Source of the DNA: Bradyrhizobium commune | GTDB taxonomy: Bacteria > Pseudomonadota > Alphaproteobacteria > Rhizobiales > Xanthobacteraceae | Length of the DNA: 64,000 nucleotides | Assembly: GCF_015624505.1 (NCBI RefSeq) | Contig: NZ_CP061379.1 | Coordinates: forward strand, 7,129,001-7,193,000 | Direction: 5' to 3' | In this document: piece by piece, positions 1 through 64,000 of the stretch | How the letters are laid out: each line of letters starts with the position of its first letter | Position numbering within the stretch: position 1 is the first letter of the stretch | The notes under the pieces: generated by a model | Seen by the model: only the letters and a program-made list of their open reading frames with translations | Told to the model about the DNA's origin: nothing | Database searches by the model: none | Made by a program: the position numbers and the translations under genes

Positions 1-720
1 GTCTGGACGCTGTCGCATTATGCGTCCCTGACAGGCGACACAGTCTTCCTGAAGGTGTTCTCGAACACGCTCTACACCTCATTGATCGTCACTGTGGGGA
101 CCCTGGTGCTGGGCTATCCCGTCGCCCTCTCGCTGGTGCGCGCGCCGCGATACGCGCCGGTGATCCTGATCCTGGTGCTGCTGCCGTTCTGGACCAGCGT
201 GTTGGTCCGGAGCTACGCCTGGATGGTGCTGATGGGCCGGCATGGCCTCATCAATGAGGCGCTGCTCACGGTGGGCCTGATCGACCGGCCTTTGCGCATC
301 CTCAATACGCCGCTGGCGACGCAGATAGCGATGATTCACATCCTGCTGCCCTACATGGTTCTGCCGATCGCCAATGCGCTCCGGCAAATCGATCCGTCGT
401 TGGCGCGCGCGGCGTCCGGGCTTGGCGCCACGCCATCGGCGACCTTTCGGCAGATAACCCTGCCGCTCTCGATGCCGGGCGTCGGCGCCGGAGTGCTGCT
501 GGTGTTCGTGCTGGCCCTCGGCTTCTACATCACGCCGGCCATGGTCGGCGGCCCGCGCGAGATCACGCTGTCGATGCTGATCGCCCAACAGGTCGATCAG
601 CTCAACTGGTCCTATGCGGCGACCCTGTCGGCCGTGCTGCTGGCGACGGCGCTCGCCATCATCGCGGCTTTCTATCGGCTGCCTGGCGTCGGCAACGCGT
701 TCCGAACGAGTGCACGATGA
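1..720 (+). CDS. ABC transporter permease, PotB-like (5' end missing)
   Basis: This is an inner-membrane permease subunit of an ABC importer of the spermidine/putrescine or Fe3+/thiamine (binding-protein-dependent) type. The reading frame is open from base 1, so the N terminus lies outside the window; an internal GTG at 55 is probably not the start. Several hydrophobic segments are visible, and the cytoplasmic EAA-loop that contacts the ATPase is seen as AASGLGATPSATFRQITLPL. The stop codon overlaps the ATG of the next permease (ATGA), which indicates translational coupling. The substrate cannot be told from the permease alone; polyamine-like is an inference from the PotB/PotC pairing. Confidence 0.85.
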   Translation, partial: VWTLSHYASLTGDTVFLKVFSNTLYTSLIVTVGTLVLGYPVALSLVRAPRYAPVILILVLLPFWTSVLVRSYAWMVLMGRHGLINEALLTVGLIDRPLRILNTPLATQIAMIHILLPYMVLPIANALRQIDPSLARAASGLGATPSATFRQITLPLSMPGVGAGVLLVFVLALGFYITPAMVGGPREITLSMLIAQQVDQLNWSYAATLSAVLLATALAIIAAFYRLPGVGNAFRTSAR

Positions 721-1496
721 CAGTCGCCCGCCTGCTGCCGGCGACGGTCGTAAGCTTGATCCTCGTGTTCCTCGCTTTGCCCATCGTCGTCGTGATGGTG
801 GTCTCCTTCTCCTCGGCGACCTACCTTACCTTTCCGCCGCCGGCCTTCGGGTTGCGCTGGTACAGCGTCTATTTTGCCAGCGACGATTGGCTGCGGTCCA
901 CCTGGCTCAGCCTCTGGGTCGCGGCGTCGGTGGTCGTGCTGGCGACGTTGCTCGGCACGCTGGCGGCACTTGGCATGGTCCGGCTGCCCAAAGCGCTGCG
1001 CGTTCTGGCCTCTGCCCTGATCCTGTCGCCGTTGATCGTGCCGGCGATTGTCGTGGCGATCGGAATCTACTACGCCTTCGCCCGCTATGGCCTGGTCGGC
1101 ACGCCGGCGGGCCTGATCGTGGCCCATACTTGCCTTGCGGTTCCCTTCGTCGTCACCAGCGTGAGCGCCAGCCTGGCGGGTATCGACCCCCGCCTGGAGC
1201 AGGCGGCGCTCAGCCTCGGCGCCACACCCGCCGGCACGTTTTTCCAGGTCACGCTGCCGCTGATCCAACCGGGCATCCTGGTCGGTGCCCTGTTCGCCTT
1301 CATCACGTCGTTCGATGAGCTGGTCGTTGCGCTGTTCATATCCGGCTCGGGCGCAGTCACGCTGCCGCGCCGCATGTGGGACGATTTGCTCTATCAGATC
1401 GAGCCGACCATTGCGGCGGTCTCAACCCTGACCACCGCGCTGACGGTTGTGTTGATGGGCTGTGCGCATCTGCTGCGAAAGCGCGCACCCGTCTGA
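717..1496 (+). CDS. ABC transporter permease, PotC-like
   Basis: This is the second inner-membrane permease of the same importer, 259 residues, the usual size for PotC-type subunits. It starts with an ATG that overlaps the stop of the preceding permease by four bases. About six hydrophobic segments are visible, and the EAA-type loop is ALSLGATPAGTFFQVTLPL around residues 163-181. The next 160 bases downstream hold no gene, so this looks like the last gene of the transporter operon, whose ATPase and binding protein would lie upstream of the window. The substrate is unknown; polyamines, opines or similar cations are possible. Confidence 0.87.
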   Translation: MTVARLLPATVVSLILVFLALPIVVVMVVSFSSATYLTFPPPAFGLRWYSVYFASDDWLRSTWLSLWVAASVVVLATLLGTLAALGMVRLPKALRVLASALILSPLIVPAIVVAIGIYYAFARYGLVGTPAGLIVAHTCLAVPFVVTSVSASLAGIDPRLEQAALSLGATPAGTFFQVTLPLIQPGILVGALFAFITSFDELVVALFISGSGAVTLPRRMWDDLLYQIEPTIAAVSTLTTALTVVLMGCAHLLRKRAPV

Positions 1497-1658
1497 CCTT
1501 GGCGTAAGGCACGCCGAACGTAAGCGATTGAAATCAGTGGCGCCCCCGGAACGAGACGATGCGCCACCAAAAGTCTCTGGCTATAGACAGCCGTCACGCA
1601 CCGAGGGTCGTCCGGACACCGTAGGGCGTGAGCGTCACGATCGGTGCATCAATCCATG

Positions 1659-1681
1659 AAAAAGCCCGCCAGAGGCGGGCT
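1659..1681 (-). terminator. Rho-independent terminator of the tRNA-fMet gene
   Basis: Read on the minus strand there is an 8-bp perfect stem (AGCCCGCC / GGCGGGCT) with a three-base loop, followed directly by a run of five T. It lies 26 bases beyond the CCA end of the initiator tRNA, in the right orientation to end that transcript. Confidence 0.85.
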
Positions 1682-1707
1682 AATTCACTGACATCACTAT
1701 CAAAGCT

Positions 1708-1784
<77 letters not shown>

Positions 1785-1922
1785 TTAAACCGTTGCGCGC
1801 CTTCGTGAAAACGCCGGGGACGGTTGATGGAGGCCGACGCTGTTCGCGTGGCTTGCTTCTCCCGTCCCAAAGGCTTCCTTGGAAGGCAACCCCGGGCAAA
1901 GCCCATCGGGTGCGGGCGGTAT

Positions 1923-1968
1923 GTACCAACCCGGACTGCCTTTGGAAAGGGCTGGGGGTACGTTTTTT
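1923..1968 (+). terminator. Possible intrinsic terminator without an annotated gene upstream
   Basis: An imperfect hairpin (GTACC..CCC outer stem, GCCTT..AAGGGC inner stem) is followed by a run of seven T. Upstream on this strand there is no protein gene, only the oppositely oriented tRNA. It may end a short non-coding transcript from the 1785-1922 stretch, or may attenuate transcription into the aldehyde dehydrogenase gene. The hairpin has bulges, so this call is tentative. Confidence 0.4.
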
Positions 1969-2084
1969 TCGACTTTGTGACAGCGGATTCCGGCCGATTT
2001 GCCACGCACTTGCCAGAAGTTCCACAAAGGGCCAGCTTGCGGCAACAAAACACGGGCCGAAACGCCAGCCCAGGGAGGACCGCC

Positions 2085-3530
2085 ATGAATCTCGCCTTGG
2101 ACGAATCCCTGACGGGCGGCCCGCTGCGAGCGCTCGAAAATGCCTTCCATGCCATGCTCGCGCGGTCGCGGGCCGAGCCGGCGCCTGACTGCGCCGAACG
2201 GCTCGACCGGCTGGCGCGCCTGCGGGCCGTGGTCGCCGACAATGAAGAACGTTTCCGGCAGGCGATCTCGGCCGATTTCGGCCACCGCTCGGCGGTCGAG
2301 ACCACCATTGCCGAGACCATGCTGGTGTTCTCCGAGATCCGGCATGCGACCAAGCAGCTGAAGAGCTGGATGGCGCAGCAGCGTGTGGCAACCACGTTGC
2401 AATTCCTGCCCGCACGCAACCGGTTGATCCCGCAGCCGCTCGGTGTCGTCGGCATCATTGCGCCCTGGAATTATCCGCTCCAGCTGACGCTCGCGTCCGC
2501 GATCGGCGCGATCGCCGCCGGCAACCGAATCATCATCAAGCCGAGCGAGCTTGTGCCGCACTTTTCCGCGCTGCTGAGGGAGACGGTTGCGGAAAAATTC
2601 GATGCCACCGAGGTGCTCGTCACCGGCGTCGAGGACGAGATCGCAAAAGCCTTCGCACACCTGCCGTTCGATCATCTCGTCTTTACCGGCTCGACGCGCG
2701 TGGGGCGGCTGGTCGCGGAGGCCGCGGGGCGCAACCTGACGCCGGTCACGCTGGAACTCGGCGGCAAGTCGCCGGCCATCATCGACGCCTCCGCCGATCT
2801 CGAGGAGGCGGCCGAGCGCATCGCCTATGGAAAACTGCTCAATGCCGGGCAGACCTGCATCGCGCCCGACTACGTGCTGGTGCCGGAACATTCCGTGCAG
2901 GGCTTTGCCGAAAAGGTGCGCGCGCAGATGCGGCGCATGTTCGGCACCGATCCCGCCAACAGGGATTACACCTCGATCATTTCCGACCGGCATTACGCGC
3001 GGCTGGAAGGACTCGTGGCGGATGCCGCAAGCCGCGGCGCCAGGATTTTGCAGCCGGCGAAGGCGGACGATCCCAACTGGAAGGCACATCGCAAATTTCC
3101 GCCGACGCTGGTGGTCGGCGCGACCGAAGCGATGGCGGTGATGCAGGAGGAGATTTTTGGGCCCGTGCTGCCGGTGCTGGGCATGCGCGACACGACTGAC
3201 GCGATCTCTTTCATCAACAAGCGCGACCGGCCGCTGGCGCTCTACTGGTTCGGCAAGGACCGCGCCGCGCGCGACGAGGTGCTGGCGCGCACCGTCTCCG
3301 GCGGCGTCACCATCAACGACTGCCTGTTTCATTTCGCACAAACCAATCAGCCGATGGGCGGCGTCGGCGCATCCGGCACCGGCGCCTATCACGGCGAATG
3401 GGGGTTTAAGACGTTCAGCAAGCTGAAGCCGGTGTTTTATCGCTCGAAGTTCAACCGGCTTGCCGACCTCTATCCGCCCTATGGCGGCAGAATAGCGCGG
3501 CTGGAGAAGATGTTGCGGTTCATGTCGTAA
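2085..3530 (+). CDS. Coniferyl-aldehyde-type aldehyde dehydrogenase
   Basis: This is an NAD(P)-dependent aldehyde dehydrogenase of 481 residues that oxidises an aldehyde to the acid. It is closest in form to the class-3/coniferyl aldehyde dehydrogenase branch. Visible motifs are GIIAPWNYP, FTGSTRVG, LELGGKSP with the general-base Glu near residue 224, and NAGQTCIAPDY with the catalytic Cys near residue 258. The frame is open further upstream, to 1824, but the ATG at 2085 has a strong Shine-Dalgarno (AGGGAGGA) eight bases away and gives the family's normal length. It stands alone on its strand; a dispersed palindrome follows. The true substrate is not determinable; long-chain or aromatic aldehydes are plausible. 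Confidence 0.9.
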   Translation: MNLALDESLTGGPLRALENAFHAMLARSRAEPAPDCAERLDRLARLRAVVADNEERFRQAISADFGHRSAVETTIAETMLVFSEIRHATKQLKSWMAQQRVATTLQFLPARNRLIPQPLGVVGIIAPWNYPLQLTLASAIGAIAAGNRIIIKPSELVPHFSALLRETVAEKFDATEVLVTGVEDEIAKAFAHLPFDHLVFTGSTRVGRLVAEAAGRNLTPVTLELGGKSPAIIDASADLEEAAERIAYGKLLNAGQTCIAPDYVLVPEHSVQGFAEKVRAQMRRMFGTDPANRDYTSIISDRHYARLEGLVADAASRGARILQPAKADDPNWKAHRKFPPTLVVGATEAMAVMQEEIFGPVLPVLGMRDTTDAISFINKRDRPLALYWFGKDRAARDEVLARTVSGGVTINDCLFHFAQTNQPMGGVGASGTGAYHGEWGFKTFSKLKPVFYRSKFNRLADLYPPYGGRIARLEKMLRFMS

Positions 3531-3540
3531 GTCTCAACGC

Positions 3541-3618
3541 CCGTCATTGCGGAGCGAAGCAATCCAGACTGTCGCCGCGGCGGGATTCTGGATTGCTTCG
3601 CTTCGCTCGCAATGACGG
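3541..3618. repeat. Dispersed palindromic repeat, family A
   Basis: The ends are inverted copies of CCGTCATTGC, and the body has GAAGCAATCC arms around a central CGCCGCGGCG. A related copy is at 21981-22067. It fills the gap between the aldehyde dehydrogenase and the GMC oxidoreductase. Confidence 0.8.
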
Positions 3619-3651
3619 GACCAACAAAGAATCTTCGCGGGGGAAACATCA

Positions 3652-5286
3652 GTGACTGACACATTCGACTTCATCGTCGTGGGCGCGGGCTCGGGCGGCT
3701 GCGCGGTGGCGGGGCGGCTGTCGGAGGATGCGGCGACGTCGGTGGCGCTGCTCGATGCCGGCGGACGCAACGACAATTGGCGGATCACCACGCCATTCGG
3801 GCTCGCCTTGCCCTACAAGGCGGCCAACTGGGCCTTCGATACCGTGCCGCAGCAGGGATTGAACGGCCGCATCGGCTACCAGCCGCGCGGCAAGGGCCTC
3901 GGCGGCTCCTCGGCGATCAACGCCATGGTCTATATCCGCGGCCATCGCGCCGACTACGACCATTGGGCCTCGCTCGGCAATGCCGGCTGGTCCTACGCCG
4001 ACGTGCTGCCCTATTTCAAGCGCTCGGAGAACAACAGCGATTTCGACGGCGCGTACCACGGCAAGGGCGGCCCGCTCCATGTCAACAGGCTGCGTTCTGA
4101 CAATCCGATTCATGACGTCTTCCACCAGGCCGCGCGCGAGGCGCAGTTCCGCATCCGCGAGGATTTCAATGAAGAGGACCATGAAGGGCTCGGCAGCTAC
4201 CAGGTGACGCAGCACAAGGGCGAGCGCTGGAGCGCGGCGCGCGCCTATCTCGAGCCCCACATGGACAAGCGCGCGAATCTGCGCGTCGAAACGGGGGCAC
4301 AGGCCACGAAGATCCTGTTCGAAGGCGGGCGCGCGGTCGGCATCGACTATATGCAGGGCGGGCAGACAAAGCAGCTGCGCGCCCGCCGCGAGGTGATCCT
4401 TGCCGGCGGCGCGTTCCAGTCACCGCAATTGCTGATGCTGTCGGGCATCGGCGACGGCGATGCGCTTGGCGCGCACGGCATCGGCGTCGTGCACCATCTG
4501 CCGGGCGTCGGACGCAATCTCCAGGACCATCCGGATTTCGTGTTCGTCTACGCCTCCGACTATCCGCACTTCGTTCACGCGTCGCTCGGTCGGCTGCCGT
4601 CCCTGCTCCGCGCGATCCAGCGGTATCGACGCGAGCGACGCGGCCTGATGACCACCAATTTCGCCGAGTGCGGCGGCTTCCTGAAGACCCAGCCCGATCT
4701 CGTCGTGCCTGACATCCAGCTCCACTTCGTCATCGCGATGCTCGACGACCACGGCCGCAAGAAGCACAAGGAGGCAGGCTTCTCCTGCCATGTCTGCCTG
4801 CTGCGGCCGAAGAGCCGCGGCAGCGTCTGGCTGAAAAGCGCCGACCCGCTCGCCGCTCCCATGATTGATCCGAACTTCTTGGGCGAGACGGAGGATCTCG
4901 AGGCGATGGTCGCGGGCTTCAAGACCACGCGACGGCTGATGGAGGCGCCGGCGCTGCGTGCGTTGCAGAAGAAGGACATGTTCACGTCCGAGGTGAGAAC
5001 GGACGACGACATCCGCGCCATCCTGCGCAATCGCGTCGACACCGTCTATCACCCCGTCGGCACCTGCAAGATGGGCACGGACGCGATGGCGGTGGTCGAT
5101 CCGGCATTGAAGGTACGCGGCGTGGACGGCTTGCGTGTGGTCGACGCCTCGATCATGCCGACGCTGATCGGCGGCAACACCAATGCGCCGACGATCATGA
5201 TCGGGGAAAAGGCCGCGGATATGATCCGGGGTGAGTTAACGCATCACTCTCTCCGGTGTCGTCCCGGCGAAAGCCGGGACCCATAG
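3652..5286 (+). CDS. GMC-family FAD oxidoreductase (choline/alcohol dehydrogenase-like)
   Basis: This is a flavoprotein of 544 residues in the glucose-methanol-choline oxidoreductase family, which oxidises alcohols. The FAD-binding beta-alpha-beta motif GAGSGGCAVAGRL is at residues 9-21, the second GMC signature (GGAFQSPQLLMLSGIG) is mid-protein, and the C-terminal active site has YHPVGTCKMG with the catalytic His plus GGNTNAPT with the partner Asn. The GTG start at 3652 has a purine-rich GGGGGAAAC just upstream. The normal end of the family (EKAADMI) is followed by about 15 extra residues, because the reading frame runs into a dispersed palindrome that supplies the stop codon. Paired with the upstream aldehyde dehydrogenase it could form an alcohol-to-acid oxidation module; that is inference. 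Confidence 0.9.
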   Translation: MTDTFDFIVVGAGSGGCAVAGRLSEDAATSVALLDAGGRNDNWRITTPFGLALPYKAANWAFDTVPQQGLNGRIGYQPRGKGLGGSSAINAMVYIRGHRADYDHWASLGNAGWSYADVLPYFKRSENNSDFDGAYHGKGGPLHVNRLRSDNPIHDVFHQAAREAQFRIREDFNEEDHEGLGSYQVTQHKGERWSAARAYLEPHMDKRANLRVETGAQATKILFEGGRAVGIDYMQGGQTKQLRARREVILAGGAFQSPQLLMLSGIGDGDALGAHGIGVVHHLPGVGRNLQDHPDFVFVYASDYPHFVHASLGRLPSLLRAIQRYRRERRGLMTTNFAECGGFLKTQPDLVVPDIQLHFVIAMLDDHGRKKHKEAGFSCHVCLLRPKSRGSVWLKSADPLAAPMIDPNFLGETEDLEAMVAGFKTTRRLMEAPALRALQKKDMFTSEVRTDDDIRAILRNRVDTVYHPVGTCKMGTDAMAVVDPALKVRGVDGLRVVDASIMPTLIGGNTNAPTIMIGEKAADMIRGELTHHSLRCRPGESRDP

Positions 5287-5390
5287 CCTCAGGGAGAAGT
5301 TTGGCGAAGATTGGCAGTTGCGCGGTACTGTCACCTGCGCTTCATCGGTAGATCACGCGGTATGGGTCCCGGCCTTCGCCGGGACGACGA
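5258..5390. repeat. Dispersed palindromic repeat, family B
   Basis: Inverted arms GTCGTCCCGGCGAA..GCCGGGACCCAT occur at both ends with a non-conserved centre. The left arm encodes the last residues and stop codon of the GMC oxidoreductase. A second copy is at 42011-42132. Confidence 0.82.
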
Positions 5391-5536
5391 CTGAGGATGG
5401 TTTCTTTACTCACCTCGAATAGGTCTGATAGTCGCGCGGTCCCTGAGCTCTCGGAGCAACAAATACAGACGATTTTAGCGATCTGAAACCGGAACGACCG
5501 GTTCGGCGTTCATTCGTTCCAAGGCAGGGTTCGCTC

Positions 5537-6049
5537 ATGAACAGCTTCGATCTTGTGGTTTATATCGCGCTCACCATCGCAATCGGCTTCGGTTTCAAGA
5601 CCGGCCTGCTGCGCAGCGCGATGACCATCCTCGCTTATCTTCTCGCCGCCCCCATCGCGGTGTCGCTGATGCCGATGATCGCGCCACAGATCGCCGGCGA
5701 TCCGAATGCGCCGCTCTTCCAGAACTGGATCTGGTTCTTCGGCATCTTTCTGGTGGTCGGCATGTTGCTCGGATATATCGGCCGCTTCGTGCTGGATGAC
5801 ACGATCCGCGAGACCGGCATCGGTGACCGCCTTGGCGGTGCCGCGCTCGGCGCCATCAGGGTCGGCCTAGTCGCGACCACGCTGGTGCTGGTGTTCGACC
5901 AGGTGGTGCCGGCCAACCGCCAGCCGCCCTTCCTGGCCGGCTCGCGCCTGCGGCCGCTGTTCTCCGCGGTCGGCCAGATGGGCTTCAAATCGCTGCCGCC
6001 GGAAGCGGCTGCCGCCATCGACCGCCTCAAGCAGGAGCGGCGCATCTAG
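5537..6049 (+). CDS. CvpA family membrane protein
   Basis: This is a 170-residue inner-membrane protein of the CvpA family. The family is linked to colicin V production and envelope homeostasis in enterobacteria, but its biochemical function is not established. About four hydrophobic segments are visible: residues 5-25, 28-48, 62-82 and 100-120. The motif GFKTGLLRSAMTILAYLLA matches the conserved N-terminal G..G..R region. The ATG start follows a GCAGGG purine stretch. It lies between the family B palindrome and a separate SDR gene, with no obvious operon partner. Confidence 0.82.
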   Translation: MNSFDLVVYIALTIAIGFGFKTGLLRSAMTILAYLLAAPIAVSLMPMIAPQIAGDPNAPLFQNWIWFFGIFLVVGMLLGYIGRFVLDDTIRETGIGDRLGGAALGAIRVGLVATTLVLVFDQVVPANRQPPFLAGSRLRPLFSAVGQMGFKSLPPEAAAAIDRLKQERRI

Positions 6050-6174
6050 TCTGCATTTGCATCGTCGCGCGGTCGCGCATGCATTTTGATGAGGGCCGGT
6101 CCCTTACCAGGGCCGCCGAGGTTGGCTAGAGTGCCGCCCGTCCAAAACCTGCCTGACATTACGGGAGTGAAATT

Positions 6175-6957
6175 GTGGATCTTGGGATCAAAGGTCGCCG
6201 CGCCATCGTCTGCGCATCCAGCAAGGGCTTGGGGCGCGCCTGCGCCTTCTCGCTGGCCGAAGCCGGCGTTGACGTCACGCTGACCGCGCGCGGCGCCGAG
6301 GCGCTGAAGAAGACGGCCGACGAAATCCGAAAGGCCTATCCGGGCGTCAAGGTCACCGAGATCGTCGGCGACATCACGACGCCTGCGGGGCGCGAAGCCG
6401 TGCTCAAGGCCTGCCCCGAGCCGGACATTCTGATCAACAATGCCGGCGGCCCGCCGCCCGGCGATTTCCGCAACTGGACCCGCGACGACTGGATCAAGGC
6501 AATCGACGCCAACATGCTCACGCCGATCGAGCTGATCAAGTCGACGGTGGACGGCATGATGGCGCGCAAGTTCGGCCGCATCGTCAACATCACCTCGGCC
6601 GCGGTGAAGGCGCCGATCGACATTCTCGGCCTCTCCAACGGCGCACGCGCCGGCCTCACCGGCTTCATCGCCGGCCTGTCGCGCAAGACCGTGATCAACA
6701 ATGTCACCATCAACGGCCTGCTGCCGGGTCCGTTCGAGACGGATCGCCTGACCGGCACCGCGAAGGCCGAAGCCGACAAGCGCGGCACCACGCCCGAGCA
6801 GATTTTGGCGGAGCGCGCCAAGCTCAATCCGGCCGGCCGCTTCGGCCAGCCCGACGAGTTCGGCTATGCCTGCGCCTTCCTGTGCGGCGCCAAGGCCGGC
6901 TTCATCACCGGCCAGAACATCCTGCTCGACGGCGGTGCCTTCCCAGGGACGTTGTGA
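6175..6957 (+). CDS. SDR-family protein with non-canonical active site (FabG-like)
   Basis: This is a short-chain dehydrogenase/reductase fold protein of 260 residues, GTG start with CGGGAGTGAA upstream. The nucleotide-binding segment reads ASSKGLG instead of TGxxxGxG. The NNAG motif and the NITSA serine are present. At the usual Tyr-x3-Lys position it has Ser-Asn-Gly-Ala-Arg (SNGARAGL), so both catalytic Tyr and Lys are replaced. This matches my knowledge of a FabG-like SDR subgroup that lacks the standard tetrad. The C terminus (NILLDGGAFPGTL) is typical of FabG-like proteins. Substrate and even catalytic activity are uncertain. Confidence 0.85.
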   Translation: MDLGIKGRRAIVCASSKGLGRACAFSLAEAGVDVTLTARGAEALKKTADEIRKAYPGVKVTEIVGDITTPAGREAVLKACPEPDILINNAGGPPPGDFRNWTRDDWIKAIDANMLTPIELIKSTVDGMMARKFGRIVNITSAAVKAPIDILGLSNGARAGLTGFIAGLSRKTVINNVTINGLLPGPFETDRLTGTAKAEADKRGTTPEQILAERAKLNPAGRFGQPDEFGYACAFLCGAKAGFITGQNILLDGGAFPGTL

Positions 6958-7016
6958 GGACAGCGTCATGGCCGGGACGAGCCCGGCCATGACGACCTGG
7001 TGTAAAATCTTGAGCT

Positions 7017-7448
7017 CTACGACACCGGCGTGGTCCGCTCGTCGGTCCAGTCGATGCCGAGCTCATCCATGCCGTCGGCGAGCAAATCGCCCAGCATCGG
7101 CTCGCCCAGGAGATATTGCACGGTCTCGCGCCGCGGCGCCTTGTACTCGCTGCGCACCTCGACGGCGCGCTCGCGCAGATCGTCCCATTCGTCCACATCG
7201 CCGTCGCCGCGGCCGATCCACATCAGCGTGACGAGGTCGAGCTGCTCGTCCTCGTTCAACGCCCGGATGAAGCCGGCAAGCTCGGCTGCGACCGGATCGG
7301 ATGTCGTGTCCTCGAGCACGTCGATCTCGTCGTCATCGGACGGGTTCGAGCCGGAGTCAGGATCGGACGCCGCTTCCTTGACGTCGAATTCGCGGGCCTT
7401 CTCGATGATGAAGGCGACCTTGTCGGCGGAAATCGCAAGCTCTGGCAT
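7017..7448 (-). CDS. DUF3775 domain-containing protein
   Basis: This is an acidic 143-residue cytoplasmic protein that I recognise as DUF3775-like; no function is known. The N-terminal part (residues 1-30) is a short helix-forming segment, residues 35-55 are rich in Asp, Ser and Glu, and the C-terminal 80 residues carry the conserved stretch with LVTLMWIGRGD and WDDLRERA. The start at 7448 is preceded by AAAGGTGA; the frame extends a little further upstream without a better start. It is divergent from the metallo-hydrolase gene, sharing a 125-bp promoter region. Confidence 0.75.
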   Translation of the reverse strand: MPELAISADKVAFIIEKAREFDVKEAASDPDSGSNPSDDDEIDVLEDTTSDPVAAELAGFIRALNEDEQLDLVTLMWIGRGDGDVDEWDDLRERAVEVRSEYKAPRRETVQYLLGEPMLGDLLADGMDELGIDWTDERTTPVS

Positions 7449-7573
7449 CAGCTCACCTTTGGATCTCGATGGGTTCCTTCGATAACGTAAAATCACGACA
7501 GATGATCCATTGCGCCGTGCAACGGAAAGTGCGCATGTTTCGGCGCCAAAATGAGAACATGGGGATACGCCCG

Positions 7574-8422
7574 ATGCACTGGAAGGTCGGCCGAGTCAAA
7601 ATCACAAAAGTCGTGGAATTGGAGACGGTCGGCTCGACCCGCTTCATCCTGCCGCTTGCCAGCAACGACGCAATCCGGAAGCTGCCCTGGCTGATCCCAC
7701 ATTTCGCGACTGAAGAAGGCCGGCTGAAAATGTCGATCCATTCGCTATTGGTGGAGACGCCGTCGCGGCGCATCGTCGTCGACACCGGCCTCGGCAACGA
7801 CAAGCAGGGCCGCAACGTGCCGACCTGGAATAACCGCACCACGCCGTTCCTGGAGACGATGACGGAAGCGGGATTTCCGCCCGACAGCATCGACACCGTG
7901 CTGTGCACGCATCTTCACGTCGATCATGTCGGCTGGAATACGAAGCTCGACGGCGGCAAATGGGTGCCGACCTTTCCCAAGGCGCGCTACGTGTTCGGCA
8001 GGACCGAGTACGAGCATTGGCGCGATCACTCGACCGAGACGGACAAGCAGGCCGTGTTCGGCGACTCCGTGAAGCCGATCGTCGATGCCGATCGCGCCGA
8101 ATTGATCCCGAGCGACCACCGGCTCTGTGACGAGATCAGAATGATCCCGACCCCGGGCCACAGCCCAGGCCATATGAGCATCTTGATCCAGTCCGACGGC
8201 GAACAGGGCCTGCTCACCGGCGACGTCGCCCACCATCCCTGCCAGATGTCGCATCTCAACTGGTCCTCGACCGCCGATTCCGACCAGGCGCAATCGGCCG
8301 CAACACGGGCAGCGCTGTTCGGCCGCTTTGCCGATACGCCGACGCTGGTGATCGGCGGGCATTTCTCGGCCGGGCATATCCGGCGGGAGGGGGATGCGTT
8401 CAAGTTTGTGGCGCTGGGGTGA
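7574..8422 (+). CDS. Metallo-beta-lactamase-fold hydrolase (paralogue 1)
   Basis: This is a 282-residue MBL-fold hydrolase of the lactonase-like branch. The metal-binding motif THLHVDHVGW (HxHxDH) lies near residues 113-122, GHSPGHMS supplies the next metal His, LLTGDVAHHP the bridging Asp, and IGGHFSAGH the last His. The chosen ATG at 7574 follows GGGGAT at 7561-7566; an ATG at 7559 and a longer frame from 7469 are also open. A close paralogue lies at 10295, with an FAH-family gene and a GST between them, suggesting a shared catabolic route. Ring-opening of a lactone or a similar ester is a family-level guess. Confidence 0.85.
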   Translation: MHWKVGRVKITKVVELETVGSTRFILPLASNDAIRKLPWLIPHFATEEGRLKMSIHSLLVETPSRRIVVDTGLGNDKQGRNVPTWNNRTTPFLETMTEAGFPPDSIDTVLCTHLHVDHVGWNTKLDGGKWVPTFPKARYVFGRTEYEHWRDHSTETDKQAVFGDSVKPIVDADRAELIPSDHRLCDEIRMIPTPGHSPGHMSILIQSDGEQGLLTGDVAHHPCQMSHLNWSSTADSDQAQSAATRAALFGRFADTPTLVIGGHFSAGHIRREGDAFKFVALG

Positions 8423-8428
8423 CGATAC

Positions 8429-8539
8429 CCCTTATGGTGAGGAGCGCGTCTTCGCGCGTCTCGAACCATGAAGGCCCCACTGTTGCCCGCGGCCATCCTT
8501 CGAGACGCCCGCCTTCGGCGGACCCTCAGGATGAGGGGG
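8429..8539. repeat. Dispersed palindromic repeat, family D
   Basis: The right arm reads CCATCCTTCGAGACGC..CCTCAGGATGAGG and the left arm holds its degenerate complement (GAGGAGCGCG..GCGTCTCGAA). A fuller copy is at 9491-9642. It occupies the gap before the FAH-family gene. Confidence 0.7.
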
Positions 8540-8639
8540 TGTAATGCGGAAACGCCCGGCAGTGAGCGGTTGAATTTCCCGCCGCCCTGTTCCATGAAGC
8601 TATTCAACCGATCGGTCCATCTCCAGGGAGAAACGAAAA

Positions 8640-9482
8640 ATGAAGCTTGTTCGTTATGGCGAAAAGGGTGCGGAAAAGCCCGGCCTGATCGACAAATCCG
8701 GCCAGTTGCGCGACCTGTCGGCGCATGTGAAGGACCTCACCGGCGAGGCCTATTCGCCGGATAGTCTGAAGAAGCTCGCCGCCCTCGATCCCGCCTCGCT
8801 GCCGGCCGTCTCCGGCAAGCCGCGGTTCGGCGCGCCGGTCACCGGCATCTCGAAATTCGTCGCGATCGGCCTCAACTACAGCGACCACGCCAAGGAAACC
8901 GGCGCCGCGATCCCGACCGAGCCGATCATCTTCATGAAGGCCAACACCTCGCTGTCCGGTCCGCACGATGCGGTCGAGAAGCCGCGCGGCTCGACCAAGC
9001 TCGACTGGGAGGTCGAGATCGCCGCCATCATCGGCACCCGCGCCAAATACATCTCGGAAGCCGACGCGCTGAACTACGTCGCCGGCTATTGCGTCTGCAA
9101 CGACGTCTCCGAGCGCAACTTCCAGACCGAGCGCCTGGGGCAGTGGACCAAGGGCAAGTCGCACGATACCTTCGGCCCGGTCGGACCGTGGCTCGCGACC
9201 AAGGACGAGATCAAGGACGTGCAGAACCTGGCGATGTGGCTCGACGTCAACGGCCAGCGCCGCCAGACCGGCTCGACCAAGACCATGATCTTCTCGATGG
9301 CCAAGTGCATCTCCTATGTCTCGCAGTTCATGACGCTGTTGCCGGGCGACATCATCACCACCGGCACCCCGCCCGGCGTCGGCCTTGGCATGAAGCCGCC
9401 GACCTTCCTCAACGTCGGCGACGTCATCACGCTCGGCATCGAAGGCCTCGGCGAGCAGCGCCAGGAGATCGTGGCGGCGTAA
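8640..9482 (+). CDS. Fumarylacetoacetate hydrolase family protein
   Basis: This is a 280-residue protein of the FAH superfamily, Mg2+/Mn2+-dependent enzymes that cleave C-C bonds in 2-hydroxy-acid intermediates or act as decarboxylases, hydratases or ureidoglycolate lyases. The family start KFVAIGLNYSDHAKETG carries the catalytic His. The metal site is seen in LDWEVEIAAIIG (Glu/Glu), with the conserved GTPPGVGLG near the C terminus. The ATG at 8640 has a CAGGGAGAAA ribosome site. It sits between two MBL-fold hydrolases and is followed by a GST-like gene, a neighbourhood typical of aromatic or hydroxy-acid catabolism. Confidence 0.9.
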   Translation: MKLVRYGEKGAEKPGLIDKSGQLRDLSAHVKDLTGEAYSPDSLKKLAALDPASLPAVSGKPRFGAPVTGISKFVAIGLNYSDHAKETGAAIPTEPIIFMKANTSLSGPHDAVEKPRGSTKLDWEVEIAAIIGTRAKYISEADALNYVAGYCVCNDVSERNFQTERLGQWTKGKSHDTFGPVGPWLATKDEIKDVQNLAMWLDVNGQRRQTGSTKTMIFSMAKCISYVSQFMTLLPGDIITTGTPPGVGLGMKPPTFLNVGDVITLGIEGLGEQRQEIVAA

Positions 9483-9490
9483 GGCCTCCG

Positions 9491-9642
9491 GTCCTCATCC
9501 TGAGGAGCGCGCAACGCGCGCGTCTCGAAGGATGTGCCACAAGCACGCTCACCCGACATCTGCGCCGGGTGACGAGAAAACACCTCCCGTTGTCCATCCT
9601 TCGAGACGCGCGCCAAGGGGCGCGCTCCTCAGGATGAGGACC
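9491..9642. repeat. Dispersed palindromic repeat, family D
   Basis: Both arms are well preserved: GGTCCTCATCCTGAGGAGCG on the left and its inverted copy CGCTCCTCAGGATGAGGACC on the right, each with an inner GCGTCTCGAAGGATG arm. It separates the FAH-family gene from the GST gene. Confidence 0.85.
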
Positions 9643-9668
9643 GTCTGTCTGGATAGAGGTTATTTCCC

Positions 9669-10280
9669 ATGAAACTCTCCTTCTCCCAAGCCTCGCCCTT
9701 CGCCCGCAAGGTGCGCATCGCCGCGATCGAGCTCGGGCTGATCGACAAGATCGAATTCACGCCGGCGACCGTCGCGCCGGGCACGGCCAACGAGGATTAT
9801 TCGCGCATCACGCCGCTGAAGAAGCTGCCGGTGCTGATCACCAATGACGGCGACGTGATTTTGGACTCCTACGTCATCGTCGAATATCTCAACGAGATGG
9901 CCGGCGGCAACCTGATCCCGGGTTACGGTCCACGGCGCTGGAAGGCCAAGACCAATCACTCGCTGATCAACGGCATGCTCGATTCCATGCTGCTGTGCCG
10001 CTACGAGAAGATGGTACGGCCGCAGGGCCTGCAATGGCAGGCCTGGTCGGACGATCACTGGAATCGGGCCTGGACCGGCATGGCGCGCTTCGAGAACATG
10101 CCCGATGTGCTGAACGGCCCGTTCGACATTTCGCAGATCGGCCTCGTTTGCGTGCTCGGCTATGCCGACTTCCGCTTCGCCGATTGCGGCTGGCGCAAGG
10201 CCTATCCAAAGCTCGACGCCTTTCACCAGAAGATGCTGGAGCGGCCGTCGGTCAAGATTTCGGTGCCACCGGCTGCGTAA
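9669..10280 (+). CDS. Glutathione S-transferase family protein
   Basis: This is a 203-residue soluble protein with an N-terminal thioredoxin-fold GST domain (residues 1-78) and an all-helical C-terminal domain. Motifs visible are SQASPFARKVRIAA, where the Ser aligns with the glutathione-activating residue of beta/zeta-like classes, KKLPVLI with the conserved cis-Pro, and DSYVIVEYL with the Asp/Ser that binds the gamma-glutamyl part. The stop is 14 bases before the next gene, so it is probably co-transcribed with the second MBL-fold hydrolase. A role in isomerising or detoxifying a pathway intermediate is likely but unproven. Confidence 0.88.
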   Translation: MKLSFSQASPFARKVRIAAIELGLIDKIEFTPATVAPGTANEDYSRITPLKKLPVLITNDGDVILDSYVIVEYLNEMAGGNLIPGYGPRRWKAKTNHSLINGMLDSMLLCRYEKMVRPQGLQWQAWSDDHWNRAWTGMARFENMPDVLNGPFDISQIGLVCVLGYADFRFADCGWRKAYPKLDAFHQKMLERPSVKISVPPAA

Positions 10281-10294
10281 AAAGTGGAGTTCTC

Positions 10295-11164
10295 ATGAGC
10301 CTGAAATATTCGGTCGGCGATCTCACCATTCATCGCATCATCGAGCAGGAGATCTCGTTCTTTCCTGCGCTGGAGCTGATACCGGGACTGACGCCAGAGG
10401 TGCTCACGGAAAACCGCGCCTGGATGAAGCAGGCGAAGGCGCTGGACGATCAGGATGTCCTCATCCTGTGCTTCCAGTCCTATGTCATCAAGACACCGCA
10501 TCACACCATTCTGGTCGACAGCTGCATTGGCAACGACAAGCCGCGGCCGCAGCGTCCGAACTGGAACATGAAGACCGACGACACCTATTTGCGCGGGCTC
10601 AACGCCGCCGGATTCTCGCCCGACGACATCGACTTCGTGATGTGCACGCATCTGCATGTCGATCACGTCGGCTGGAATACGCGGCTGGAGAACGGCCGCT
10701 GGGTACCGACCTTCCCCAAGGCGCGCTACGTGTTCGCCGAGCAGGAATTCGACTACTGGACCGAGCAGAACGCGAAGGCTCCCGTTCCGCCCTTCGTCGA
10801 CAGCGTGCTGCCGGTGGTCGAGGCCAAGCGCCACGAGGTCGTGACCAACGATCACCAGATCGGCGACCACGTCCGCATCCTGCCGACGCCGGGCCACACG
10901 CCGGGCCACGTCGCCTTCACCTTCGGCCGCGGCAAGGACGATGCCGTCTTCTCCGGCGACCTCATGCATTCGCCGATCCAGACGCTCTATCCGGAAATGT
11001 CGGTGAAGTTCGACGTCGATCCGATCGCCTCTGCGAAGACGCGGCGCAGCTTCCTGGAGCGCTATTGCGACACCGACACGCTGTGCTGCACCGCGCATTT
11101 CCCCTCGCCGTCGGTGGGGAAGATCAAGCGCAAGGGCAATGGATTCGTCTGCGCGGCGGTGTAG
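10295..11164 (+). CDS. Metallo-beta-lactamase-fold hydrolase (paralogue 2)
   Basis: This is a 289-residue MBL-fold hydrolase clearly paralogous to the gene at 7574. Both carry CTHLHVDHVGWNT, WVPTFPKARYVF and a GHxPGH motif; here the latter is GHTPGHVAF, with FSGDLMHSP as the bridging-Asp segment and CTAHFPSPSVG as the last His. The ATG at 10295 has GTGGAG eight bases upstream; the same frame is open back to 9995, but that stretch overlaps the GST gene and is not coding. Close spacing behind the GST suggests one transcript. The substrate is unknown; lactonase-type is a family-level inference. Confidence 0.88.
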   Translation: MSLKYSVGDLTIHRIIEQEISFFPALELIPGLTPEVLTENRAWMKQAKALDDQDVLILCFQSYVIKTPHHTILVDSCIGNDKPRPQRPNWNMKTDDTYLRGLNAAGFSPDDIDFVMCTHLHVDHVGWNTRLENGRWVPTFPKARYVFAEQEFDYWTEQNAKAPVPPFVDSVLPVVEAKRHEVVTNDHQIGDHVRILPTPGHTPGHVAFTFGRGKDDAVFSGDLMHSPIQTLYPEMSVKFDVDPIASAKTRRSFLERYCDTDTLCCTAHFPSPSVGKIKRKGNGFVCAAV

Positions 11165-11173
11165 CGAGATGCC

Positions 11174-11287
11174 GTAGGGTGGGTTAGCCGAAGGCGTAAC
11201 CCACCTATTCAGTTTCCGCGGATACAGAAGTGGTGGGTTACGCCGTGCAGATGCGCTTCGCGCGTCTGCGGGGCTAACCCACCCTAC
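11174..11287. repeat. Dispersed palindromic repeat, family C
   Basis: Outer arms are GTAGGGTGGGTTAGC and its inverted copy GCTAACCCACCCTAC; inner arms are GTAACCCACC/GGTGGGTTAC. Related copies are at 33470-33561 and 46806-46921. Confidence 0.88.
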
Positions 11288-11311
11288 GATTCCACCTAGA
11301 CGGAGACAGCA

Positions 11312-12469
11312 ATGACAACGCTCCCCGACATCCCTCTCCCCGCCGGCATCCGCTCGCGCTATGTCGACGGCATCAACGGCTTGCGCATGCATGTGCTCGA
11401 GGCCGGCTTCGAGACCAAGGGTCGCCCCTGCATCCTGCTGCTGCACGGTTTTCCCGAGCTGGCCTTCTCCTGGCGCAAGATCATGCCGGCGCTTGGCTCG
11501 GCCGGCTACCACGTGGTCGCGCCGGACCAGCGCGGCTACGGCCGCACCACGGGATGGACTGCCGATTACGACGGCGACCTCGCCCCGTTCCGGCTGTTCA
11601 ATCTGGTGCGCGACGCGCTCGGGCTTGTCTCGGCATTCGGCTACAAGCAGGTCGATCTGGTCGGACATGATTTCGGCAGCCCGGTCGCATCCTGGTGCGC
11701 GCTGGTCCGGCCTGACGTGTTCCGCTCGGTGACGATGATGAGTGCGCCATTCGGCGGACCGCCGCCACTGCCGTTCAACACCGTCGATACGTCGGCGCAG
11801 GCTCCGGCCGAAGATCCGGTGCATCGCGAGCTCGCGGCCCTGCCGCGCCCGCGCATCCACTATCAATGGTACTACGCGACGCGCACGGCGAACGCGGACC
11901 TGCATCAGGCGCCGCAAGGCGTGCATGATTTCCTGCGCGCCTACTACCATCACAAGAGCGCGGACTGGACCGGCAACAAGCCGTACCCGCTGAAATCATG
12001 GTCGGCGGGCGAGCTGGCAAAACTGCCGACCTACTACGTGATGGACCTCGGCGAGACCATGGCGGAGACGGTCGCGAAGGAGATGCCCTCGCCGGCCGCC
12101 ATCGCCGCCAATCGATGGCTGCCGGACAGCGACCTTGCCTTCTACAGCGCCGAATATGGCCGCACCGGATTCCAGGGGGGCTTGCAATGGTATCGCTGCG
12201 GCACGACGGGCGCCTTCAACAACGAGTTGCAGCTGTTCGCGGGCCGCACGATCGACGTGCCCTCCTGCTTCATCTCGGGCAAGCAGGACTGGGGCACCTA
12301 TCAGCGCCCCGGCGTGTTCGAGGCCATGCAGGCGAGCGCGTGCACCAACATGCTCGGCTGCCATCTCGTCGATGGCGCGGGCCATTGGGTGCAGCAGGAG
12401 CAGCCGGCCGAGGTCAGCCGGCTGTTGCTGCAATTTCTCCACCGCACTGCGGTAGATCGGACACATTGA
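11312..12469 (+). CDS. Alpha/beta hydrolase, epoxide-hydrolase-like
   Basis: This is a 385-residue alpha/beta-hydrolase fold enzyme. The oxyanion-hole motif LLHGFPELAFSW (HGFPE) lies near residues 45-56, the nucleophile elbow is GHDFGS (Asp nucleophile, as in epoxide hydrolases and haloalkane dehalogenases), and the catalytic His is in GAGHWVQQEQP near the C terminus. It is somewhat longer than typical soluble epoxide hydrolases (about 300-330 residues), with an enlarged cap region. No signal peptide is visible, so it is cytoplasmic. It follows the MBL/FAH/GST group after a palindromic repeat and may belong to the same pathway. Confidence 0.85.
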   Translation: MTTLPDIPLPAGIRSRYVDGINGLRMHVLEAGFETKGRPCILLLHGFPELAFSWRKIMPALGSAGYHVVAPDQRGYGRTTGWTADYDGDLAPFRLFNLVRDALGLVSAFGYKQVDLVGHDFGSPVASWCALVRPDVFRSVTMMSAPFGGPPPLPFNTVDTSAQAPAEDPVHRELAALPRPRIHYQWYYATRTANADLHQAPQGVHDFLRAYYHHKSADWTGNKPYPLKSWSAGELAKLPTYYVMDLGETMAETVAKEMPSPAAIAANRWLPDSDLAFYSAEYGRTGFQGGLQWYRCGTTGAFNNELQLFAGRTIDVPSCFISGKQDWGTYQRPGVFEAMQASACTNMLGCHLVDGAGHWVQQEQPAEVSRLLLQFLHRTAVDRTH

Positions 12470-12577
12470 GGCGTTGCCACGATCCAGTCACACGGCGTTA
12501 ATCCGTGGTTCAGGGAACAGTCGGCAATGTCTGACGTTGCGGGATACCGGACCTGCGTCCGGCGACCATGGAGAACG

Positions 12578-12952
12578 ATGATGGACAAGAAGATCGCCGG
12601 ACTGCTGGGAGCGGTGGCCACGCTCGGGACCCTCGGCGCGGTCGAAGCCGCGCCGGCGCCGGCCGACGTCTTGCAGGCGAATTCATACGCCGACCTGCTG
12701 AAGCCGATTGCGAACGCCAGTGCCCTGCTGCAAGCCATCGACGAAACGGCGCCGCCAAAGGCGGGCGAGAACGTTCAGGTCGCTCAGTACTATCACCACC
12801 ATCATCATCACCACCACCATCACAGCTTCTATCCTCGCTATCGCTATTATGACGACGCGCCTGTTGTGGTGGTGCCGCGATATCGGCGGTACTATCACCA
12901 TCATCATCATCACCACCACCATCATCACAGCTTCTATCGGCGCGACTATTGA
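12578..12952 (+). CDS. Small secreted histidine-rich protein
   Basis: This is a 124-residue protein I cannot assign to a named family. Residues 1-22 look like a cleavable signal peptide (MMDKK, then a hydrophobic stretch, ending VEAAPA). A helical segment of about 45 residues follows (ANSYADLLKPIANASALL). The C-terminal half holds two blocks, ten and eleven consecutive His, each followed by SFY and separated by a Tyr/Arg-rich linker with DDAPVVVVPRY. The start is one of two adjacent ATGs with GGAG upstream. It has its own intrinsic terminator. A periplasmic metal-binding or metal-storage role (Ni, Zn, Cu or Co) is inferred from composition only. Confidence 0.75.
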   Translation: MMDKKIAGLLGAVATLGTLGAVEAAPAPADVLQANSYADLLKPIANASALLQAIDETAPPKAGENVQVAQYYHHHHHHHHHHSFYPRYRYYDDAPVVVVPRYRRYYHHHHHHHHHHHSFYRRDY

Positions 12953-12980
12953 GGTCGCCGGGACGGTGGAATGAGATGAA

Positions 12981-13007
12981 CAGGACCTCCGGGTCCTGTT
13001 TGTTTTT
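12981..13007 (+). terminator. Rho-independent terminator after the His-rich gene
   Basis: A 7-bp stem CAGGACC / GGTCCTG with a short loop is followed by TTTGTTTTT. It lies 28 bases beyond the stop codon of the His-rich protein. Confidence 0.85.
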
Positions 13008-13117
13008 GGTGGCGTCGAAATCGGGAAAAACAGGAAAGGTCACCCGTCGCGTGTGACCGCACTCGTGGCCGGTGCGGAAATCAAGCCAAAGGACTGAGGG
13101 ACGGCAAGTCCGCGCGG

Positions 13118-13852
13118 TCATCCGCCCTTGTCATCACGGGCTTTCTCCTTCGCTGCGCGATGCAGGTGCCGGTAAGTGCCATCGAACACCGTATCGGATG
13201 ACGACGTCCACTCGGTGCCGGCAGCCAGCTTGGGCCGACTGCTGTAGATCCGGCGAGCCTGAAGCTCACGCTCCGCCGCTTCCTCCTCGTCCATGGGCTC
13301 AAGCTCGAAATTGGCTTCCTCGGGAATGACGATGATTTGCGCGAAGGGCTCGTTGGGCCGGAAGATGTGGGTTCGTCCCTCGGCCGGCGCCTTGAAGACG
13401 CAGAAGAACATCATCGGCCACCAATTGCGGATCAGCGCAGGGACGGCAATCGGCACGGTGTCGGTATGATCCGTATAGAATCGCGGATGCGGCTCCGTGC
13501 GAATCGCCATGCCTTTGCGGACCTTGAGATCGAGCAGGATCTGATAGGTGTAGAAGACGTCGCCAAATTTGCGAAACGGCGGCCATTCGGCGCCGCCTTC
13601 GGGCGGCTCTCCCCAATCGGCCTCCAGGATCAATCGACCATCCCTGGTCGTCACGTGAAGCTCGAAATCATAGGGATAGAACAGCTCGATGCCGTATTGC
13701 GCGCCTTCCGAGAATGGCACGCAATGCCAGACCTGCTCACGCGAACCATTCGCGCGCGGCTCGCGCTTGCCGGCCCATCCGGGGATTTCGAGCTTGGTGC
13801 GGCGTGGCGCCAGCCGCGGATCGTTCAGCCGAAACTTGACCTTGTCCATCAT
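13118..13852 (-). CDS. Conserved hypothetical protein, Trp-rich
   Basis: This is a 244-residue protein with no signal peptide or membrane segment, and I do not recognise the family with confidence. It has motifs such as GIELFYPYDFE, PHPRFYTDHTDT, RNWWPMMFFCVFKAP and an acidic segment MDEEEAAERELQ, with a basic C terminus. Long conserved-looking Trp and Pro stretches and codon use like its neighbours suggest a real gene. Two ATGs are adjacent at the start, with GGGGTGA touching the first. It is divergent from mbfA, about 170 bases away, and the Irr box lies on the mbfA side of that gap. Confidence 0.7.
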   Translation of the reverse strand: MMDKVKFRLNDPRLAPRRTKLEIPGWAGKREPRANGSREQVWHCVPFSEGAQYGIELFYPYDFELHVTTRDGRLILEADWGEPPEGGAEWPPFRKFGDVFYTYQILLDLKVRKGMAIRTEPHPRFYTDHTDTVPIAVPALIRNWWPMMFFCVFKAPAEGRTHIFRPNEPFAQIIVIPEEANFELEPMDEEEAAERELQARRIYSSRPKLAAGTEWTSSSDTVFDGTYRHLHRAAKEKARDDKGG

Positions 13853-13988
13853 TCACCCCGTCTCCCCACACTATGAATTCGAACCTGCATCGCCGGGCGC
13901 GGTTCCATGTGCTCATCGACCACTGTGGCAGCGCAAGATTTCGGGCTTTCGCGTGAATTGACCCTGAACGAGTTACAGCCTATATCAC

Positions 13989-14005
13989 TTTAGAATTATT
14001 CTAAA
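13989..14005 (+). promoter_or_regulatory. Irr box / iron control element upstream of mbfA
   Basis: The perfect inverted repeat TTTAGAA-TTA-TTCTAAA agrees with the iron control element bound by the haem-sensing regulator Irr in rhizobia. It ends 18 bases before the mbfA GTG, so it overlaps or lies just downstream of the expected promoter. That position would suit repression by Irr under iron limitation. Confidence 0.85.
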
Positions 14006-14023
14006 CTATTGGGACAGGGCGTC

Positions 14024-14995
14024 GTGAAGACTTTTGCCGATCTGACCGAGCGCGAGGTGCTTGCGGTCGCGATTTCCTCCGAGGAGGAGGACAGCCGCAT
14101 CTACATGACCTTCGCCGAGGATTTGCGGGAGCGCTACCCGGACACGGCCAAGATTTTCGAGGAGATGGCGGAGGAGGAGCGCGGCCACCGGCATCGCCTG
14201 CTCAAGCTCTATGAAGAACGCTTCGGACCGCATCTGCCGCCGATCCGGCGCGAGGACGTCAAAGGCTTTTTGCGCCGGCGTCCGATCTGGCTGACCAAGA
14301 ACCTGCCGCTCGACACGATCCGGAAGGAGGTCGAGACCATGGAGCTCGAGGCCGAGCGCTTCTACACGCGCGCCGCCGAGCAGGCCCAGGATGTCGGCGT
14401 GCGCCGCCTGCTCGGCGATCTCGCTGAAGAGGAGAAGCACCACGAGAACCGTGCGGTCACGCTCACCGACGAGATCTTGAAGCCCGACGTGCGCGCCGAG
14501 GAAGACCGCACGCGGCGGCGGATGTTCGTGCTGCAATATGTGCAACCGGGCCTCGCCGGCCTGATGGACGGCTCGGTCTCGACGCTGGCGCCGCTATTCG
14601 CGGCGGCCTTCGCCACCCACCAGAACTGGCAGACCTTCCTAGTCGGCCTCGCCGCCTCGATCGGCGCCGGCATCAGCATGGGCTTCGCGGAGGCGCTGTC
14701 GGACGACGGATCGCTCACCGGACGCGGCTCGCCCTGGCTGCGCGGCATCACCTGCGGCGCGATGACGACGCTTGGCGGACTCGGCCATACCATGCCCTAT
14801 CTCGTGCCTGATACATGGCCCAACGCCTTCTGGATCGCGACCGCCATCGCCGGAATCGTCGTGTTCTTCGAACTCTGGGCGATCGCCTTCATCCGCGCAC
14901 GCTACATGGACACGCCGTTCCTCCAGGCCGTGTTCCAGATCGTGCTCGGCGGCGCCATCGTGCTGGCGGTGGGGATCCTGATCGGGGCGGCTTAG
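14024..14995 (+). CDS. mbfA: MbfA, membrane-bound ferritin-like iron exporter
   Basis: This is a 323-residue fusion of an N-terminal rubrerythrin/ferritin-like di-iron domain (about residues 1-160) and a C-terminal VIT1/CCC1-like membrane domain (about residues 170-323, several hydrophobic segments). Iron ligands are visible as SSEEED, EEMAEEERGH, ETMELEAERFY and EEEKHHEN. MbfA exports iron from the cytoplasm and protects against iron and peroxide stress in Bradyrhizobium and Agrobacterium. The GTG at 14024 (MKTFADLTEREVL) is chosen over an upstream TTG because it fits the family start and lies after GGGACAGGG. The Irr box immediately upstream predicts repression at low iron. Its stop is three bases from the next gene. 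Confidence 0.93.
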   Translation: MKTFADLTEREVLAVAISSEEEDSRIYMTFAEDLRERYPDTAKIFEEMAEEERGHRHRLLKLYEERFGPHLPPIRREDVKGFLRRRPIWLTKNLPLDTIRKEVETMELEAERFYTRAAEQAQDVGVRRLLGDLAEEEKHHENRAVTLTDEILKPDVRAEEDRTRRRMFVLQYVQPGLAGLMDGSVSTLAPLFAAAFATHQNWQTFLVGLAASIGAGISMGFAEALSDDGSLTGRGSPWLRGITCGAMTTLGGLGHTMPYLVPDTWPNAFWIATAIAGIVVFFELWAIAFIRARYMDTPFLQAVFQIVLGGAIVLAVGILIGAA

Positions 14996-14998
14996 GCG

Positions 14999-15862
14999 AT
15001 GGCCATGGAGAAGCATCCGCACACCGCCGCGTGCCTGGCCGGCGCCCTGATCCTGCTGTCGTCGGGCGAGGCCGCGCGCGCCACCGACGAGATCCAGGTC
15101 TACAACGCCGGCATCGCCGACATCGGCCAGTTCACGATCCAGCAGCACCTCAACTATGTCGCGCTTGGACAGAAGGACCCGCCCTTCCCCGGCGGCATCC
15201 CGTCCAACCACAGTCTCAACGGCACGCCGGAATTCGCCTATGGCATGACCGACTGGTGGGAGCTCGGGCTCTATCTGCCGTTCTCGGTGCAGGACCGGCA
15301 ATTCCTCTCCGACGCCTTCAAGCTGCGCACGCTGTTCGTCGCGCCGCATGCGGAGCAGCGCAATTTCTTCTATGGCGTGAATTTCGAGCTGAGCTACGAG
15401 ATGCCAAAATTCGCGCAGACCCGATGGGGCCTGGAGATCCGCCCCATCATCGGCGTGCGCAACTCGCAATACGAGTTCATCGTGAATCCGATCGTCGATA
15501 TCGGGTTCGGCAACAAGGGCGAGGCCGATTTCGCGCCGGCCGCCCGGCTGGCCCGCAACTTCGGCAACGATTTGTTTGCCGGCTTCGAATATTATGCCGA
15601 TTTCGGCGAGATCGGGAATTTCAGCAAGCTTTCCGAGCAGCAGCACACGCTGTTTGCCGTCACCGACTTCAAGGCCGGCGCGTTCGACGTGGATTTTGGC
15701 GTCGGCTACGGGCTGACACCGGCGTCCGACCGCCTCGTCGTCAAGACCATCATCGGTTATGCCTTTCCCGTGCCCGGGCAGAAAGCGGATGGCAACTCGC
15801 GCACGAGCAGCGGGCCGACCAATCCCTTCACCCATGCCGCAACACGCAGCTTCCAGCCCTGA
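14999..15862 (+). CDS. Predicted outer-membrane beta-barrel protein
   Basis: This is a 287-residue protein with a signal peptide (residues 1-29, cleavage near ARATDE) followed by alternating amphipathic strands rich in Gly, Tyr and Phe, such as YGMTDWWELGLYLPF, FFYGVNFELSYEM and LFAGFEYYADF, as in outer-membrane barrels. No named family is recognised with confidence. It starts three bases after the mbfA stop, so it should share the Irr-controlled transcript. A role in passing metal or sensing envelope stress beside MbfA is inference from position only. Confidence 0.72.
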   Translation: MAMEKHPHTAACLAGALILLSSGEAARATDEIQVYNAGIADIGQFTIQQHLNYVALGQKDPPFPGGIPSNHSLNGTPEFAYGMTDWWELGLYLPFSVQDRQFLSDAFKLRTLFVAPHAEQRNFFYGVNFELSYEMPKFAQTRWGLEIRPIIGVRNSQYEFIVNPIVDIGFGNKGEADFAPAARLARNFGNDLFAGFEYYADFGEIGNFSKLSEQQHTLFAVTDFKAGAFDVDFGVGYGLTPASDRLVVKTIIGYAFPVPGQKADGNSRTSSGPTNPFTHAATRSFQP

Positions 15863-15892
15863 CCGGCGCAGGCGCTCAACGCCAGGATCCTG

Positions 15893-16420
15893 ATGACCAC
15901 TCTTCAATACGGCACGCCCGCCAAGATCTTCCACTGGCTCATCGTCGCGCTGCTCGCCGTGCAATACCCGATCGGCTGGTTCATGCCGGATATCCATCCG
16001 GGCATGAGCCCGGGTGCCGGCATGACGTTTCACCTGTCGATTGGAATGATCATCCTGGCGCTGACGGCTCTCCGTCTGCTCTGGCGTCTGACCCACCCAG
16101 TCGCGCCTGAGAGCGCTCTGCCTACCTGGCAGCGCTTGTCCTCCGAGGCCGTACACTGGCTGCTCTATGCTTTGGTGCTGGCGACGACGATCACGGGCTG
16201 GCTGTTTGCGTCCTTCCGCGGATGGTCTGTTTCATTTTTTTATCTCGTACCGATGCCGATGCTCGCGTCCGGCAACGCCGCCGCCGGCCGGGCCATCGAC
16301 GGCCTCCACCAGGCGATGGAATGGGCGCTGCTCATCACCATCGGCATTCACATCGCAGCCGCGCTCGCGCATATCTTCGTCTATCGCGACCGCGTGATGC
16401 AGCGAATGTTGCCGGGGTAA
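15893..16420 (+). CDS. Cytochrome b561 family protein
   Basis: This is a 175-residue inner-membrane di-haem cytochrome b with four predicted transmembrane helices. Candidate haem ligands are the His in KIFHWL, in MTFHLSIG, in EAVHWLLY and in IGIHIAAALAHIF. The family passes electrons between quinol and periplasmic acceptors and can serve in superoxide oxidation. It lies 30 bases after the barrel gene and could be the third gene of the mbfA operon, since no terminator is seen between them. Haem content would make iron control sensible, although the link is only positional. Confidence 0.88.
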   Translation: MTTLQYGTPAKIFHWLIVALLAVQYPIGWFMPDIHPGMSPGAGMTFHLSIGMIILALTALRLLWRLTHPVAPESALPTWQRLSSEAVHWLLYALVLATTITGWLFASFRGWSVSFFYLVPMPMLASGNAAAGRAIDGLHQAMEWALLITIGIHIAAALAHIFVYRDRVMQRMLPG

Positions 16421-16510
16421 TACCCCGGACAGATCAACCGCGATCAAACGACGGTTGCAGCATCGGATCAAACTGCACATCATCCCTCCAGTGAAGCGCA
16501 GGAGCATCTC

Positions 16511-17983
16511 GTGGCGAAATCGGAATGGAGTTTCAAGAGCGCGGTCGAGTTATCGGCCGCCCTGACCGCGAAAAAAGTCTCCGCGGTCGAACTGACCCAG
16601 GACGCCATCAATCGCATTGAACGTCATGACGGCAAGATCAACGCCGTCTGCGTCCGTGATTTCGACCGCGCGCTCGGCACCGCCCGCGATGCGGATGCCG
16701 CGATCGCGCGCGGCGAGACCCAGCCGCTGCTCGGCGTTCCCGTGACGATCAAGGAATCCTTCAACATTGCGGGCCTGCCGACGACGTGGGGCTTTGTGCC
16801 GCAGAAGGACTTCAAGCCGGCGGAGGATGCGGTGGCCGTGAGCCGCATCAAGCAGGCCGGTGGCGTTATCCTCGGCAAGACCAACGTGCCGGTCGGGCTC
16901 GGCGATTGGCAGAGCTACAACGAGATCTACGGCGTCACCAATAATCCCTACGACCTCGGGCGTACGCCGGGCGGCTCGTCGGGCGGCTCCTCGGCGGCCC
17001 TCGCTACCGGCTATGGCCCGCTGTCGATCGGCTCCGACATCGGCGGCTCGCTGCGCGTGCCGGCATTTCATTGCGGCATTTTTGCCCACAAGCCGACGAT
17101 CAATCTCTGCGCGGCGCGCGGGGAGACACCGCCGCCATTTCCGGCCATGCCGCGCGAAGGCGACCTCGCCGTCATCGGCCCGATGGCGCGCACGGCTGCC
17201 GATCTCACGCTGTTGCTCGACGTCATGGCCGGGCCCGATCCGTTGGACGCCGGCGTCGCCTACAGGCTCGAACTGCCGACCGCGCGCCATCAGGCGCTGC
17301 GAGATTTTCGCGTGCTGGTGATCGACAGCCATCCGCTGCTGCCGACTGATAACGACGTTCGCGGCGCCATCGAAAAGCTTGCAGCCGATCTGTCGAAGGC
17401 CGGCGTGAGCGTCGCGCGCGAGAGCGCGCTGCTGCCGGATTTGGCCCGGACGTCGCGGCTCTATGTGCGCATGCTCTTGGCGTTCCTCGGCGCGTTCTCC
17501 CCGCCCGAAGAGTTCGCAGGTGCGCAGGCCCGCGCGGGCCAGCTCTCGCCCGACGACCTGAGCTTGGGCGCCGAACAATTGCGCGGCATCACCGCCAGCC
17601 ATCGCGCCTGGGTGCTCGATGCCGGCGCCCGTGCCGCCTTGCGCGCGCAGTGGCGCGAGCTGTTTCGGACGTTCGATGCGGTGATCTGCCCGATCATGCC
17701 GACGCCAGCCTTTCCCCACGATCATTTGCCGGATCAGGACGCGCGGCGCATCAGCATCGACGGCAACGACTATCCCTATTCCGACCAGCTCGCCTGGCCG
17801 GGCGCCGCCACCCTGCCAGGCCTGCCGGCGACAGCCATTCCGCTCGGGCTGTCGAACAGCGGCCTGCCGCTCGGCGTGCAGATCGTCGGCCCATACCTGG
17901 AGGATCGCACGCCGCTCAGGCTCGCCGAGCTGATCGAACGCGAATTCGGCGGGTTTGTGCCGCCGAAGATGTTTGACGATTAG
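16511..17983 (+). CDS. Amidase (amidase signature family)
   Basis: This is a 490-residue amidase-signature hydrolase with the Ser-cisSer-Lys triad. The catalytic Lys is in GVPVTIKESFN near residue 80, and the Gly/Ser-rich signature GGSSGGSSAALATGYGP carries the cis-Ser, with the nucleophile in SDIGGSLRVPA. Such enzymes hydrolyse linear amides to acid and ammonia. GTG start at 16511. It stands alone, after the b561 gene and before a convergent alcohol dehydrogenase. It differs from the second amidase at 38352, which belongs to a transporter operon. The substrate is unknown. Confidence 0.9.
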   Translation: MAKSEWSFKSAVELSAALTAKKVSAVELTQDAINRIERHDGKINAVCVRDFDRALGTARDADAAIARGETQPLLGVPVTIKESFNIAGLPTTWGFVPQKDFKPAEDAVAVSRIKQAGGVILGKTNVPVGLGDWQSYNEIYGVTNNPYDLGRTPGGSSGGSSAALATGYGPLSIGSDIGGSLRVPAFHCGIFAHKPTINLCAARGETPPPFPAMPREGDLAVIGPMARTAADLTLLLDVMAGPDPLDAGVAYRLELPTARHQALRDFRVLVIDSHPLLPTDNDVRGAIEKLAADLSKAGVSVARESALLPDLARTSRLYVRMLLAFLGAFSPPEEFAGAQARAGQLSPDDLSLGAEQLRGITASHRAWVLDAGARAALRAQWRELFRTFDAVICPIMPTPAFPHDHLPDQDARRISIDGNDYPYSDQLAWPGAATLPGLPATAIPLGLSNSGLPLGVQIVGPYLEDRTPLRLAELIEREFGGFVPPKMFDD

Positions 17984-18012
17984 TCTCGCCTCGTCATTGC
18001 ACGGGAGGTCCT

Positions 18013-18091
18013 GTAGCCAGGATGGAGCGAAATCCGGGACAGCGTATCAGCGACAAAGATCCCGGATTGCGCTTCGCTCCATCCGGGCTAC
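18013..18091. repeat. Dispersed palindromic repeat, family E
   Basis: Inverted arms GTAGCCAGGATGGAGCGAA and CGCTCCATCCGGGCTAC with inner TCCGGGA/TCCCGGA. It lies between the convergent amidase and alcohol dehydrogenase genes, where it may also end transcription from both sides. Confidence 0.8.
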
Positions 18092-18106
18092 GAAGAACGC
18101 CCTTGC

Positions 18107-19195
18107 TCAACTGTCAAACACGATCACGCTGCGCAGCGTCTTGCCGGCCTTCATGTTGGCAAAACCTTCGTTGATCTCGGACAGCTTCAGCTTGGCCGAG
18201 ATCCAGTCCTCCAGGTGCAGCCGTCCGCGCAGGTAGAAATCGACCAGCCGCGGCATGTCGACGCGAAAATGGTTGGAGCCCATCGACGAGCCCTGGATCC
18301 GGCGCTCGCGCAAAAAGTCAAAACCGTGCAGCTCGATCTTCTGGCCGAACGGGATCATGCCGACGATGGTGGCGGTGCCGCCCGAGGTGAGCATGGCAAA
18401 GGCCTGTTCGGCGGTTTCCTTGCGGCCGAGCACCTCGAAGGAATGCTGCACACCGCCATTGGTGAGGTCGCGCACCTGCTTCACCACGTCGCCGTCGGCG
18501 GGGTTGATGATGTCGGTTGCGCCGAGCTTGGTCGCAAGCTGGAGCTTGGCCGGATTGGTGTCGATGGCGATGATGCGGCCGGCACCGGCGATCTGCGCAC
18601 CGTTGATCGCGGCCATGCCGACGCCGCCGCAGCCGATCACCGCCACGGTCTCACCCGCCGTCACCTTTGCCGTATTCACCACCGCGCCGTAGCCGGTGAT
18701 GACGCCGCAGCCGATCAGCGCGGCGAGATCGAGCGGCATCTCCTTGCGGATTTTGACGATGGCGTTCTCGTGCACCAGCATCTGCTCGGCAAAGGACGAA
18801 AGATTGAGGAACTGGTTCAGCTTCTCCGGCCTGTTCCACTGCATCCGGTTGGAGGCACCCGGCAGCATCTTCACCGTGGTGTCGGTGCACAGCACGGTGC
18901 GGCCGGTGGTGCAATTGTCGCAGGTGCCGCAGAACACCGAGAGGCAGGTGACGACGTGATCGCCCGGCTTCACGTAAGTCACGTCGGAGCCAACCTGCTC
19001 GACGATGCCCGCTGATTCATGGCCAAGCACCGCAGGCAGCGGGTGCGGATAGAGGCCTTCCATGAAATGCAGGTCGGAGTGGCAGAGGCCGGCAACCGCA
19101 GTGCGGATCAGGACTTCACGCGGGCCGGGCTTCGGCAGGCTGACATCCTCGATGACCAGCGGCTTGTTGACTTCATAGAGGACGGCGGCCTTCAT
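18107..19195 (-). CDS. Zn-dependent alcohol dehydrogenase (class III-like MDR)
   Basis: This is a 362-residue medium-chain dehydrogenase. The catalytic Zn site is seen as GLCHSDLHF and GHESAGIVEQVG. The structural Zn loop has four Cys (CGTCDNCTTGRTVLC), and the NAD site is VIGCGGVGMAAINGAQIAGA. It oxidises alcohols or reduces aldehydes with NAD(P). The start at 19195 is the only good ATG. It ends close to family E and is followed upstream on the same strand, after 45 bases, by the acyl-CoA dehydrogenase stop, so the two may be one transcript (acyl-CoA dehydrogenase first). Confidence 0.9.
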   Translation of the reverse strand: MKAAVLYEVNKPLVIEDVSLPKPGPREVLIRTAVAGLCHSDLHFMEGLYPHPLPAVLGHESAGIVEQVGSDVTYVKPGDHVVTCLSVFCGTCDNCTTGRTVLCTDTTVKMLPGASNRMQWNRPEKLNQFLNLSSFAEQMLVHENAIVKIRKEMPLDLAALIGCGVITGYGAVVNTAKVTAGETVAVIGCGGVGMAAINGAQIAGAGRIIAIDTNPAKLQLATKLGATDIINPADGDVVKQVRDLTNGGVQHSFEVLGRKETAEQAFAMLTSGGTATIVGMIPFGQKIELHGFDFLRERRIQGSSMGSNHFRVDMPRLVDFYLRGRLHLEDWISAKLKLSEINEGFANMKAGKTLRSVIVFDS

Positions 19196-19240
19196 CGAGC
19201 TCTCCCTGTCGCTTTTCTTGGTTTGAGCGTGGCGTGCAGC

Positions 19241-21025
19241 CTACGCTGCCAGAACCAGTTCGCCAACCTCGCTCATGGCGGCATCGCGATCACCGAGCAG
19301 AAGTGCTGCGATCTTCGCCTGCGCGACATTTTCCGTCAGCCGGAACGGATCGTTCGGCGACACACGGTGATCGATCACCAGCCGCGACAGCAGCAGCCTT
19401 CGCGCATCGCCGCGCATGGCGTGGATGCGATGCGCCTCCCAGGCGAGCGCGACCGCGCTTGCGACGTGATAAAGCAGGCTGGTGGCGCGGCGTGCATCGG
19501 CCTCGTTCTCGGACTTGCCGGCAACTTCGCGCGCGAAACCGACGGCGCGATCGGTGAGACCGCGCAAGCGGTCGCGCCAGGCCTGCGGCACCGACGCGCT
19601 GTCGTCGAGCCGCGCATGCAGATCGGCCGCGAGCGCGGATTCGGCACCATGGCGGCCGACGGCGCGCCGCAGCGCATCGATCGCGACGATGTTGCCGGTG
19701 CCTTCCCAGACCGAGCCGAGATGCGCGTCGCGCAGCAGGCGCGGCGTGGCGAATTCCTCGATATAGCCGATGCCGCCGCGCATCTCGAGCGCATCGCCGC
19801 AGACTTTTCGTGCATCGCGCGTGGCGCGGAATTTCAGCGTTGGAGTGAGGATGCGCAGCAGCGCAGCCGCATCCTGGCTGCCGGCCTCGGCGCGGTCGAG
19901 CGCGTCCGCCGTGAGAAAACTCATCGACAGCGCCTGCTCGACCGGCAGCATAATCTTCAGCATCTGTCGGCGACCGAGCGGCAGGTCGATGATGCGGTTG
20001 CCGAACACCACGCGGTTCTTCGCCACCGTCATGGCGTCATGATAGGCGCGGCGCATCAGCGCGGTGGATTTGACGCCGTTGGAAAGGCGCGATGAATTCA
20101 CCATCTCGGCCATCTGCACAAAGCCGCGGTCGAGCTTGCCGACGGCATACGCAATCGCGCCCTCGAGCTTGATCTCGCCCGAGGCCATCGAGCGCGTGCC
20201 GAGCTTGTCCTTGAGGCGCACGATCCGGTAGTGGTTCTGTGATCCGTCGTCGAGAAAGCGCGGCATCAGGAACAGGCCGACGCCGCGCGTGCCGGGGCCG
20301 GCCCCTTCCGGCCGCGCCAGCAACATCACGACTTTCGCATCCGCATTCGAGCAGAACCATTTTTCGCCGGTGAGACGCCAATGGTCGCCCTCCTGCACGG
20401 CGCGCGTGGTCAGCGTGCCGACGTCGGAGCCGCCTTCTTTTTCGGTCATGAACTGGCCGCCCTGCGTCAGCTTGTTCATGTCGGTCGAGGTCAGGCCGTC
20501 GAGATATTTGGCCTTCAACGCCTCGCTGCCGAAATTCGCAAGCAGCCTGGCGCAACCGTCGGTGACGTTGATGGGGCAGCCCATGCCGAATTCGGTCTGG
20601 TTGAACAGGAAGGTGAAGGCGTGTTTTGCCACCACCGGATATTTGTCCGGCCAGCCCATGATGCCCTTGCGGATCGAGAGCGCGTGAATGCCGAACTCGC
20701 CGAATGCGGCGTTCTCCAATTCGCGATAGGCCGGATGATACTCGATCCACTGCACGTCGCGGCCGAACTTGTCGCGCTGGTGCAACACCGGAATGTGCCG
20801 GTCGGCAAGACGCGCGCACTCGTCGAGATGGCCGCCGGCGAGTTCGCCGAGCCGGTCGAGATGCGGCTCGATGTGGCGGAACAGCGTGTCCGGCAGGTGG
20901 ATGCGGAGCAGATCGGTCAATGCCGGATCGGCGCGATAGAAGTTCATGCCGGTGGTATCGGGCGCCAGCAGGCCGGATTGCTCGGCCGCGACGTGTTTCG
21001 ACTGCCCTGTGACCGGCTTGTGCAT
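19241..21025 (-). CDS. AidB-like acyl-CoA dehydrogenase
   Basis: This is a 594-residue FAD-dependent acyl-CoA dehydrogenase family protein, longer than the usual 380 residues, as in the AidB/large ACAD group. Visible features are the FAD/substrate segment QFMTEKEGGSDVGTL, the KWFCSNADA segment, DKLGTRSMASGEI, and the C-terminal GGIGYIEEFATPRLLRDA, where the Glu may be the catalytic base. AidB itself binds DNA and is tied to alkylation stress; whether this protein has that role or fatty-acid oxidation is undecided. It is read toward the alcohol dehydrogenase and diverges from the SDR gene at 21260. Confidence 0.87.
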   Translation of the reverse strand: MHKPVTGQSKHVAAEQSGLLAPDTTGMNFYRADPALTDLLRIHLPDTLFRHIEPHLDRLGELAGGHLDECARLADRHIPVLHQRDKFGRDVQWIEYHPAYRELENAAFGEFGIHALSIRKGIMGWPDKYPVVAKHAFTFLFNQTEFGMGCPINVTDGCARLLANFGSEALKAKYLDGLTSTDMNKLTQGGQFMTEKEGGSDVGTLTTRAVQEGDHWRLTGEKWFCSNADAKVVMLLARPEGAGPGTRGVGLFLMPRFLDDGSQNHYRIVRLKDKLGTRSMASGEIKLEGAIAYAVGKLDRGFVQMAEMVNSSRLSNGVKSTALMRRAYHDAMTVAKNRVVFGNRIIDLPLGRRQMLKIMLPVEQALSMSFLTADALDRAEAGSQDAAALLRILTPTLKFRATRDARKVCGDALEMRGGIGYIEEFATPRLLRDAHLGSVWEGTGNIVAIDALRRAVGRHGAESALAADLHARLDDSASVPQAWRDRLRGLTDRAVGFAREVAGKSENEADARRATSLLYHVASAVALAWEAHRIHAMRGDARRLLLSRLVIDHRVSPNDPFRLTENVAQAKIAALLLGDRDAAMSEVGELVLAA

Positions 21026-21259
21026 GATCGTCCTCTTCGCTCCCGTCCGGTGGCAATTCTTAATGCTTGCCGCTTTGGATGATGTCGATCATGCTCCCAT
21101 CGCGGAGACGGATAAAGCCGCAAATTGTCAGGGAGGCGTGATCGCCGTGACGGGGCAATTCGCTCTGCGGAATTGTGATCGAGCTCCCCTGCGCGCGCGC
21201 TGGCTGTTCTCCCGCGCGATACATAGATCAGCGGCTCCTTGTCCCCGAGAGATCGCACC

Positions 21260-21961
21260 ATGGAACATCCAAAGTACAAGATCGCGCTGATCGTCGGCGC
21301 CGGCGAAGGCCTGAGCGCCTCGCTGGCGCGGCTGTTGTCCGCCCAGGGCATCCGCGTCGCGCTTGCCGCGCGAAAGATCGAGAAGCTGGGCGCGCTGTGC
21401 AGCGAGACCGGCGCCAAGGCTTATGCCTGCAATGCCACGGACCCGGAAGAGGTCGAACGGCTGTTCGGCCTGGTCGAGCGCGAGATCGGAACACCCGACC
21501 TCGTCGTCTACAACGCCTCCGGCCGCTCGCGCGGACCGTTCGTCGAGCTGGTCCCGGCCGAGGTGGCGCAGGCGATCGCGGTCAGCGCTTACGGCGGTTT
21601 CCTGGTGGCACAGCAGGCCGCAAAGCGCATGCTGCCGAACAAGCACGGCGCAATCCTGTTCACGGGCGCCTCGGCCAGCGTCAAGGGCTATGCCCAGTCC
21701 GCGCCGTTTGCGATGGGGAAGTTTGCGCTGCGCGGCCTCGCCCAGAGCATGGCGCGCGAATTGTCGCCGCAGGGCATCCATGTCGCGCATTTCGTCATCG
21801 ACGGCGGCATCCGCAGCGCAGCGCGCACGGAAGCAGCCGACAAGCCGGATTCGATGCTCGACCCCGATGCGATCGCGGAAAGCTATTGGAACGTGTTGCA
21901 GCAGCCGCGCAGCGCCTGGAGCTGGGAGCTGGAGCTGCGACCGTGGGTGGAGAAGTTTTGA
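21260..21961 (+). CDS. Atypical SDR with Phe in place of catalytic Tyr
   Basis: This is a 233-residue short-chain dehydrogenase/reductase fold protein. The Gly-rich motif is GAGEGLSASLAR, incomplete relative to TGxxxGIG. The active-site helix reads PFAMGKFAL, so the catalytic Tyr is replaced by Phe while the Lys four residues later is kept. A classical-SDR subgroup with exactly this change is known, so it is a lineage feature rather than a sequence error. The ATG at 21260 has GAGAG upstream; a TTG at 21239 would add seven residues. It is followed by a palindrome and then the enoyl-CoA hydratase gene, and may share its promoter region with the AidB-like gene. Confidence 0.84.
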   Translation: MEHPKYKIALIVGAGEGLSASLARLLSAQGIRVALAARKIEKLGALCSETGAKAYACNATDPEEVERLFGLVEREIGTPDLVVYNASGRSRGPFVELVPAEVAQAIAVSAYGGFLVAQQAAKRMLPNKHGAILFTGASASVKGYAQSAPFAMGKFALRGLAQSMARELSPQGIHVAHFVIDGGIRSAARTEAADKPDSMLDPDAIAESYWNVLQQPRSAWSWELELRPWVEKF

Positions 21962-21980
21962 GGCGAGACGGCCAATGATC

Positions 21981-22067
21981 GTCCTTGCGAGGAGCACTTG
22001 CGACGAAGCAATCCAGGCTGTCTCTGCGGATGCATTTCTGGATTGCTTCGCTTCGCTCGCAATGACG
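21981..22067. repeat. Dispersed palindromic repeat, family A
   Basis: The arms GAAGCAATCCAG and CTGGATTGCTTCGCTTCGCTCGCAATGAC are the same as in the copy at 3541-3618, with a divergent left end. It lies between the SDR and the enoyl-CoA hydratase. Confidence 0.78.
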
Positions 22068-22084
22068 AAAGAAAGGGAGGAACA

Positions 22085-22915
22085 ATGACCACCGAACTCA
22101 CCATCGATACCGGCACCAACGAGCTCCTCTGCGTCATCCGCGACCGCGTCGCGGTGATCACGCTGAACCGACCCGAGGCACGCAATTCGCTGTCGGATAC
22201 GCTGACGCCGGCGCTGCGCACGATGATCCGGACCTGCGGCGAGAGCCCCGACGTCGGTGCGCTGCTGATCACCGGCGCGGGCGAGGCGTTCTGCGCCGGC
22301 GGCAACGTCAAGGGCATGGGTGCGCATCGCGACCCGAAGAAGTTAGAGATGTCCTTCGACGACAAGGTCGCCGACCTCCAGGATCGGCAGCGGCGGCTCA
22401 CCGGTGCGCTGGTGGCGGTGCGCAAGCCGACCATCGCAGCGCTGCCGGGCGCCGCGGCCGGCGCCGGGCTCGCCATCGCCATGGCCTGCGACATCCGCAT
22501 CGCCGCGCAGTCGGCCTTCGTCACCACCGGCTATGCGCGTGTCGCACTCTCCGGCGATTACGGCATCGCCTGGCTGCTGACGCGGCTGGTCGGCACATCG
22601 CGGGCGCGCGAATTGATGTTCACGGGCGAGCGGGTCGACGCCGCGCGCGCCGAAGCGATCGGCCTCGTCAACCGCGTCGTGGCCGATGATAAATTGCAGG
22701 CTGAAGCCTTTGCCCTCGCCAAGTCACTCGCCGAAGGTCCGCGCCTTGCGCTGCGCTACATGAAGGACAATCTCGACGAAGCCCTGCAATTTGATTTTGA
22801 GACCGCCCGCGACCACGAAGCCGAACGGCTGATCCGCCTGACCACGACCGCCGATCACAAGGAGGCCGTGCAGGCCTTTATCGAGAAGCGCAAGGCGGTA
22901 TTCATGGGGAAGTAG
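22085..22915 (+). CDS. Enoyl-CoA hydratase/isomerase family protein
   Basis: This is a 276-residue crotonase-fold enzyme. The substrate-binding start ITLNRPEARNSLS and the oxyanion-hole segment ITGAGEAFCAGGNVKGMG are clear, and IAALPGAAAGAGLAIAMACDIRIA is the second conserved oxyanion helix. One of the usual catalytic Glu positions lies in GYARVALSGDYGIAWLL, where Ser-Gly-Asp replaces the common Glu, so the exact reaction (hydratase, isomerase or hydrolase) is open. The ATG at 22085 has a strong GGGAGGAA ribosome site; the frame extends upstream into the palindrome and that extension is rejected. Its end overlaps the convergent LysR gene by 14 bases. Confidence 0.9.
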   Translation: MTTELTIDTGTNELLCVIRDRVAVITLNRPEARNSLSDTLTPALRTMIRTCGESPDVGALLITGAGEAFCAGGNVKGMGAHRDPKKLEMSFDDKVADLQDRQRRLTGALVAVRKPTIAALPGAAAGAGLAIAMACDIRIAAQSAFVTTGYARVALSGDYGIAWLLTRLVGTSRARELMFTGERVDAARAEAIGLVNRVVADDKLQAEAFALAKSLAEGPRLALRYMKDNLDEALQFDFETARDHEAERLIRLTTTADHKEAVQAFIEKRKAVFMGK

Positions 22916-23795
22916 GCGCCCGCGCAAAATCCACGAACGCTCGCAAGGCCGCCGGCAGTTGCCGGCGACTTGGGTAGTAGAGGAAGAAGCCGGGATAGGC
23001 CGGACACCAGTCGGCGAGCACTCTGGTTAGCTTCCGCTTGGCGAGCAGCGCTTCCACCTGCTGTTCGAACACATAGGCAAGCCCAGCTCCGTCGAGGGCC
23101 GCATCGACCATCAGATCCTGGTCGTTCATCGTCAGCGCCCCGGTGACGTCGATCTCGACCTCGATGCCGCCGCGCTCAAACTCCCAGTGATAGAGCGCAC
23201 CTGATGTAAAGCGGTAGCGGATGCAGGGCAGGCCCTTCAAATCGTGCGGGGTGTTCGGCACCTTGTACGCCTTGAAGAAGGCGGGTGAAGCGACGACCGC
23301 AAAACGGTGCCGCGGGCCGATCGGCACGGCGATCATGTCGGCGGCGATGGTCTCGCCAAAGCGCACGCCAGCATCGAAGCCGGCGGCAACCATGTCGATC
23401 AGGGCATCGTTGATCACGAGCTCGACGCTGACGTCGGGATACGCCCTCAGGAAGCGCGTCACGATCGGCAGCAGCACGAGCTGGGCCGACTGGCGCGCGG
23501 CGGTGAAGCGCAGCGTGCCGGCGGGCTTGCCGCGGAAATTGTTGAGGTCCTCGAGCGCATCGTCGATGTCGCGGAAGGCCGGCGTGATACGGGCAAACAG
23601 GCGTTCGCCGGCCTCGGTCAGCGCCACGCTGCGGGTGGTGCGGTTGACGAGCCGTAAACCCAGCCGCTCCTCGACATTGCGCAGGGCATGGGAGAGCGCC
23701 GATGGCGTGACCCCGAGTTCGGTCGCCGCCGCGCGAAAGCTGCGGTGGCGGGCGATCGCAAGGAAGGTCGCGAGGTCGGACGGATCGATCCGCAT
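22902..23795 (-). CDS. LysR-family transcriptional regulator
   Basis: This is a 297-residue LysR-type regulator. The winged helix-turn-helix occupies residues 4-62 (ATFLAIARHRSFRAAATELG, then TPSALSHALRNVEERLG), followed by the effector-binding domain. It is divergent from the SDR gene at 23920 with a 124-bp gap holding an ATAGC-N11-GCTAT palindrome, the standard arrangement of a LysR regulator and its target. Its 3' end overlaps the convergent enoyl-CoA hydratase by 14 bases. Confidence 0.92.
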   Translation of the reverse strand: MRIDPSDLATFLAIARHRSFRAAATELGVTPSALSHALRNVEERLGLRLVNRTTRSVALTEAGERLFARITPAFRDIDDALEDLNNFRGKPAGTLRFTAARQSAQLVLLPIVTRFLRAYPDVSVELVINDALIDMVAAGFDAGVRFGETIAADMIAVPIGPRHRFAVVASPAFFKAYKVPNTPHDLKGLPCIRYRFTSGALYHWEFERGGIEVEIDVTGALTMNDQDLMVDAALDGAGLAYVFEQQVEALLAKRKLTRVLADWCPAYPGFFLYYPSRRQLPAALRAFVDFARAPTSP

Positions 23796-23827
23796 TGATG
23801 AATTTTTCTCAATAGATCTTGGAATAT

Positions 23828-23848
23828 ATAGCGGATTATCTCAGCTAT
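23828..23848. promoter_or_regulatory. Candidate LysR operator
   Basis: ATAGC-N11-GCTAT is a perfect inverted repeat 33 bases upstream of the LysR ATG, in an AT-rich stretch. Its spacing fits a LysR half-site pair. It would serve both the regulator and the divergent SDR. Confidence 0.5.
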
Positions 23849-23919
23849 GGCGAGCCGCTACACCTTGCCCATCGGCTCCGGCACATCGGCCGGGCTTCGA
23901 CAAAGGAAAGGGCAACATC

Positions 23920-24747
23920 ATGCGTGTCTGGTTCATCACAGGAGCATCCCGCGGATTTGGCGCCTTGATCGCCGAGGCAGCGCTGAAGGCCGGCGACGCC
24001 GTCGTCGCGACCGCGCGCGACCCGTCGACCGTCACTGCGCGTCTCGGCAGCCACGAGCGGCTGCTGGCGACCCGGCTCGATGTCACCAGCGAGACTGAGG
24101 CGCACGAGGCCGCGGGCCAGGCGGTCAAGAAATTCGGACGCATCGACATCCTCGTCAACAATGCCGGCTATGGCCTGTTGGGCGCGATCGAGGAAGCCGG
24201 CGGCGCGGAGACGCAAAGGCTGTTCGGCACGAACGTGTTCGGCCTGCTCGGCGTCACCCGCGCGGTGCTGCCGCATATGCGCCGCCAGCGGTCGGGCCAC
24301 GTCATCAACATCTCGTCGGTCGGCGGTTACACCGGCTATCCCGGCTGGGGCGTCTATGGCGCGACCAAGTTCGCGGTCGAAGGCATCAGCGAGGCGCTGG
24401 CCGGCGAAGTGGCGCCGCTGGGCATCAAGGTGACCGTGGTCGAGCCGGGCTTCTTCCGCACCGACTTCCTCGACGAGACCTCGCTGTCGCGCACGGCGCA
24501 ACAGATCGACGACTATCACGAGAGCGTCGGCAAGACCCGCGCGCTTGCGGCCGAATTCAATCACGGCCAGCGCGGCGATCCGCGCAAGCTGGCACAGGCC
24601 TTCCTGAAGCTGGTTGACGCCAAGACCCCGCCGCTGCGGCTGCCGCTCGGCAGCGACACGGTGGAGCGGATCGAAACGAAGAACGCCTTCGTGGCGAAAG
24701 AGCTGGCGGAGTGGCGCACGGTCGCGACCTCGACCGACCACGATTGA
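23920..24747 (+). CDS. Classical SDR oxidoreductase
   Basis: This is a 275-residue classical short-chain dehydrogenase/reductase. TGASRGFG is at residues 7-14, NNAGYG follows, NISSVGG carries the catalytic Ser and YGATKFAVEG the Tyr-x3-Lys pair, so unlike the two other SDR genes at 6175 and 21260 its active site is complete. The ATG at 23920 has AAAGGAAAGGG upstream; the long in-frame extension back to 23221 runs antisense through the LysR gene and is not credible. It is probably controlled by the divergent LysR protein. The substrate is unknown. Confidence 0.9.
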   Translation: MRVWFITGASRGFGALIAEAALKAGDAVVATARDPSTVTARLGSHERLLATRLDVTSETEAHEAAGQAVKKFGRIDILVNNAGYGLLGAIEEAGGAETQRLFGTNVFGLLGVTRAVLPHMRRQRSGHVINISSVGGYTGYPGWGVYGATKFAVEGISEALAGEVAPLGIKVTVVEPGFFRTDFLDETSLSRTAQQIDDYHESVGKTRALAAEFNHGQRGDPRKLAQAFLKLVDAKTPPLRLPLGSDTVERIETKNAFVAKELAEWRTVATSTDHD

Positions 24748-24805
24748 TGCGTGAAGGCAAAAAAATGCCCGACTCCGGATTGCCAGAGCCGGGCCTCGAG
24801 TGGTG

Positions 24806-25429
24806 TCAGGCCGTGGCTGAGGGGCTTACGACCCGACGGGAAAGGGCAGCGAGGCGCCAGCTCGCGCAAGGAATGTCTTTTGGCGCAACGTTGATCTCCT
24901 TGTCGAAGCGCACCAGCTTCCAGTCGTCCGGATTGTTGACGAAGGCGAAACCGGATTTGCGCGCGAGCGAGATCATGGTCTGGTTGGAGCGCAGCGTGTC
25001 GCCGAAGATGTGCTCGGCACCGAGCGCGGCGGCGCGGCATTCGAGATTCCTGAGCAGCGCCGTGCCGATGCCGTGGCCCTGCCAGCGGTCGTCGATCGAG
25101 AGGCCGAACTCCAGCGTCGCATTCTCCTCGTGGAAGGCATAGCGCGCCTCCGCGACGATGGTTTCGAAACCGTCGACCATCATGGTCGCGACGACGGTAA
25201 AGCGCTCGCGTGCGCCGACATCGAGGAATTCGTTCAGCAGGCCCTTCGGCAGTTCGCTGACCGCACCGAAGAAACGGTTGTAGCGGGAGCGGGTCGAGAG
25301 TGAGCGGAAATAATGCTGGAGCTCGTCGGTGTCGCGCGGCTCGACGAAGCGGACGTTCAGCGCCTCACCCTGACGGGTGCGCAGCGTATCCGAATATTGC
25401 TTCAAATCTTCCAGGCGATAGGTGCTCAT
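24806..25429 (-). CDS. GNAT family N-acetyltransferase
   Basis: This is a 207-residue acetyl-CoA-dependent acyltransferase of the GNAT fold. The acetyl-CoA-binding motif A is DDRWQGHGIGTALLRNLE (R/Q-x-x-G-x-G/A form), preceded by the beta-strand ATLEFGLSI and followed by LARKSGFAF. The ATG at 25429 (MSTYRLEDLKQY) is chosen over a longer frame from 25525 because the extension is Pro/Arg-rich and has no good ribosome site. The target of acetylation is unknown. It lies on the same strand as the DUF1127 gene, 96 bases downstream of it. Confidence 0.87.
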   Translation of the reverse strand: MSTYRLEDLKQYSDTLRTRQGEALNVRFVEPRDTDELQHYFRSLSTRSRYNRFFGAVSELPKGLLNEFLDVGARERFTVVATMMVDGFETIVAEARYAFHEENATLEFGLSIDDRWQGHGIGTALLRNLECRAAALGAEHIFGDTLRSNQTMISLARKSGFAFVNNPDDWKLVRFDKEINVAPKDIPCASWRLAALSRRVVSPSATA

Positions 25430-25525
25430 GACACGAGCCTTCAGGAACGGGCCTTGGGAAACCAGCCGTGCAGAAAGGGGACCGCCGGCGCCCCTGTGAT
25501 CAGGCGGCGCCGGCCTGGCGGCCAA

Positions 25526-25729
25526 TCAGGCCCGCCAGAAGGGTTTCTCAGCCTCAACGGCGATATCGCTCCAGGACAGGCCGACGTCGTGGAGGTCGCG
25601 CGCGGTCCAGTTGGACAGTTCGCGGCGGGTCCGGTAGCGCTCCTGCCAGACGTGGAGCGTCTCGCCGATCTGGTAGACCAGGCTGGGCGCATGATGATTT
25701 GTCATTGAATTCTGGGTCAAAGTAGACAT
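25526..25729 (-). CDS. DUF1127 (YjiS-like) small protein
   Basis: This is a 67-residue protein ending in the DUF1127 motif: WQERYRTRRELSNWTARDLHDVGLSWSDI. In alphaproteobacteria such small Arg-rich proteins affect RNA turnover, phosphate or stress responses. It is divergent from the GcvA-like LysR gene over a 110-bp gap, making it a likely target of that regulator. The GNAT gene follows on the same strand. Confidence 0.88.
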   Translation of the reverse strand: MSTLTQNSMTNHHAPSLVYQIGETLHVWQERYRTRRELSNWTARDLHDVGLSWSDIAVEAEKPFWRA

Positions 25730-25839
25730 TTTCAGCTCCTAGAGCTAAGTTGGAAGCCAATATCTGCTTGACTGCGCGTTTCGACAAACGACAATTTGTA
25801 CCCTTTCGCATGAAATAACGTCATGCATCCTGCTGCCAG

Positions 25840-26733
25840 ATGACTGCCAGATTGCCCTCCCTGAACGGATTGCGGGCGTTCGAGGCCGCCGCGCGCCATC
25901 TCAGCTTCACGCTGGCCGCGGCCGAGCTGAACGTGACCCAGACCGCCATCAGCCATCAGATCCGCCGGCTCGAGGAAGAGCTGGGCATCCGCCTGTTCAT
26001 CCGGCAGAACCGCGCGCTGGCGTTGACGGCGGAGGCGCGCGACTACCTCCCCGGTGTCCGCGCCGCCTTCAACGACCTCCGGCTCGCCACCGACCGACTC
26101 TTGCGCAAGGACGACGACAAGGTGCTGACGGTCTCGACCATCGCCTCGCTCGCCGCAAAATGGCTGCTGCCGCGGCTGACCGATTTCCAGGAAGCGAACC
26201 CCGGCATCGACGTCCGTATCACCACTTCGACCAGTCTCGTCGACTTCCAGCGCGACAATGTCGATGCCGCGATTCGCTACGGGCGCGGCCAGTGGCGGGA
26301 CCTGCGCGCCGACTGGCTGATGGCGGACGAGCTGTTTCCGGTGTGCAGCCCATCGTTGTTGCGCGGCGACGAGCCGCTGCGCACACCTGCGGATCTGAAG
26401 GGACACGTGCTCCTCCACACCAACAGCGGCGACGACTGGCGGCTCTGGCTGACAGCGGCAGGTCTGCCGACCGGCATTTCCCAACAGCCCGGCCTCACCT
26501 TCGACATGACCTTCATGACCGTCCAGGCGGCGATCGACGGCATGGGGGTGGCAATGGGGCGGACCACCTATGTGCAGGACGACATCGCCAAGGGCCGGCT
26601 CGTGGTTCCCTTCAAGATCGCGCTGCCGGCCGATGCCGGGTTCTATCTGGTCTCGCCGCAAGGCCGCCGCGAGGCGCCGAAGCTCGCTGCGTTCCGGCAA
26701 TGGCTGGTCGCTGCAACGCAGAATAAAGCCTGA
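25840..26733 (+). CDS. GcvA-like LysR-family transcriptional regulator
   Basis: This is a 297-residue LysR regulator of the GcvA/AmpR branch, recognised by the start LPSLNGLRAFEAAARHLSF and the helix-turn-helix TLAAAELNVTQTAISHQIRRLEEELG at residues 20-45. The C-terminal domain has LLPRLTDFQEANPGIDVRI and DAAIRYGRG typical of this group. The ATG is at 25840. It is divergent from DUF1127. Its target is not shown by sequence; the DUF1127 gene or the downstream MHS symporter are the obvious candidates. Confidence 0.92.
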   Translation: MTARLPSLNGLRAFEAAARHLSFTLAAAELNVTQTAISHQIRRLEEELGIRLFIRQNRALALTAEARDYLPGVRAAFNDLRLATDRLLRKDDDKVLTVSTIASLAAKWLLPRLTDFQEANPGIDVRITTSTSLVDFQRDNVDAAIRYGRGQWRDLRADWLMADELFPVCSPSLLRGDEPLRTPADLKGHVLLHTNSGDDWRLWLTAAGLPTGISQQPGLTFDMTFMTVQAAIDGMGVAMGRTTYVQDDIAKGRLVVPFKIALPADAGFYLVSPQGRREAPKLAAFRQWLVAATQNKA

Positions 26734-26874
26734 AAAATCATCAGCTTCCGCAGCAAAATGAGTTGACTCGCCGCGCCTCGCGCGAGAGGGGTAGTCAGAT
26801 TGTCACAGCAACAATCTGTCGCCTTGCCGTGAAGTGAATTGCGGTCCGGCCACGTCTTCAGGGGAGTAATGTTC

Positions 26875-28200
26875 ATGGCTGGACCAGCAACCAATCCGCC
26901 CGAGATCAAGTCGCGCATCGGCGCGATCCTGCGCGCAACGTCAGGCAATTTCCTCGAGCAGTTCGACTTCTTCCTGTTCGGATTCTACGCCGCCGCGATC
27001 GGCAAGGCGTTCTTCCCTTCCAGCAATGAAACCGCGTCGCTGCTCAACACCTTCGGCGTGTTCTGGCTCGGCGCGTTGATGCGCCCCGTCGGCGCGATCG
27101 TGCTCGGGGCCTATATCGACCGCATCGGCCGTCGCCAGGGCCTGATCGTCACCCTCGGCATCATGGCCATCGGCACCGTCGTCATCGCGTTCTGCCCGAG
27201 CTACGCGACCATCGGCATCGCGGCGCCGATCATCGTGCTGATCGGCCGCCTGCTGCAAGGCTTCTCCGCCGGCGTCGAGCTCGGCGGCGTGTCGGTCTAT
27301 CTCTCCGAAATCGCCACGCCCGGCAATCGCGGCTTCTACACCTCGTTCCAGTCGTCGAGCCAGCAGGTCGCGATCTTCGTGGCCTCGATCCTCGGCTTCA
27401 TCCTCTCCGAGGTGATGCCGGCCGACACCGTCGCCGCCTGGGGCTGGCGCATTCCGTTCTTCGTCGGCTGCCTGATCATTCCCTTGATCTTCTTCCTTCG
27501 CCGCACGCTGGAGGAGACGCCGGCGTTCCTTGCGATGAAGAAGCATCCGACGGCGAGCGAGGTGTTCGCCTCCGCGCTCGCCAATTGGCGTATCGTCATC
27601 CTCGGCATGATGATCGCGATCCTGACCACGACGACATTCTACTTCGTCACCGTCTACACGCCGACCTTCGGCAAGACCGTGCTGAAACTGTCGACGCAGG
27701 ATGCGCTGCTGGTGACGCTGCTGGTTGCGGTCACGAACTTCATCTGGAATCCGGTCGGCGGCGCGCTGTCCGACCGGATCGGGCGCAAGCCGGTGCTGAT
27801 CGGCATCGCCAGCCTGGCGCTGGTCACCGCCTATCCGGCACTATCCTGGCTGGTGGCGGCGCCGACCTTCGGCAAGCTGCTCGCGGTCGAGATGATGTTC
27901 TCGTTCTATTTCGGCATGTACAGCGGCACCATGCTCGGCGCCCTGGTCGAGATCGTGCCGGCGCATGTCCGCACCACCTGCTTCTCGCTCGCCTTCGCGC
28001 TCGCGGCCGCGCTGTTCGGCACCTTCACGCCGTTCGCCTCGACCTTGCTGATCGAACACACCGGCGACAAGGCCTCGCCCGGATTCTGGCTGATGTTCGC
28101 AGCTTTCATCGGCATCATCGCAGCCTCGATCGTCTACCGCGGCGGCGGCAAGGCCGTGCCGACCTACGACACGGCGGCGGAGCCGGTGGCGGGGCACTAG
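26875..28200 (+). CDS. MFS transporter, metabolite:H+ symporter (MHS) family
   Basis: This is a 441-residue inner-membrane protein with about 12 hydrophobic helices. MFS motif A is at [12 protein letters not shown], and [19 protein letters not shown] is the family segment before helix 5, typical of the MHS branch (citrate, alpha-ketoglutarate, shikimate or tricarballylate uptake). The start at 26875 has GGGGAG at proper spacing; an ATG at 26869 is too close to it. A palindrome follows. The substrate is most likely an organic acid, but the individual compound cannot be read from sequence. Confidence 0.9.
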
Positions 28201-28230
28201 CTCGCTGTCATTCCGGGGGCTCTTCTTTAA

Positions 28231-28286
28231 CCTCTCCCCGCTTGCGGGGAGAGGTCGGATTGCTCTTGCGATCCGGGTGAGGGGGG
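28231..28286. repeat. Dispersed palindromic repeat, family F
   Basis: CCTCTCCCCGCTTGCGGGGAG hairpin followed by the GATCCGGGTGAGGGG tail. Related copies are at 41031-41053 and 43125-43283. It lies between the convergent symporter and Rieske genes. Confidence 0.75.
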
Positions 28287-28307
28287 CGAGGGAGCGTACG
28301 GTGGGCT

Positions 28308-28721
28308 CTACAGCTCCACCACCACGTAATCGCTCTCGACCTTTACCGTGACAGTCTCCGCGACATACGGTCCCTTCACCACGGCCGCGCCCGGCTCGAC
28401 ATGGGTCGGGTAGGCCTTCGCGCGGAAACGGCGGGGATCGCAATAGGATTGTCCGGTGCGGATGTCGAACTCCCAGCCGTGCCAGGGACAGCGGATGATC
28501 TCGCCGAGTTTCGTGTACTCGATCTCGCCGGGATCGCTGGATTGCGCCAGGCCAATCAGCGGGCCCTCGCACAGCGCCGCGCCCTGATGCGGGCAGCGGT
28601 TCATCAGGCCGAAATATTCGCCCTTGATATTGAAGACAGCGATCGGCCGTCCGTCGATCTCCAGAAATTTTCGGGTGCCCGGTGGAAGCTCACCGACCGG
28701 GGCGATCACATGACGCGCCAT
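28308..28721 (-). CDS. Rieske [2Fe-2S] ferredoxin-like protein
   Basis: This is a 137-residue Rieske-domain protein. The cluster ligands are visible as CPHQGA (Cys/His) and CPWHGWEF (Cys/His). It has no membrane segment, so it looks like a soluble electron carrier for an oxygenase or a related system. Its ATG overlaps the stop codon of the amidohydrolase upstream (TGATG), so the two are translationally coupled. The usual catalytic oxygenase partner is not in the window. It is the last gene of the three-gene operon with two amidohydrolases. Confidence 0.88.
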   Translation of the reverse strand: MARHVIAPVGELPPGTRKFLEIDGRPIAVFNIKGEYFGLMNRCPHQGAALCEGPLIGLAQSSDPGEIEYTKLGEIIRCPWHGWEFDIRTGQSYCDPRRFRAKAYPTHVEPGAAVVKGPYVAETVTVKVESDYVVVEL

Positions 28722-29830
28722 CAACTGATCCCGTACAGCGCCCGCGCATTGCCGAGATAGAACGCCTCGCGGTTGGCCTCGCTGACACCTGCCGGCAGCA
28801 CGCGCGACGGCTCGTCATAGTCCCAATGCGGATAGTCGGTCGCGAACAAGAGCCGGTCCCAGCCGATCCATTTGATGAGGTCGAACAGATCCTCGCGCCG
28901 CTCCGGATCCTCCATCGGCTGCGTGGTCCACCACACCTGTTCGCGGATATATTCCGATGGCGGCCGTTTCACATGCGGCACTTCGCTGCGCAGCCGCTGC
29001 CAGACCTTGTCGAGCCGCCAGGCCAGCGACGGCGCCCAGCCGAAACCGGCTTCGATCATCACCATCTTCAGTTTCGGGAAGCGCTCGAACACGCCTTCCA
29101 GCACGAGACTCGCCAGCGCCGATTGCTGGCACTGCGAATGCCCCACCATCTCCTCGATGTAATAGGACGGCCAGCCCGACGGCGTGATCGGGTTGCCGCC
29201 GAAGCCGAAGGCGTGCACGCCGACCGGCAGGCCCGCCTCTTCCGCGGCCTGATAGATCGGCCAGTAGCGGCGCTGGCCGAGCGGCTCGACATTGCGGCTG
29301 AGCAAAAGCACCTGGACAAAGTTCCTGTCACCGGCGCGCTCGCGGATTTCCGCGGCGGCCGCCAGCCCGTCCTCATTGCCGACGACAATGGACGCCTTCA
29401 GCCGCTTGTCCTTGGAGGTCCATTTGTCGATCTGCCAGTCGTTGATCGCCGAGCAGAGCGCCGCCGAGAGCTCGTGATTGCGGATGCCCTGACCGGTGTT
29501 GAGCGGATTGAGCACGCCCAGCTGCACATTATTGGGATCGAGCAGCTGCTTCTGCATGAAGGAGAGAGAGGAGCCTTGCGGCCCACCTTCCGGCGGATAG
29601 GCGTCGCGGCGCGAGGCGTTGGGCTGGGCCTTCGGATAGGGCGGGCCTTCCATCATGCCCTGATAGGCATGGACGCCGTAGACATCGAGATGATGCTGCC
29701 AGCGTTTGGCGAGATAGGGATAGAGTTCGGTGCGACTGGCGCGCGCCGGATGGATGTCGCAGTCCGCGATCGCGGCCTTTGTCGTCAGGTGGGAAGCGGC
29801 TTCGGTGCCTTCGCGGAACTGGATATTCAT
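28721..29830 (-). CDS. Amidohydrolase family protein (COG2159-type), paralogue 1
   Basis: This is a 369-residue TIM-barrel metal-dependent hydrolase or decarboxylase. The N-terminal metal motif is DCDIHPA, mid-barrel has GVHAFGFGG, and DYPHWDYD is the C-terminal catalytic-Asp segment; related enzymes decarboxylate aromatic acids such as gamma-resorcylate or ACMS. The start at 29830 (MNIQFREG) is preferred to the ATG at 29836 because AGGAGG lies seven bases away from the former but only one base from the latter. It is paralogous to the next gene and coupled to the Rieske gene. Confidence 0.87.
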   Translation of the reverse strand: MNIQFREGTEAASHLTTKAAIADCDIHPARASRTELYPYLAKRWQHHLDVYGVHAYQGMMEGPPYPKAQPNASRRDAYPPEGGPQGSSLSFMQKQLLDPNNVQLGVLNPLNTGQGIRNHELSAALCSAINDWQIDKWTSKDKRLKASIVVGNEDGLAAAAEIRERAGDRNFVQVLLLSRNVEPLGQRRYWPIYQAAEEAGLPVGVHAFGFGGNPITPSGWPSYYIEEMVGHSQCQQSALASLVLEGVFERFPKLKMVMIEAGFGWAPSLAWRLDKVWQRLRSEVPHVKRPPSEYIREQVWWTTQPMEDPERREDLFDLIKWIGWDRLLFATDYPHWDYDEPSRVLPAGVSEANREAFYLGNARALYGIS

Positions 29831-29854
29831 CGCCATGCCTCCTTTGGCAGCGGG

Positions 29855-30913
29855 CTAGATCAGGCGGGGATAGGTCGCATGCGGATTGTCGATCATGATC
29901 TTGCGCACGAGATCGGGGGTGAGACCCTCGGGCAGCGCGTCCTGGCCGTCGAACTGCCAGTGCGGATAGTCGGTGGAGAATAGGACCAATTCGTCCGACT
30001 GCATATGATCAAACAGGCGAATTAATGTCTCGGGTTCCGGCGGCGCATCAAATGGCTGTAACGAGAAGCGGATGTTGCTGCGCACAATGTCCAGCGGCGC
30101 GCGATCGACCCAGGGCGTCTCCATCCGCACCCCGCGCCAGAACTTGTGCAGCCGCCAGAGATAGGGGGAGATCCAGGAGATGCCGGATTCCAGCATCACC
30201 ATCTTCAGCCGCGGATATTTGGCGAACACGCCCTCGACGATCAGGCTGGTGAGCTGGGTCTGGAAGGCCTGGGCCTGACCGACATAGTCCTCGATGTGAT
30301 AGGAACCCCAGCCCACAGCCGTCGGTGGATGGTGATAGGCGGAACCGGCGTGGATGCCGACGGGAAGTTCCAGCCGTTCCGCGGCCTGGTAGATCGGCCA
30401 CAGCGCGCGTTTTCCGAGCGGCGTGTCGCCCATCACCAGCATCAGCACCTGCACGAAGCGCTTGTCCCGTGCGCAGCGTTCGATTTCGGCGACGGCCTTC
30501 TCGATGCTCTGGGTCGGGATCACGATCGAGCCGCGTAGCCGCGTATCGCGATCAAGCCATTCCTTCGCCAGCCACTCGTTCAATGCGCGGCAGAAGGCGG
30601 CCTGCAAATCTTCTGAAAACACCATCTGCACGCCGTAGAGCGGATTGCAGACGGCATGCGTGAGCTGGAAGGGATCGAGCACATGGCGCTGCATGTCCTC
30701 AAGGCTTTCGCCCGGCTTGCCATTCTCGGGACGCCAATCGGGGCGCGCAACGATCGGCGAGTTCTTCGGATAGGATTGCGAGACAAGATCGACCATGCCG
30801 CGCGTCGTCACCTGATCGCGCCAGTAGTCGTTCAGATACGGCAGCAGGCTGGTCAGATGCGGCACGGCCGGATGCACGTCGCAATCCACCCCACCGGCGA
30901 TCAGGGACGCCAT
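29855..30913 (-). CDS. Amidohydrolase family protein (COG2159-type), paralogue 2
   Basis: This is a 352-residue TIM-barrel hydrolase or decarboxylase clearly related to its neighbour. Metal motif DCDVHPAVPHL is at the N terminus, GIHAGSAYH mid-protein and STDYPHWQFDG near the C terminus. GGGAG precedes the ATG. It is the first gene of the operon amidohydrolase-amidohydrolase-Rieske, with 24 bases to the next gene. Two paralogues together suggest two subunits or two related substrates in one ring-cleavage or decarboxylation pathway. Confidence 0.87.
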   Translation of the reverse strand: MASLIAGGVDCDVHPAVPHLTSLLPYLNDYWRDQVTTRGMVDLVSQSYPKNSPIVARPDWRPENGKPGESLEDMQRHVLDPFQLTHAVCNPLYGVQMVFSEDLQAAFCRALNEWLAKEWLDRDTRLRGSIVIPTQSIEKAVAEIERCARDKRFVQVLMLVMGDTPLGKRALWPIYQAAERLELPVGIHAGSAYHHPPTAVGWGSYHIEDYVGQAQAFQTQLTSLIVEGVFAKYPRLKMVMLESGISWISPYLWRLHKFWRGVRMETPWVDRAPLDIVRSNIRFSLQPFDAPPEPETLIRLFDHMQSDELVLFSTDYPHWQFDGQDALPEGLTPDLVRKIMIDNPHATYPRLI

Positions 30914-31056
30914 GACGTCTCCCTTCTCACGTTTCCTCGTCGTGTCTTGTTCTGCCCGCCATTCAAGCAGGCCTGCCCGTCGCCCGCAACTCGGCCAAGG
31001 CCGCTGTCATATGCTAGGAAGGCTGAGCTCGATTGAAGGAATGAGGGGGTTTAGGG

Positions 31057-31540
31057 ATGAAAGAGCTCGTCGGCATTGCGGAACAGATCGCGGTGAAATT
31101 GATCGCACGCAAACAGACCATTGCGGTCGCGGAATCTTCGACCGGCGGCCTGATCTCGGCGAGCCTGCTCGCCGTGCCCGGCGCATCGGCCTATTTCCTC
31201 GGCGGCGCCGTGGTGTACACCCGCGATGCCAGGCGCGTGCTGATGGATATTTCGGACGAAGGAATGAAAGGCTTCCGTTCGTCCTCCGAGCCCTATGCAA
31301 AACTCCTGGCCGAGCAGATGCGAACGCGCTTCAGCTCCGACTGGGGGCCTGTCGGAAACGGGCGCCACCGGCCCAACCGGCAACCGCTACGGCGATGCGG
31401 CCGGCCACAGCTGCATGGCTGTCGCGGGGCCGGCAGCAGAAGTGATGACGCTGGAGACGGGCAGCAACGATCGGTTTGGCAATATGCAGGTGTTTGCGGC
31501 GACTGCGCTGAAATTGCTGCTGAGGAAGCTATCGGACTAG
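31057..31540 (+). pseudogene. CinA-family (CinA C-terminal domain) protein, frameshifted
   Basis: The first part (from 31057, MKELVGIAEQIAVKL) carries AVAESSTGGLISASLLAVPGAS, the hallmark of the CinA C-terminal/PncC nicotinamide-nucleotide amidase domain. The rest of the domain (SETGATGPTGNRYGDAAG and the conserved C terminus to 31540) continues in a different frame. The shift maps to a run of five G at 31343-31347: with four G the two halves join as WGLSETGATGPTG. The uncorrected frame runs on to 31869 in unrelated sequence. Either a disabling +1 mutation or a sequencing error is possible. A whole gene would encode about 160 residues and hydrolyse NMN to NaMN. Confidence 0.82.
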
Positions 31541-31590
31541 CCGCGCTCCAATCCCGGTGTCGTGCTGCGAAGCCAGGACGACGGTGGGGC

Positions 31591-31866
31591 CTACCGCCCC
31601 AAATGCCTCACGAAAATCCGCACTACATACCCCTTGAACCGCGGAGCCTCGTCGTAGACGTCCGACGCGATCCGCTCGATGGTCTCGCGCAACGACAAAA
31701 ACTGCGCCTGGCGCGCGCTGCTCTCGGTGCCCTGCATGCCGGCGAGTTCGTCCATCGCGGCGTCGCTGATCTGGCACTGCACCACCTCGTCTTCGCGCAT
31801 CATGGTGAAGCGGAAGGCCAGACGTTCGAGGTCATGGCCGATGATCCTGTCGCGCAACAGCGGCAT
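31591..31866 (-). CDS. DUF1488-like small protein
   Basis: This is a 91-residue protein resembling DUF1488 proteins (one-domain, about 85-95 residues, unknown function): FRFTMMREDEVVQCQISDAAMDELAG and a C-terminal basic tail ending RIFVRHLGR. The start is uncertain: ATG at 31866 gives the family length, while a TTG at 31899 with GAGAGA upstream would add 11 residues. It lies between the CinA remnant and AMP nucleosidase, downstream of the latter on the same strand only in the broad sense. Confidence 0.6.
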   Translation of the reverse strand: MPLLRDRIIGHDLERLAFRFTMMREDEVVQCQISDAAMDELAGMQGTESSARQAQFLSLRETIERIASDVYDEAPRFKGYVVRIFVRHLGR

Positions 31867-31944
31867 TGAAAACAGTCCGGTCGGCCCCCGCGCCGACAAT
31901 GCTGAAAATCTCTCCGATTGTCAGCAGCGAAGATCGACCTCGCC

Positions 31945-33414
31945 CTACTGAAACGCGACCTCGGCAAAGCTCCGTAGCTTGCGCGAGTGCAGCCGCTCGG
32001 ATTCCTGCTGCTTGAGCCGCTCCAGCGCCTTCAACCCGATCTCGAGATGCTGGCCGACGCGGCGGCGATAGAATTCGCTGGCCATGCCGGCGAGCTTGAT
32101 TTCGCCGTGCAGCGGCTTGTCGGAGACGCAGAGTAGCGTGCCGTAGGGAACGCGAAAGCGATAGCCGTTGGCGGCGATCGCGGCCGATTCCATGTCGAGC
32201 GCAACCGCGCGCGATTGCGACATGCGGCGGATGACCTCTGGCCCCGAAATCTCCCAGTTACGGTTGTCAACGCTCGCGACAGTGCCCGTGCGCATCAGGC
32301 GCTTGAGCTCGAAACCTTCGAGGCCCGTGACATCTTCGACGGCCTCCTCGAGCGCGACCTGCATCTCGGCCAGCGCCGGGATCGGCACCCACAGCGGCAG
32401 CTCGCGGTCGAGCACATGATCCTCGCGCACATAGCCATGGGCCAGCACGTAATCGCCGAGCCGCTGCGTATTGCGCAGCCCCGCACAATGCCCGAGCATC
32501 AGCCAGGCATGCGGCCGCAGCACCGCAACATGGTCGGTGACGTTGCGCGCGTTGGACGGACCAGTGCCGATATTGATCAGGGTGATGCCGCGATAGCCGG
32601 GCGCGACCAGATGGAAAGCCGGCATCTGCGGCATGCGCGCGGGCGCGTCCCCGGTCGTTGCTCCGCCGCTGCGCGTGATCACATTGCCGGGCGCGACGAA
32701 CGCATCGAGCCCGGCCTCGCCGGACTGAAGCCGCTGCTGGCACAGCTGCGCGAAGGCATCGACATAGAACTGGTAGTTGGTGAAAATCACAAAGTTCTGG
32801 AAGTGCTCCGGGTCTGTACCGGTGTAGTGGTAGAGCCGGCGCAGCGAATAATCGACGCGGGCGGCCCGAAACAGCGACAACGGCTCGGGCGCGCCGGGCT
32901 GAAGCTCGAACGTGCCGTCGGCGATCGAATCGTCCATGGTAGCGAGATCTGGCACATCGAACGCATCGCGCAGCGATCGCGTGGCGAGCGAATTCTCGCT
33001 GGTGGTGATGGCGGCCTCGATGTTGATGTCGCGCCGATAGGCGAAATGAATCGGGATCGGCTCGGCCGATTCGCCGATCTCGACGGGCACGCCGTGGTTC
33101 TGGATCAACAATCCAATCTGCTCGGTGAGATAGGCGCGGAACAGATCCGGCCGCGTCGCGCTGGTCTCGTGCACGCCGGGGCCTGCGACGAAGCCGTAGG
33201 AGAGACGCGAATCCAGCCGCGCATGCGTCGCGGTGGTGACGCGGACGAAGGGGTAATAGGCCCGCACCCGCGTCGTGAGCGCGTCGCCGCCGAGATAGGC
33301 CTCGAACTGGTCGCGCAGGAACTTCGTGTTGCGGTCGTAGATCTCTTCGAGGCGGGCGACGGCCGCTGATGCGTCAGTGAAAGATTTGGTAGCGATGGGC
33401 GGTGGGCTAAGCAT
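31945..33414 (-). CDS. amn: AMP nucleosidase
   Basis: This is a 489-residue AMP nucleosidase, which hydrolyses AMP to adenine and ribose 5-phosphate and so helps control adenylate levels. It has the N-terminal Amn-specific domain (FLRDQFEAYLGG, VRAYYPFVRV, LSYGFVAGPGVHETSATRPDLFRAYL) and a C-terminal nucleoside phosphorylase-type domain (INIGTGPSNARNVTDHVAVLRP, LGHCAGLRNTQRLGDYVLA, ALDMESAAIAANGYRF). Length fits the family. The ATG at 33414 is used; the frame is open to 33501 but the extension overlaps the start of the palindromic repeat region. It is read toward the DUF1488-like gene. Confidence 0.94.
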   Translation of the reverse strand: MLSPPPIATKSFTDASAAVARLEEIYDRNTKFLRDQFEAYLGGDALTTRVRAYYPFVRVTTATHARLDSRLSYGFVAGPGVHETSATRPDLFRAYLTEQIGLLIQNHGVPVEIGESAEPIPIHFAYRRDINIEAAITTSENSLATRSLRDAFDVPDLATMDDSIADGTFELQPGAPEPLSLFRAARVDYSLRRLYHYTGTDPEHFQNFVIFTNYQFYVDAFAQLCQQRLQSGEAGLDAFVAPGNVITRSGGATTGDAPARMPQMPAFHLVAPGYRGITLINIGTGPSNARNVTDHVAVLRPHAWLMLGHCAGLRNTQRLGDYVLAHGYVREDHVLDRELPLWVPIPALAEMQVALEEAVEDVTGLEGFELKRLMRTGTVASVDNRNWEISGPEVIRRMSQSRAVALDMESAAIAANGYRFRVPYGTLLCVSDKPLHGEIKLAGMASEFYRRRVGQHLEIGLKALERLKQQESERLHSRKLRSFAEVAFQ

Positions 33415-33469
33415 GGTTCGACGCCGTGTTGCTGGAGCTTGAGTCGAACTATAGCAAGAATGAAGATGC

Positions 33470-33561
33470 GTAGGGTGGGTTAGCGCAGCGTAACCCACCA
33501 CTTCTGCTTCCGCGGATAGAGAAGTGGTGGGTTACGGCTTCGCCTAACTAACCCACCCTAC
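33470..33561. repeat. Dispersed palindromic repeat, family C
   Basis: Arms GTAGGGTGGGTTAGC and GGGTTACG with the inverted TAACCCACCCTAC at the right. It matches copies at 11174 and 46806. It lies between the AMP nucleosidase and the type I secretion genes. Confidence 0.87.
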
Positions 33562-33567
33562 CGCGCG

Positions 33568-34893
33568 TCACTTCTCCCGGAAAGCGCGCATGAACTGGTC
33601 GTGCAACGGCTTCATCAGGTAGGACAGCATGGTGCGGTCGCCGGTCTGGACGAAGGCTTCCGCAGGCATGCCGGGGATCAGCTTGGAATCGCCGAGCCGG
33701 GCGACCTCTTCCGCCGGCATCGAGACGCGGATGGTGTAATAGCTCTGGCCGGTGCGCTGGTCGGTGGTGACGTCGGGCGAGACGCGGGTGACGACACCGT
33801 TGAGCTCGGGCGTGGTGCGCTGATTGAAGGCGGAGAGACGCAGCAGCGTCTTCTGGCCGATCTGGAGCTTGTCGATATCGACCGGGTTGACCTTGGCCTC
33901 GACCTGGAGATCGTCGGCCTGCGGGACGATCAGCATCAGCGCGTCGCCGGCGGTGACGACGCCGCCGACCGTGTGCACGGTCGATTGCAGCACCATGCCG
34001 TCCTGCGGCGCACGGATGTCGACGCGGCGGAGCTGGTCTTCGGCCGCGACCTTGCGCTCGATCATCTCGCCGATCTTGTCGTTGGTCTCGCGCAGATCCT
34101 TGGAGACCTCGCTGACCATGTCCTTGTCGACCTGGATGATCTGGAGCTCGGTCTCGGTGATCTTGCCCTTGCCCTGCGCGCGCTGGGCGATGTACTGCGC
34201 GCGCTCGCCGTTGAGGCGGGCCGAGTCGCGCTCGAGCGTGGTCAGGCGCGAGATCTGCACCAGGTGCTTGTCGTAGAGATCGCGCACACCGGTGAGCTCC
34301 TGCTGCACCAGCGAAATCTCCTTGTCCTTGGCCTTCTCCTGCGCGACGAGCCCCTCGATCTCCTCATTGAGCTGCTGGATACGCTCGCGGAGCTGCGCCT
34401 TCTGACCGGCACGGCCGTTGACGCGGACGTCGAACAGCTTGGTTTCGGCGGAGAGCAGCGCCTTGACGTCGGGATCGTCGCCGCGATCGCGCAGCGATTG
34501 CGGGAATTCGATCTTGTCGAGACCACGCTGCTCGGCCTGGAGCCGCGCCGCGCGCGCCTGCGCCGCGTCGAGATTCTTGGTGACGATGGCGAGGTTGGCC
34601 TTGGTGACGGTGTCGTCGAGCCGGACCACGATATCGCCGGCCTTGACCAAATCGCCGTCGTGAGCGCGCACCTCGCCGACCACGCCGCCGGTCGGGTGCT
34701 GCACCTTCTTGACGTTGGACTCGACCACGATCTGACCCGGCGCGATCAGCGCGCCGGAGATCAGCACCGTCGAGGCCCAGCCGCCGAGGCCGACGGCGAG
34801 GAACAGCACGATCGAGAGCCCGAGGATCAGGTGAAACCGGATCGACTGCCGCACGGTCTTCTTCGCCCCTCCGCCGATCGTCATCGTGCTCAT
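33568..34893 (-). CDS. Type I secretion membrane-fusion (HlyD-family) adaptor
   Basis: This is a 441-residue periplasmic adaptor of the HlyD/PrtE type. One N-terminal transmembrane helix lies at about residues 22-45 (LILGLSIVLFLAVGLGGW), then a lipoyl-like half domain (VQHPTGGVVGEVRAHDGDLV), long coiled coil (about residues 90-290, with many Gln/Glu/Lys heptads), a second lipoyl half (VDIRAPQDGMVLQS) and a beta-barrel C terminus (KLIPGMPAEAFV). Its ATG overlaps the stop of the ABC ATPase by four bases. It links the inner-membrane ATPase to a TolC-type channel, which is not in the window. Confidence 0.92.
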   Translation of the reverse strand: MSTMTIGGGAKKTVRQSIRFHLILGLSIVLFLAVGLGGWASTVLISGALIAPGQIVVESNVKKVQHPTGGVVGEVRAHDGDLVKAGDIVVRLDDTVTKANLAIVTKNLDAAQARAARLQAEQRGLDKIEFPQSLRDRGDDPDVKALLSAETKLFDVRVNGRAGQKAQLRERIQQLNEEIEGLVAQEKAKDKEISLVQQELTGVRDLYDKHLVQISRLTTLERDSARLNGERAQYIAQRAQGKGKITETELQIIQVDKDMVSEVSKDLRETNDKIGEMIERKVAAEDQLRRVDIRAPQDGMVLQSTVHTVGGVVTAGDALMLIVPQADDLQVEAKVNPVDIDKLQIGQKTLLRLSAFNQRTTPELNGVVTRVSPDVTTDQRTGQSYYTIRVSMPAEEVARLGDSKLIPGMPAEAFVQTGDRTMLSYLMKPLHDQFMRAFREK

Positions 34894-36638
34894 GCCTTGG
34901 CTACTCCGCCTTCACTGACGACCTTGATCGGCGCCGGCGGCGCCACGCGAGGCTGGAGCACCTGGGCGAGCACCTGCTCCTTCGGCCCGAAGGCCTGCAT
35001 GCGGCCGTCGCGCAGCACCAGGATCTGGTCGACCGCTTCGACGCCGATCGGCCGGTGCGCCACCACGATGACGATGGCGCCGCGCTCGCGGGCGGCACGG
35101 ATGGCGCGGGTCAGCGCCTCGTCGCCCTCGGTGTCGAGATTAGAGTTGGGCTCATCCAGCACGATCAGGAATGGATTGCCGTAGAGTGCGCGCGCCAGCG
35201 CCACGCGCTGCGCCTGACCCGCGGAGAGCGAGGTGCCCTGCTCACCGACCTGGGTGTTGTAGCCCTCGCGCATCTTGATGATCATCTCATGCACGCCGGC
35301 TTCCTTGGCCGCGGAGATGATGCCGTCAGATGTCGCCTCGGGATCGAAGCGGCTGATGTTCTGCGCGATGGTGCCGCCGAACAGCTCGACGTCCTGCGGC
35401 AGATAGCCGATATAGCGGCCGAGCACGTCGCTCGACCATTGGTCGAGCGCCGCGCCGTCGAGCCGCACCTTGCCGCGGACCGGCTGCCACACACCGACCA
35501 GCGCACGAATGAGCGACGATTTGCCGGAGCCGCTCGGGCCGATCACGCCGAGGCCGTTGCCGGCTTCGAGGACAAAAGTGATGTCCTGCACGATCAGGCG
35601 CTGGTCGCCGGGCGGCACCATGGCGACGCCTTCGACCGAGAGCTTGCTGGTGGGCGCCTGCAACTGGGTCGGCATCGTCTGCGCCGGCATCTGCTCCAGC
35701 AGCTTGCTGAGGCGATGCCAGCTCTGGCGGGCCGCAACGAAGGACTTCCAGTGCGCGATCGCGAGATCGACCGGCGCGAGCGCGCGCGCCGACAGGATCG
35801 AGCCGGCGATGATGATGCCGGCGGTGGCTTCCTGGTGAATCACGAGATAGGCGCCGACCGCGAGCACGGCCGATTGCAGCATCATGCGCAGCACCTTCGC
35901 GACCGCGCCGAGGCCGCCGGCGACGTCGCTCGCGTGCTGATTGCCGGCAAGGTATTTTTCGTTGGCCTCGCTCCAGCGCTGGTTCAGCCGGCCGGCCATG
36001 CCCATCGAAACCAGCACCTCCGCATTGCGGCGGCTGGACTGGGCGAGATCGTTGCGCTGGGCGGCAAGGCCCATCGCATCCTTCGCTGGCTGGCGGGACA
36101 GGAATTCGGTGACCAGCGTCAGCCCGACCAGGATGACGGCGCCGACCAGCGCGGTCACGCCGATCATGACGTGGAAGGCGAAGCAGATGGCGAGATAGAG
36201 CGGCAGCCAGGGCAGGTCGAAGAACGCGCTCGGGCCCATGCTGCCGAGGAAGGAACGGACATTGTCGAGGTCGCGCAGCGGCTGGAGCCCCTCGTTGCGG
36301 TTGCCGACCATGAGCGGCAGACGCACGATGGTGTCGAACACGCGCTTGTTGAGGGCTTCGTCGAGCGCGGTGCCGATCCGTCCCAGGATGCGGCTGCGGA
36401 TCATATCGAGCACGCCCTGCGCCATATAGAGGCCGCTGGCGAGGACGATCAGGCCGACCAGTGTCGGGATGCTGCGGCTCGGCAGCACCCGGTCGTAGAC
36501 CTCCAGCATGAAGATCGACCCGGTCAGATAGAGCAGGTTGATCATGCAGCTCATGAAGGCCAGGCCGACGAATGCCGTGCGGCAGGCCCGCAGCGCGTCA
36601 CCGAGCTCTGAACGGCGAAGGCCGGGAACGGCTGCCAT
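34890..36638 (-). CDS. Type I secretion ABC transporter (PrtD-like)
   Basis: This is a 582-residue fused membrane and ATPase subunit. About six transmembrane segments fill residues 20-300. The nucleotide-binding domain has Walker A GPSGSGKSSL, signature LSAGQAQRVALARAL, Walker B FLIVLDEPN and the H-loop VVAHRP. No peptidase C39 domain is present, as is usual for exporters of RTX-type proteins. It is followed by the adaptor gene with a 4-base overlap. No RTX substrate lies beside it; the giant protein at 49289-62722, about 13 kb away, is the only visible candidate. Confidence 0.93.
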   Translation of the reverse strand: MAAVPGLRRSELGDALRACRTAFVGLAFMSCMINLLYLTGSIFMLEVYDRVLPSRSIPTLVGLIVLASGLYMAQGVLDMIRSRILGRIGTALDEALNKRVFDTIVRLPLMVGNRNEGLQPLRDLDNVRSFLGSMGPSAFFDLPWLPLYLAICFAFHVMIGVTALVGAVILVGLTLVTEFLSRQPAKDAMGLAAQRNDLAQSSRRNAEVLVSMGMAGRLNQRWSEANEKYLAGNQHASDVAGGLGAVAKVLRMMLQSAVLAVGAYLVIHQEATAGIIIAGSILSARALAPVDLAIAHWKSFVAARQSWHRLSKLLEQMPAQTMPTQLQAPTSKLSVEGVAMVPPGDQRLIVQDITFVLEAGNGLGVIGPSGSGKSSLIRALVGVWQPVRGKVRLDGAALDQWSSDVLGRYIGYLPQDVELFGGTIAQNISRFDPEATSDGIISAAKEAGVHEMIIKMREGYNTQVGEQGTSLSAGQAQRVALARALYGNPFLIVLDEPNSNLDTEGDEALTRAIRAARERGAIVIVVAHRPIGVEAVDQILVLRDGRMQAFGPKEQVLAQVLQPRVAPPAPIKVVSEGGVAKA

Positions 36639-36837
36639 CAGTCTGATCTCTTTCGGGTGAGGGTAAGACCCCAGAATTCAAAGGTAAATTGAGGCGTACT
36701 CGCCCCAAATTAACATCGCGTTCCTCGGCCGGCCAACGCAGTCGAATTAATCCAGGCCCCGCCACATCTACCCGGGACGGCCGGATGCGCAAGTCCGGTA
36801 TTTCACAGTCCTTGCGGCTTATTATAGCAGACGACAG

Positions 36838-36864
36838 CGCCCCTCCCCAGCCGGGGAGGGGCGA
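36838..36864. repeat. GC-rich hairpin
   Basis: CGCCCCTCCCC-AGCC-GGGGAGGGGCG is a perfect 11-bp stem in the gap between the ABC exporter and the GlsB gene. No T run follows, so it is a palindrome related to family F rather than a clear terminator, although it could end the GlsB transcript. The remainder of the 36639-36894 gap shows no gene. Confidence 0.65.
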
Positions 36865-36894
36865 AGAGTTCCGATCAACCGAACCCGGGCACCG

Positions 36895-37164
36895 CTAGAA
36901 GCGGCCACCGCCGCGCACCAGCCGCACCACCAAGAGCAGGATGATGGCGCCGATGGCGGAATAGATGATCTCCGAGACCAGCCCGACGCCGAGATGGATG
37001 CCGAGCTTCGGGAACAGGAAACTCGCGACAAACGCGCCGGCGATGCCGATCACGATGTCGCCAATGATCCCGAACCCGGTTCCGCGCACGACCTTGCCGG
37101 CGAGCCAGCCGGCAACCAGGCCGACGAACAGGATGATGATGAGGCTTTGGCCAGAAATATACAT
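36895..37164 (-). CDS. GlsB/YeaQ/YmgE family stress-response membrane protein
   Basis: This is an 89-residue inner-membrane protein with three hydrophobic segments (residues 7-25, 34-55 and 60-82), typical of the transglycosylase-associated/GlsB family linked to general stress. The family motif GLVAGWLAGKVVRGTGFGIIGDIVIG is clear. The start MYISGQSL at 37164 is preferred over an upstream frame that adds 42 Arg-rich residues. Confidence 0.9.
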   Translation of the reverse strand: MYISGQSLIIILFVGLVAGWLAGKVVRGTGFGIIGDIVIGIAGAFVASFLFPKLGIHLGVGLVSEIIYSAIGAIILLLVVRLVRGGGRF

Positions 37165-37380
37165 AAGTGGAAGTCCCTCTCCGTGAACGGGCCCATGGAA
37201 CGGGAACCGGGATGAATGGGGTCTGAATGGTGTTCCGGTCTTCGCCCGCCGGCGCACGCCGACAAAAAAGTCGAAAACAACCCCATGCACAGTAGAACGG
37301 CGGCCTGCCGGTTGTTCCCGGCGAAACCCGACAACCCCGTCTTGGGCCAGATGATTTTCGCGTTTGGGAGCGAGAGTGGC

Positions 37381-38355
37381 CTACGACGCGGCCACCGCCT
37401 CCGCCAGCACGCACCTTGCTGCCCGACCCGGGCCGACCTCCACATTTGGCGGCAGTTGCGCGACGCAAGCCGGCTGAGCCACGGCGCAGCGGGGAGCAAA
37501 GGAGCAGTTGCGGGGCTTTTCGGACAGCGACGGCGGGGTGCCGGGGATGGTTTCCAACCGCTGGCCCCGCCTGGCGCCATGGATGGTCGAGGCCAGCAGG
37601 CCCTTGGCATAGGGGTGCACGGGCGAGCGGACGATGTCGCGAAGAGTCCCCTGCTCCACGATCTGGCCGGCATACATCACCGCGACGCGGTCGCAGATTT
37701 CGATGGCGACGCCGATGTCGTGGGTGACGAAGATGACGGACATGCCGAACTCGCGCTGCAACTCACGCAGCAGCAACAGAATCTGGATCTGCACCGTGGC
37801 ATCGAGCGCGGTGGTCGGCTCGTCCGCGAGCAGGATTTTCGGCCGGCACGCGAGCGCCAGCGCAATCATCGCGCGCTGGCGCATGCCGCCGGACATTTCG
37901 TGCGGATAGGCATCCAGCCGCCGTTTTGCAGACGGGATGCGCACGACCTCGAGCATCTCAAGCGCGCGTGCGCGCCCTTCCGCAAAGCTCTTGCCCTCGT
38001 GGCGCACCACGCTTTCGGCGATCTGCGCGCCGATGGTGTAAACCGGATCGAGCGCGAGCGCCGGCTCCTGAAAGATCATCGACACGGTCTGGCCGCGGAA
38101 CGACGACAGCGCCTCGTCGTTCATCGCGAGCACGTCGCGGCCCATGACGTTGACGGCGCCCGAAATCTGCGTGCGCTTCTTCGGCAACAGCCGCATCAGC
38201 GCGCGCAGGGTCACGCTCTTGCCCGAACCGGACTCGCCGAGCAGGCCCAGCACCTCGCTCGTGCCGAGCGAGAGATTGAGATCGTTCACGGCATAGACCG
38301 TGCGCTCGCCGGTGAAGCGGATGCTGAGGCCTGAGATGTCGACGAGGTTTGTCAT
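37381..38355 (-). CDS. Peptide/amide ABC transporter ATP-binding protein (DppD-like)
   Basis: This is a 324-residue ATPase of the OppD/DppD type. Walker A GESGSGKSVT, signature MSGGMRQRAMIALALA, Walker B ILLADEPTTALD, and the C-terminal OppD/F oligopeptide domain with the Cys-rich CSFAPRCAVAQPACV segment. It is the last gene of the importer operon; its ATG overlaps the amidase stop by four bases. Two ATPases (with DppF-like at 39958) is the norm for this class. Confidence 0.92.
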   Translation of the reverse strand: MTNLVDISGLSIRFTGERTVYAVNDLNLSLGTSEVLGLLGESGSGKSVTLRALMRLLPKKRTQISGAVNVMGRDVLAMNDEALSSFRGQTVSMIFQEPALALDPVYTIGAQIAESVVRHEGKSFAEGRARALEMLEVVRIPSAKRRLDAYPHEMSGGMRQRAMIALALACRPKILLADEPTTALDATVQIQILLLLRELQREFGMSVIFVTHDIGVAIEICDRVAVMYAGQIVEQGTLRDIVRSPVHPYAKGLLASTIHGARRGQRLETIPGTPPSLSEKPRNCSFAPRCAVAQPACVAQLPPNVEVGPGRAARCVLAEAVAAS

Positions 38356-39767
38356 GACGGCAGCTTTGGCACCCGGTCGTGATAGTCCGTGACGCGCTGG
38401 AACGCGGCACCGATGGTGAGCAGGGTCGCCTCATCAAAGGAGCGGCCGATCAGCTGCATGCCGATCGGCAGGCCGCTCTTGGTGAAGCCGGAGGGCACGG
38501 TGAGCGAGGGCAGGCCCAAAAAGTTCACCGGTCGGGTGAACAGTGTCAGCCGCTGCAACAGCGCCGGCGCGTTCGGTCCGCCGCCGACATCGCTCTCCTC
38601 GATCGACGGCGCCGGCACCGGTGACGCGGGAGCAATGATCGCATCGACACCCGCGGTCGCCGCATTGTGCGCGGCAAGCGCAGGGCCGCGCCAGCGCATC
38701 GCCTCGAGATAGGTGATGGCGGGAACGGCGAGGCCGTTCTGAAGCCGCATCAACACCTGCGAGCCATAATCCTGGGGGCGCTCGATCATCCAGCGCTTGT
38801 GAAAGGCGGCGGCTTCCGCCGCGAGCACGAGCTGGCTTGCCGAGGACAATTGCCGCTGGTCCGGCAGCTCGGCCTTGACGATATCGGCGCCCTCGCGCTT
38901 GAGCACCGCGATGGTCTCGTCCAGCACGCGCGCGACTTCGCTGTCGAGATCGTCGACATAGAACGACGCGGGCACACCGATCTTGAGGCCCTTCAGCGAG
39001 CCCTTGGTCGCACCGACATAATCGGACAGCGGCTCATGGCTTGCGGTGGAATCCTCAGGGTCGGGACCGGCCATCAGCGCCAGCAGCAGCGCGCAGTCTT
39101 CGGCGGTACGCGCGAGCGGGCCGACCGTGTCGAGCGATTGCGACAGCGGCATCGCGCCGGCGCGGCTGACGCGGCTCCAGGTGGTCTTCAAGCCCGTGAC
39201 GCCGCAGAAATGCGCGGGCATGCGGATCGAGCCGCCGGTGTCGGAGCCGAGCGCCGCATAGGTCAGGCGCGCCGCGACCGACGAACCTGAGCCCGACGAC
39301 GAGCCGCCGGTGATGTGCGCGACGTTCCAGGGATTGCGCACGGGACCATAGTGAGCGTTGTGGCCGGTCGGGCCATAGGCGAATTCGGCCAGATGCAGCG
39401 TGCCGAGCCGGATCTGGCCGGCGTCCTTCAGCCGCTGCAAGGCGGTGGACGTCGTGGTTGGCACGAAATCGCGGCGGATCACCGAGCCGCAGGTCGCGAC
39501 ATGGCCGGCATCGTAATACATGTCCTTGTGCGCCAGCGGCACGCCGTGCAGCGGACCGCGGACCTTACCCTTGGCAAGCTCGGCGTCGGCGGCGTCGGCC
39601 GCCTTCAGCGCCGCTTCCGACTCGATCGACATGAAGGCGTTGAGATGCGGCTGCCACTGCGCGATCCGATGCAGCAGCGCGCGCGTGACCTCGTGCGAGG
39701 AGACCTGCTTCATCGCGATCGCACGGGCGACCTCGGTGAGCGTCATCAAGGCAGGCTCAGTGCTCAT
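38352..39767 (-). CDS. Amidase (amidase signature, AtzE-like position)
   Basis: This is a 471-residue amidase-signature hydrolase. The catalytic Lys is in GVPLAHKDMYY, and the Ser-rich signature GGSSSGSGSSVAARLTYAALGS with SDTGGSIRMPA carries the cis-Ser and nucleophile Ser. It is embedded in a peptide-type ABC importer operon: 4-base overlaps join it to the ATPase after it and to the small AtzG-like gene before it. That pairing recalls AtzE, an amidase that needs the small AtzG subunit. It likely hydrolyses an amide brought in by the transporter; the substrate is unknown. Confidence 0.9.
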   Translation of the reverse strand: MSTEPALMTLTEVARAIAMKQVSSHEVTRALLHRIAQWQPHLNAFMSIESEAALKAADAADAELAKGKVRGPLHGVPLAHKDMYYDAGHVATCGSVIRRDFVPTTTSTALQRLKDAGQIRLGTLHLAEFAYGPTGHNAHYGPVRNPWNVAHITGGSSSGSGSSVAARLTYAALGSDTGGSIRMPAHFCGVTGLKTTWSRVSRAGAMPLSQSLDTVGPLARTAEDCALLLALMAGPDPEDSTASHEPLSDYVGATKGSLKGLKIGVPASFYVDDLDSEVARVLDETIAVLKREGADIVKAELPDQRQLSSASQLVLAAEAAAFHKRWMIERPQDYGSQVLMRLQNGLAVPAITYLEAMRWRGPALAAHNAATAGVDAIIAPASPVPAPSIEESDVGGGPNAPALLQRLTLFTRPVNFLGLPSLTVPSGFTKSGLPIGMQLIGRSFDEATLLTIGAAFQRVTDYHDRVPKLPS

Positions 39768-39961
39768 TTCGACACCTTCGCGGTCTGCGCGACCACGTAG
39801 GACGCCGGTTCGAGATCGAATGGCAGCGTGCCGGCGATCGCCTCAAAGCCCTCGAAGGCCGGCCCGATCGAATTGGCGATACGCGTCGCGATCTCGTCGT
39901 CCACGGGGATGCCGGCGACTTGCGCGATCGGCTTGATCTCTTTTGGTGTTGGTCTTGTCAT
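39764..39961 (-). CDS. AtzG-like small subunit (DUF4089-type)
   Basis: This is a 65-residue protein with the shape of AtzG/GatC-like partners of amidases: an N-terminal helix with IAQVAGIPVDDEIATRIANS, then GTLPFDLEPASYV. It overlaps the amidase start by four bases and the DppF-like ATPase stop by four bases. GatC-like partners stabilise amidase-signature enzymes; whether this one does so is inference from size, motif and gene order. Confidence 0.78.
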   Translation of the reverse strand: MTRPTPKEIKPIAQVAGIPVDDEIATRIANSIGPAFEGFEAIAGTLPFDLEPASYVVAQTAKVSK

Positions 39962-41016
39962 GCAGTTTCCCCTCTCGGCGCGCGGCTATGGCCCGAACCC
40001 GGAATGGCCATGTAGCAGGCGGCTTCGTGGCCCATTCTATCGAGCGCGGTGAGCTTTGGTGTCGCATTTGCGCAGAGCGGCTCCGCAAACGGGCAACGGG
40101 TGTGAAAGCGGCAGCCCGACGGCGGATCGATCGGGTTGGGCGGATCGCCGGTGATCGGCGGCTGCTCGGTGCGCTTGTCGGGATCGGACGACGGCATCGC
40201 GGCCAGCAGCGCGCGCGTATAGGGATGCGCAGGGCTATCCCAGACCTGATCGACCGGACCGAGCTCGACGACCTCGCCGAGATACATCACCAGCACGCGG
40301 TCCGAGATGTAACGCACGACGTTGAGGTCGTGACTGATGAAGAGGTAGGTCAGCCCGAACTCGCGCTTGAGGTCGGCGAGGAGATTGAGCACCTGCGCCT
40401 CGACCGACTTGTCGAGCGCCGAGACCGCTTCGTCGAGGATTACCAGCCGCGGTGACAGCGCCAAGGCGCGGGCGATGTTGACGCGCTGGCGCTGGCCGCC
40501 GGAAATCTCGTGCGGATAACGGTTGGCAAAATTTTCCGGGCGCAAGCCCACCTTGCCGAGCAGCTCGCGCGCCAGCGCGCGGGCTGTGCCATCCGCCATG
40601 CCGTGGACTTTCGGGCCGAAGGCGATGGATTCCTCGATGGTCAGGCGCGGATTGAGCGAGGCGTAGGAGTCCTGGAACACCATCTGCATGCCGCGGCGGA
40701 GCTCGCGCAGCGACAGCGACTGGCCGACGGCCATGCCGTCATAGATGATGTCGCCGTCATCGCGCGGCATCAGATGCATCAGCAGGCGCGCGGTGGTGGA
40801 CTTGCCGCAGCCGGATTCACCGACGATGCCGACCGTCTCGCCCTTGGCGACGGAGAAGGAGACGTTATCGACGGCACGCACGGTGCGTTTGGCGGCGAAC
40901 AATCCGCCACGCACGGGGAAGTGCTTTGTCAGGCCGTTGACCTGGAGCAGCGGCTGCGCGACGCCGCCGACGTCTTCGATCGGCTCCAGCATGGCAACGG
41001 ATTGATTTGTTGTCAT
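39958..41016 (-). CDS. Peptide/amide ABC transporter ATP-binding protein (DppF-like)
   Basis: This is a 352-residue ATPase of the OppF/DppF type. Walker A GESGCGKSTT, signature ISGGQRQRVNIARAL, Walker B LVILDEAVSALD, and the C-terminal segment SGCRFHTRCPFAEPLC. It lies between the permease genes and the AtzG-like gene. A short family F hairpin is at 41031-41053 just upstream. Confidence 0.92.
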   Translation of the reverse strand: MTTNQSVAMLEPIEDVGGVAQPLLQVNGLTKHFPVRGGLFAAKRTVRAVDNVSFSVAKGETVGIVGESGCGKSTTARLLMHLMPRDDGDIIYDGMAVGQSLSLRELRRGMQMVFQDSYASLNPRLTIEESIAFGPKVHGMADGTARALARELLGKVGLRPENFANRYPHEISGGQRQRVNIARALALSPRLVILDEAVSALDKSVEAQVLNLLADLKREFGLTYLFISHDLNVVRYISDRVLVMYLGEVVELGPVDQVWDSPAHPYTRALLAAMPSSDPDKRTEQPPITGDPPNPIDPPSGCRFHTRCPFAEPLCANATPKLTALDRMGHEAACYMAIPGSGHSRAPRGETA

Positions 41017-41030
41017 GGCCGCGGTCTCCC

Positions 41031-41053
41031 ACCTCTCCCCATCGGGGAGAGGT
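41031..41053. repeat. Short hairpin, family F
   Basis: ACCTCTCCCC-ATC-GGGGAGAGGT, a perfect 10-bp stem in the gap between the DppC-like and DppF-like genes. In mRNA of the operon it would form a stable stem-loop. Confidence 0.7.
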
Positions 41054-41091
41054 GTGGCACCGACGCCGCGGCTAGTTGTGTCGCTCTCATC

Positions 41092-41994
41092 TCAGTTCCT
41101 GATGTCCATGGCGCTGCGCAGGCCGTCCGAGAGCAGGTTGAAGCAGATCGAGACCGCAAAAATCATCGCGCCGGGCAGTGCGGCGACCCAGGGATTGACG
41201 TAGATCGCGGTGCGCAACGTGTTCAGCATCAGGCCCCATTCCGGCTCGGGCGGTTTTGTACCGAGGCCCAAGAACGAGAGACCGGCGGCCAAAATCATCG
41301 AGACCGAGATCAGGCTGGTGGCGTAGACGAAGATCGCGCCCAGCACATTGCCGAGGATGTGCACGCGCATGATAGTCAAGGGGCCGGCGCCGGAGGCGCG
41401 CGCGGCTTCGACGAAATCCATGTTGCGCACGCCGGTGGTGACGCTCTCGGCGACGCGGCTGATCTGCGGCACGAACACGATGGTCAGTGCCACGATGGAA
41501 TTGAGGATGCCGGCGCCGAGCGCGCCGGAGATCGCGATTGCGAGCAGCACCGAAGGAAACGCGTAGAACACGTCGACCGTACGCATGATCGCGGTGTTGA
41601 GCTTGCCGCCGACATAGCCCGCAACGAGGCCGAGCGAGGTGCCGATGCCGAAGGCGAGGATGACAGGCAAAATGCCGATGACCAGCGACAGCCGGCCGCC
41701 GTAGATCAGCCGCGCCAGCATGTCGCGGCCGAGCTCGTCGGTGCCGAGCGGATAGCCGACCGTGCCGATGTGGCGGAGGCGGCGGATCATCGAACCCTTG
41801 TAGGGATCCTCGAGGCCGAGCCAGGGCGCGAGGATCGCGGAGACGAAGATCAGCAGCAGCACCAGCGCGCAGGCCATGCTGACCTTGTCGCGCGTGATGC
41901 GGCGGCCGACGGTCGCCCAATAGCCGCGCGCCTTGGTGGCGGGTGCGGCCTGGAGCGCGGCGTCGCTGGTCGCTGACAGCGGAAGCTCGCTCAT
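41092..41994 (-). CDS. Peptide/amide ABC transporter permease (DppC-like)
   Basis: This is a 300-residue inner-membrane permease with about six transmembrane segments. The OppC-family EAA loop reads EAARASGAGPLTIMRVHILGN near residues 200-220. An ATG at 42009 would add five residues but sits at the edge of a family B palindrome with no ribosome site; MSELPLS at 41994 has GGAAATTGCGG upstream. It pairs with the DppB-like permease. Confidence 0.9.
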   Translation of the reverse strand: MSELPLSATSDAALQAAPATKARGYWATVGRRITRDKVSMACALVLLLIFVSAILAPWLGLEDPYKGSMIRRLRHIGTVGYPLGTDELGRDMLARLIYGGRLSLVIGILPVILAFGIGTSLGLVAGYVGGKLNTAIMRTVDVFYAFPSVLLAIAISGALGAGILNSIVALTIVFVPQISRVAESVTTGVRNMDFVEAARASGAGPLTIMRVHILGNVLGAIFVYATSLISVSMILAAGLSFLGLGTKPPEPEWGLMLNTLRTAIYVNPWVAALPGAMIFAVSICFNLLSDGLRSAMDIRN

Positions 41995-42010
41995 CGCCGC
42001 AATTTCCATC

Positions 42011-42132
42011 GTCGTCCCGGCGAAGGCCGGGACCCATACTCACGAAAGATAGTTTGGCGAAGACCCGTAGTTACCATCTCGTCCCACAACCACGTCCTGG
42101 GGTTATGGGTCCCGGCCTTCGCCGGGACGACA
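42011..42132. repeat. Dispersed palindromic repeat, family B
   Basis: Inverted arms GTCGTCCCGGCGAAGGCCG and its complement at the right end, as in the copy at 5258-5390. It lies inside the importer operon between the two permease genes. Confidence 0.85.
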
Positions 42133-42156
42133 CTGAATGTGCGGCACCTCATCCCG

Positions 42157-43110
42157 CTAGCCCCGCTTGATGCGCGGGTCGATCGCGGCTTGCGCGATGT
42201 CGACCAGCAGATTGAGAAAGACGAAGAACAGCGCCAGCACCAGGATCGTGCCCTGCAACAGCGGCAAATCACGCTGGAAGATCGCCGAGTTGAGCAGGAA
42301 GCCCGAACCCGGCCAGGAGAACACGGTCTCGATCAGGATCGAGCCGCCGAGCATGTAACCGAGCTGGAGCCCCATCACCGCGAGCGCGGTGGGCGCGGCG
42401 TTCTTGATGACGTGGCGGAACACGCCGGTCTCGTGCAGGCCCTTGGCGCGCAGCGCTTCGACAAAGTCCTGCGAGAGGATGTCGCCGGTCAACGCACGCA
42501 CCGTACGGGTGACGATGCCCATCGGGATCACCGATGTCGTGATCGCCGGCAGCACCAGATATTTCATATGCGACCAGTCCCAGGCCCAGGAATTGGAGCC
42601 GTTAGGCCCGGCGCCGACCGCGGGCAGCCAGTTCAATTCGACCGAGAAGACGATGACGAGCACCATGCCGAGCCAGTAATGCGGCACCGAGACGCCGGCG
42701 ATGGCAAAGGAGGTCGCGAGCTTGTCGATCCAGGTCTCGCGGAAATAACCGGCGATCAGGCCGAGCAGGATTCCCATCGTGAAACCGATGATCGCGGCCG
42801 CGATCGCGAGCGTCACGGTGTTGCCGACCGCGCGCAAGACTTCGGCCAGCACGGGACGCCCCGTGGCGATGGAATTGCCGAGATCGCCATGCAGCGCGCG
42901 CAGCAGCCAAAGCCCGAACTGCACCGGCAGCGGGCGATCAAAACCATAGGCGGCCCGGAGCTGCGCCGCGAGCTCCTGCGAGGCGTCTGCGGGGAGCACC
43001 GCGACCAGCGGATCGCCCGGCGTGATGTGCACGAGCAGAAAGCACACCAGCGCCACGCTGATGACGATCGGGACGACATAGACGATGCGTCTGGCGATAT
43101 AGGCGAGCAC
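42157..43110 (-). CDS. Peptide/amide ABC transporter permease (DppB-like)
   Basis: This is a 317-residue permease of the OppB/DppB type starting VLAYIARRIVYVVPIVISVALVC (GTG at 43110, with GGAAGAAGAGCA upstream). It has about six transmembrane segments, HITPGDPLVA after the first, and the EAA loop EALRAKGLHETGVFRHVIKNA. The frame is open upstream into a palindromic repeat, which gives a spurious 53-residue extension. Confidence 0.9.
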   Translation of the reverse strand: MLAYIARRIVYVVPIVISVALVCFLLVHITPGDPLVAVLPADASQELAAQLRAAYGFDRPLPVQFGLWLLRALHGDLGNSIATGRPVLAEVLRAVGNTVTLAIAAAIIGFTMGILLGLIAGYFRETWIDKLATSFAIAGVSVPHYWLGMVLVIVFSVELNWLPAVGAGPNGSNSWAWDWSHMKYLVLPAITTSVIPMGIVTRTVRALTGDILSQDFVEALRAKGLHETGVFRHVIKNAAPTALAVMGLQLGYMLGGSILIETVFSWPGSGFLLNSAIFQRDLPLLQGTILVLALFFVFLNLLVDIAQAAIDPRIKRG

Positions 43111-43124
43111 TGCTCTTCTTCCTT

Positions 43125-43283
43125 CCCTCTCCCCTTGTGGGAGAAGGTGGCGCGCAAGCGCCGGATGAGGGGTTGTTTCCGCGGATGATATTGCATCGGC
43201 CGAGAGGTCCGCATTCGCGGAGAGAGACCCCTCACCCGGCTTCGCTTGCGCGAAGCCACCCTCTCCCACAAGGGGAGAGGGTG
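43125..43283. repeat. Dispersed palindromic repeat, family F (long form)
   Basis: CCCTCTCCCCTTGTGGGAG at the left, its inverted copy CTCCCACAAGGGGAGAGGG at the right, with inner GCGCAAGCG/GGATGAGGGG arms. It fills the gap between the substrate-binding protein and the first permease gene and could attenuate read-through between them. Confidence 0.82.
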
Positions 43284-43303
43284 CACTGTTCGTGTGGCGC
43301 GAG

Positions 43304-44965
43304 CTACGGCGTCATCGAGATCGGCGAGAAGTCGATGAACCAGCTCTTCGGCTGGATCACGCCGATGACCTTCGGGCTCATGGCGCGCGGGCCGACGTCG
43401 TGGGCGACGTAGAGGAAGGCGGCGTCATCGACGGAGGCCGCGTGCAGCTCGGCGAGCGCGGCGTCGCGCGCGGCGGGATCGAAGGTCTGCCGTGCCTTCT
43501 TCACCATCTCGTCGAACTTGGGGTTGTTGATGAAGCCCCAATTGTTCGAGACGGGAGGGGCCATGCTCGATTGCAGGAAGCGCACCAGCGCGAAGTACGG
43601 GTCCATCGCCGCATAGGTGACGTTGATGGCGTTGGAGCCGCGGGCCGACGGATCGCTGGCGCCCTTGCGCCAATTGGCACTGAACAGCGTGTTCCATTCG
43701 ATGACGTCGAGCTGCACGTCGAAATAGCACTCGGCCAGCGCCTGCTGGAGATATTCATTCATCGGCAACGGCAGCATCTGGCCGGAGCCGGACGTCGAGG
43801 TCTGGACCTTGACCGTCAGCTTCTTGTTCGGACCGAAGCCGGCCTCCTGCATCAGCTTCTGCGCGGCGGGCTTGTCGTACTTGATCTCGAAGGTCGGCTT
43901 GCCGCGCCAGGGGTGGCCGGGTTCGAAGGTGCCGGTCGCTGGCACCATCAGGCCGCCGAGCAATCCGTCCTTGAGGCCTTCGCGATCGATGCAGAGGTTT
44001 GCGGCCTTGCGCACACGGATGTCATTCCAGGGTGAGCCTTCGATGCGCGAGAATTGCCACGGCCAGACATGCGGCTGCTCGTTGGCGTAGAGCTTGAAGC
44101 CGCGCTGCTTGAGCTCGGGCAGCGCATCCGGCGCCGGCGCCTCGACCCAGTCGACCTGACCGGAGAGCAGCGCCGCGGTGCGGGCGTTCGCCTCCGGCAT
44201 CGGCAAGAGCACCATCTTGTCGATCTTGGGCACGCGGGCCTTGTTCCAATAATTCGCGTTCTTCACCAGTTCGAGCCGTTCGCGCGGCGTGAAGCTCACC
44301 ATCTTCCACGGGCCGGTGCCCGAGGCGTCCTTGGCGAACGCAGCCCAGGCGGCCTGCGATTTCGCCTTGGCATCGGCGCCTTCGGCCTTGTCGTAGAAGG
44401 CCTGCCACTTCGCCGGGCTCGCCATGAAGAGGTTGGTGAGGTTGATCGGCAGGAAGCTGTCGGGCTCCTTGGTGGTGAGCTCGACCGTCATGTCGTCGAT
44501 CTTCTTCGCCGACGCCAGCGTCGGCATGCGCGACGCCGTGACGCCGACCTGGCTGGCGTCGAATTGCGGCGCATCCTGCTTCAGCACCTTCTCGACGTTC
44601 CACACCACAGCATCGGCGTTGAACGGCGAACCATCATGGAAGGTGACGCCGGGGCGCAACTTGAAGGTCCATTTGGTCTTGTCGGAATCGTCGACCTTCC
44701 ATTCGGTGGCAAGGCCGGGGATCACGACGCTCGGCTTGTCGGCGGAGGACAGGTCCCAGCCGGTGAGCGCGTCATACATGGTCAGGCCGGTGAAGCGGTT
44801 GCCTTCAAAACCCTGATCGGGCTGGCCGAGCGTGCGCGGAATATCGCCAGCCGTCATGCCGATACGCAGCACGGTTTCCGCGCTGGCCGCGTGCGGCCAC
44901 GCGGCCGCAGTCGTCAAGGCCAGCGCCGCGATCAGTGCTGCGCGGGTGGTCGTCTTGATAAGCAT
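43304..44965 (-). CDS. ABC transporter substrate-binding protein, family 5 (DppA-like), paralogue 1
   Basis: This is a 553-residue periplasmic solute-binding protein of family 5 (peptide/nickel/opine type). Signal peptide at residues 1-27 (MLIKTTTRAALIAALAL, ending ASAETV). The conserved segments LATEWKVDDSDKTKWTFKLR, GVTFHDGSPFNADAVVWN and IDREGLKDGL are present. MLIKTT at 44965 is the start (AAGGA upstream); a longer frame begins at 45019 but lacks a signal-like start. It is the first gene of the importer operon, with the second paralogue divergent. Confidence 0.92.
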   Translation of the reverse strand: MLIKTTTRAALIAALALTTAAAWPHAASAETVLRIGMTAGDIPRTLGQPDQGFEGNRFTGLTMYDALTGWDLSSADKPSVVIPGLATEWKVDDSDKTKWTFKLRPGVTFHDGSPFNADAVVWNVEKVLKQDAPQFDASQVGVTASRMPTLASAKKIDDMTVELTTKEPDSFLPINLTNLFMASPAKWQAFYDKAEGADAKAKSQAAWAAFAKDASGTGPWKMVSFTPRERLELVKNANYWNKARVPKIDKMVLLPMPEANARTAALLSGQVDWVEAPAPDALPELKQRGFKLYANEQPHVWPWQFSRIEGSPWNDIRVRKAANLCIDREGLKDGLLGGLMVPATGTFEPGHPWRGKPTFEIKYDKPAAQKLMQEAGFGPNKKLTVKVQTSTSGSGQMLPLPMNEYLQQALAECYFDVQLDVIEWNTLFSANWRKGASDPSARGSNAINVTYAAMDPYFALVRFLQSSMAPPVSNNWGFINNPKFDEMVKKARQTFDPAARDAALAELHAASVDDAAFLYVAHDVGPRAMSPKVIGVIQPKSWFIDFSPISMTP

Positions 44966-45190
44966 TACTTCAGTCCTTTTCCGGCTTTCGATGACTAATT
45001 TTGATGCAAACGTATGCAATGGCTATGCCAATGGGGACGCTTATTCCGCGAATTGCCCCTGCGACGACAAGTCCTTGTGATCGCGCGTACGCATAGGCGC
45101 CGCGCTGCCTATTCTGGCATCAAGATTGCAGGTTTGGCCTCGAATTCTCCCTTGAGTTTTGCCTTTGACTTTTCCTTGGAGCTTTGGGCC

Positions 45191-46786
45191 ATGCGTATCC
45201 GTCTATCGACCTGTCTCGCCGTGCTTGCGCTGGCGTCGTTCGCAATCCCGGCGCGCGCCGAAACGGTGGTGCGCTACGGCATCTCCATGGCGGATATTCC
45301 GCTGACGACCGGCCAGCCCGATCGCGGCGCCGGCGCCTATCAGTTCACAGCGTACACGATCTACGATCCGCTGGTCGCGTGGGAGATGGACGTCGCTGAC
45401 CGTCCGGGAAAGCTGGTGCCCGGGCTCGCCACCGAATGGAAGGTCGATGACAACGACAAGACAAAGTGGCGCTTCAGCTTGCGCAAGGGTGTGAAGTTTC
45501 ACGACGGCAGCGAGTTCAACGCCGATGCGGTGATCTGGAATCTCGACAAGGTCCTGAACGACAAGGCGCCGCAATTCGACAAGCGCCAGAGCGCGCAGGT
45601 GAAGACCCGCCTGCCCTCGGTCGCGAGCTACGCCAAGATCGACGATTCCACCGTGGAGATCACCACCAAGACGGTGGACTCGTTCTTTCCCTATCAAATG
45701 CTGTGGTTCCTGGTGTCGAGCCCGGCGCAATATGAAAAGCTCGGCAAGGATTGGGACAAGTTTGCGAGCCAGCCCTCCGGCACCGGCCCGTTCAAGCTGA
45801 CCAAGCTGGTGCCGCGCGAGCTCGCCGAGCTCACCAAGAACCCGGACTACTGGAACAAGAAGCGCATTCCCAAGGTCGACAAGCTCGTGCTGGTGCCGAT
45901 GCCGGAAGCGCTGACGCGCACCAACGCGCTGCTCGCGGGTCAGGTCGATCTGATCGAGACGCCGGCGCCGGACGCCGTGCCGCAGCTGAAAGCGGCCGGC
46001 ATGAAGATCGTCGACAACGTCACGCCGCATGTCTGGAATTATCATCTCAGCGTGCTGCCGGGCTCGCCCTGGACCGACATCCGCCTGCGCAAGGCGCTGA
46101 ACCTCGCGATCGATCGCGAAGGCGTGGTCGGCCTGATGAACGGACTCGCCAAGCCCGCCAAGGGCCAGGTCGACCCGTCGAGCCCGTGGTTCGGCAAGCC
46201 GACGTTCGAGCTGAAATACGATCTCGCGGCGGCGAAGAAGCTGGTCGAAGAGGCCGGCTACTCCAAGGAAAAACCGCTGAAGACCACCTTCATCATCGCG
46301 CAGGGCGGCACCGGCCAGATGCTGTCGCTGCCGATGAATGAATTCCTGCAACAGAGCTTCAAGGAGATCGGCATCGACATCGACTTCAAGGTGGTCGAGC
46401 TCGAGACGCTCTATACGCATTGGCGCAAGGGCGCGGCCGACGAGATCAACGCCGGCATCACCGCCAACAACATCGCCTATGTCACCTCCGATCCGCTCTA
46501 CGCCATCGTCCGCTTCTTCGCCTCCGACCAGATGGCGCCGGTCGGCGTCAACTGGGGCGGCTACAAGAACCCGAAGGTCGACGCGCTGATCACCGAAGCC
46601 AAGCAGACTTTTGATACCGCCAAGCAGGACGAGCTGATCGCGCAGGCGCACGCTTTGATCGTCGACGACGCTGCGCTGGTCTGGGTGGTCCACGACACCA
46701 ACCCGCACGCGCTGTCGCCCAAGATCAAGCAGTTCGTGCAGGCGCAGCACTGGTTCCAGGATCTGACGACGATCGGGGTGGAGTGA
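45191..46786 (+). CDS. ABC transporter substrate-binding protein, family 5 (DppA-like), paralogue 2
   Basis: This is a 531-residue paralogue of the divergent binding protein. Signal peptide: MRIRLSTCLAVLALASF, cleaving after ARA (residues 1-23). Shared segments include LATEWKVDDNDKTKWRFSLRKG, FHDGSEFNADAVIWNLDKV and WTDIRLRKALNLAIDREGV. The ATG at 45191 fits the signal peptide; the frame upstream from 45014 is spurious. A 225-bp divergent region (44966-45190) separates the two genes and must hold both promoters. Two binding proteins for one permease set would broaden substrate range. Confidence 0.92.
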   Translation: MRIRLSTCLAVLALASFAIPARAETVVRYGISMADIPLTTGQPDRGAGAYQFTAYTIYDPLVAWEMDVADRPGKLVPGLATEWKVDDNDKTKWRFSLRKGVKFHDGSEFNADAVIWNLDKVLNDKAPQFDKRQSAQVKTRLPSVASYAKIDDSTVEITTKTVDSFFPYQMLWFLVSSPAQYEKLGKDWDKFASQPSGTGPFKLTKLVPRELAELTKNPDYWNKKRIPKVDKLVLVPMPEALTRTNALLAGQVDLIETPAPDAVPQLKAAGMKIVDNVTPHVWNYHLSVLPGSPWTDIRLRKALNLAIDREGVVGLMNGLAKPAKGQVDPSSPWFGKPTFELKYDLAAAKKLVEEAGYSKEKPLKTTFIIAQGGTGQMLSLPMNEFLQQSFKEIGIDIDFKVVELETLYTHWRKGAADEINAGITANNIAYVTSDPLYAIVRFFASDQMAPVGVNWGGYKNPKVDALITEAKQTFDTAKQDELIAQAHALIVDDAALVWVVHDTNPHALSPKIKQFVQAQHWFQDLTTIGVE

Positions 46787-46805
46787 GGCAGCAAGCACAG
46801 CTGCC

Positions 46806-46921
46806 GTAGGGTGGGTTAGCCGAAGGCGTAACCCACCACTGTCCGTCACTGCGGAAACCAAAATTGGTGGGTTACGCCGAGCAGAAGCGCTTTGCGCATC
46901 TGCAGGGCTAACCCACCCTAC
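46806..46921. repeat. Dispersed palindromic repeat, family C
   Basis: Outer arms GTAGGGTGGGTTAGC and GCTAACCCACCCTAC, with inner GTAACCCACC/GGTGGGTTAC. Matches copies at 11174 and 33470. It lies between the convergent binding-protein and cyclase genes. Confidence 0.88.
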
Positions 46922-46937
46922 AAACCACACACGCCCC

Positions 46938-49172
46938 CTACTTCGTCAGCAGCGCAAACGCCCCGGTCCAGCCCTCCGGCGGTGGATCGAGCTGGAAATC
47001 CTTGATGCGCGCTTCGTAAAGCTTGAACAGCTTTTCCAGCGTGTCGGCGTCCTCGCTCTTGCGGCCGCGTTCGATCGCGTCCAGTGCGCCCTGCCAGTCG
47101 CGGCTGCGGTAGCAAGACAGCATCTCGATGGTGATGTTGCGCAGGCGCTGGAAGGCGGCCGAATGCATCACGTCCTCGCGGCCGGCGATCGCATAGATCA
47201 CCTCGGGCTCGCTCTTGCCCTTGACCATGATGAAGTCGAGCTCGAGGATCGCGAACTTGTCCTTGGCGGCAAGCGCCGTTCGCGAACCGACGATGATCGG
47301 AAAACCGTATTCCTTGGTCTGGCCTTCCAGGCGCGAGGCAAGGTTCACGCTGTCGCCGAGCACCGAATAGTTCTTCTTCAGGTCGGAGCCCATGTTGCCG
47401 ACCACGCCGATGCCGGTGTTGAGACCGATGCCGACATTGAGCGGGATGTAGACATGGCCGCCGTCGGCCGCCTCCTGCTCGCGCGCCTTGTTGACCACGT
47501 CGATCTTCTCCAGCATCTGGATCGCGGCCTCGCAGGCGTTGACCTCGTGCTCGGCATCGTCGAGCGGCGCGTTCCAGAACGCCATGATGGCGTCGCCCAT
47601 GTACTTGTCGACGTAGCCCTTCTCTTCGATGATCACGTCGGTGAGCGGCGTCAGGAAGCGGTTCATCAGCGCGATCAGCCCTTGCGGATCGTGCTTGTAA
47701 CTCTCCGAGATCGTGGTGAAGCCGCGCACGTCGGAGAACATGATCGTCATCTCGCGTTCCTCGCCGCCGAGCACGACCTTCTCCGGCGACTGCGCCATCT
47801 GCTCGACCAGAACCGGCGACATGTATTGCGCGAAGATGCCGCGGATCTCCTTGCGCTGCCGCTGCTCGCGCACGAAGCTCGCGAAGATGAAGGTCAGGTA
47901 GATCGCGGTGGTCGACAGCAGCGGATAGGTGAAGTCGATCAGGTAGCGGTACTGCGCGTAAAAGAACCAGGACGTGCCAACCAGCACGGCGGCAAACATC
48001 GCACCCGCGAGCACCAGGCGCACCGGTCCGAGATTCGGCGTGAAGATGATGACGAGAAGGCCGATGATGAGGGCGGCGAGCAATTCGACGCCGAGCGCGT
48101 AGTTCGGCTGCGAGATCACCGCGCCGCTCAGCACGCTTTCGAGCACCTGAGCGTGGATCTCGACGCCCGGCATGGCCCGGGACACCGGCGTGGTCTTGAT
48201 GTCGTTGAGCCCGACCGCGGAGGTGCCGATCAGCACCAGCTTGCCGGCGATCTTGCTCGCCGGCACGGTGTTGTCGAGCACGTCGGCGGCCGAGACGTAG
48301 ATCGAGGGATCATGTGGGGCGTAGTGCACCCAGAGCTGACCGTTCTTGTCGGTCGGAATCTCGACGCCCTTGAGCCGGATCGCCCGCACGCCGGTCTTGT
48401 CGGTCCTGACCAGCAACGTCGGCGTGCCGGTGATGACGCGCAGGATCTCGAGGCTGAGCGAGGGCATGATATTGTCTTGCGCTCGCATGATCATCGGCAC
48501 CCGCCGGATCAGGCCGTCGCGCTCGGTCCGGATCGTGAACAGGCCGCGGCCGGCGGCGACCTTCTCGATCACCGGCACGTTGCGCAAGAGGCCGGGGAAT
48601 TCGAACAGGAACTTCTCGGCGTTCTCTTCGCCGACCGTCGCGACGCCGGTGAAGGGAAGCGTCTTGTCGAGCTCGGAGCCGACCTCCGGCTGTCCCGTCT
48701 CGCCCAGCACGACGCGCGAGCGCCTGATGGCGTCACTGAGGATCTGGTCGTTGCTCGGCAGCTCGCGCAGCCTGGTGCGGGTGGCATCGTCGAGATAGCG
48801 CATCTGGCCGGCGACCAGATCCGGATTGAGCCTGTCGGCCTCGGAGAACACGACGTCGAAGCCGATCGCGACCGCGCCGTTGCCGGTGAGGTTGATGATC
48901 ATGTCCGCGATCCGCGTCCGCGGCCACGGCCATTGGCCAAACCTGGCAAGGCTCTTGTCGTCGATGTCGATGATGGTGACCGGCCGGACCCCCTTCTTGT
49001 CGCGCGGGTCGATCAGCTGGAACATGTCGAAGGTGCGCAGCCGCAGCTCCTGGACCGGCGGCGGATCCCAGACGCGCAGGCCGGCAAACCCGATCAGCAG
49101 CACGAGGCAGACCATCCGCGCAAAGCCGAATTTTCGCGCGAACCAACGCCGGAGGATCTTGAGGCGCTTCAT
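46938..49172 (-). CDS. CHASE2-domain adenylate cyclase
   Basis: This is a 744-residue membrane signalling enzyme. It has an N-terminal transmembrane helix (about residues 19-34), an extracytoplasmic CHASE2 sensor domain (about residues 42-340, with VTIIDIDDKSLARFGQWPWPR), three transmembrane helices (about 350-440), and a class III cyclase domain. The metal-binding Asp residues are in MFSDVRGFT and YMGDAIMAFW; Lys in VDKYMGD matches adenine specificity, and LGDSVNLASRLEG supplies the transition-state residues, so an active adenylate cyclase is expected. It starts 116 bases after the giant secreted protein on the same strand with no clear terminator between them. CHASE2 and FecR domains tend to be neighbours, in my recollection. 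Confidence 0.93.
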   Translation of the reverse strand: MKRLKILRRWFARKFGFARMVCLVLLIGFAGLRVWDPPPVQELRLRTFDMFQLIDPRDKKGVRPVTIIDIDDKSLARFGQWPWPRTRIADMIINLTGNGAVAIGFDVVFSEADRLNPDLVAGQMRYLDDATRTRLRELPSNDQILSDAIRRSRVVLGETGQPEVGSELDKTLPFTGVATVGEENAEKFLFEFPGLLRNVPVIEKVAAGRGLFTIRTERDGLIRRVPMIMRAQDNIMPSLSLEILRVITGTPTLLVRTDKTGVRAIRLKGVEIPTDKNGQLWVHYAPHDPSIYVSAADVLDNTVPASKIAGKLVLIGTSAVGLNDIKTTPVSRAMPGVEIHAQVLESVLSGAVISQPNYALGVELLAALIIGLLVIIFTPNLGPVRLVLAGAMFAAVLVGTSWFFYAQYRYLIDFTYPLLSTTAIYLTFIFASFVREQRQRKEIRGIFAQYMSPVLVEQMAQSPEKVVLGGEEREMTIMFSDVRGFTTISESYKHDPQGLIALMNRFLTPLTDVIIEEKGYVDKYMGDAIMAFWNAPLDDAEHEVNACEAAIQMLEKIDVVNKAREQEAADGGHVYIPLNVGIGLNTGIGVVGNMGSDLKKNYSVLGDSVNLASRLEGQTKEYGFPIIVGSRTALAAKDKFAILELDFIMVKGKSEPEVIYAIAGREDVMHSAAFQRLRNITIEMLSCYRSRDWQGALDAIERGRKSEDADTLEKLFKLYEARIKDFQLDPPPEGWTGAFALLTK

Positions 49173-49288
49173 TGTGGTCGGACTTCCTGCCCTGGATCAC
49201 GATTGCCGGGCCCGATCTTGGATCGAAGCCCGGGAAATGACCATGCCCTTGGCGGCAACAGGCGCAGCTTTTTTGGCGCGGCAGGCCC

Positions 49289-52200
49289 TTAGAGAATCCC
49301 GCCGCCCGAATGGTTCGTGATGATGAAGTCGTTGGCGTGCAGATTGCCGGCGACGACGTTCTTCAGCAGGATCGTCTCGTGGTCGTCCAGCGTGACCAGC
49401 GTGTCGGCGTTCTGCTGGGCGATGGTGAGGTCGCTGAACGCATTGATGTTGCCGAACTGGCGCACGTCGATCTTGTCGAGGGTGGTGTCGAAGCCGAGCA
49501 CCGTGTGCTGAATATTATCCGGGGAGGACGTTTGCGAGAACACGAACTGATCCTGCCCGCCATTGCCGTTCAGCGTGTCGCTCGAATGCGTGCCGAACAG
49601 CACATCCTTGCCGCCGGTGCCGACCAGCGAGACCGGTCCCGAGCCGCCCTCGCTGAAGATGAAGTTCACGGTGTCGCTGGCGCCGAAGCTGTCGTTGACC
49701 TTGAACGTAACCATATCCGTCGCCGGCTTGTCTTCTCCCGGATCGTAGGTGATTCCGCTCGCCAGGAAGGTATTGATGTCGCTTAGATTGCCGGCCCCCG
49801 TTTCGGGAGAAACGCTTGATCCCTCAAACTGAGTCGAGGCGCTGAGCGCAAATGCTTCCGATGGCGCCGCGGGATCCTCGTCGGTGATTGCCAAACCAAG
49901 CACGGACGTCGTGCCGTCCGGATTTTCCGACACAGTGAAATGCGTCGTATCGATTTCGGGACCGGCGACCGGATCGATCGTGACGGCATGAGTCTGGGGC
50001 AAGGTCGTCGCGGAGGTATGGCTGCTGTCGACGACGCTCGTTGCAGTCACCGTGAGGTTAAAGCTGCCGACATAGCCGACCGGCGTGGTAAGCGCGAGGT
50101 TGCCGCCGAGATCGGTCGCCTCGATGTGCCAGGTGTTGTTGCTGGCGTCGTAGGCTCCGTAATTGAATTCCGAACCGGCAGGCGCACCCGCAATCGTGAC
50201 GTAGGTGTCGTCGGGGTGCGCGCCGGTCGGGATGGTTACCGTGATCGGAACGTTGATCGCGGTGTGCTCAGGACCTTCCGATTTGGCAATATTGGACAAC
50301 TCGCCGGAACTAAGCCCCAGGAAGCCCTCGATCGAAGCCTGGTACGTAGGGTACGAGCTCAGAAACGCTTCAAAATTCCCGTCGGTCGGGACAATTTGCG
50401 AGTCGTTGACATCGCTGTGCGCGGTCGAGACGATGGCAACCTGACCGGTGGTGCTGGTGTCGCCGAAGCCGTCCTCGAAGCTCTGCACGACCTCGCCGTT
50501 CACGCGGATATTGTCGACAGCCAGGAAGGACGTAACCGCATAGTCCTTCTCGTTCATCACACCCGTGCCGAAGGAGTACGTGCCGTCGGTCTGAACCGTG
50601 TAGGTAAACGTGTGCCAGCCGGTCGAGCCATAGCTTCCAGTCGCCTCGATGTCCGATAACAGGAACGCGGCGCCATTCACGCTGGCGAAGGCAAAGTCGT
50701 TGAACGGCAGATAGTCATCAGTGGTGAAATTCCAATCGAGACTGACGATGTCACCGGCATGCAGCGACAGCGGGGTCACAAGCGCCGCGCCATCCGTGGG
50801 ATAGATGCTCGTGTTCGGTCCAAGCGACAGGACCGGAGCGACGGCAGTTTCGACCTCTGTGGGAGCCGTCACTTCCGTGCCGATCGAGGCGGCCTGGTCG
50901 GACACCGGCGTCGTGCCGCCATGGCCTGCGCCGGAGATGTCGATCGAGACCGCGGAAGAGGTGCTGACCGCACCGGTATAGGTGTTGTCGAGCCCGTGGA
51001 CGTCGAGCGTGCCGGGCGTGCCGCTGAAACCTTCATTCGGGACAAAACGGATCAGCGTGTCGGTGCTCAGCACCAGCGCACTGCTGTCGCTGACGCCGGA
51101 AATATCGACCCACTGATCGGTGCCCGCGATTTCGTATTGCCAGCTGCCCTGATCCGCTGTGGCGTGGTCGGCGCTGACCGCGATGGCCTTGAAGCTCGCG
51201 CCGGCGTCGACATCGTGGAACTTGCCCGCGAAGAGATCGCTGACGGCCGTTCCGGCTGGATCGGTGTCATCGCCACTGACGGAGGTCAGCGTCGCGCCGT
51301 CGAGCGTCGGGGCATCATTGGCGCCGTTGACGTTCACCGTCAGCGTCGCGGTGCCGCTGACGCCGTGCACGTCCGTGGTCTGGACTGTGAACGTGTCGAC
51401 ATAGGAGCCGGTCGACAGCGCGTTGATCGCCGTGGCGTCGGGCACGTAGTCGTAGCTGCCGTCGGAGTTGACCGTCAGCGCGCCGTAATGGCCCGCGACC
51501 GTCGTCGTCGCATGATGGTCCGCATCGAGCACGGTGTAGGTCAGCGACGCCGTCTCGCCGGTGTCGGCATCGGTTCCGGCCAGCTTGCCGGTGAGATCGG
51601 CGAAGCTGTCGGTGACGCCCGTGTCCGTGAGCGTGCCGATGCTGAGATCGGCGAGGGTCGGCGCATCGTTGGCACCGGTGACGTTCACCGTGAATGTCGC
51701 CGTGCCGGTGGCGCCGTGCGCGTCCGTGGTCTGCACCGTGAACGTGTCGACATGAGGCCCCGCCGACAGCGCGTTGATCGCGGTTGCGTCGGGCACGTAG
51801 TCGTAGCTGCCGTCGGAATTGACCGTCAGCGCGCCGTAGTGGCCCGCGACCGTCGTCGCCGTATGGCTGTCGGCGTCGAGCACGGCATAGGTCAGCGTTG
51901 CTGTCTCGCCGGTGTCGGCATCGGTCCCGACCAGCTGGCCAGTGATATCCGAGAAGGTATCGGCCGCAGCCGTATCCACCAGCGGCCCCGTGGTCACCGC
52001 GGCCACGGTCGGCGCGTCGTTCGTGCCGGTGATCGTCACGGTGACCTGGGCCGTGTCGCAACCGCCGTTGTGATCCTTCAGCTCGATGGTGGACATCACC
52101 GTCACGGTCTGGTCTTTGCCGAGGAAGTCGAGCGAGCTGTCGGCGACCGAATAGGTCCAGCCGATCGTGCCGTCGTTCTTGTTGCCGGCCTGCTGGAGCG

Positions 52201-55200
52201 TCAGCGCGTGTTCGAGCGCGGAGATCTCGTCCGGCGTCAGCGTCAGAGCCGTGGTGTGGTCGGCGGCGAGCCCGGTCACATCCTGGTGGGTGATCTTCGC
52301 CGTCGGCCGCTCGGTCAGATCGATGTCGGTGAAATGGATCGTGCCGGTGCCGCCCGACGCCGGGTCGTACGTCGTGGTGGCGCCGGTGGTGTCAGCAAGT
52401 TCGGCGAAGGTCACGCTCGGCGACGCCTCGGCGGCGGTAAAGGCCGGCGCGTCGTCACTGGCGTTGAGCGTGATCAGCGTGCCGCCATGGCCGTCGGTGC
52501 TGCCGGCGAAATGCGCGTTGCTGTAGTCCGCGCCGGTGAGCTTCACCATGATGCTGTGGCCGTAGGCATCGCTGACGACCAGATCGCCGGTTTCGGAATC
52601 GTAGGTCGCCGAGGTGCCGCCATCGAACTTGATGGTCGACAGATCCAGCTTGTCGGTCGCCGCGAAGCCCGCAACCGACCCGCCGAAGCTCGACGTGTCG
52701 ATCCGGAGCTCGGCGCCGTCGCCGCCGAAGGTGATGGTCTGCGACACCGTGGCATTGACGTCGAGCGTCGCATTGGCGTCGATCGTCACCGAGCCGGAGC
52801 CGGACAGCGAGCCGAACACCGACAGCGTGCCGGTGTTGACCTCGATGCTCCCGGTGTTGGTGATGGTGCCCGAGATCGACGCCGTGCCCCAGCTGTCGAT
52901 CTCGTTGGAATTGCTGATGTTGAGCCCAGTCCCGGAAATCGAGGCGCCGTTGAGCAGATCGATCACGCCATCGTTGACGATGGAGGACAGATTGCCGAAC
53001 ACGCTGGTGCCGGAGACCGTCCAGGTGCCGTCCGCCTCATTGTTGAACGTGGCGGTGGCGACCGAGATGTTGCCGTTGATGTCGCCGGTGTTGTTGATGG
53101 TGACATGGCCGCCGCTCTCGGCGATGGCATAGGTCGTCGAGCCGACGGTGCCGGCATCATTGGGCCCGATCGTGCCGGAATTGTCGATCGTCGCCGCGCC
53201 GGTCGTGTTCTCCTGGACGAAGATCGCATAATGGCCGCTGGCGCCGACGACCGAGCCGGTGTTGGTGATATGCGTCGAGCCGGTCGCACTTGCATCGTTC
53301 TGGGTGACGACGATACCAGCCGTTCCCGTGGCGGTGAGGTCGCCGTCATTAAGGATGGTGACGTTGCCCGCGCCGGTCGCCACCACGCCCAGGGCAACCG
53401 AACCTGTGGCCGATCCTTCATTGGTGACGCTGACGTCGCCGCCGCCATGGTCGAAGGCGCCGATCGCGGTGCCGGCGGCGGTGATCGACGACGTGTCGCC
53501 GGTCGAGACGGTGACCTTGCCGATACCCCAGGTGAACGCCTCGATGCCGTAGCCCGCAGCCGCGGTGATCGTCGCATCGCTCGTGACGGTGACGTCGCCG
53601 TAGACCTTGCTGGAGAACTTGCCGTCCTCGCCCGGGTTGTAGCCGGCAACGATGCCGCCCGGCGTCGCGCCGCTCAGGTTCGAAGTCGAACCTGAATGGA
53701 TGGTGCCGTGGGCGGTGACCTGGATCGTGCTGTGCACGCCGCTCGCGATGGAGGTCGCCTCGTTGACTGCGAGGATACCCGAACTGCCGGAAGTGATGGT
53801 GTCGTGATCCGATAGCGAGACGCTGATATTGCCCTGGTCGAGGCTGTAGGCGTCGATGCCGTAGCCTGCCGTACCCGTCACCGACGCGTTGTCGCCGAGC
53901 CAGACACTGACATTTCCGGTGCCGCCGCTCAGCGCCAGGGCTCGGACACCCATCTGGGCACCGACTACGGTGGTGCCGGCGCCATCGTTCACCGTGACGT
54001 CACCGTTGCCGTAGTTGTAGGCATCGATGCCGTGGCCGCCCGCGGCGGTGATATTGGCGTGATTGTTGACGATGACGGTGCCGTTGACGTCTGTATTGGC
54101 GCTGGTCCCGCTGGTGGCGCCGGCATACCCGGCCTGAATGCCCGCCGGCGCGTTGCCGCTCTGGTTCAGGTTACTGCCGGAATTGATCGTCCCGTGCGCG
54201 TCGACCGTGATGGTGCTGTCGTTCGACGCATCGAGCGAGATCGCACGATTGACCGCGATGATGCCCGAGCTGCCCGACGTGACGACGCTGCCGGCCTCGG
54301 TGCTGACGGTCTCGTTGCCGGCGCCATAGCTGCGGGCGCGGATGCCGTAGATCGAGCTTCCCGTGATCGCGCCGCCGGCATCGATGGTGACATTGCCGTC
54401 GCCCTGGGTGGTCGCATCGATACCGTAGGCACCGCCGACGGCGCCGCCGAGCTGGGTGATCGAGATATTGCCGGCATTGGCGGCATTCAGATTCTCGACG
54501 AGGATGCCTTCCGAGTTCGCGCCGGTGCCGGTCGCCTTGCCGGTGAGGTCGTCAATCGTGATATCGCCCGCGCCGGTCGCGCTGTCGCGCAGCGTGATGC
54601 CGTTGCCGGCCAGGCCCGTGATGTCCTTTGTCGCGGTCAACGAGATGTTGCCGGTGCCGTTCTGGGTGACGACGACGCCGTTCGCTGCGCCCTTCAGCGC
54701 GCCGGTGGGCGTCAGGACGATGTTTGCGGATTTGGCGGACGTGCCCCCGGTCGCCGTGAAGTCGAGCGCGTCGTTGCTCGACGTCGTGATGTCGGCCGCG
54801 CCTGTCACCGTGAAGGTGCCGCCGGTCGACGACTGGCCGGTGATGGTACCGGTAAAGCTCTGGCCGGCCACCTTGTCGAGCTGAAGCGTGTCTGTGCCGC
54901 CGGCAAAGGTCACGGTCTGCGCCGTCGCGCCCGCGAGCTCGAGCGTCGCGCTGTCGTCGATCACCAGCGAGCCTGCGCCAGTGAGGCCGCCGGACAGGTT
55001 CAGCGTGCCGCCCTGTACCTCGATGGTGCCGGTGTTGGTGACGGCAGCCGAAACGCTGTTCGCCCCCGACACGCCATAAAGATGGCCGGAATTGCTCAGC
55101 TGGCCACCGTTGATCGCGGAAACATTGGACAGATAGAGCTTTGACGTGCCGTCGACCGTCACCGTGCCGCCGCCATTGGTCACGGTGACATTAGACAGCT

Positions 55201-58200
55201 TCAGGATGCCGCCATTTATCGCCTTGAGATCGGCGGAATTGGTTACGAGCTCGCCGGAGATGTCGAGCTCACCGCCATTGGCCTGGATCAAATGGCTGTT
55301 GGTGATGGTGTGGGGCACGGCGGGATCGATCGTCAGCGTGCCGCCGGTGACGGTGATCGTGCCGGTGTTGGTGATGTCGGCGTCGGTGATGGCGCTCGTG
55401 CCGGTGGATTCCAGCGTGCCGGCGATGGTCATCGTGCCGCCGTCGACGGTCGCACCGGAAAGATCGAGCGTCGAGCCGGACTCGATGGAGACCGCGCCGC
55501 CGGTGTTGGTCACCGTCATCGAGATCAGCTTCAGCGTGCCGTCGTTGATGGCGGCCAGCGTGCCGGTGTTGGTGACAGCCTCGCCGTTGATGTCGAGCTC
55601 GCCGGTGTTGGCCTGAATGGTGCCGCCGTCGTTCGTGATCGCAGCCGCAGGCGTCGTCGCCACCAGCGCCAGCACCCCGCCGATCGCCTCGATCAGATAG
55701 CTGTTCGAGATGTTGGCGTTGGTGATCGTGGCGGAGCCGGAGGAATCGAGCGTACCGGCGACGGTCAGCGTGCCGCCGGTCAGGCTCGCACCGGCCAGCG
55801 TCAGCTTCTTGCTGGCGTCGACCTTGACGGTGCCGTCATTGGTGATCGCCGTGCCCGACACTGTCGCGTCGTTCAGCTTGAGCGTGACGTCGCTCTCGAC
55901 CGTCACGGCGCCCTTGTTCAGCGTCGCATTGCCGTCGATCGTGCTGTCGGCGGTGACGTCGATCGTGCCGCCGGAGGCGCCGCTATAATTGTTGATGGTG
56001 CCGCCGGTGATCTCGGTGCCGGACAGCTTCAGCGTCTGACCGTCGTCGACCGTCACCGTGCCGTTGTTGGTCACGACGTCGTTGAGCAGCGTCGCTGCGC
56101 CGGCGATCTCCAGCGTGCCGCTGTTGGTGACCGGGCCGCCCTTGATCGTGGCGCCGTCCTTGAGCTTGACGGTGTTGTCGAGCTCGATGCTGGCATTGTC
56201 CGTGATCGTCGAGCCCGACACCGTGACGCCGTCCAGCGTCAGCTGGGCGTCGGCGGTCACCGCCGTGACGCTGAGCGTGGCACCGCTATCGATCTTGCTG
56301 GCGCCAGTGACGTCGATTGAGCCGCCACCCTTGACGGCGCCGCCGCTGATCGTAGCGTCGTTTAGGGTCAACGCGGCGTTGGCATCGACGACGAGATTGC
56401 CGCTCGAATTGTCGACCGTCGAACCCTGGTCGATGGCGAGCGCGCCATTGGCGAGCACCTCGATGGTACCGGCATTCTTGACCGTCTCATCGTCCAGCGC
56501 GTTGCCGGTGCCACTGACCTTGAAGGCCGCATTGTTCTTGAGAGCACCGTTGCTCAGCACGGCGTTGCCGGTCAGGTCGATCTCGCCGTTGTCGGTCACC
56601 GTGCCGACACCGGTGATGGAGGCGCCGTTGACCGTCAGCTTGCCGGTCGCATCGACCGTGACATTGCCGGTATTGGTGACGACCGAACCCTGGTCGATCG
56701 TCAGTGCGCCATTGGCCAGCACCTCGATCGTACCGGTCGAGGCATTAGTCACTGTCTCATTGTCCAGCGCGTTGCCGGTGCCACTGACCTTGAAAGTGGC
56801 GTTGTTCTTCAGGGCGCCGTTGCTCAGCACCGCGTTGCCGGTCAGGTCGATCTCGCCATTGTCCGTGACCGTGCCGACGCCGCTAATGGACGCGCCGTTG
56901 ACCGTCAGCTTGCCGGTCGCGTCGACCGTGACATTGCCGGTATTGGTGACAACCGAGCCCTGGTCGATCGTCAGCGCGCCATTGGCCAGCACCTCGATCG
57001 TGCCGGTGCTCGCGTTCGCGACGGTCTCATTGTCCAGCGCGTTGCCGGTGCCACTGACCTTGAAGGCCGCATTGTTCTTCAGGGCGCCGTTGCTCAGCAC
57101 GGCATTGCCGGTCAGATCGATCTCGCCGTTGTCGGTCACCGTGCCGACACCGGTGATGGACGCGCCGTTGACCGTCAGCTTGCCGGTCGCGTCGACCGTG
57201 ACATTGCCGGTATTGGTGACAACCGAGCCCTGGTCGATCGTCAGCGCGCCATTGGCCAGCACCTCGATCGTGCCGGTGCTCGCGTTCGCGACGGTCTCAT
57301 TGTCCAGCGCGTTGCCGGTGCCACTGACCTTGAAGGCCGCATTGTTCTTCAGGGCGCCGTTGCTCAGCACGGCATTGCCGGTCAGATCGATCTCGCCGTT
57401 ATCGGTCACCGTGCCGACGCCGCTGATGCTGGCGCCATTGACCGTCAGCTTGCCGGTGGCATCGACCGTGACGTTGCCAGTGTTGGTGACGACCGAACCC
57501 TGGTCGATCGTCAATGCACCGTTCGCCAGCACCTCGATGGTGCCGGTGCTCGCATTCGTGACTGTCTCGTTGTCCAGCGCGTTGCCGGTGCCGCTGGCCT
57601 TGAAGGCCGCGTTGTTCTTGAGAGCACCGCCGCTGAGCAGGGCGTTGCCGGTCAGGTCGATCTCGCCATTGTCCGTGACCGTGCCGACACCGGTGATGGA
57701 CGCGCCGTTGACGGTCAGCTTGCCGGTCGCGTCGACCGTGACGTTGCCAGTGTTGGTGACGACCGAGCCCTGATCGATGGTCAGCGCGCCGTTGGCCAGC
57801 ACCTCGATCGTACCGGTCGAGGCGTTGGTGATCGTCTCATTGTCCAGCGCGTTACCGGTGCCACTGACCTTGAAGGCCGCATTGTTCTTGAGAGCACCGT
57901 TGCTCAGCACGGCGCTGCCGGTCAGGTCGATCTCGCCGTTGTCGGTCACCGTGCCGACACCGGTGATGGACGCGCCGTTGACCGTCAGCTTGCCGGTCGC
58001 ATCGACCGTGACATTGCCGGTATTGGTGACGACCGAACCCTGGTCGATCGTCAGGGCGCCGTTGGCCAGCACCTCGATGGTGCCGGTCGAGCTGTTCGTG
58101 ATCGTCTCATTGTCCAGCGCGTTGCCGGTGCCGCTGACCTTGAAAGCCGCATTGTTCTTGAGAGCACCGCCGCTGAGCACGGCGCTGCCGGTCAGGTCGA

Positions 58201-61200
58201 TCTCGCCGTTGTCGGTCACCGTGCCGACACCGGTGATGGACGCGCCGTTGACCGTCAGCTTGCCGGTCGCATCGACCGTGACATTGCCGGTATTGGTGAC
58301 GACCGAACCCTGGTCGATCGTCAGCGCGCCATTGGCCAGCACCTCGATCGTGCCGGTGCTCGCATTCGTGATCGTCTCATTGTCCAGCGCGTTGCCGGTG
58401 CCACTGACCTTGAAGGCCGCATTGTTCTTGAGAGCACCGTTGCTCAGCACGGCGTTGCCGGTCAGGTCGATCTCGCCGTTGTCGGTCACCGTGCCGACAC
58501 CGGTGATGGACGCGCCGTTGACCGTCAGCTTGCCGGTCGCATCGACCGTGACATTGCCGGTATTGGTGACGACCGAACCCTGGTCGATCGTCAGGGCGCC
58601 GTTGGCCAGCACCTCGATGGTGCCGGTCGAGCTGTTCGTGATCGTCTCATTGTCCAGCGCGTTGCCGGTGCCGCTGACCTTGAAAGCCGCATTGTTCTTG
58701 AGAGCACCGCCGCTGAGCACGGCGCTGCCGGTCAGGTCGATCTCGCCGTTGTCGGTCACCGTGCCGACACCGGTGATGGACGCGCCGTTGACCGTCAGCT
58801 TGCCGGTCGCATCGACCGTGACATTGCCGGTATTGGTGACGACCGAACCCTGGTCGATCGTCAGCGCGCCATTGGCCAGCACCTCGATCGTGCCGGTCGA
58901 GCTATTGGTGATCGTCTCATTGTCCAGCGCGTTGCCAGTGCCACTGACCTTGAAGGCCGCGTTGTTCTTCAGGGTACCGCCGCTCAGCACGGCGTTGCCG
59001 GTCAGGTCGATCTCGCCGTTGTCGGTCACCGTGCCGACACCGGTAATGGACGCGTCATTGACCGTCAGCTTGCCGGTCGCATCGACCGTGACATTGCCGG
59101 TATTGGTGACAACCGACCCCTGGTCGATCGTCAGTGCGCCATTGGCCAGCACCTCGATCGTGCCGGTGCTCGCATTCGTGATCGTCTCGTTGTCCAGCGC
59201 ATTGCCGGTGCCGCTGACCTTGAAGGTGGCGTTGTTCTTCAGGGTACCGCCGCTCAGCACGGCGTTGCCGGTCAGGTCGATCTCGCCGTTGTCGGTCACC
59301 GTGCCGACACCGGTGATGGACGCGCCGTTGACCGTCAGCTTGCCGGTCGCATCGACCGTGACATTGCCGGTATTGGTGACGACCGAACCCTGGTCGATCG
59401 TCAGCGCGCCATTGGCCAGCACCTCGATCGTGCCGGTGCTCGCATTCGTGATCGTCTCATTGTCCAGCGCGTTGCCGGTGCCACTGACCTTGAAGGCCGC
59501 ATTGTTCTTGAGAGCACCGTTGCTCAGCACGGCGTTGCCGGTCAGGTCGATCTCGCCGTTGTCGGTCACCGTGCCGACACCGGTGATGGACGCGCCGTTG
59601 ACCGTCAGCTTGCCGGTCGCATCGACCGTGACATTGCCGGTATTGGTGACGACCGAACCCTGGTCGATCGTCAGCGCGCCATTGGCCAGCACCTCGATCG
59701 TGCCGGTGCTCGCATTCGTGATCGTCTCATTGTCCAGCGCGTTGCCGGTGCCACTGACCTTGAAGGCCGCATTGTTCTTGAGAGCACCGTTGCTCAGCAC
59801 GGCGTTGCCGGTCAGGTCGATCTCGCCGTTGTCGGTCACCGTGCCGACACCGGTGATGGACGCGCCGTTGACCGTCAGCTTGCCGGTGGCGTCGACCGTG
59901 ATGTTGCCCGCGTTGGTGACCGCGGAGCCCTGATCGATGGTCAGCGCGTCATTCGCCGAGACCTCGATCGTGCCAGTGGACATATTGGCGACGATTTCGT
60001 TGGCCAACTCCGACACGCCCTTGACGTTGACCGCGCCCGAATTGTTCAGCGTGCCATTCTCGATCAGGCTGGTGCCGTCGAGCTCGAGCGTACCTAGGAT
60101 CGTCACCGTGCCGCCGTCGACGGTCGCGGTGTCGACGATCAGCGTCGTGCCGGCGTCGGCCTTCAGCGTGCCGCCGGCATTGTGGATCTCGGCCAGCGTC
60201 TTGAGCGTGCCGCCGGAGAGCTCGATCGTGCCGGAATTGGTGATCGTGGTGCCGCTGGCGAAATCGCCGCCGCCTGCGAGCGTCAGATACCCGGCGTTGG
60301 TGAGCACCGAGGTATCCAGGATCTCCGCCTTGCCGCCGACCGACATGGTGCCGGTCGCGGTGTTGTTGAAGATCGAGTCCGCGCCCATGCTGAGCGTACC
60401 CGCGATCGTCAACGAGCTCTTGTTGTCGACTTCCGGCGGCGGGCCGCCGAAATCGTTCATCGTGATGGAGTTGGCATAGGCCGCGGCGTCGATCGTCACC
60501 GGATAGGACGGCGTCAGGCCGTGCAGCTGATCGGTGATGACGATGACGTCGTCAGTGAGGGTCGGGACCGTCCCGGTTTCCCAGTTCGCCGCGTCCTTCC
60601 AGAAGCCGCCAGGGGGAGCGCCGTCCGTGCTCGTCGCGATCCACACCACGGCAGGCGCGTCGGTACCCGTGATGGTGACGGTGATGGTCTGCTGCGAGAT
60701 CGCATTGTGCTCGTCCGCGACCGTCACGGTGTAGACCAGCGTCAGCACCTCGCCCTTCGGAATGAAGTCGGCGAGGTAGACGGGCAGATCGGCCAGCGAC
60801 CAGTTGATGGTGCCGGTGCCAGTGCCGGTGCTGTCAGAGCCGGTCGCGATCGCAACCGACATCGCTTTTGCAAACGCTGCGAGCGGGCCCGGCGGCACGC
60901 TCCCGTCCGGCAGGGTGGCGCTGGTCAAGGCCACCGACACCGAGTGCGTGTCGGTGAGATCGACATCCTTGAAGGTCAGCGTGCCCGAGGTCGGGACGTC
61001 GGTGGAGAGCGGGCCGCCCGGGACGCTGGTGCCGCCGGAGAAAGTAATGTTCGGCACGCTGGTGGTGATAACCGGCTTGTCGTTGGTGCCGGTCACCGTG
61101 ATGGTGATCGTGACAGGAACCGCTTCAGGGTCGAGCGCGAAATTGTTGTTGACGAGGACCGTGTATGTCAGCGTCAGCGTTTCGCCGTCCGCGAGGAAGT

Positions 61201-62722
61201 CGAAGGCGTGGTCGGGGACCGTGTAGGTCAGGACCGCCGAACCGTTGTTGTTGTTGCCACTGGCGGCGGCGACACCGATCTGGACCTGCGTCGCCGCGAT
61301 GTCCTGCTTCTGGAGCGCGCTGAGCGAGCCGGTGACGTCGTGATGGCTGGCGTCCGTGTAGACGTAGTTCGGTGCGTTAGCGAGGTCGACCGACACCGTC
61401 GGCGAATCGCCCAGGTTCTGGTCGACGAAGGTGATCCGGAAGGAGAACGTGTCGGGACCCACGGTCTCGCCGGTCACGTAATCGAGGTCGGCGGTCGTGT
61501 CCGAATGCTCGGTCAGCGTGAACGCCTGCTTTACATTGCCGCTGAGATCGAGGCTCTGCGCCAGCGGCGGGCCGGGAACGCGGGTGCTGGTCGACGGATT
61601 GTGGCTGGGATCCTGCGATGTCGGCTGACTGGTGTTGGTGTAGGTCGCAGTCGCGGTGGTACCGTTGTCCGTCTTGATCACGACAATGTTGCCGTTCTGC
61701 GTGATCGAGTCGGTGAAGTTGGTGGTCAGCTTGGTGTTGGTGCCGTTGTCGGTGAATTTCAGCGTGAACACGTCGGTGATCAGCTTCTGCACGTCCGGCG
61801 ACAGCAGCGCATTGCTGATCGAGACGTTGCCGCCGCTGATCTGGATCATCTGGCCGGCCTGGTTGACCGTCGCGATCGGCAGCAGCGTCGTCTTGTCGAA
61901 CAGGATGTAGGAGCCGGTGGTGCCGTTCGGCTCGACCAGCACCTGGAAGCTCGCCTGCGGCTGCGGATCGCCGCCGCCGCTAGGTACGACGAAATTGATC
62001 TGGGTCAGCACCGCGGTGCCGCGGATGCCCATGGTGGCGACCGGCGTGTCGATCTTCATGTCGCCGTGCTTGGCGGTTTCACCTGCGACGAAGGTGATGG
62101 TGCCCGCGACCAGGCTGAGCAGCGAGGAATTGTTCGACCCGTTGGGGTCGTAGACCATCTCGTTCAGCACCATCCGCGCGTTGGAGGACAGGCCGAACAC
62201 GGTGCCGTCGATGAAGGTGACGCCGAGCGTTGAGTCCGAGCCGGTGGAAACCACGTCGCCCTTCTCGACGTTGTCACCGTTGTTCAGGATGATCGAGACG
62301 CCGTTGCGGACCGCGGTCGCGCTGCCGACGAGCTTGGTGACGTGGCCGATGACTGCGGCTGCGGCGGCACCGGGCCCCGCCTGCGCGTATTCAACGTGCC
62401 CCGCGAGCGCGTTGACGATGTCGCCGGTGAGATGGGCACCATCGGGCGAGGAAATCGCCGCGCGCTTGTCGCCCCTAAAATAATCGTGAACGACGAACTC
62501 ATGCCCGTCATGGGACAGCACGAGGTCGCTGCCGGCGCGCTTGAAGTCGCCGTTGAAGATCAGGTTGGGATCGGGAACGACGACCGCGCCCTCAGGCACG
62601 TGACCGTGCGCTTTTGCAATGAAGGGCTTGGCGGCGGCCGAATCGATGTGGCCGTCGGCGGACAGGTGAGAACCCTGGCCATCCAAGAAGCTCGCGGCGT
62701 CAAATTTGCCAGCGTAGTTCAA
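49289..62722 (-). CDS. Giant repetitive type I secreted protein with FecR-like domain (putative adhesin)
   Basis: This is a 4477-residue extracellular protein. Residues 1-115 form an N-terminal module without a classical signal peptide (VVHDYFRGDKRAAISSPDG); a five-Ala run follows at 119-123; a FecR-like domain spans about 125-240 (NGDNVEKGDVVSTG, TPVATMGIRGTAV). VCBS/cadherin-like domains lie near 400-690 (GTNDKPV). A beta-helix-like region begins near 700. Thirteen 90-residue repeats fill about 920-2095, followed by more Gly/Thr/Asn-rich repeats to about 3400. VCBS domains lie at about 3560-3810 (GTNDAPTV), with a possible jelly-roll segment near 3970-4080. The C terminus has RTX-like GGKDVLFG and LNGNGGQDQFVF near 4365-4395 and a serralysin-type end, typical of type I secretion. 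The start is a TTG without a clear ribosome site, so the exact N terminus is uncertain. Confidence 0.88.
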   Translation of the reverse strand: MNYAGKFDAASFLDGQGSHLSADGHIDSAAAKPFIAKAHGHVPEGAVVVPDPNLIFNGDFKRAGSDLVLSHDGHEFVVHDYFRGDKRAAISSPDGAHLTGDIVNALAGHVEYAQAGPGAAAAAVIGHVTKLVGSATAVRNGVSIILNNGDNVEKGDVVSTGSDSTLGVTFIDGTVFGLSSNARMVLNEMVYDPNGSNNSSLLSLVAGTITFVAGETAKHGDMKIDTPVATMGIRGTAVLTQINFVVPSGGGDPQPQASFQVLVEPNGTTGSYILFDKTTLLPIATVNQAGQMIQISGGNVSISNALLSPDVQKLITDVFTLKFTDNGTNTKLTTNFTDSITQNGNIVVIKTDNGTTATATYTNTSQPTSQDPSHNPSTSTRVPGPPLAQSLDLSGNVKQAFTLTEHSDTTADLDYVTGETVGPDTFSFRITFVDQNLGDSPTVSVDLANAPNYVYTDASHHDVTGSLSALQKQDIAATQVQIGVAAASGNNNNGSAVLTYTVPDHAFDFLADGETLTLTYTVLVNNNFALDPEAVPVTITITVTGTNDKPVITTSVPNITFSGGTSVPGGPLSTDVPTSGTLTFKDVDLTDTHSVSVALTSATLPDGSVPPGPLAAFAKAMSVAIATGSDSTGTGTGTINWSLADLPVYLADFIPKGEVLTLVYTVTVADEHNAISQQTITVTITGTDAPAVVWIATSTDGAPPGGFWKDAANWETGTVPTLTDDVIVITDQLHGLTPSYPVTIDAAAYANSITMNDFGGPPPEVDNKSSLTIAGTLSMGADSIFNNTATGTMSVGGKAEILDTSVLTNAGYLTLAGGGDFASGTTITNSGTIELSGGTLKTLAEIHNAGGTLKADAGTTLIVDTATVDGGTVTILGTLELDGTSLIENGTLNNSGAVNVKGVSELANEIVANMSTGTIEVSANDALTIDQGSAVTNAGNITVDATGKLTVNGASITGVGTVTDNGEIDLTGNAVLSNGALKNNAAFKVSGTGNALDNETITNASTGTIEVLANGALTIDQGSVVTNTGNVTVDATGKLTVNGASITGVGTVTDNGEIDLTGNAVLSNGALKNNAAFKVSGTGNALDNETITNASTGTIEVLANGALTIDQGSVVTNTGNVTVDATGKLTVNGASITGVGTVTDNGEIDLTGNAVLSGGTLKNNATFKVSGTGNALDNETITNASTGTIEVLANGALTIDQGSVVTNTGNVTVDATGKLTVNDASITGVGTVTDNGEIDLTGNAVLSGGTLKNNAAFKVSGTGNALDNETITNSSTGTIEVLANGALTIDQGSVVTNTGNVTVDATGKLTVNGASITGVGTVTDNGEIDLTGSAVLSGGALKNNAAFKVSGTGNALDNETITNSSTGTIEVLANGALTIDQGSVVTNTGNVTVDATGKLTVNGASITGVGTVTDNGEIDLTGNAVLSNGALKNNAAFKVSGTGNALDNETITNASTGTIEVLANGALTIDQGSVVTNTGNVTVDATGKLTVNGASITGVGTVTDNGEIDLTGSAVLSGGALKNNAAFKVSGTGNALDNETITNSSTGTIEVLANGALTIDQGSVVTNTGNVTVDATGKLTVNGASITGVGTVTDNGEIDLTGSAVLSNGALKNNAAFKVSGTGNALDNETITNASTGTIEVLANGALTIDQGSVVTNTGNVTVDATGKLTVNGASITGVGTVTDNGEIDLTGNALLSGGALKNNAAFKASGTGNALDNETVTNASTGTIEVLANGALTIDQGSVVTNTGNVTVDATGKLTVNGASISGVGTVTDNGEIDLTGNAVLSNGALKNNAAFKVSGTGNALDNETVANASTGTIEVLANGALTIDQGSVVTNTGNVTVDATGKLTVNGASITGVGTVTDNGEIDLTGNAVLSNGALKNNAAFKVSGTGNALDNETVANASTGTIEVLANGALTIDQGSVVTNTGNVTVDATGKLTVNGASISGVGTVTDNGEIDLTGNAVLSNGALKNNATFKVSGTGNALDNETVTNASTGTIEVLANGALTIDQGSVVTNTGNVTVDATGKLTVNGASITGVGTVTDNGEIDLTGNAVLSNGALKNNAAFKVSGTGNALDDETVKNAGTIEVLANGALAIDQGSTVDNSSGNLVVDANAALTLNDATISGGAVKGGGSIDVTGASKIDSGATLSVTAVTADAQLTLDGVTVSGSTITDNASIELDNTVKLKDGATIKGGPVTNSGTLEIAGAATLLNDVVTNNGTVTVDDGQTLKLSGTEITGGTINNYSGASGGTIDVTADSTIDGNATLNKGAVTVESDVTLKLNDATVSGTAITNDGTVKVDASKKLTLAGASLTGGTLTVAGTLDSSGSATITNANISNSYLIEAIGGVLALVATTPAAAITNDGGTIQANTGELDINGEAVTNTGTLAAINDGTLKLISMTVTNTGGAVSIESGSTLDLSGATVDGGTMTIAGTLESTGTSAITDADITNTGTITVTGGTLTIDPAVPHTITNSHLIQANGGELDISGELVTNSADLKAINGGILKLSNVTVTNGGGTVTVDGTSKLYLSNVSAINGGQLSNSGHLYGVSGANSVSAAVTNTGTIEVQGGTLNLSGGLTGAGSLVIDDSATLELAGATAQTVTFAGGTDTLQLDKVAGQSFTGTITGQSSTGGTFTVTGAADITTSSNDALDFTATGGTSAKSANIVLTPTGALKGAANGVVVTQNGTGNISLTATKDITGLAGNGITLRDSATGAGDITIDDLTGKATGTGANSEGILVENLNAANAGNISITQLGGAVGGAYGIDATTQGDGNVTIDAGGAITGSSIYGIRARSYGAGNETVSTEAGSVVTSGSSGIIAVNRAISLDASNDSTITVDAHGTINSGSNLNQSGNAPAGIQAGYAGATSGTSANTDVNGTVIVNNHANITAAGGHGIDAYNYGNGDVTVNDGAGTTVVGAQMGVRALALSGGTGNVSVWLGDNASVTGTAGYGIDAYSLDQGNISVSLSDHDTITSGSSGILAVNEATSIASGVHSTIQVTAHGTIHSGSTSNLSGATPGGIVAGYNPGEDGKFSSKVYGDVTVTSDATITAAAGYGIEAFTWGIGKVTVSTGDTSSITAAGTAIGAFDHGGGDVSVTNEGSATGSVALGVVATGAGNVTILNDGDLTATGTAGIVVTQNDASATGSTHITNTGSVVGASGHYAIFVQENTTGAATIDNSGTIGPNDAGTVGSTTYAIAESGGHVTINNTGDINGNISVATATFNNEADGTWTVSGTSVFGNLSSIVNDGVIDLLNGASISGTGLNISNSNEIDSWGTASISGTITNTGSIEVNTGTLSVFGSLSGSGSVTIDANATLDVNATVSQTITFGGDGAELRIDTSSFGGSVAGFAATDKLDLSTIKFDGGTSATYDSETGDLVVSDAYGHSIMVKLTGADYSNAHFAGSTDGHGGTLITLNASDDAPAFTAAEASPSVTFAELADTTGATTTYDPASGGTGTIHFTDIDLTERPTAKITHQDVTGLAADHTTALTLTPDEISALEHALTLQQAGNKNDGTIGWTYSVADSSLDFLGKDQTVTVMSTIELKDHNGGCDTAQVTVTITGTNDAPTVAAVTTGPLVDTAAADTFSDITGQLVGTDADTGETATLTYAVLDADSHTATTVAGHYGALTVNSDGSYDYVPDATAINALSAGPHVDTFTVQTTDAHGATGTATFTVNVTGANDAPTLADLSIGTLTDTGVTDSFADLTGKLAGTDADTGETASLTYTVLDADHHATTTVAGHYGALTVNSDGSYDYVPDATAINALSTGSYVDTFTVQTTDVHGVSGTATLTVNVNGANDAPTLDGATLTSVSGDDTDPAGTAVSDLFAGKFHDVDAGASFKAIAVSADHATADQGSWQYEIAGTDQWVDISGVSDSSALVLSTDTLIRFVPNEGFSGTPGTLDVHGLDNTYTGAVSTSSAVSIDISGAGHGGTTPVSDQAASIGTEVTAPTEVETAVAPVLSLGPNTSIYPTDGAALVTPLSLHAGDIVSLDWNFTTDDYLPFNDFAFASVNGAAFLLSDIEATGSYGSTGWHTFTYTVQTDGTYSFGTGVMNEKDYAVTSFLAVDNIRVNGEVVQSFEDGFGDTSTTGQVAIVSTAHSDVNDSQIVPTDGNFEAFLSSYPTYQASIEGFLGLSSGELSNIAKSEGPEHTAINVPITVTIPTGAHPDDTYVTIAGAPAGSEFNYGAYDASNNTWHIEATDLGGNLALTTPVGYVGSFNLTVTATSVVDSSHTSATTLPQTHAVTIDPVAGPEIDTTHFTVSENPDGTTSVLGLAITDEDPAAPSEAFALSASTQFEGSSVSPETGAGNLSDINTFLASGITYDPGEDKPATDMVTFKVNDSFGASDTVNFIFSEGGSGPVSLVGTGGKDVLFGTHSSDTLNGNGGQDQFVFSQTSSPDNIQHTVLGFDTTLDKIDVRQFGNINAFSDLTIAQQNADTLVTLDDHETILLKNVVAGNLHANDFIITNHSGGGIL
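56446..59960 (-). repeat. Tandem array of 270-bp units (13 copies) within the giant gene
   Basis: The segment GTVTDNGEIDLTG recurs every 270 bases exactly (DNA anchors at 56611, then every 270 bases to 59851), giving 13 in-frame 90-residue units with no indels. Neighbouring copies are often identical: the units near 56961 and 57231 match over long stretches, those near 59311 and 59581 match, and a two-unit block near 57916-58358 is repeated 540 bases later. Each unit reads as a short parallel beta-helix rung set (LTVNGASITGVG, ALKNNAAFKVSG, GALTIDQGSVVTN). Confidence 0.95.
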
Positions 62723-62861
62723 CCGGGCACCGTATATAGGGTTAATATTTAAATAAGTATCGGCCGCCTAAGCTTGCATAGCATTACCAAGTCCTTAGCG
62801 AAACCATCTATTGCTTGTGTGATTTGGCGTGACCGGGCTGCGGGTGCCCCTGCCCACTCGT

Positions 62862-62976
62862 GTATTCGGCGAGAAAAAGAAATATTCGGTTGAATACATT
62901 CAAGTCAAACCTGGCCTGTTTGCGGGCACTTTACGTCGTTTTAAGTATTCGCGATAAAAACTCTACCATCGAATAC
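62862..62976. promoter_or_regulatory. Cluster of GTATTCG-type motifs
   Basis: GTATTCG occurs at 62862-62868 and 62945-62951, a related ATATTCGG at 62882-62889, and the inverted forms GAATAC at 62892-62897 and CGAATAC at 62970-62976. The last two full sites face each other across 18 bases. The arrangement suggests an operator for an unknown regulator upstream of the giant gene. Confidence 0.45.
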
Positions 62977-63184
62977 TCGTGTCATCTTTCTTTCGTAGTG
63001 CCCCGCAACATACTGCGGCAAATACGGAGCTAAATCTGTGATCCAACTAACAGAACCCATAAAATAGCGGACCGTTAGCCATAAGACGTAGAATCGTCGT
63101 CTCCACAACTTCTGCCTGCAATTGGATCCATTTCGCGGCAGCTGAGGACCTCCGGGCCCAGATTTCTAAAATTTTACGCAGCTT

Positions 63185-63208
63185 GGACAGGCTGAATTGA
63201 GCCTGTCC
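63185..63208. promoter_or_regulatory. Perfect inverted repeat upstream of the peptidase gene
   Basis: GGACAGGCT-GAATTG-AGCCTGTCC, a 9-bp perfect inverted repeat with a 6-base loop, 132 bases before the peptidase ATG. No T run follows, so it looks more like an operator or an mRNA stem than a terminator. Confidence 0.45.
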
Positions 63209-63340
63209 CCCGGTTTTGGGACCCCTGCCGGGCGCGTTAAGCAGAACAAAACGGCCCATCTCGCACTATCTCCGCGAAAGCAACAAAGCCCGGCACGCAT
63301 AGGTCGAGGGGGACCTCGCGAAGCCGGAAAGGGATGTCAG

Positions 63341-64000
63341 ATGGAGACGGCTGCTCACAAGCGCGCCTGGCGCGCCATTCTTTTTCTGTGCGGACTGATC
63401 CTGCTCGGATCGGCCGCCGATCTTCGTGCCGGCACGCTGCTGTCGCCGGGGCCGGGCGTGCTCGTGCGCAAATCCGCCGAGCCGTTCGGCGTGTTCGCCT
63501 TCGCGATTTCCACCGGCAGCCTGCACCAGAAATGGTTCGCGCTGAAGGAGAAGCTCGACGACGACATGGTGCAGCTCGCGCTGTGCGATGGCGATCGCGA
63601 CAATTGCGCCTCGCCCGCAGCCCTCAAGCTGCTCGCCATCGTCGACCAGGCCCGCAGCCGCGACGGCCGCGCGCGGCTCGGCGAGACCAACCGCGCCATC
63701 AACCTTTCCATCCGCGCCGTGGATGACGGTGCCGACGACGTCTGGAGCTCGCCGCTTGCGACCTTCCAGCGCGGCGCCGGCGACTGCGAGGACTATGCCA
63801 TCGCCAAGCTCGCCGCGCTGCGTCTGGCCGGAATTGCTCCTGCGGATCTCCGCATCGTCGTGGTGCGCGACACTCCATCCGGCGAGGAGCATGCGGTCGC
63901 CGCCGCACGGCTCGACGGCCATTGGCTGATGCTCGACAACCGCCGCATGGCGATGGTCGAGGACGATAACGCCCGCACCTACCAGCCGCTGTTCGTGCTG
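63341..64000 (+). CDS. Transglutaminase-like cysteine peptidase, LapG-like (3' end outside window)
   Basis: The frame is open from the ATG at 63341 to the last base (220 codons), so the C terminus is missing. Residues 1-30 look like a signal peptide (AILFLCGLILLGSAADLRAG). The body matches bacterial transglutaminase-like cysteine peptidases (LapG/BTLCP): RGAGDCEDYAIAK carries the catalytic Cys near residue 150, EEHAVAAA the His near 187, and WLMLDNRR the Asp near 200. GAAAGGGA lies upstream of the ATG. LapG cleaves LapA-type adhesins near their N terminus in the periplasm and is inhibited when LapD binds c-di-GMP. Divergence from the giant secreted protein makes that protein the likely substrate. 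Confidence 0.87.
   Translation, partial: METAAHKRAWRAILFLCGLILLGSAADLRAGTLLSPGPGVLVRKSAEPFGVFAFAISTGSLHQKWFALKEKLDDDMVQLALCDGDRDNCASPAALKLLAIVDQARSRDGRARLGETNRAINLSIRAVDDGADDVWSSPLATFQRGAGDCEDYAIAKLAALRLAGIAPADLRIVVVRDTPSGEEHAVAAARLDGHWLMLDNRRMAMVEDDNARTYQPLFVL

Follow-up and report, generated by a model that had tools for sequence, protein, structure and literature searches.

Organization of the locus

In Lap systems, LapD controls the peptidase LapG from the inside out via c-di-GMP. In Bradyrhizobium commune, genes for a predicted giant surface adhesin and a LapG-family peptidase stand beside a gene for a CHASE2 cyclase, which raises the question of the part played by this enzyme: does cAMP control release of the adhesin, as the initial annotation had proposed, or does the cyclase read the adhesin? 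We analysed a window of 64,000 nt (GCF_015624505.1, NZ_CP061379.1, positions 7,129,001-7,193,000 of the forward strand); coordinates follow the numbering of the window, and the locus of interest occupies 46938-64000. We confirmed an open reading frame of 4477 aa with a TTG start (49289..62722, minus strand), encoding a giant FecR-domain adhesin predicted to be type I-secreted; the TTG lies at the identical place in all 80 named loci. The cyclase gene, annotated as directly downstream on the same strand, indeed begins 116 nt after the adhesin stop and encodes 744 aa comprising a CHASE2 domain (PF05226, 199.7 bits) and a class III adenylate/guanylate cyclase domain (PF00211, 73.5 bits; 46938..49172, minus strand). 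Divergent from the adhesin gene lies the gene of a C93 (LapG-family, BTLCP) peptidase, predicted to be periplasmic (63341..64000, plus strand). Its likely start, ATG 63341, was chosen by eye, and extension past 64000 completed the gene, with a stop at 64072, 72 bases beyond the window. The peptidase matches PF06035 with 55.7 bits (cut-off 27) and the PDB LapG chain 4u65 (E 4.2e-9), and it carries the annotated Cys-His-Asp triad with all three residues present.

The shaft of the adhesin contains 270-bp tandem repeats (56420..59978, minus strand; 13.2 copies, 92% matches), and whole-protein family scans found VCBS/cadherin-like repeats. The RTX-like C terminus described initially is weaker than claimed: about two RTX-like nonapeptides, detected as a text pattern, lie near the start of the C-terminal 115 aa, and no RTX family matched in the whole-protein scans. 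This terminal stretch, read from the letters as a type I secretion-like end (49292..49636, minus strand), has a local profile that recurs in relatives.

The initial annotation overlooked a PrtD-type type I secretion system (T1SS) as part of the system. It consists of an ABC transporter (34890..36638, minus strand; TIGR01842, 731.8 bits, cut-off 510.15) and a HlyD-family membrane fusion protein as its partner (33568..34893, minus strand; PF13437, 71.3 bits), located 10 kb downstream within the window. Against the LssB model the ABC protein scores 361.8 bits, under the cut-off of 693.1, and is matched only from position 142; it is therefore not assigned to the LssB/LapB type, which has an N-terminal C39-like domain, whereas the PrtD model is above its cut-off. 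In all 10 genus genomes examined, the pair shares the strand of the cyclase and lies 3 to 12 kb past it.

Conservation of the gene set

The linkage of the three genes is conserved in related genomes, as the initial annotation required: 54 of 60 Bradyrhizobium genomes carry the trio of divergent C93 gene, adhesin and cyclase complete and in this order, the divergent C93 gene adjoins the adhesin gene in 56 of the 60, and it lies within 1.5 kb in 78 of the 80 named loci. The cyclase directly follows the adhesin in 51 of the 54 named loci in which the adhesin ends inside the locus. In the 54 genomes that carry all three genes, the adhesin open frames range from 1387 to 6088 aa.

In other genera we collected 34 loci around C93 relatives, 16 of which are of the FecR-adhesin type. 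Thirteen of these 16 are complete as adhesin, ABC, HlyD and CHASE2 cyclase, and the other three hit contig ends. Within the family, 13 genomes from seven other genera show the order adhesin, PrtD-type ABC, HlyD and CHASE2 cyclase, with a C93 gene close by; the adhesin-T1SS run thus ends with the cyclase. The ABC/HlyD pair of the B. commune window is homologous to the pair in these runs: the ABC homologue directly after the adhesin is 61-76% identical, and the HlyD homologue within the run 60-80%. The PrtD-type ABC is thus predicted to be the likely exporter of the adhesin. Among the matches listed, which leave the subscription literature mostly uncovered, no paper was found on the combination of an adhesin, a LapG-family peptidase and a CHASE2 cyclase.

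The N terminus of the adhesin

The FecR-like domain claimed for the adhesin is confirmed by PF04773, which matches aa 156-238 with 37.2 bits (cut-off 24; 38.8 bits in the genome search). It forms part of a FecR/retention-module-like domain at about aa 125-238 (62009..62350, minus strand), to which two further comparisons contribute: the retention_LapA model NF033682 gives a remote match at aa 125-189 (23.6 bits, E 4.8e-5, under the cut-off of 50), and PDB 5ix9 matches aa 117-202 (E 3.2e-5). The latter, labelled 'Antifreeze protein', presumably covers the N-terminal part of MpIBP, an ice-binding adhesin; compared with it, the B. commune adhesin has about 115 aa, including an extra module, before the matching region. 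This module (about aa 46-109; 62396..62587, minus strand) was also detected, with a local profile, in adhesins of other genera, and no Pfam or NCBIfam model gave a match covering it. A retention-type N terminus is supported by the two remote matches, and from its sequence the FecR domain is the likely retention part of the adhesin, a role that the initial annotation overlooked. Two AlphaFold2 predictions of the N terminus were of low confidence (mean pLDDT 36.6 and 47.5).

A five-Ala stretch at aa 119-123, within an Ala-rich linker (62354..62368, minus strand), had been proposed as the site cut by the peptidase. The stretch is present in the letters; its position before the FecR domain, unlike the LapA arrangement, does not fit the proposal. 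We counted motifs in 100 N-terminal sequences, 10 of 110 having been dropped. Five Ala occur in a single sequence; an AA pair is found in the linker in 99, and [T/A/P]AAG in the linker before the FecR domain in 4. There is likewise no conserved LapG-type site after the FecR core, AAG within 220 aa being found in 6 of the 100 only. On grounds of conservation and position we therefore reject the five-Ala run as a LapG cleavage site.

Pairing of FecR and CHASE2 genes

The catalytic domain of the cyclase, identified by PF00211, can be aligned to solved adenylate cyclases, of which 6fht is the best match (E 3.2e-32). At the specificity positions we read, by eye, a Lys and an Asp, which would presumably specify adenine; the product is predicted to be cAMP rather than cGMP.

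For three of the four CHASE2 genes of the B. commune genome, a FecR gene lies directly upstream on the same strand, with gaps of 116, 62 and 39 nt, counted by first possible start. The outputs of these three proteins are a class III cyclase in two cases and a GGDEF-EAL module in one; the fourth CHASE2 gene follows that of a 227-aa protein without a Pfam match. A class-wide FecR-CHASE2 rule is not borne out: of the 29 best loci that other families of the class contributed, 1 has a FecR open reading frame directly upstream of CHASE2, and 3 have no assessable upstream open reading frame. The surroundings further out were covered for 2 of the 29. One further locus at this level (L281), from a genome outside the family, has its CHASE2 gene some genes downstream of a FecR adhesin, in the order adhesin, ABC, a protein HlyD-like by eye and CHASE2 cyclase.

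A related arrangement is the Burkholderia biofilm operon BiofilmReg, in which, according to passages of that report, a LysM-FecR gene is next to that of a CHASE2 histidine kinase, with a related pair in P. aeruginosa (PMC5192318). There too a periplasmic FecR-domain protein stands beside a CHASE2 sensor in a biofilm-linked setting, but the protein that carries the FecR domain is of the LysM or truncated-LysM kind and the sensor signals through a kinase, whereas B. commune has the domain within a giant adhesin and a class III cyclase as the output. Rhizobial proteins that likewise combine CHASE2 with a class III cyclase are CyaD1, CyaD2 and CyaK of Sinorhizobium meliloti, with which cAMP rises after a signal via the outer-membrane protein NsrA; the signal is a plant protein, and passages of that report leave the step onto CHASE2 unexplained and, unlike the situation of the B. 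commune cyclase, name no adhesin, T1SS or C93 partner (PMC13001267).

Because a FecR gene immediately precedes three of the four CHASE2 genes, whose outputs are of two kinds, we favour signalling from the outside in. Our preferred reading, which we hold tentatively, is that of a conserved Lap-like locus in which the PrtD-type pump would export the giant FecR-domain adhesin, the N-terminal FecR plug would hold it in the outer membrane, the C93 peptidase would cut this plug, and the CHASE2 domain would read the plug in the periplasm so that the cyclase sets cAMP. A plug that is present, strained or cut would then change cAMP, the opposite of inside-out control by c-di-GMP and LapD. Secretion and retention of the adhesin, its cleavage by C93 and the contact between FecR and CHASE2 are all predicted; with such a gene set the cell could probably release its anchor and inform its interior of the anchor's state. 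Several observations weigh against this reading: the lack of a conserved LapG-type site, peptidase and FecR-domain scores below the LapG and retention_LapA cut-offs, the rarity of a directly upstream FecR gene in other families of the class, the fourth CHASE2 gene with its different neighbour, sampled C93 loci that lack a nearby adhesin, the low confidence of the structure predictions, and the capsule role of the BTLCP relative HvyA. A stricter form of this reading, of which we are more doubtful, makes the adhesin itself the receptor: the FecR plug would be the CHASE2 ligand, anchoring, pull or cleavage would alter cAMP, and C93 would reset the system by cutting. If true, the locus would mirror the c-di-GMP/LapD system in the outside-in direction, and FecR domains would be a class of CHASE2 ligands. 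The presence of a retention-type FecR domain beside CHASE2 and a LapG-family peptidase in the sampled Bradyrhizobium genomes and in sister genera opens both the question of the CHASE2 ligand and a cAMP-linked switch of the adhesin to direct tests in legume symbionts.

Control of the peptidase

The LapA-LapG-LapD, BpfA-BpfG-BpfD and DvhA-DvhG-DvhD systems share with this locus a C93 (BTLCP) peptidase with a conserved triad, encoded beside a giant adhesin of the T1SS type whose N terminus carries a retention-type domain. The B. commune locus differs from them in that its ABC transporter is of the PrtD and not the LssB/LapB type, it carries a CHASE2 class III cyclase, its adhesin group has no conserved [T/A/P]AAG site, no LapD gene is seen beside the peptidase, and the peptidase is far below the cut-off of the LapG equivalog NF045674 (49.3 bits against 320, for the protein cut at the window end). 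The triad is nevertheless found in 148 of 148 distinct C93 relatives (145 by pattern, 3 on reading). With regard to calcium-dependent cleavage of the adhesin N terminus, as in Lap systems, the motif GDCED is present in 107 of 107 genus sequences.

It is conceivable, though unlikely, that release follows the ordinary Lap scheme, with C93 under c-di-GMP control via a LapD-like receptor that is encoded at another place and too divergent to be recognised; the cyclase would then be an independent sensor that stays in the neighbourhood. In 33 of 40 sampled loci, an adhesin-like open reading frame is found no more than 8 kb from the C93 relative (some of the 7 others are on short contigs), and in one such locus (L128) the pump was typed as LssB-type, as in Lap. 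Moreover, passages on the D. vulgaris receptor DvhD describe a lack of sequence similarity to the periplasmic domain of LapD (PMC13090378). A search of the B. commune genome found no LapD receptor combining LapD_MoxY_N (PF16448) with GGDEF-EAL, the sole LapD_MoxY_N protein found being a histidine kinase, but a receptor of the DvhD kind would escape a PF16448 search; matches to this family are present in 53 of 60 genus genomes, of which that of B. commune alone was typed. Against this scheme, a typical LapD or other GGDEF/EAL gene right after the peptidase, which the initial annotation had named as refuting its own proposal, is present neither in B. commune nor in the three relatives in which the next gene was typed, and the position of the cyclase at the end of the adhesin-T1SS run in other genera speaks against an unrelated neighbour.

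The lack of a GGDEF/EAL gene where typed, the histidine kinase as sole LapD_MoxY_N protein found and the tight linkage of the three genes would also suit a scheme in which the cyclase responds to the environment and its cAMP gates C93, via an unseen receptor, and hence release of the adhesin. We consider it rather improbable. No typed protein of the locus would pass a cAMP signal on to the periplasm; since CHASE2 is predicted to sense outside the cytoplasm, the natural direction of its signal is inward; and FecR partners accompany CHASE2 proteins of differing output in the B. commune genome. Control of adhesin release by cAMP is thus left without support, and the FecR-CHASE2 pairing suggests the cyclase as a reader of the adhesin.

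The least probable scheme has cAMP act on transcription of adhesin and pump alone, with C93 meanwhile doing envelope work apart from the adhesin, as passages on its BTLCP relative HvyA describe for control of the capsule and not of an adhesin (PMC4241560). Against it, a Clr-like palindrome has no match in the 64-kb window, where 0.5 would be expected by chance, and C93 stays by adhesin genes in 33 of the 40 sampled loci. In its favour, besides HvyA, one genome (G006) has C93 and cyclase adjacent without an adhesin separating them, as does another (G133) on the stretch examined, its contig starting 1.5 kb before the cyclase.

Additional copies

Second-copy adhesins with a related N terminus occur in three genomes (G025, G047 and G058), with no C93 gene in the stretches examined, that of G058 being one-sided. 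In line with the preferred reading, a second C93 gene of G006 is flanked by the genes of a FecR adhesin and of a VCBS protein, near that of a short FecR protein; the VCBS protein itself has a weak FecR match (18.2 bits, under the cut-off of 24).

Genes of the adhesin locus

We establish here the genes, domains, order and conservation of the locus, which lies in a single-contig genome of 7.62 Mb (the window being 7129001-7193000). The trio described in the initial annotation is real. The giant FecR-domain adhesin (49289-62722, minus strand, 4477 aa) is followed after 116 nt by a 744-aa protein combining CHASE2 (PF05226, 199.7 bits) with a class III cyclase (PF00211, 73.5 bits; 46938-49172, minus strand), and C93, a LapG-family peptidase gene with an intact Cys-His-Asp triad, starts near 63341, divergently from the adhesin. 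C93 had been left incomplete at position 64000; on an extended stretch (L007) the complete gene was read, and it ends 72 bases outside the window. The peptidase matches PF06035 with 55.7 bits (cut-off 27), as well as PDB entries 4u65 (E 4.2e-9) and 4fgo (E 1.2e-6), both of which we take to be LapG structures, and its N terminus reads by eye like a signal peptide. A text pattern recovered the triad in 145 of 148 distinct relatives, the remaining three being confirmed on reading, and the GDCED motif is present in all 107 C93 sequences of the genus.

Next after C93 lies a gene for an LprI-domain protein (L007:3171-4295, that is 64171-65295 in window numbering), likewise in G021; in other relatives this place is taken by a PQQ-dependent dehydrogenase or a binding protein. 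A block 60-100 bases 5' of the adhesin start (62782-62822) has a mean identity of ~95% across 80 aligned upstream regions and is a candidate promoter or operator.

Using the first 301 aa of the adhesin as query, FecR (PF04773) matched at aa 156-238 with 37.2 bits and the LapA retention model NF033682 at aa 125-189 (E 4.8e-5), its 23.6 bits lying under the cut-off of 50; with the first 345 aa, PDB 5ix9, presumably the N-terminal region of the Marinomonas primoryensis ice-binding adhesin, matched at aa 117-202 (E 3.2e-5). The retention-like part is therefore the FecR domain itself. It is preceded by a conserved module (~aa 46-109) to which no domain library used gave a name. The N terminus was modelled twice, each time at a quality too low for use. 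The shaft has VCBS/cadherin-like repeats as well as a 270-bp unit in 13.2 tandem copies, and the RTX-like C terminus described initially amounts to about two RTX-like units.

Conservation within Bradyrhizobium

C93, the adhesin N terminus and the cyclase were searched separately in 60 genomes of the genus and their positions were then compared. Co-occurrence of the three genes, a check proposed with the initial annotation, was borne out: they lie in the order C93-adhesin-cyclase in 54 of the 60 genomes, with adhesin open frames of 1387 to 6088 aa, and C93 is divergent from the adhesin in 56. The trio genes are split over contigs in G012, G016, G030, G035 and G045, the adhesin N terminus of G016 not being found. 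In G006, C93 adjoins the cyclase with no adhesin between; elsewhere in this genome (L104:6276-14998) a FecR adhesin and a VCBS protein with a weak FecR match (18.2 bits against a cut-off of 24) flank a second C93 (46% identical), in which the GDCED motif reads GDCKS, and a 235-aa FecR protein is nearby.

In the 80 named loci that come closest to the adhesin N terminus, C93 is divergent and at most 1.5 kb away in 78; in the other two the DNA on that side is shorter than 1 kb. Where the adhesin end falls inside the locus (54 named loci), the cyclase comes directly after the adhesin in 51, and in the other three a cyclase is found on the same strand after a further 3.7 to 4.2 kb. Nearly all 80 loci carry the name Bradyrhizobium, the exceptions being two alphaproteobacterial metagenome bins and one contig labelled Frankia sp. 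RB7 (L185), whose adhesin N terminus is 88% identical to that of the window and which is probably a contaminant. The window's own genome also carries, at 5878927-5886478 (L012:931-1296 and 8012-8560), a remnant resembling the adhesin N-terminal module, with an internal stop, and another C93 gene 7 kb off; this region has low third-position GC.

Secretion pump and other genera

A C93 search of 149 genomes of the family (7 of them Bradyrhizobium) found relatives in 57, and 40 stretches around C93 genes were fetched, of which 34 come from other genera and 6 hold additional Bradyrhizobium copies. In 33 of the 40, C93 has an adhesin-like ORF no more than 8 kb away; the fetched stretches of L117, L121, L129, L147, L148, L149 and L118 have none. 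The contig of L118 measures 4.4 kb, and L117 starts 1.5 kb ahead of its cyclase. FecR-type loci number 16 of the 34 in other genera (14 at first, two more after extension). Thirteen are complete, with the one-strand gene order adhesin, PrtD-type ABC, HlyD, CHASE2 cyclase, in seven genera by tool labels; the remaining three reach contig ends. In eight complete runs (G164, G124, G104, G163, G185, G221, G123, G115) C93 and the adhesin are immediate divergent neighbours, and in the other five (G102, G136, G169, G208, G240) C93 lies 1.5 to 4 kb off one run end. The adhesin frame of G185 is broken into three pieces.

The ABC and HlyD proteins of these genera are 60-80% identical to those encoded at 34890-36638 (minus strand; PrtD-type, 731.8 bits, cut-off 510.15) and 33568-34893 (minus strand; the type I secretion partner) in the window. 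In all ten Bradyrhizobium genomes examined, the pair shares the strand of the cyclase and lies 3 to 12 kb past it. A dipeptide ABC transporter cluster (37381-45019 in the window) separates the two in eight of the ten; it was not found on the fetched stretches of G053 and G055. In another family of the class, L281 carries an adhesin, an ABC protein (32% identical), an HlyD-like protein (by eye) and a CHASE2 cyclase, and no C93 was found on this stretch.

Cleavage site

LapG cleaves between both alanines of [T/A/P]AAG, C-terminal to the retention module (PMC13090378). From 110 N-termini (80 named and 30 unnamed loci) 100 were parsed, 10 being left out when the text anchor failed; 30 sequences were aligned. 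The linker before FecR holds an AA pair in 99/100, AAG in 13/100 and [T/A/P]AAG in 4/100; within 220 aa C-terminal to the FecR core, AA occurs in 30/100 and AAG in 6/100. An Ala-rich linker is therefore common to these adhesins, 99 N-termini having the pair, yet it does not match the LapG consensus. The five-Ala run at aa 119-123, proposed initially as the LapG site, occurs in one N-terminus, the window's own. We rejected this run as a LapG site on conservation and on position, since it, like the whole linker, precedes the retention-like domain.

FecR-CHASE2 pairing and a possible mechanism

The window's genome has four CHASE2 and five FecR matches. Three of the four CHASE2 genes come directly after a same-strand FecR gene, from which 116, 62 and 39 nt separate them if the first possible start is taken, and their outputs are class III cyclase (twice) and GGDEF-EAL (once). 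The latter pair, from 2321178 onward (L235:1318-2520, L231:1471-3813), consists of a FecR-domain protein and, after ~62 nt, a CHASE2-PAS-GGDEF-EAL protein, its output being of c-di-GMP type. The fourth CHASE2 gene is preceded by a 227-aa protein with no Pfam match. A post hoc estimate assuming ~7000 genes puts the chance of two further pairings beyond the given one at about one in a million. Among the 29 best loci of other families, a FecR ORF lies directly upstream of CHASE2 in one (three could not be judged), which speaks against the pairing as a general rule. In a Burkholderia biofilm operon a CHASE2 kinase adjoins a LysM-FecR protein (PMC5192318), and with Sinorhizobium CHASE2 cyclases cAMP rises on a signal perceived via the outer-membrane protein NsrA (PMC13001267).

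We propose that the PrtD/HlyD pump exports the adhesin, whose FecR plug would halt in the periplasm; C93 would cleave the adhesin N terminus and free the adhesin, while the CHASE2 domain may read the FecR plug and the cyclase convert this reading to cAMP. C93 may still be under LapD-type control: PF16448 matches occur in 53 of the 60 genus genomes, the one match that was typed, from the window's own genome, being a histidine kinase, and a DvhD-kind receptor would escape the PF16448 model. Outside-in signalling is preferred over release gated by cAMP in place of c-di-GMP, as suggested initially, because the FecR-CHASE2 pairing recurs with differing outputs.

Place among Lap systems

The locus would work like a Lap system, yet we do not class it as one: it falls below the LapG equivalog (NF045674) and retention_LapA cut-offs, and the cleavage motif, pump type and LapD of Lap systems were not found at it. 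Its ABC protein is without the N-terminal part of LssB-type pumps, the LssB model aligning only from position 142. Longer C93 ORFs (~330-380 aa) lie beside giant adhesin-like ORFs, with no FecR-type N terminus within the fetched DNA, in L128, L130, L131, L133-L135, L139, L141-L144 and L146. L128, which was typed, combines C93 with an adhesin carrying T1SS-143 repeats and an LssB-type pump, an arrangement nearer to classical Lap loci within the same bacterial family; the window locus is thus a sister form of it, with another pump and a cyclase.
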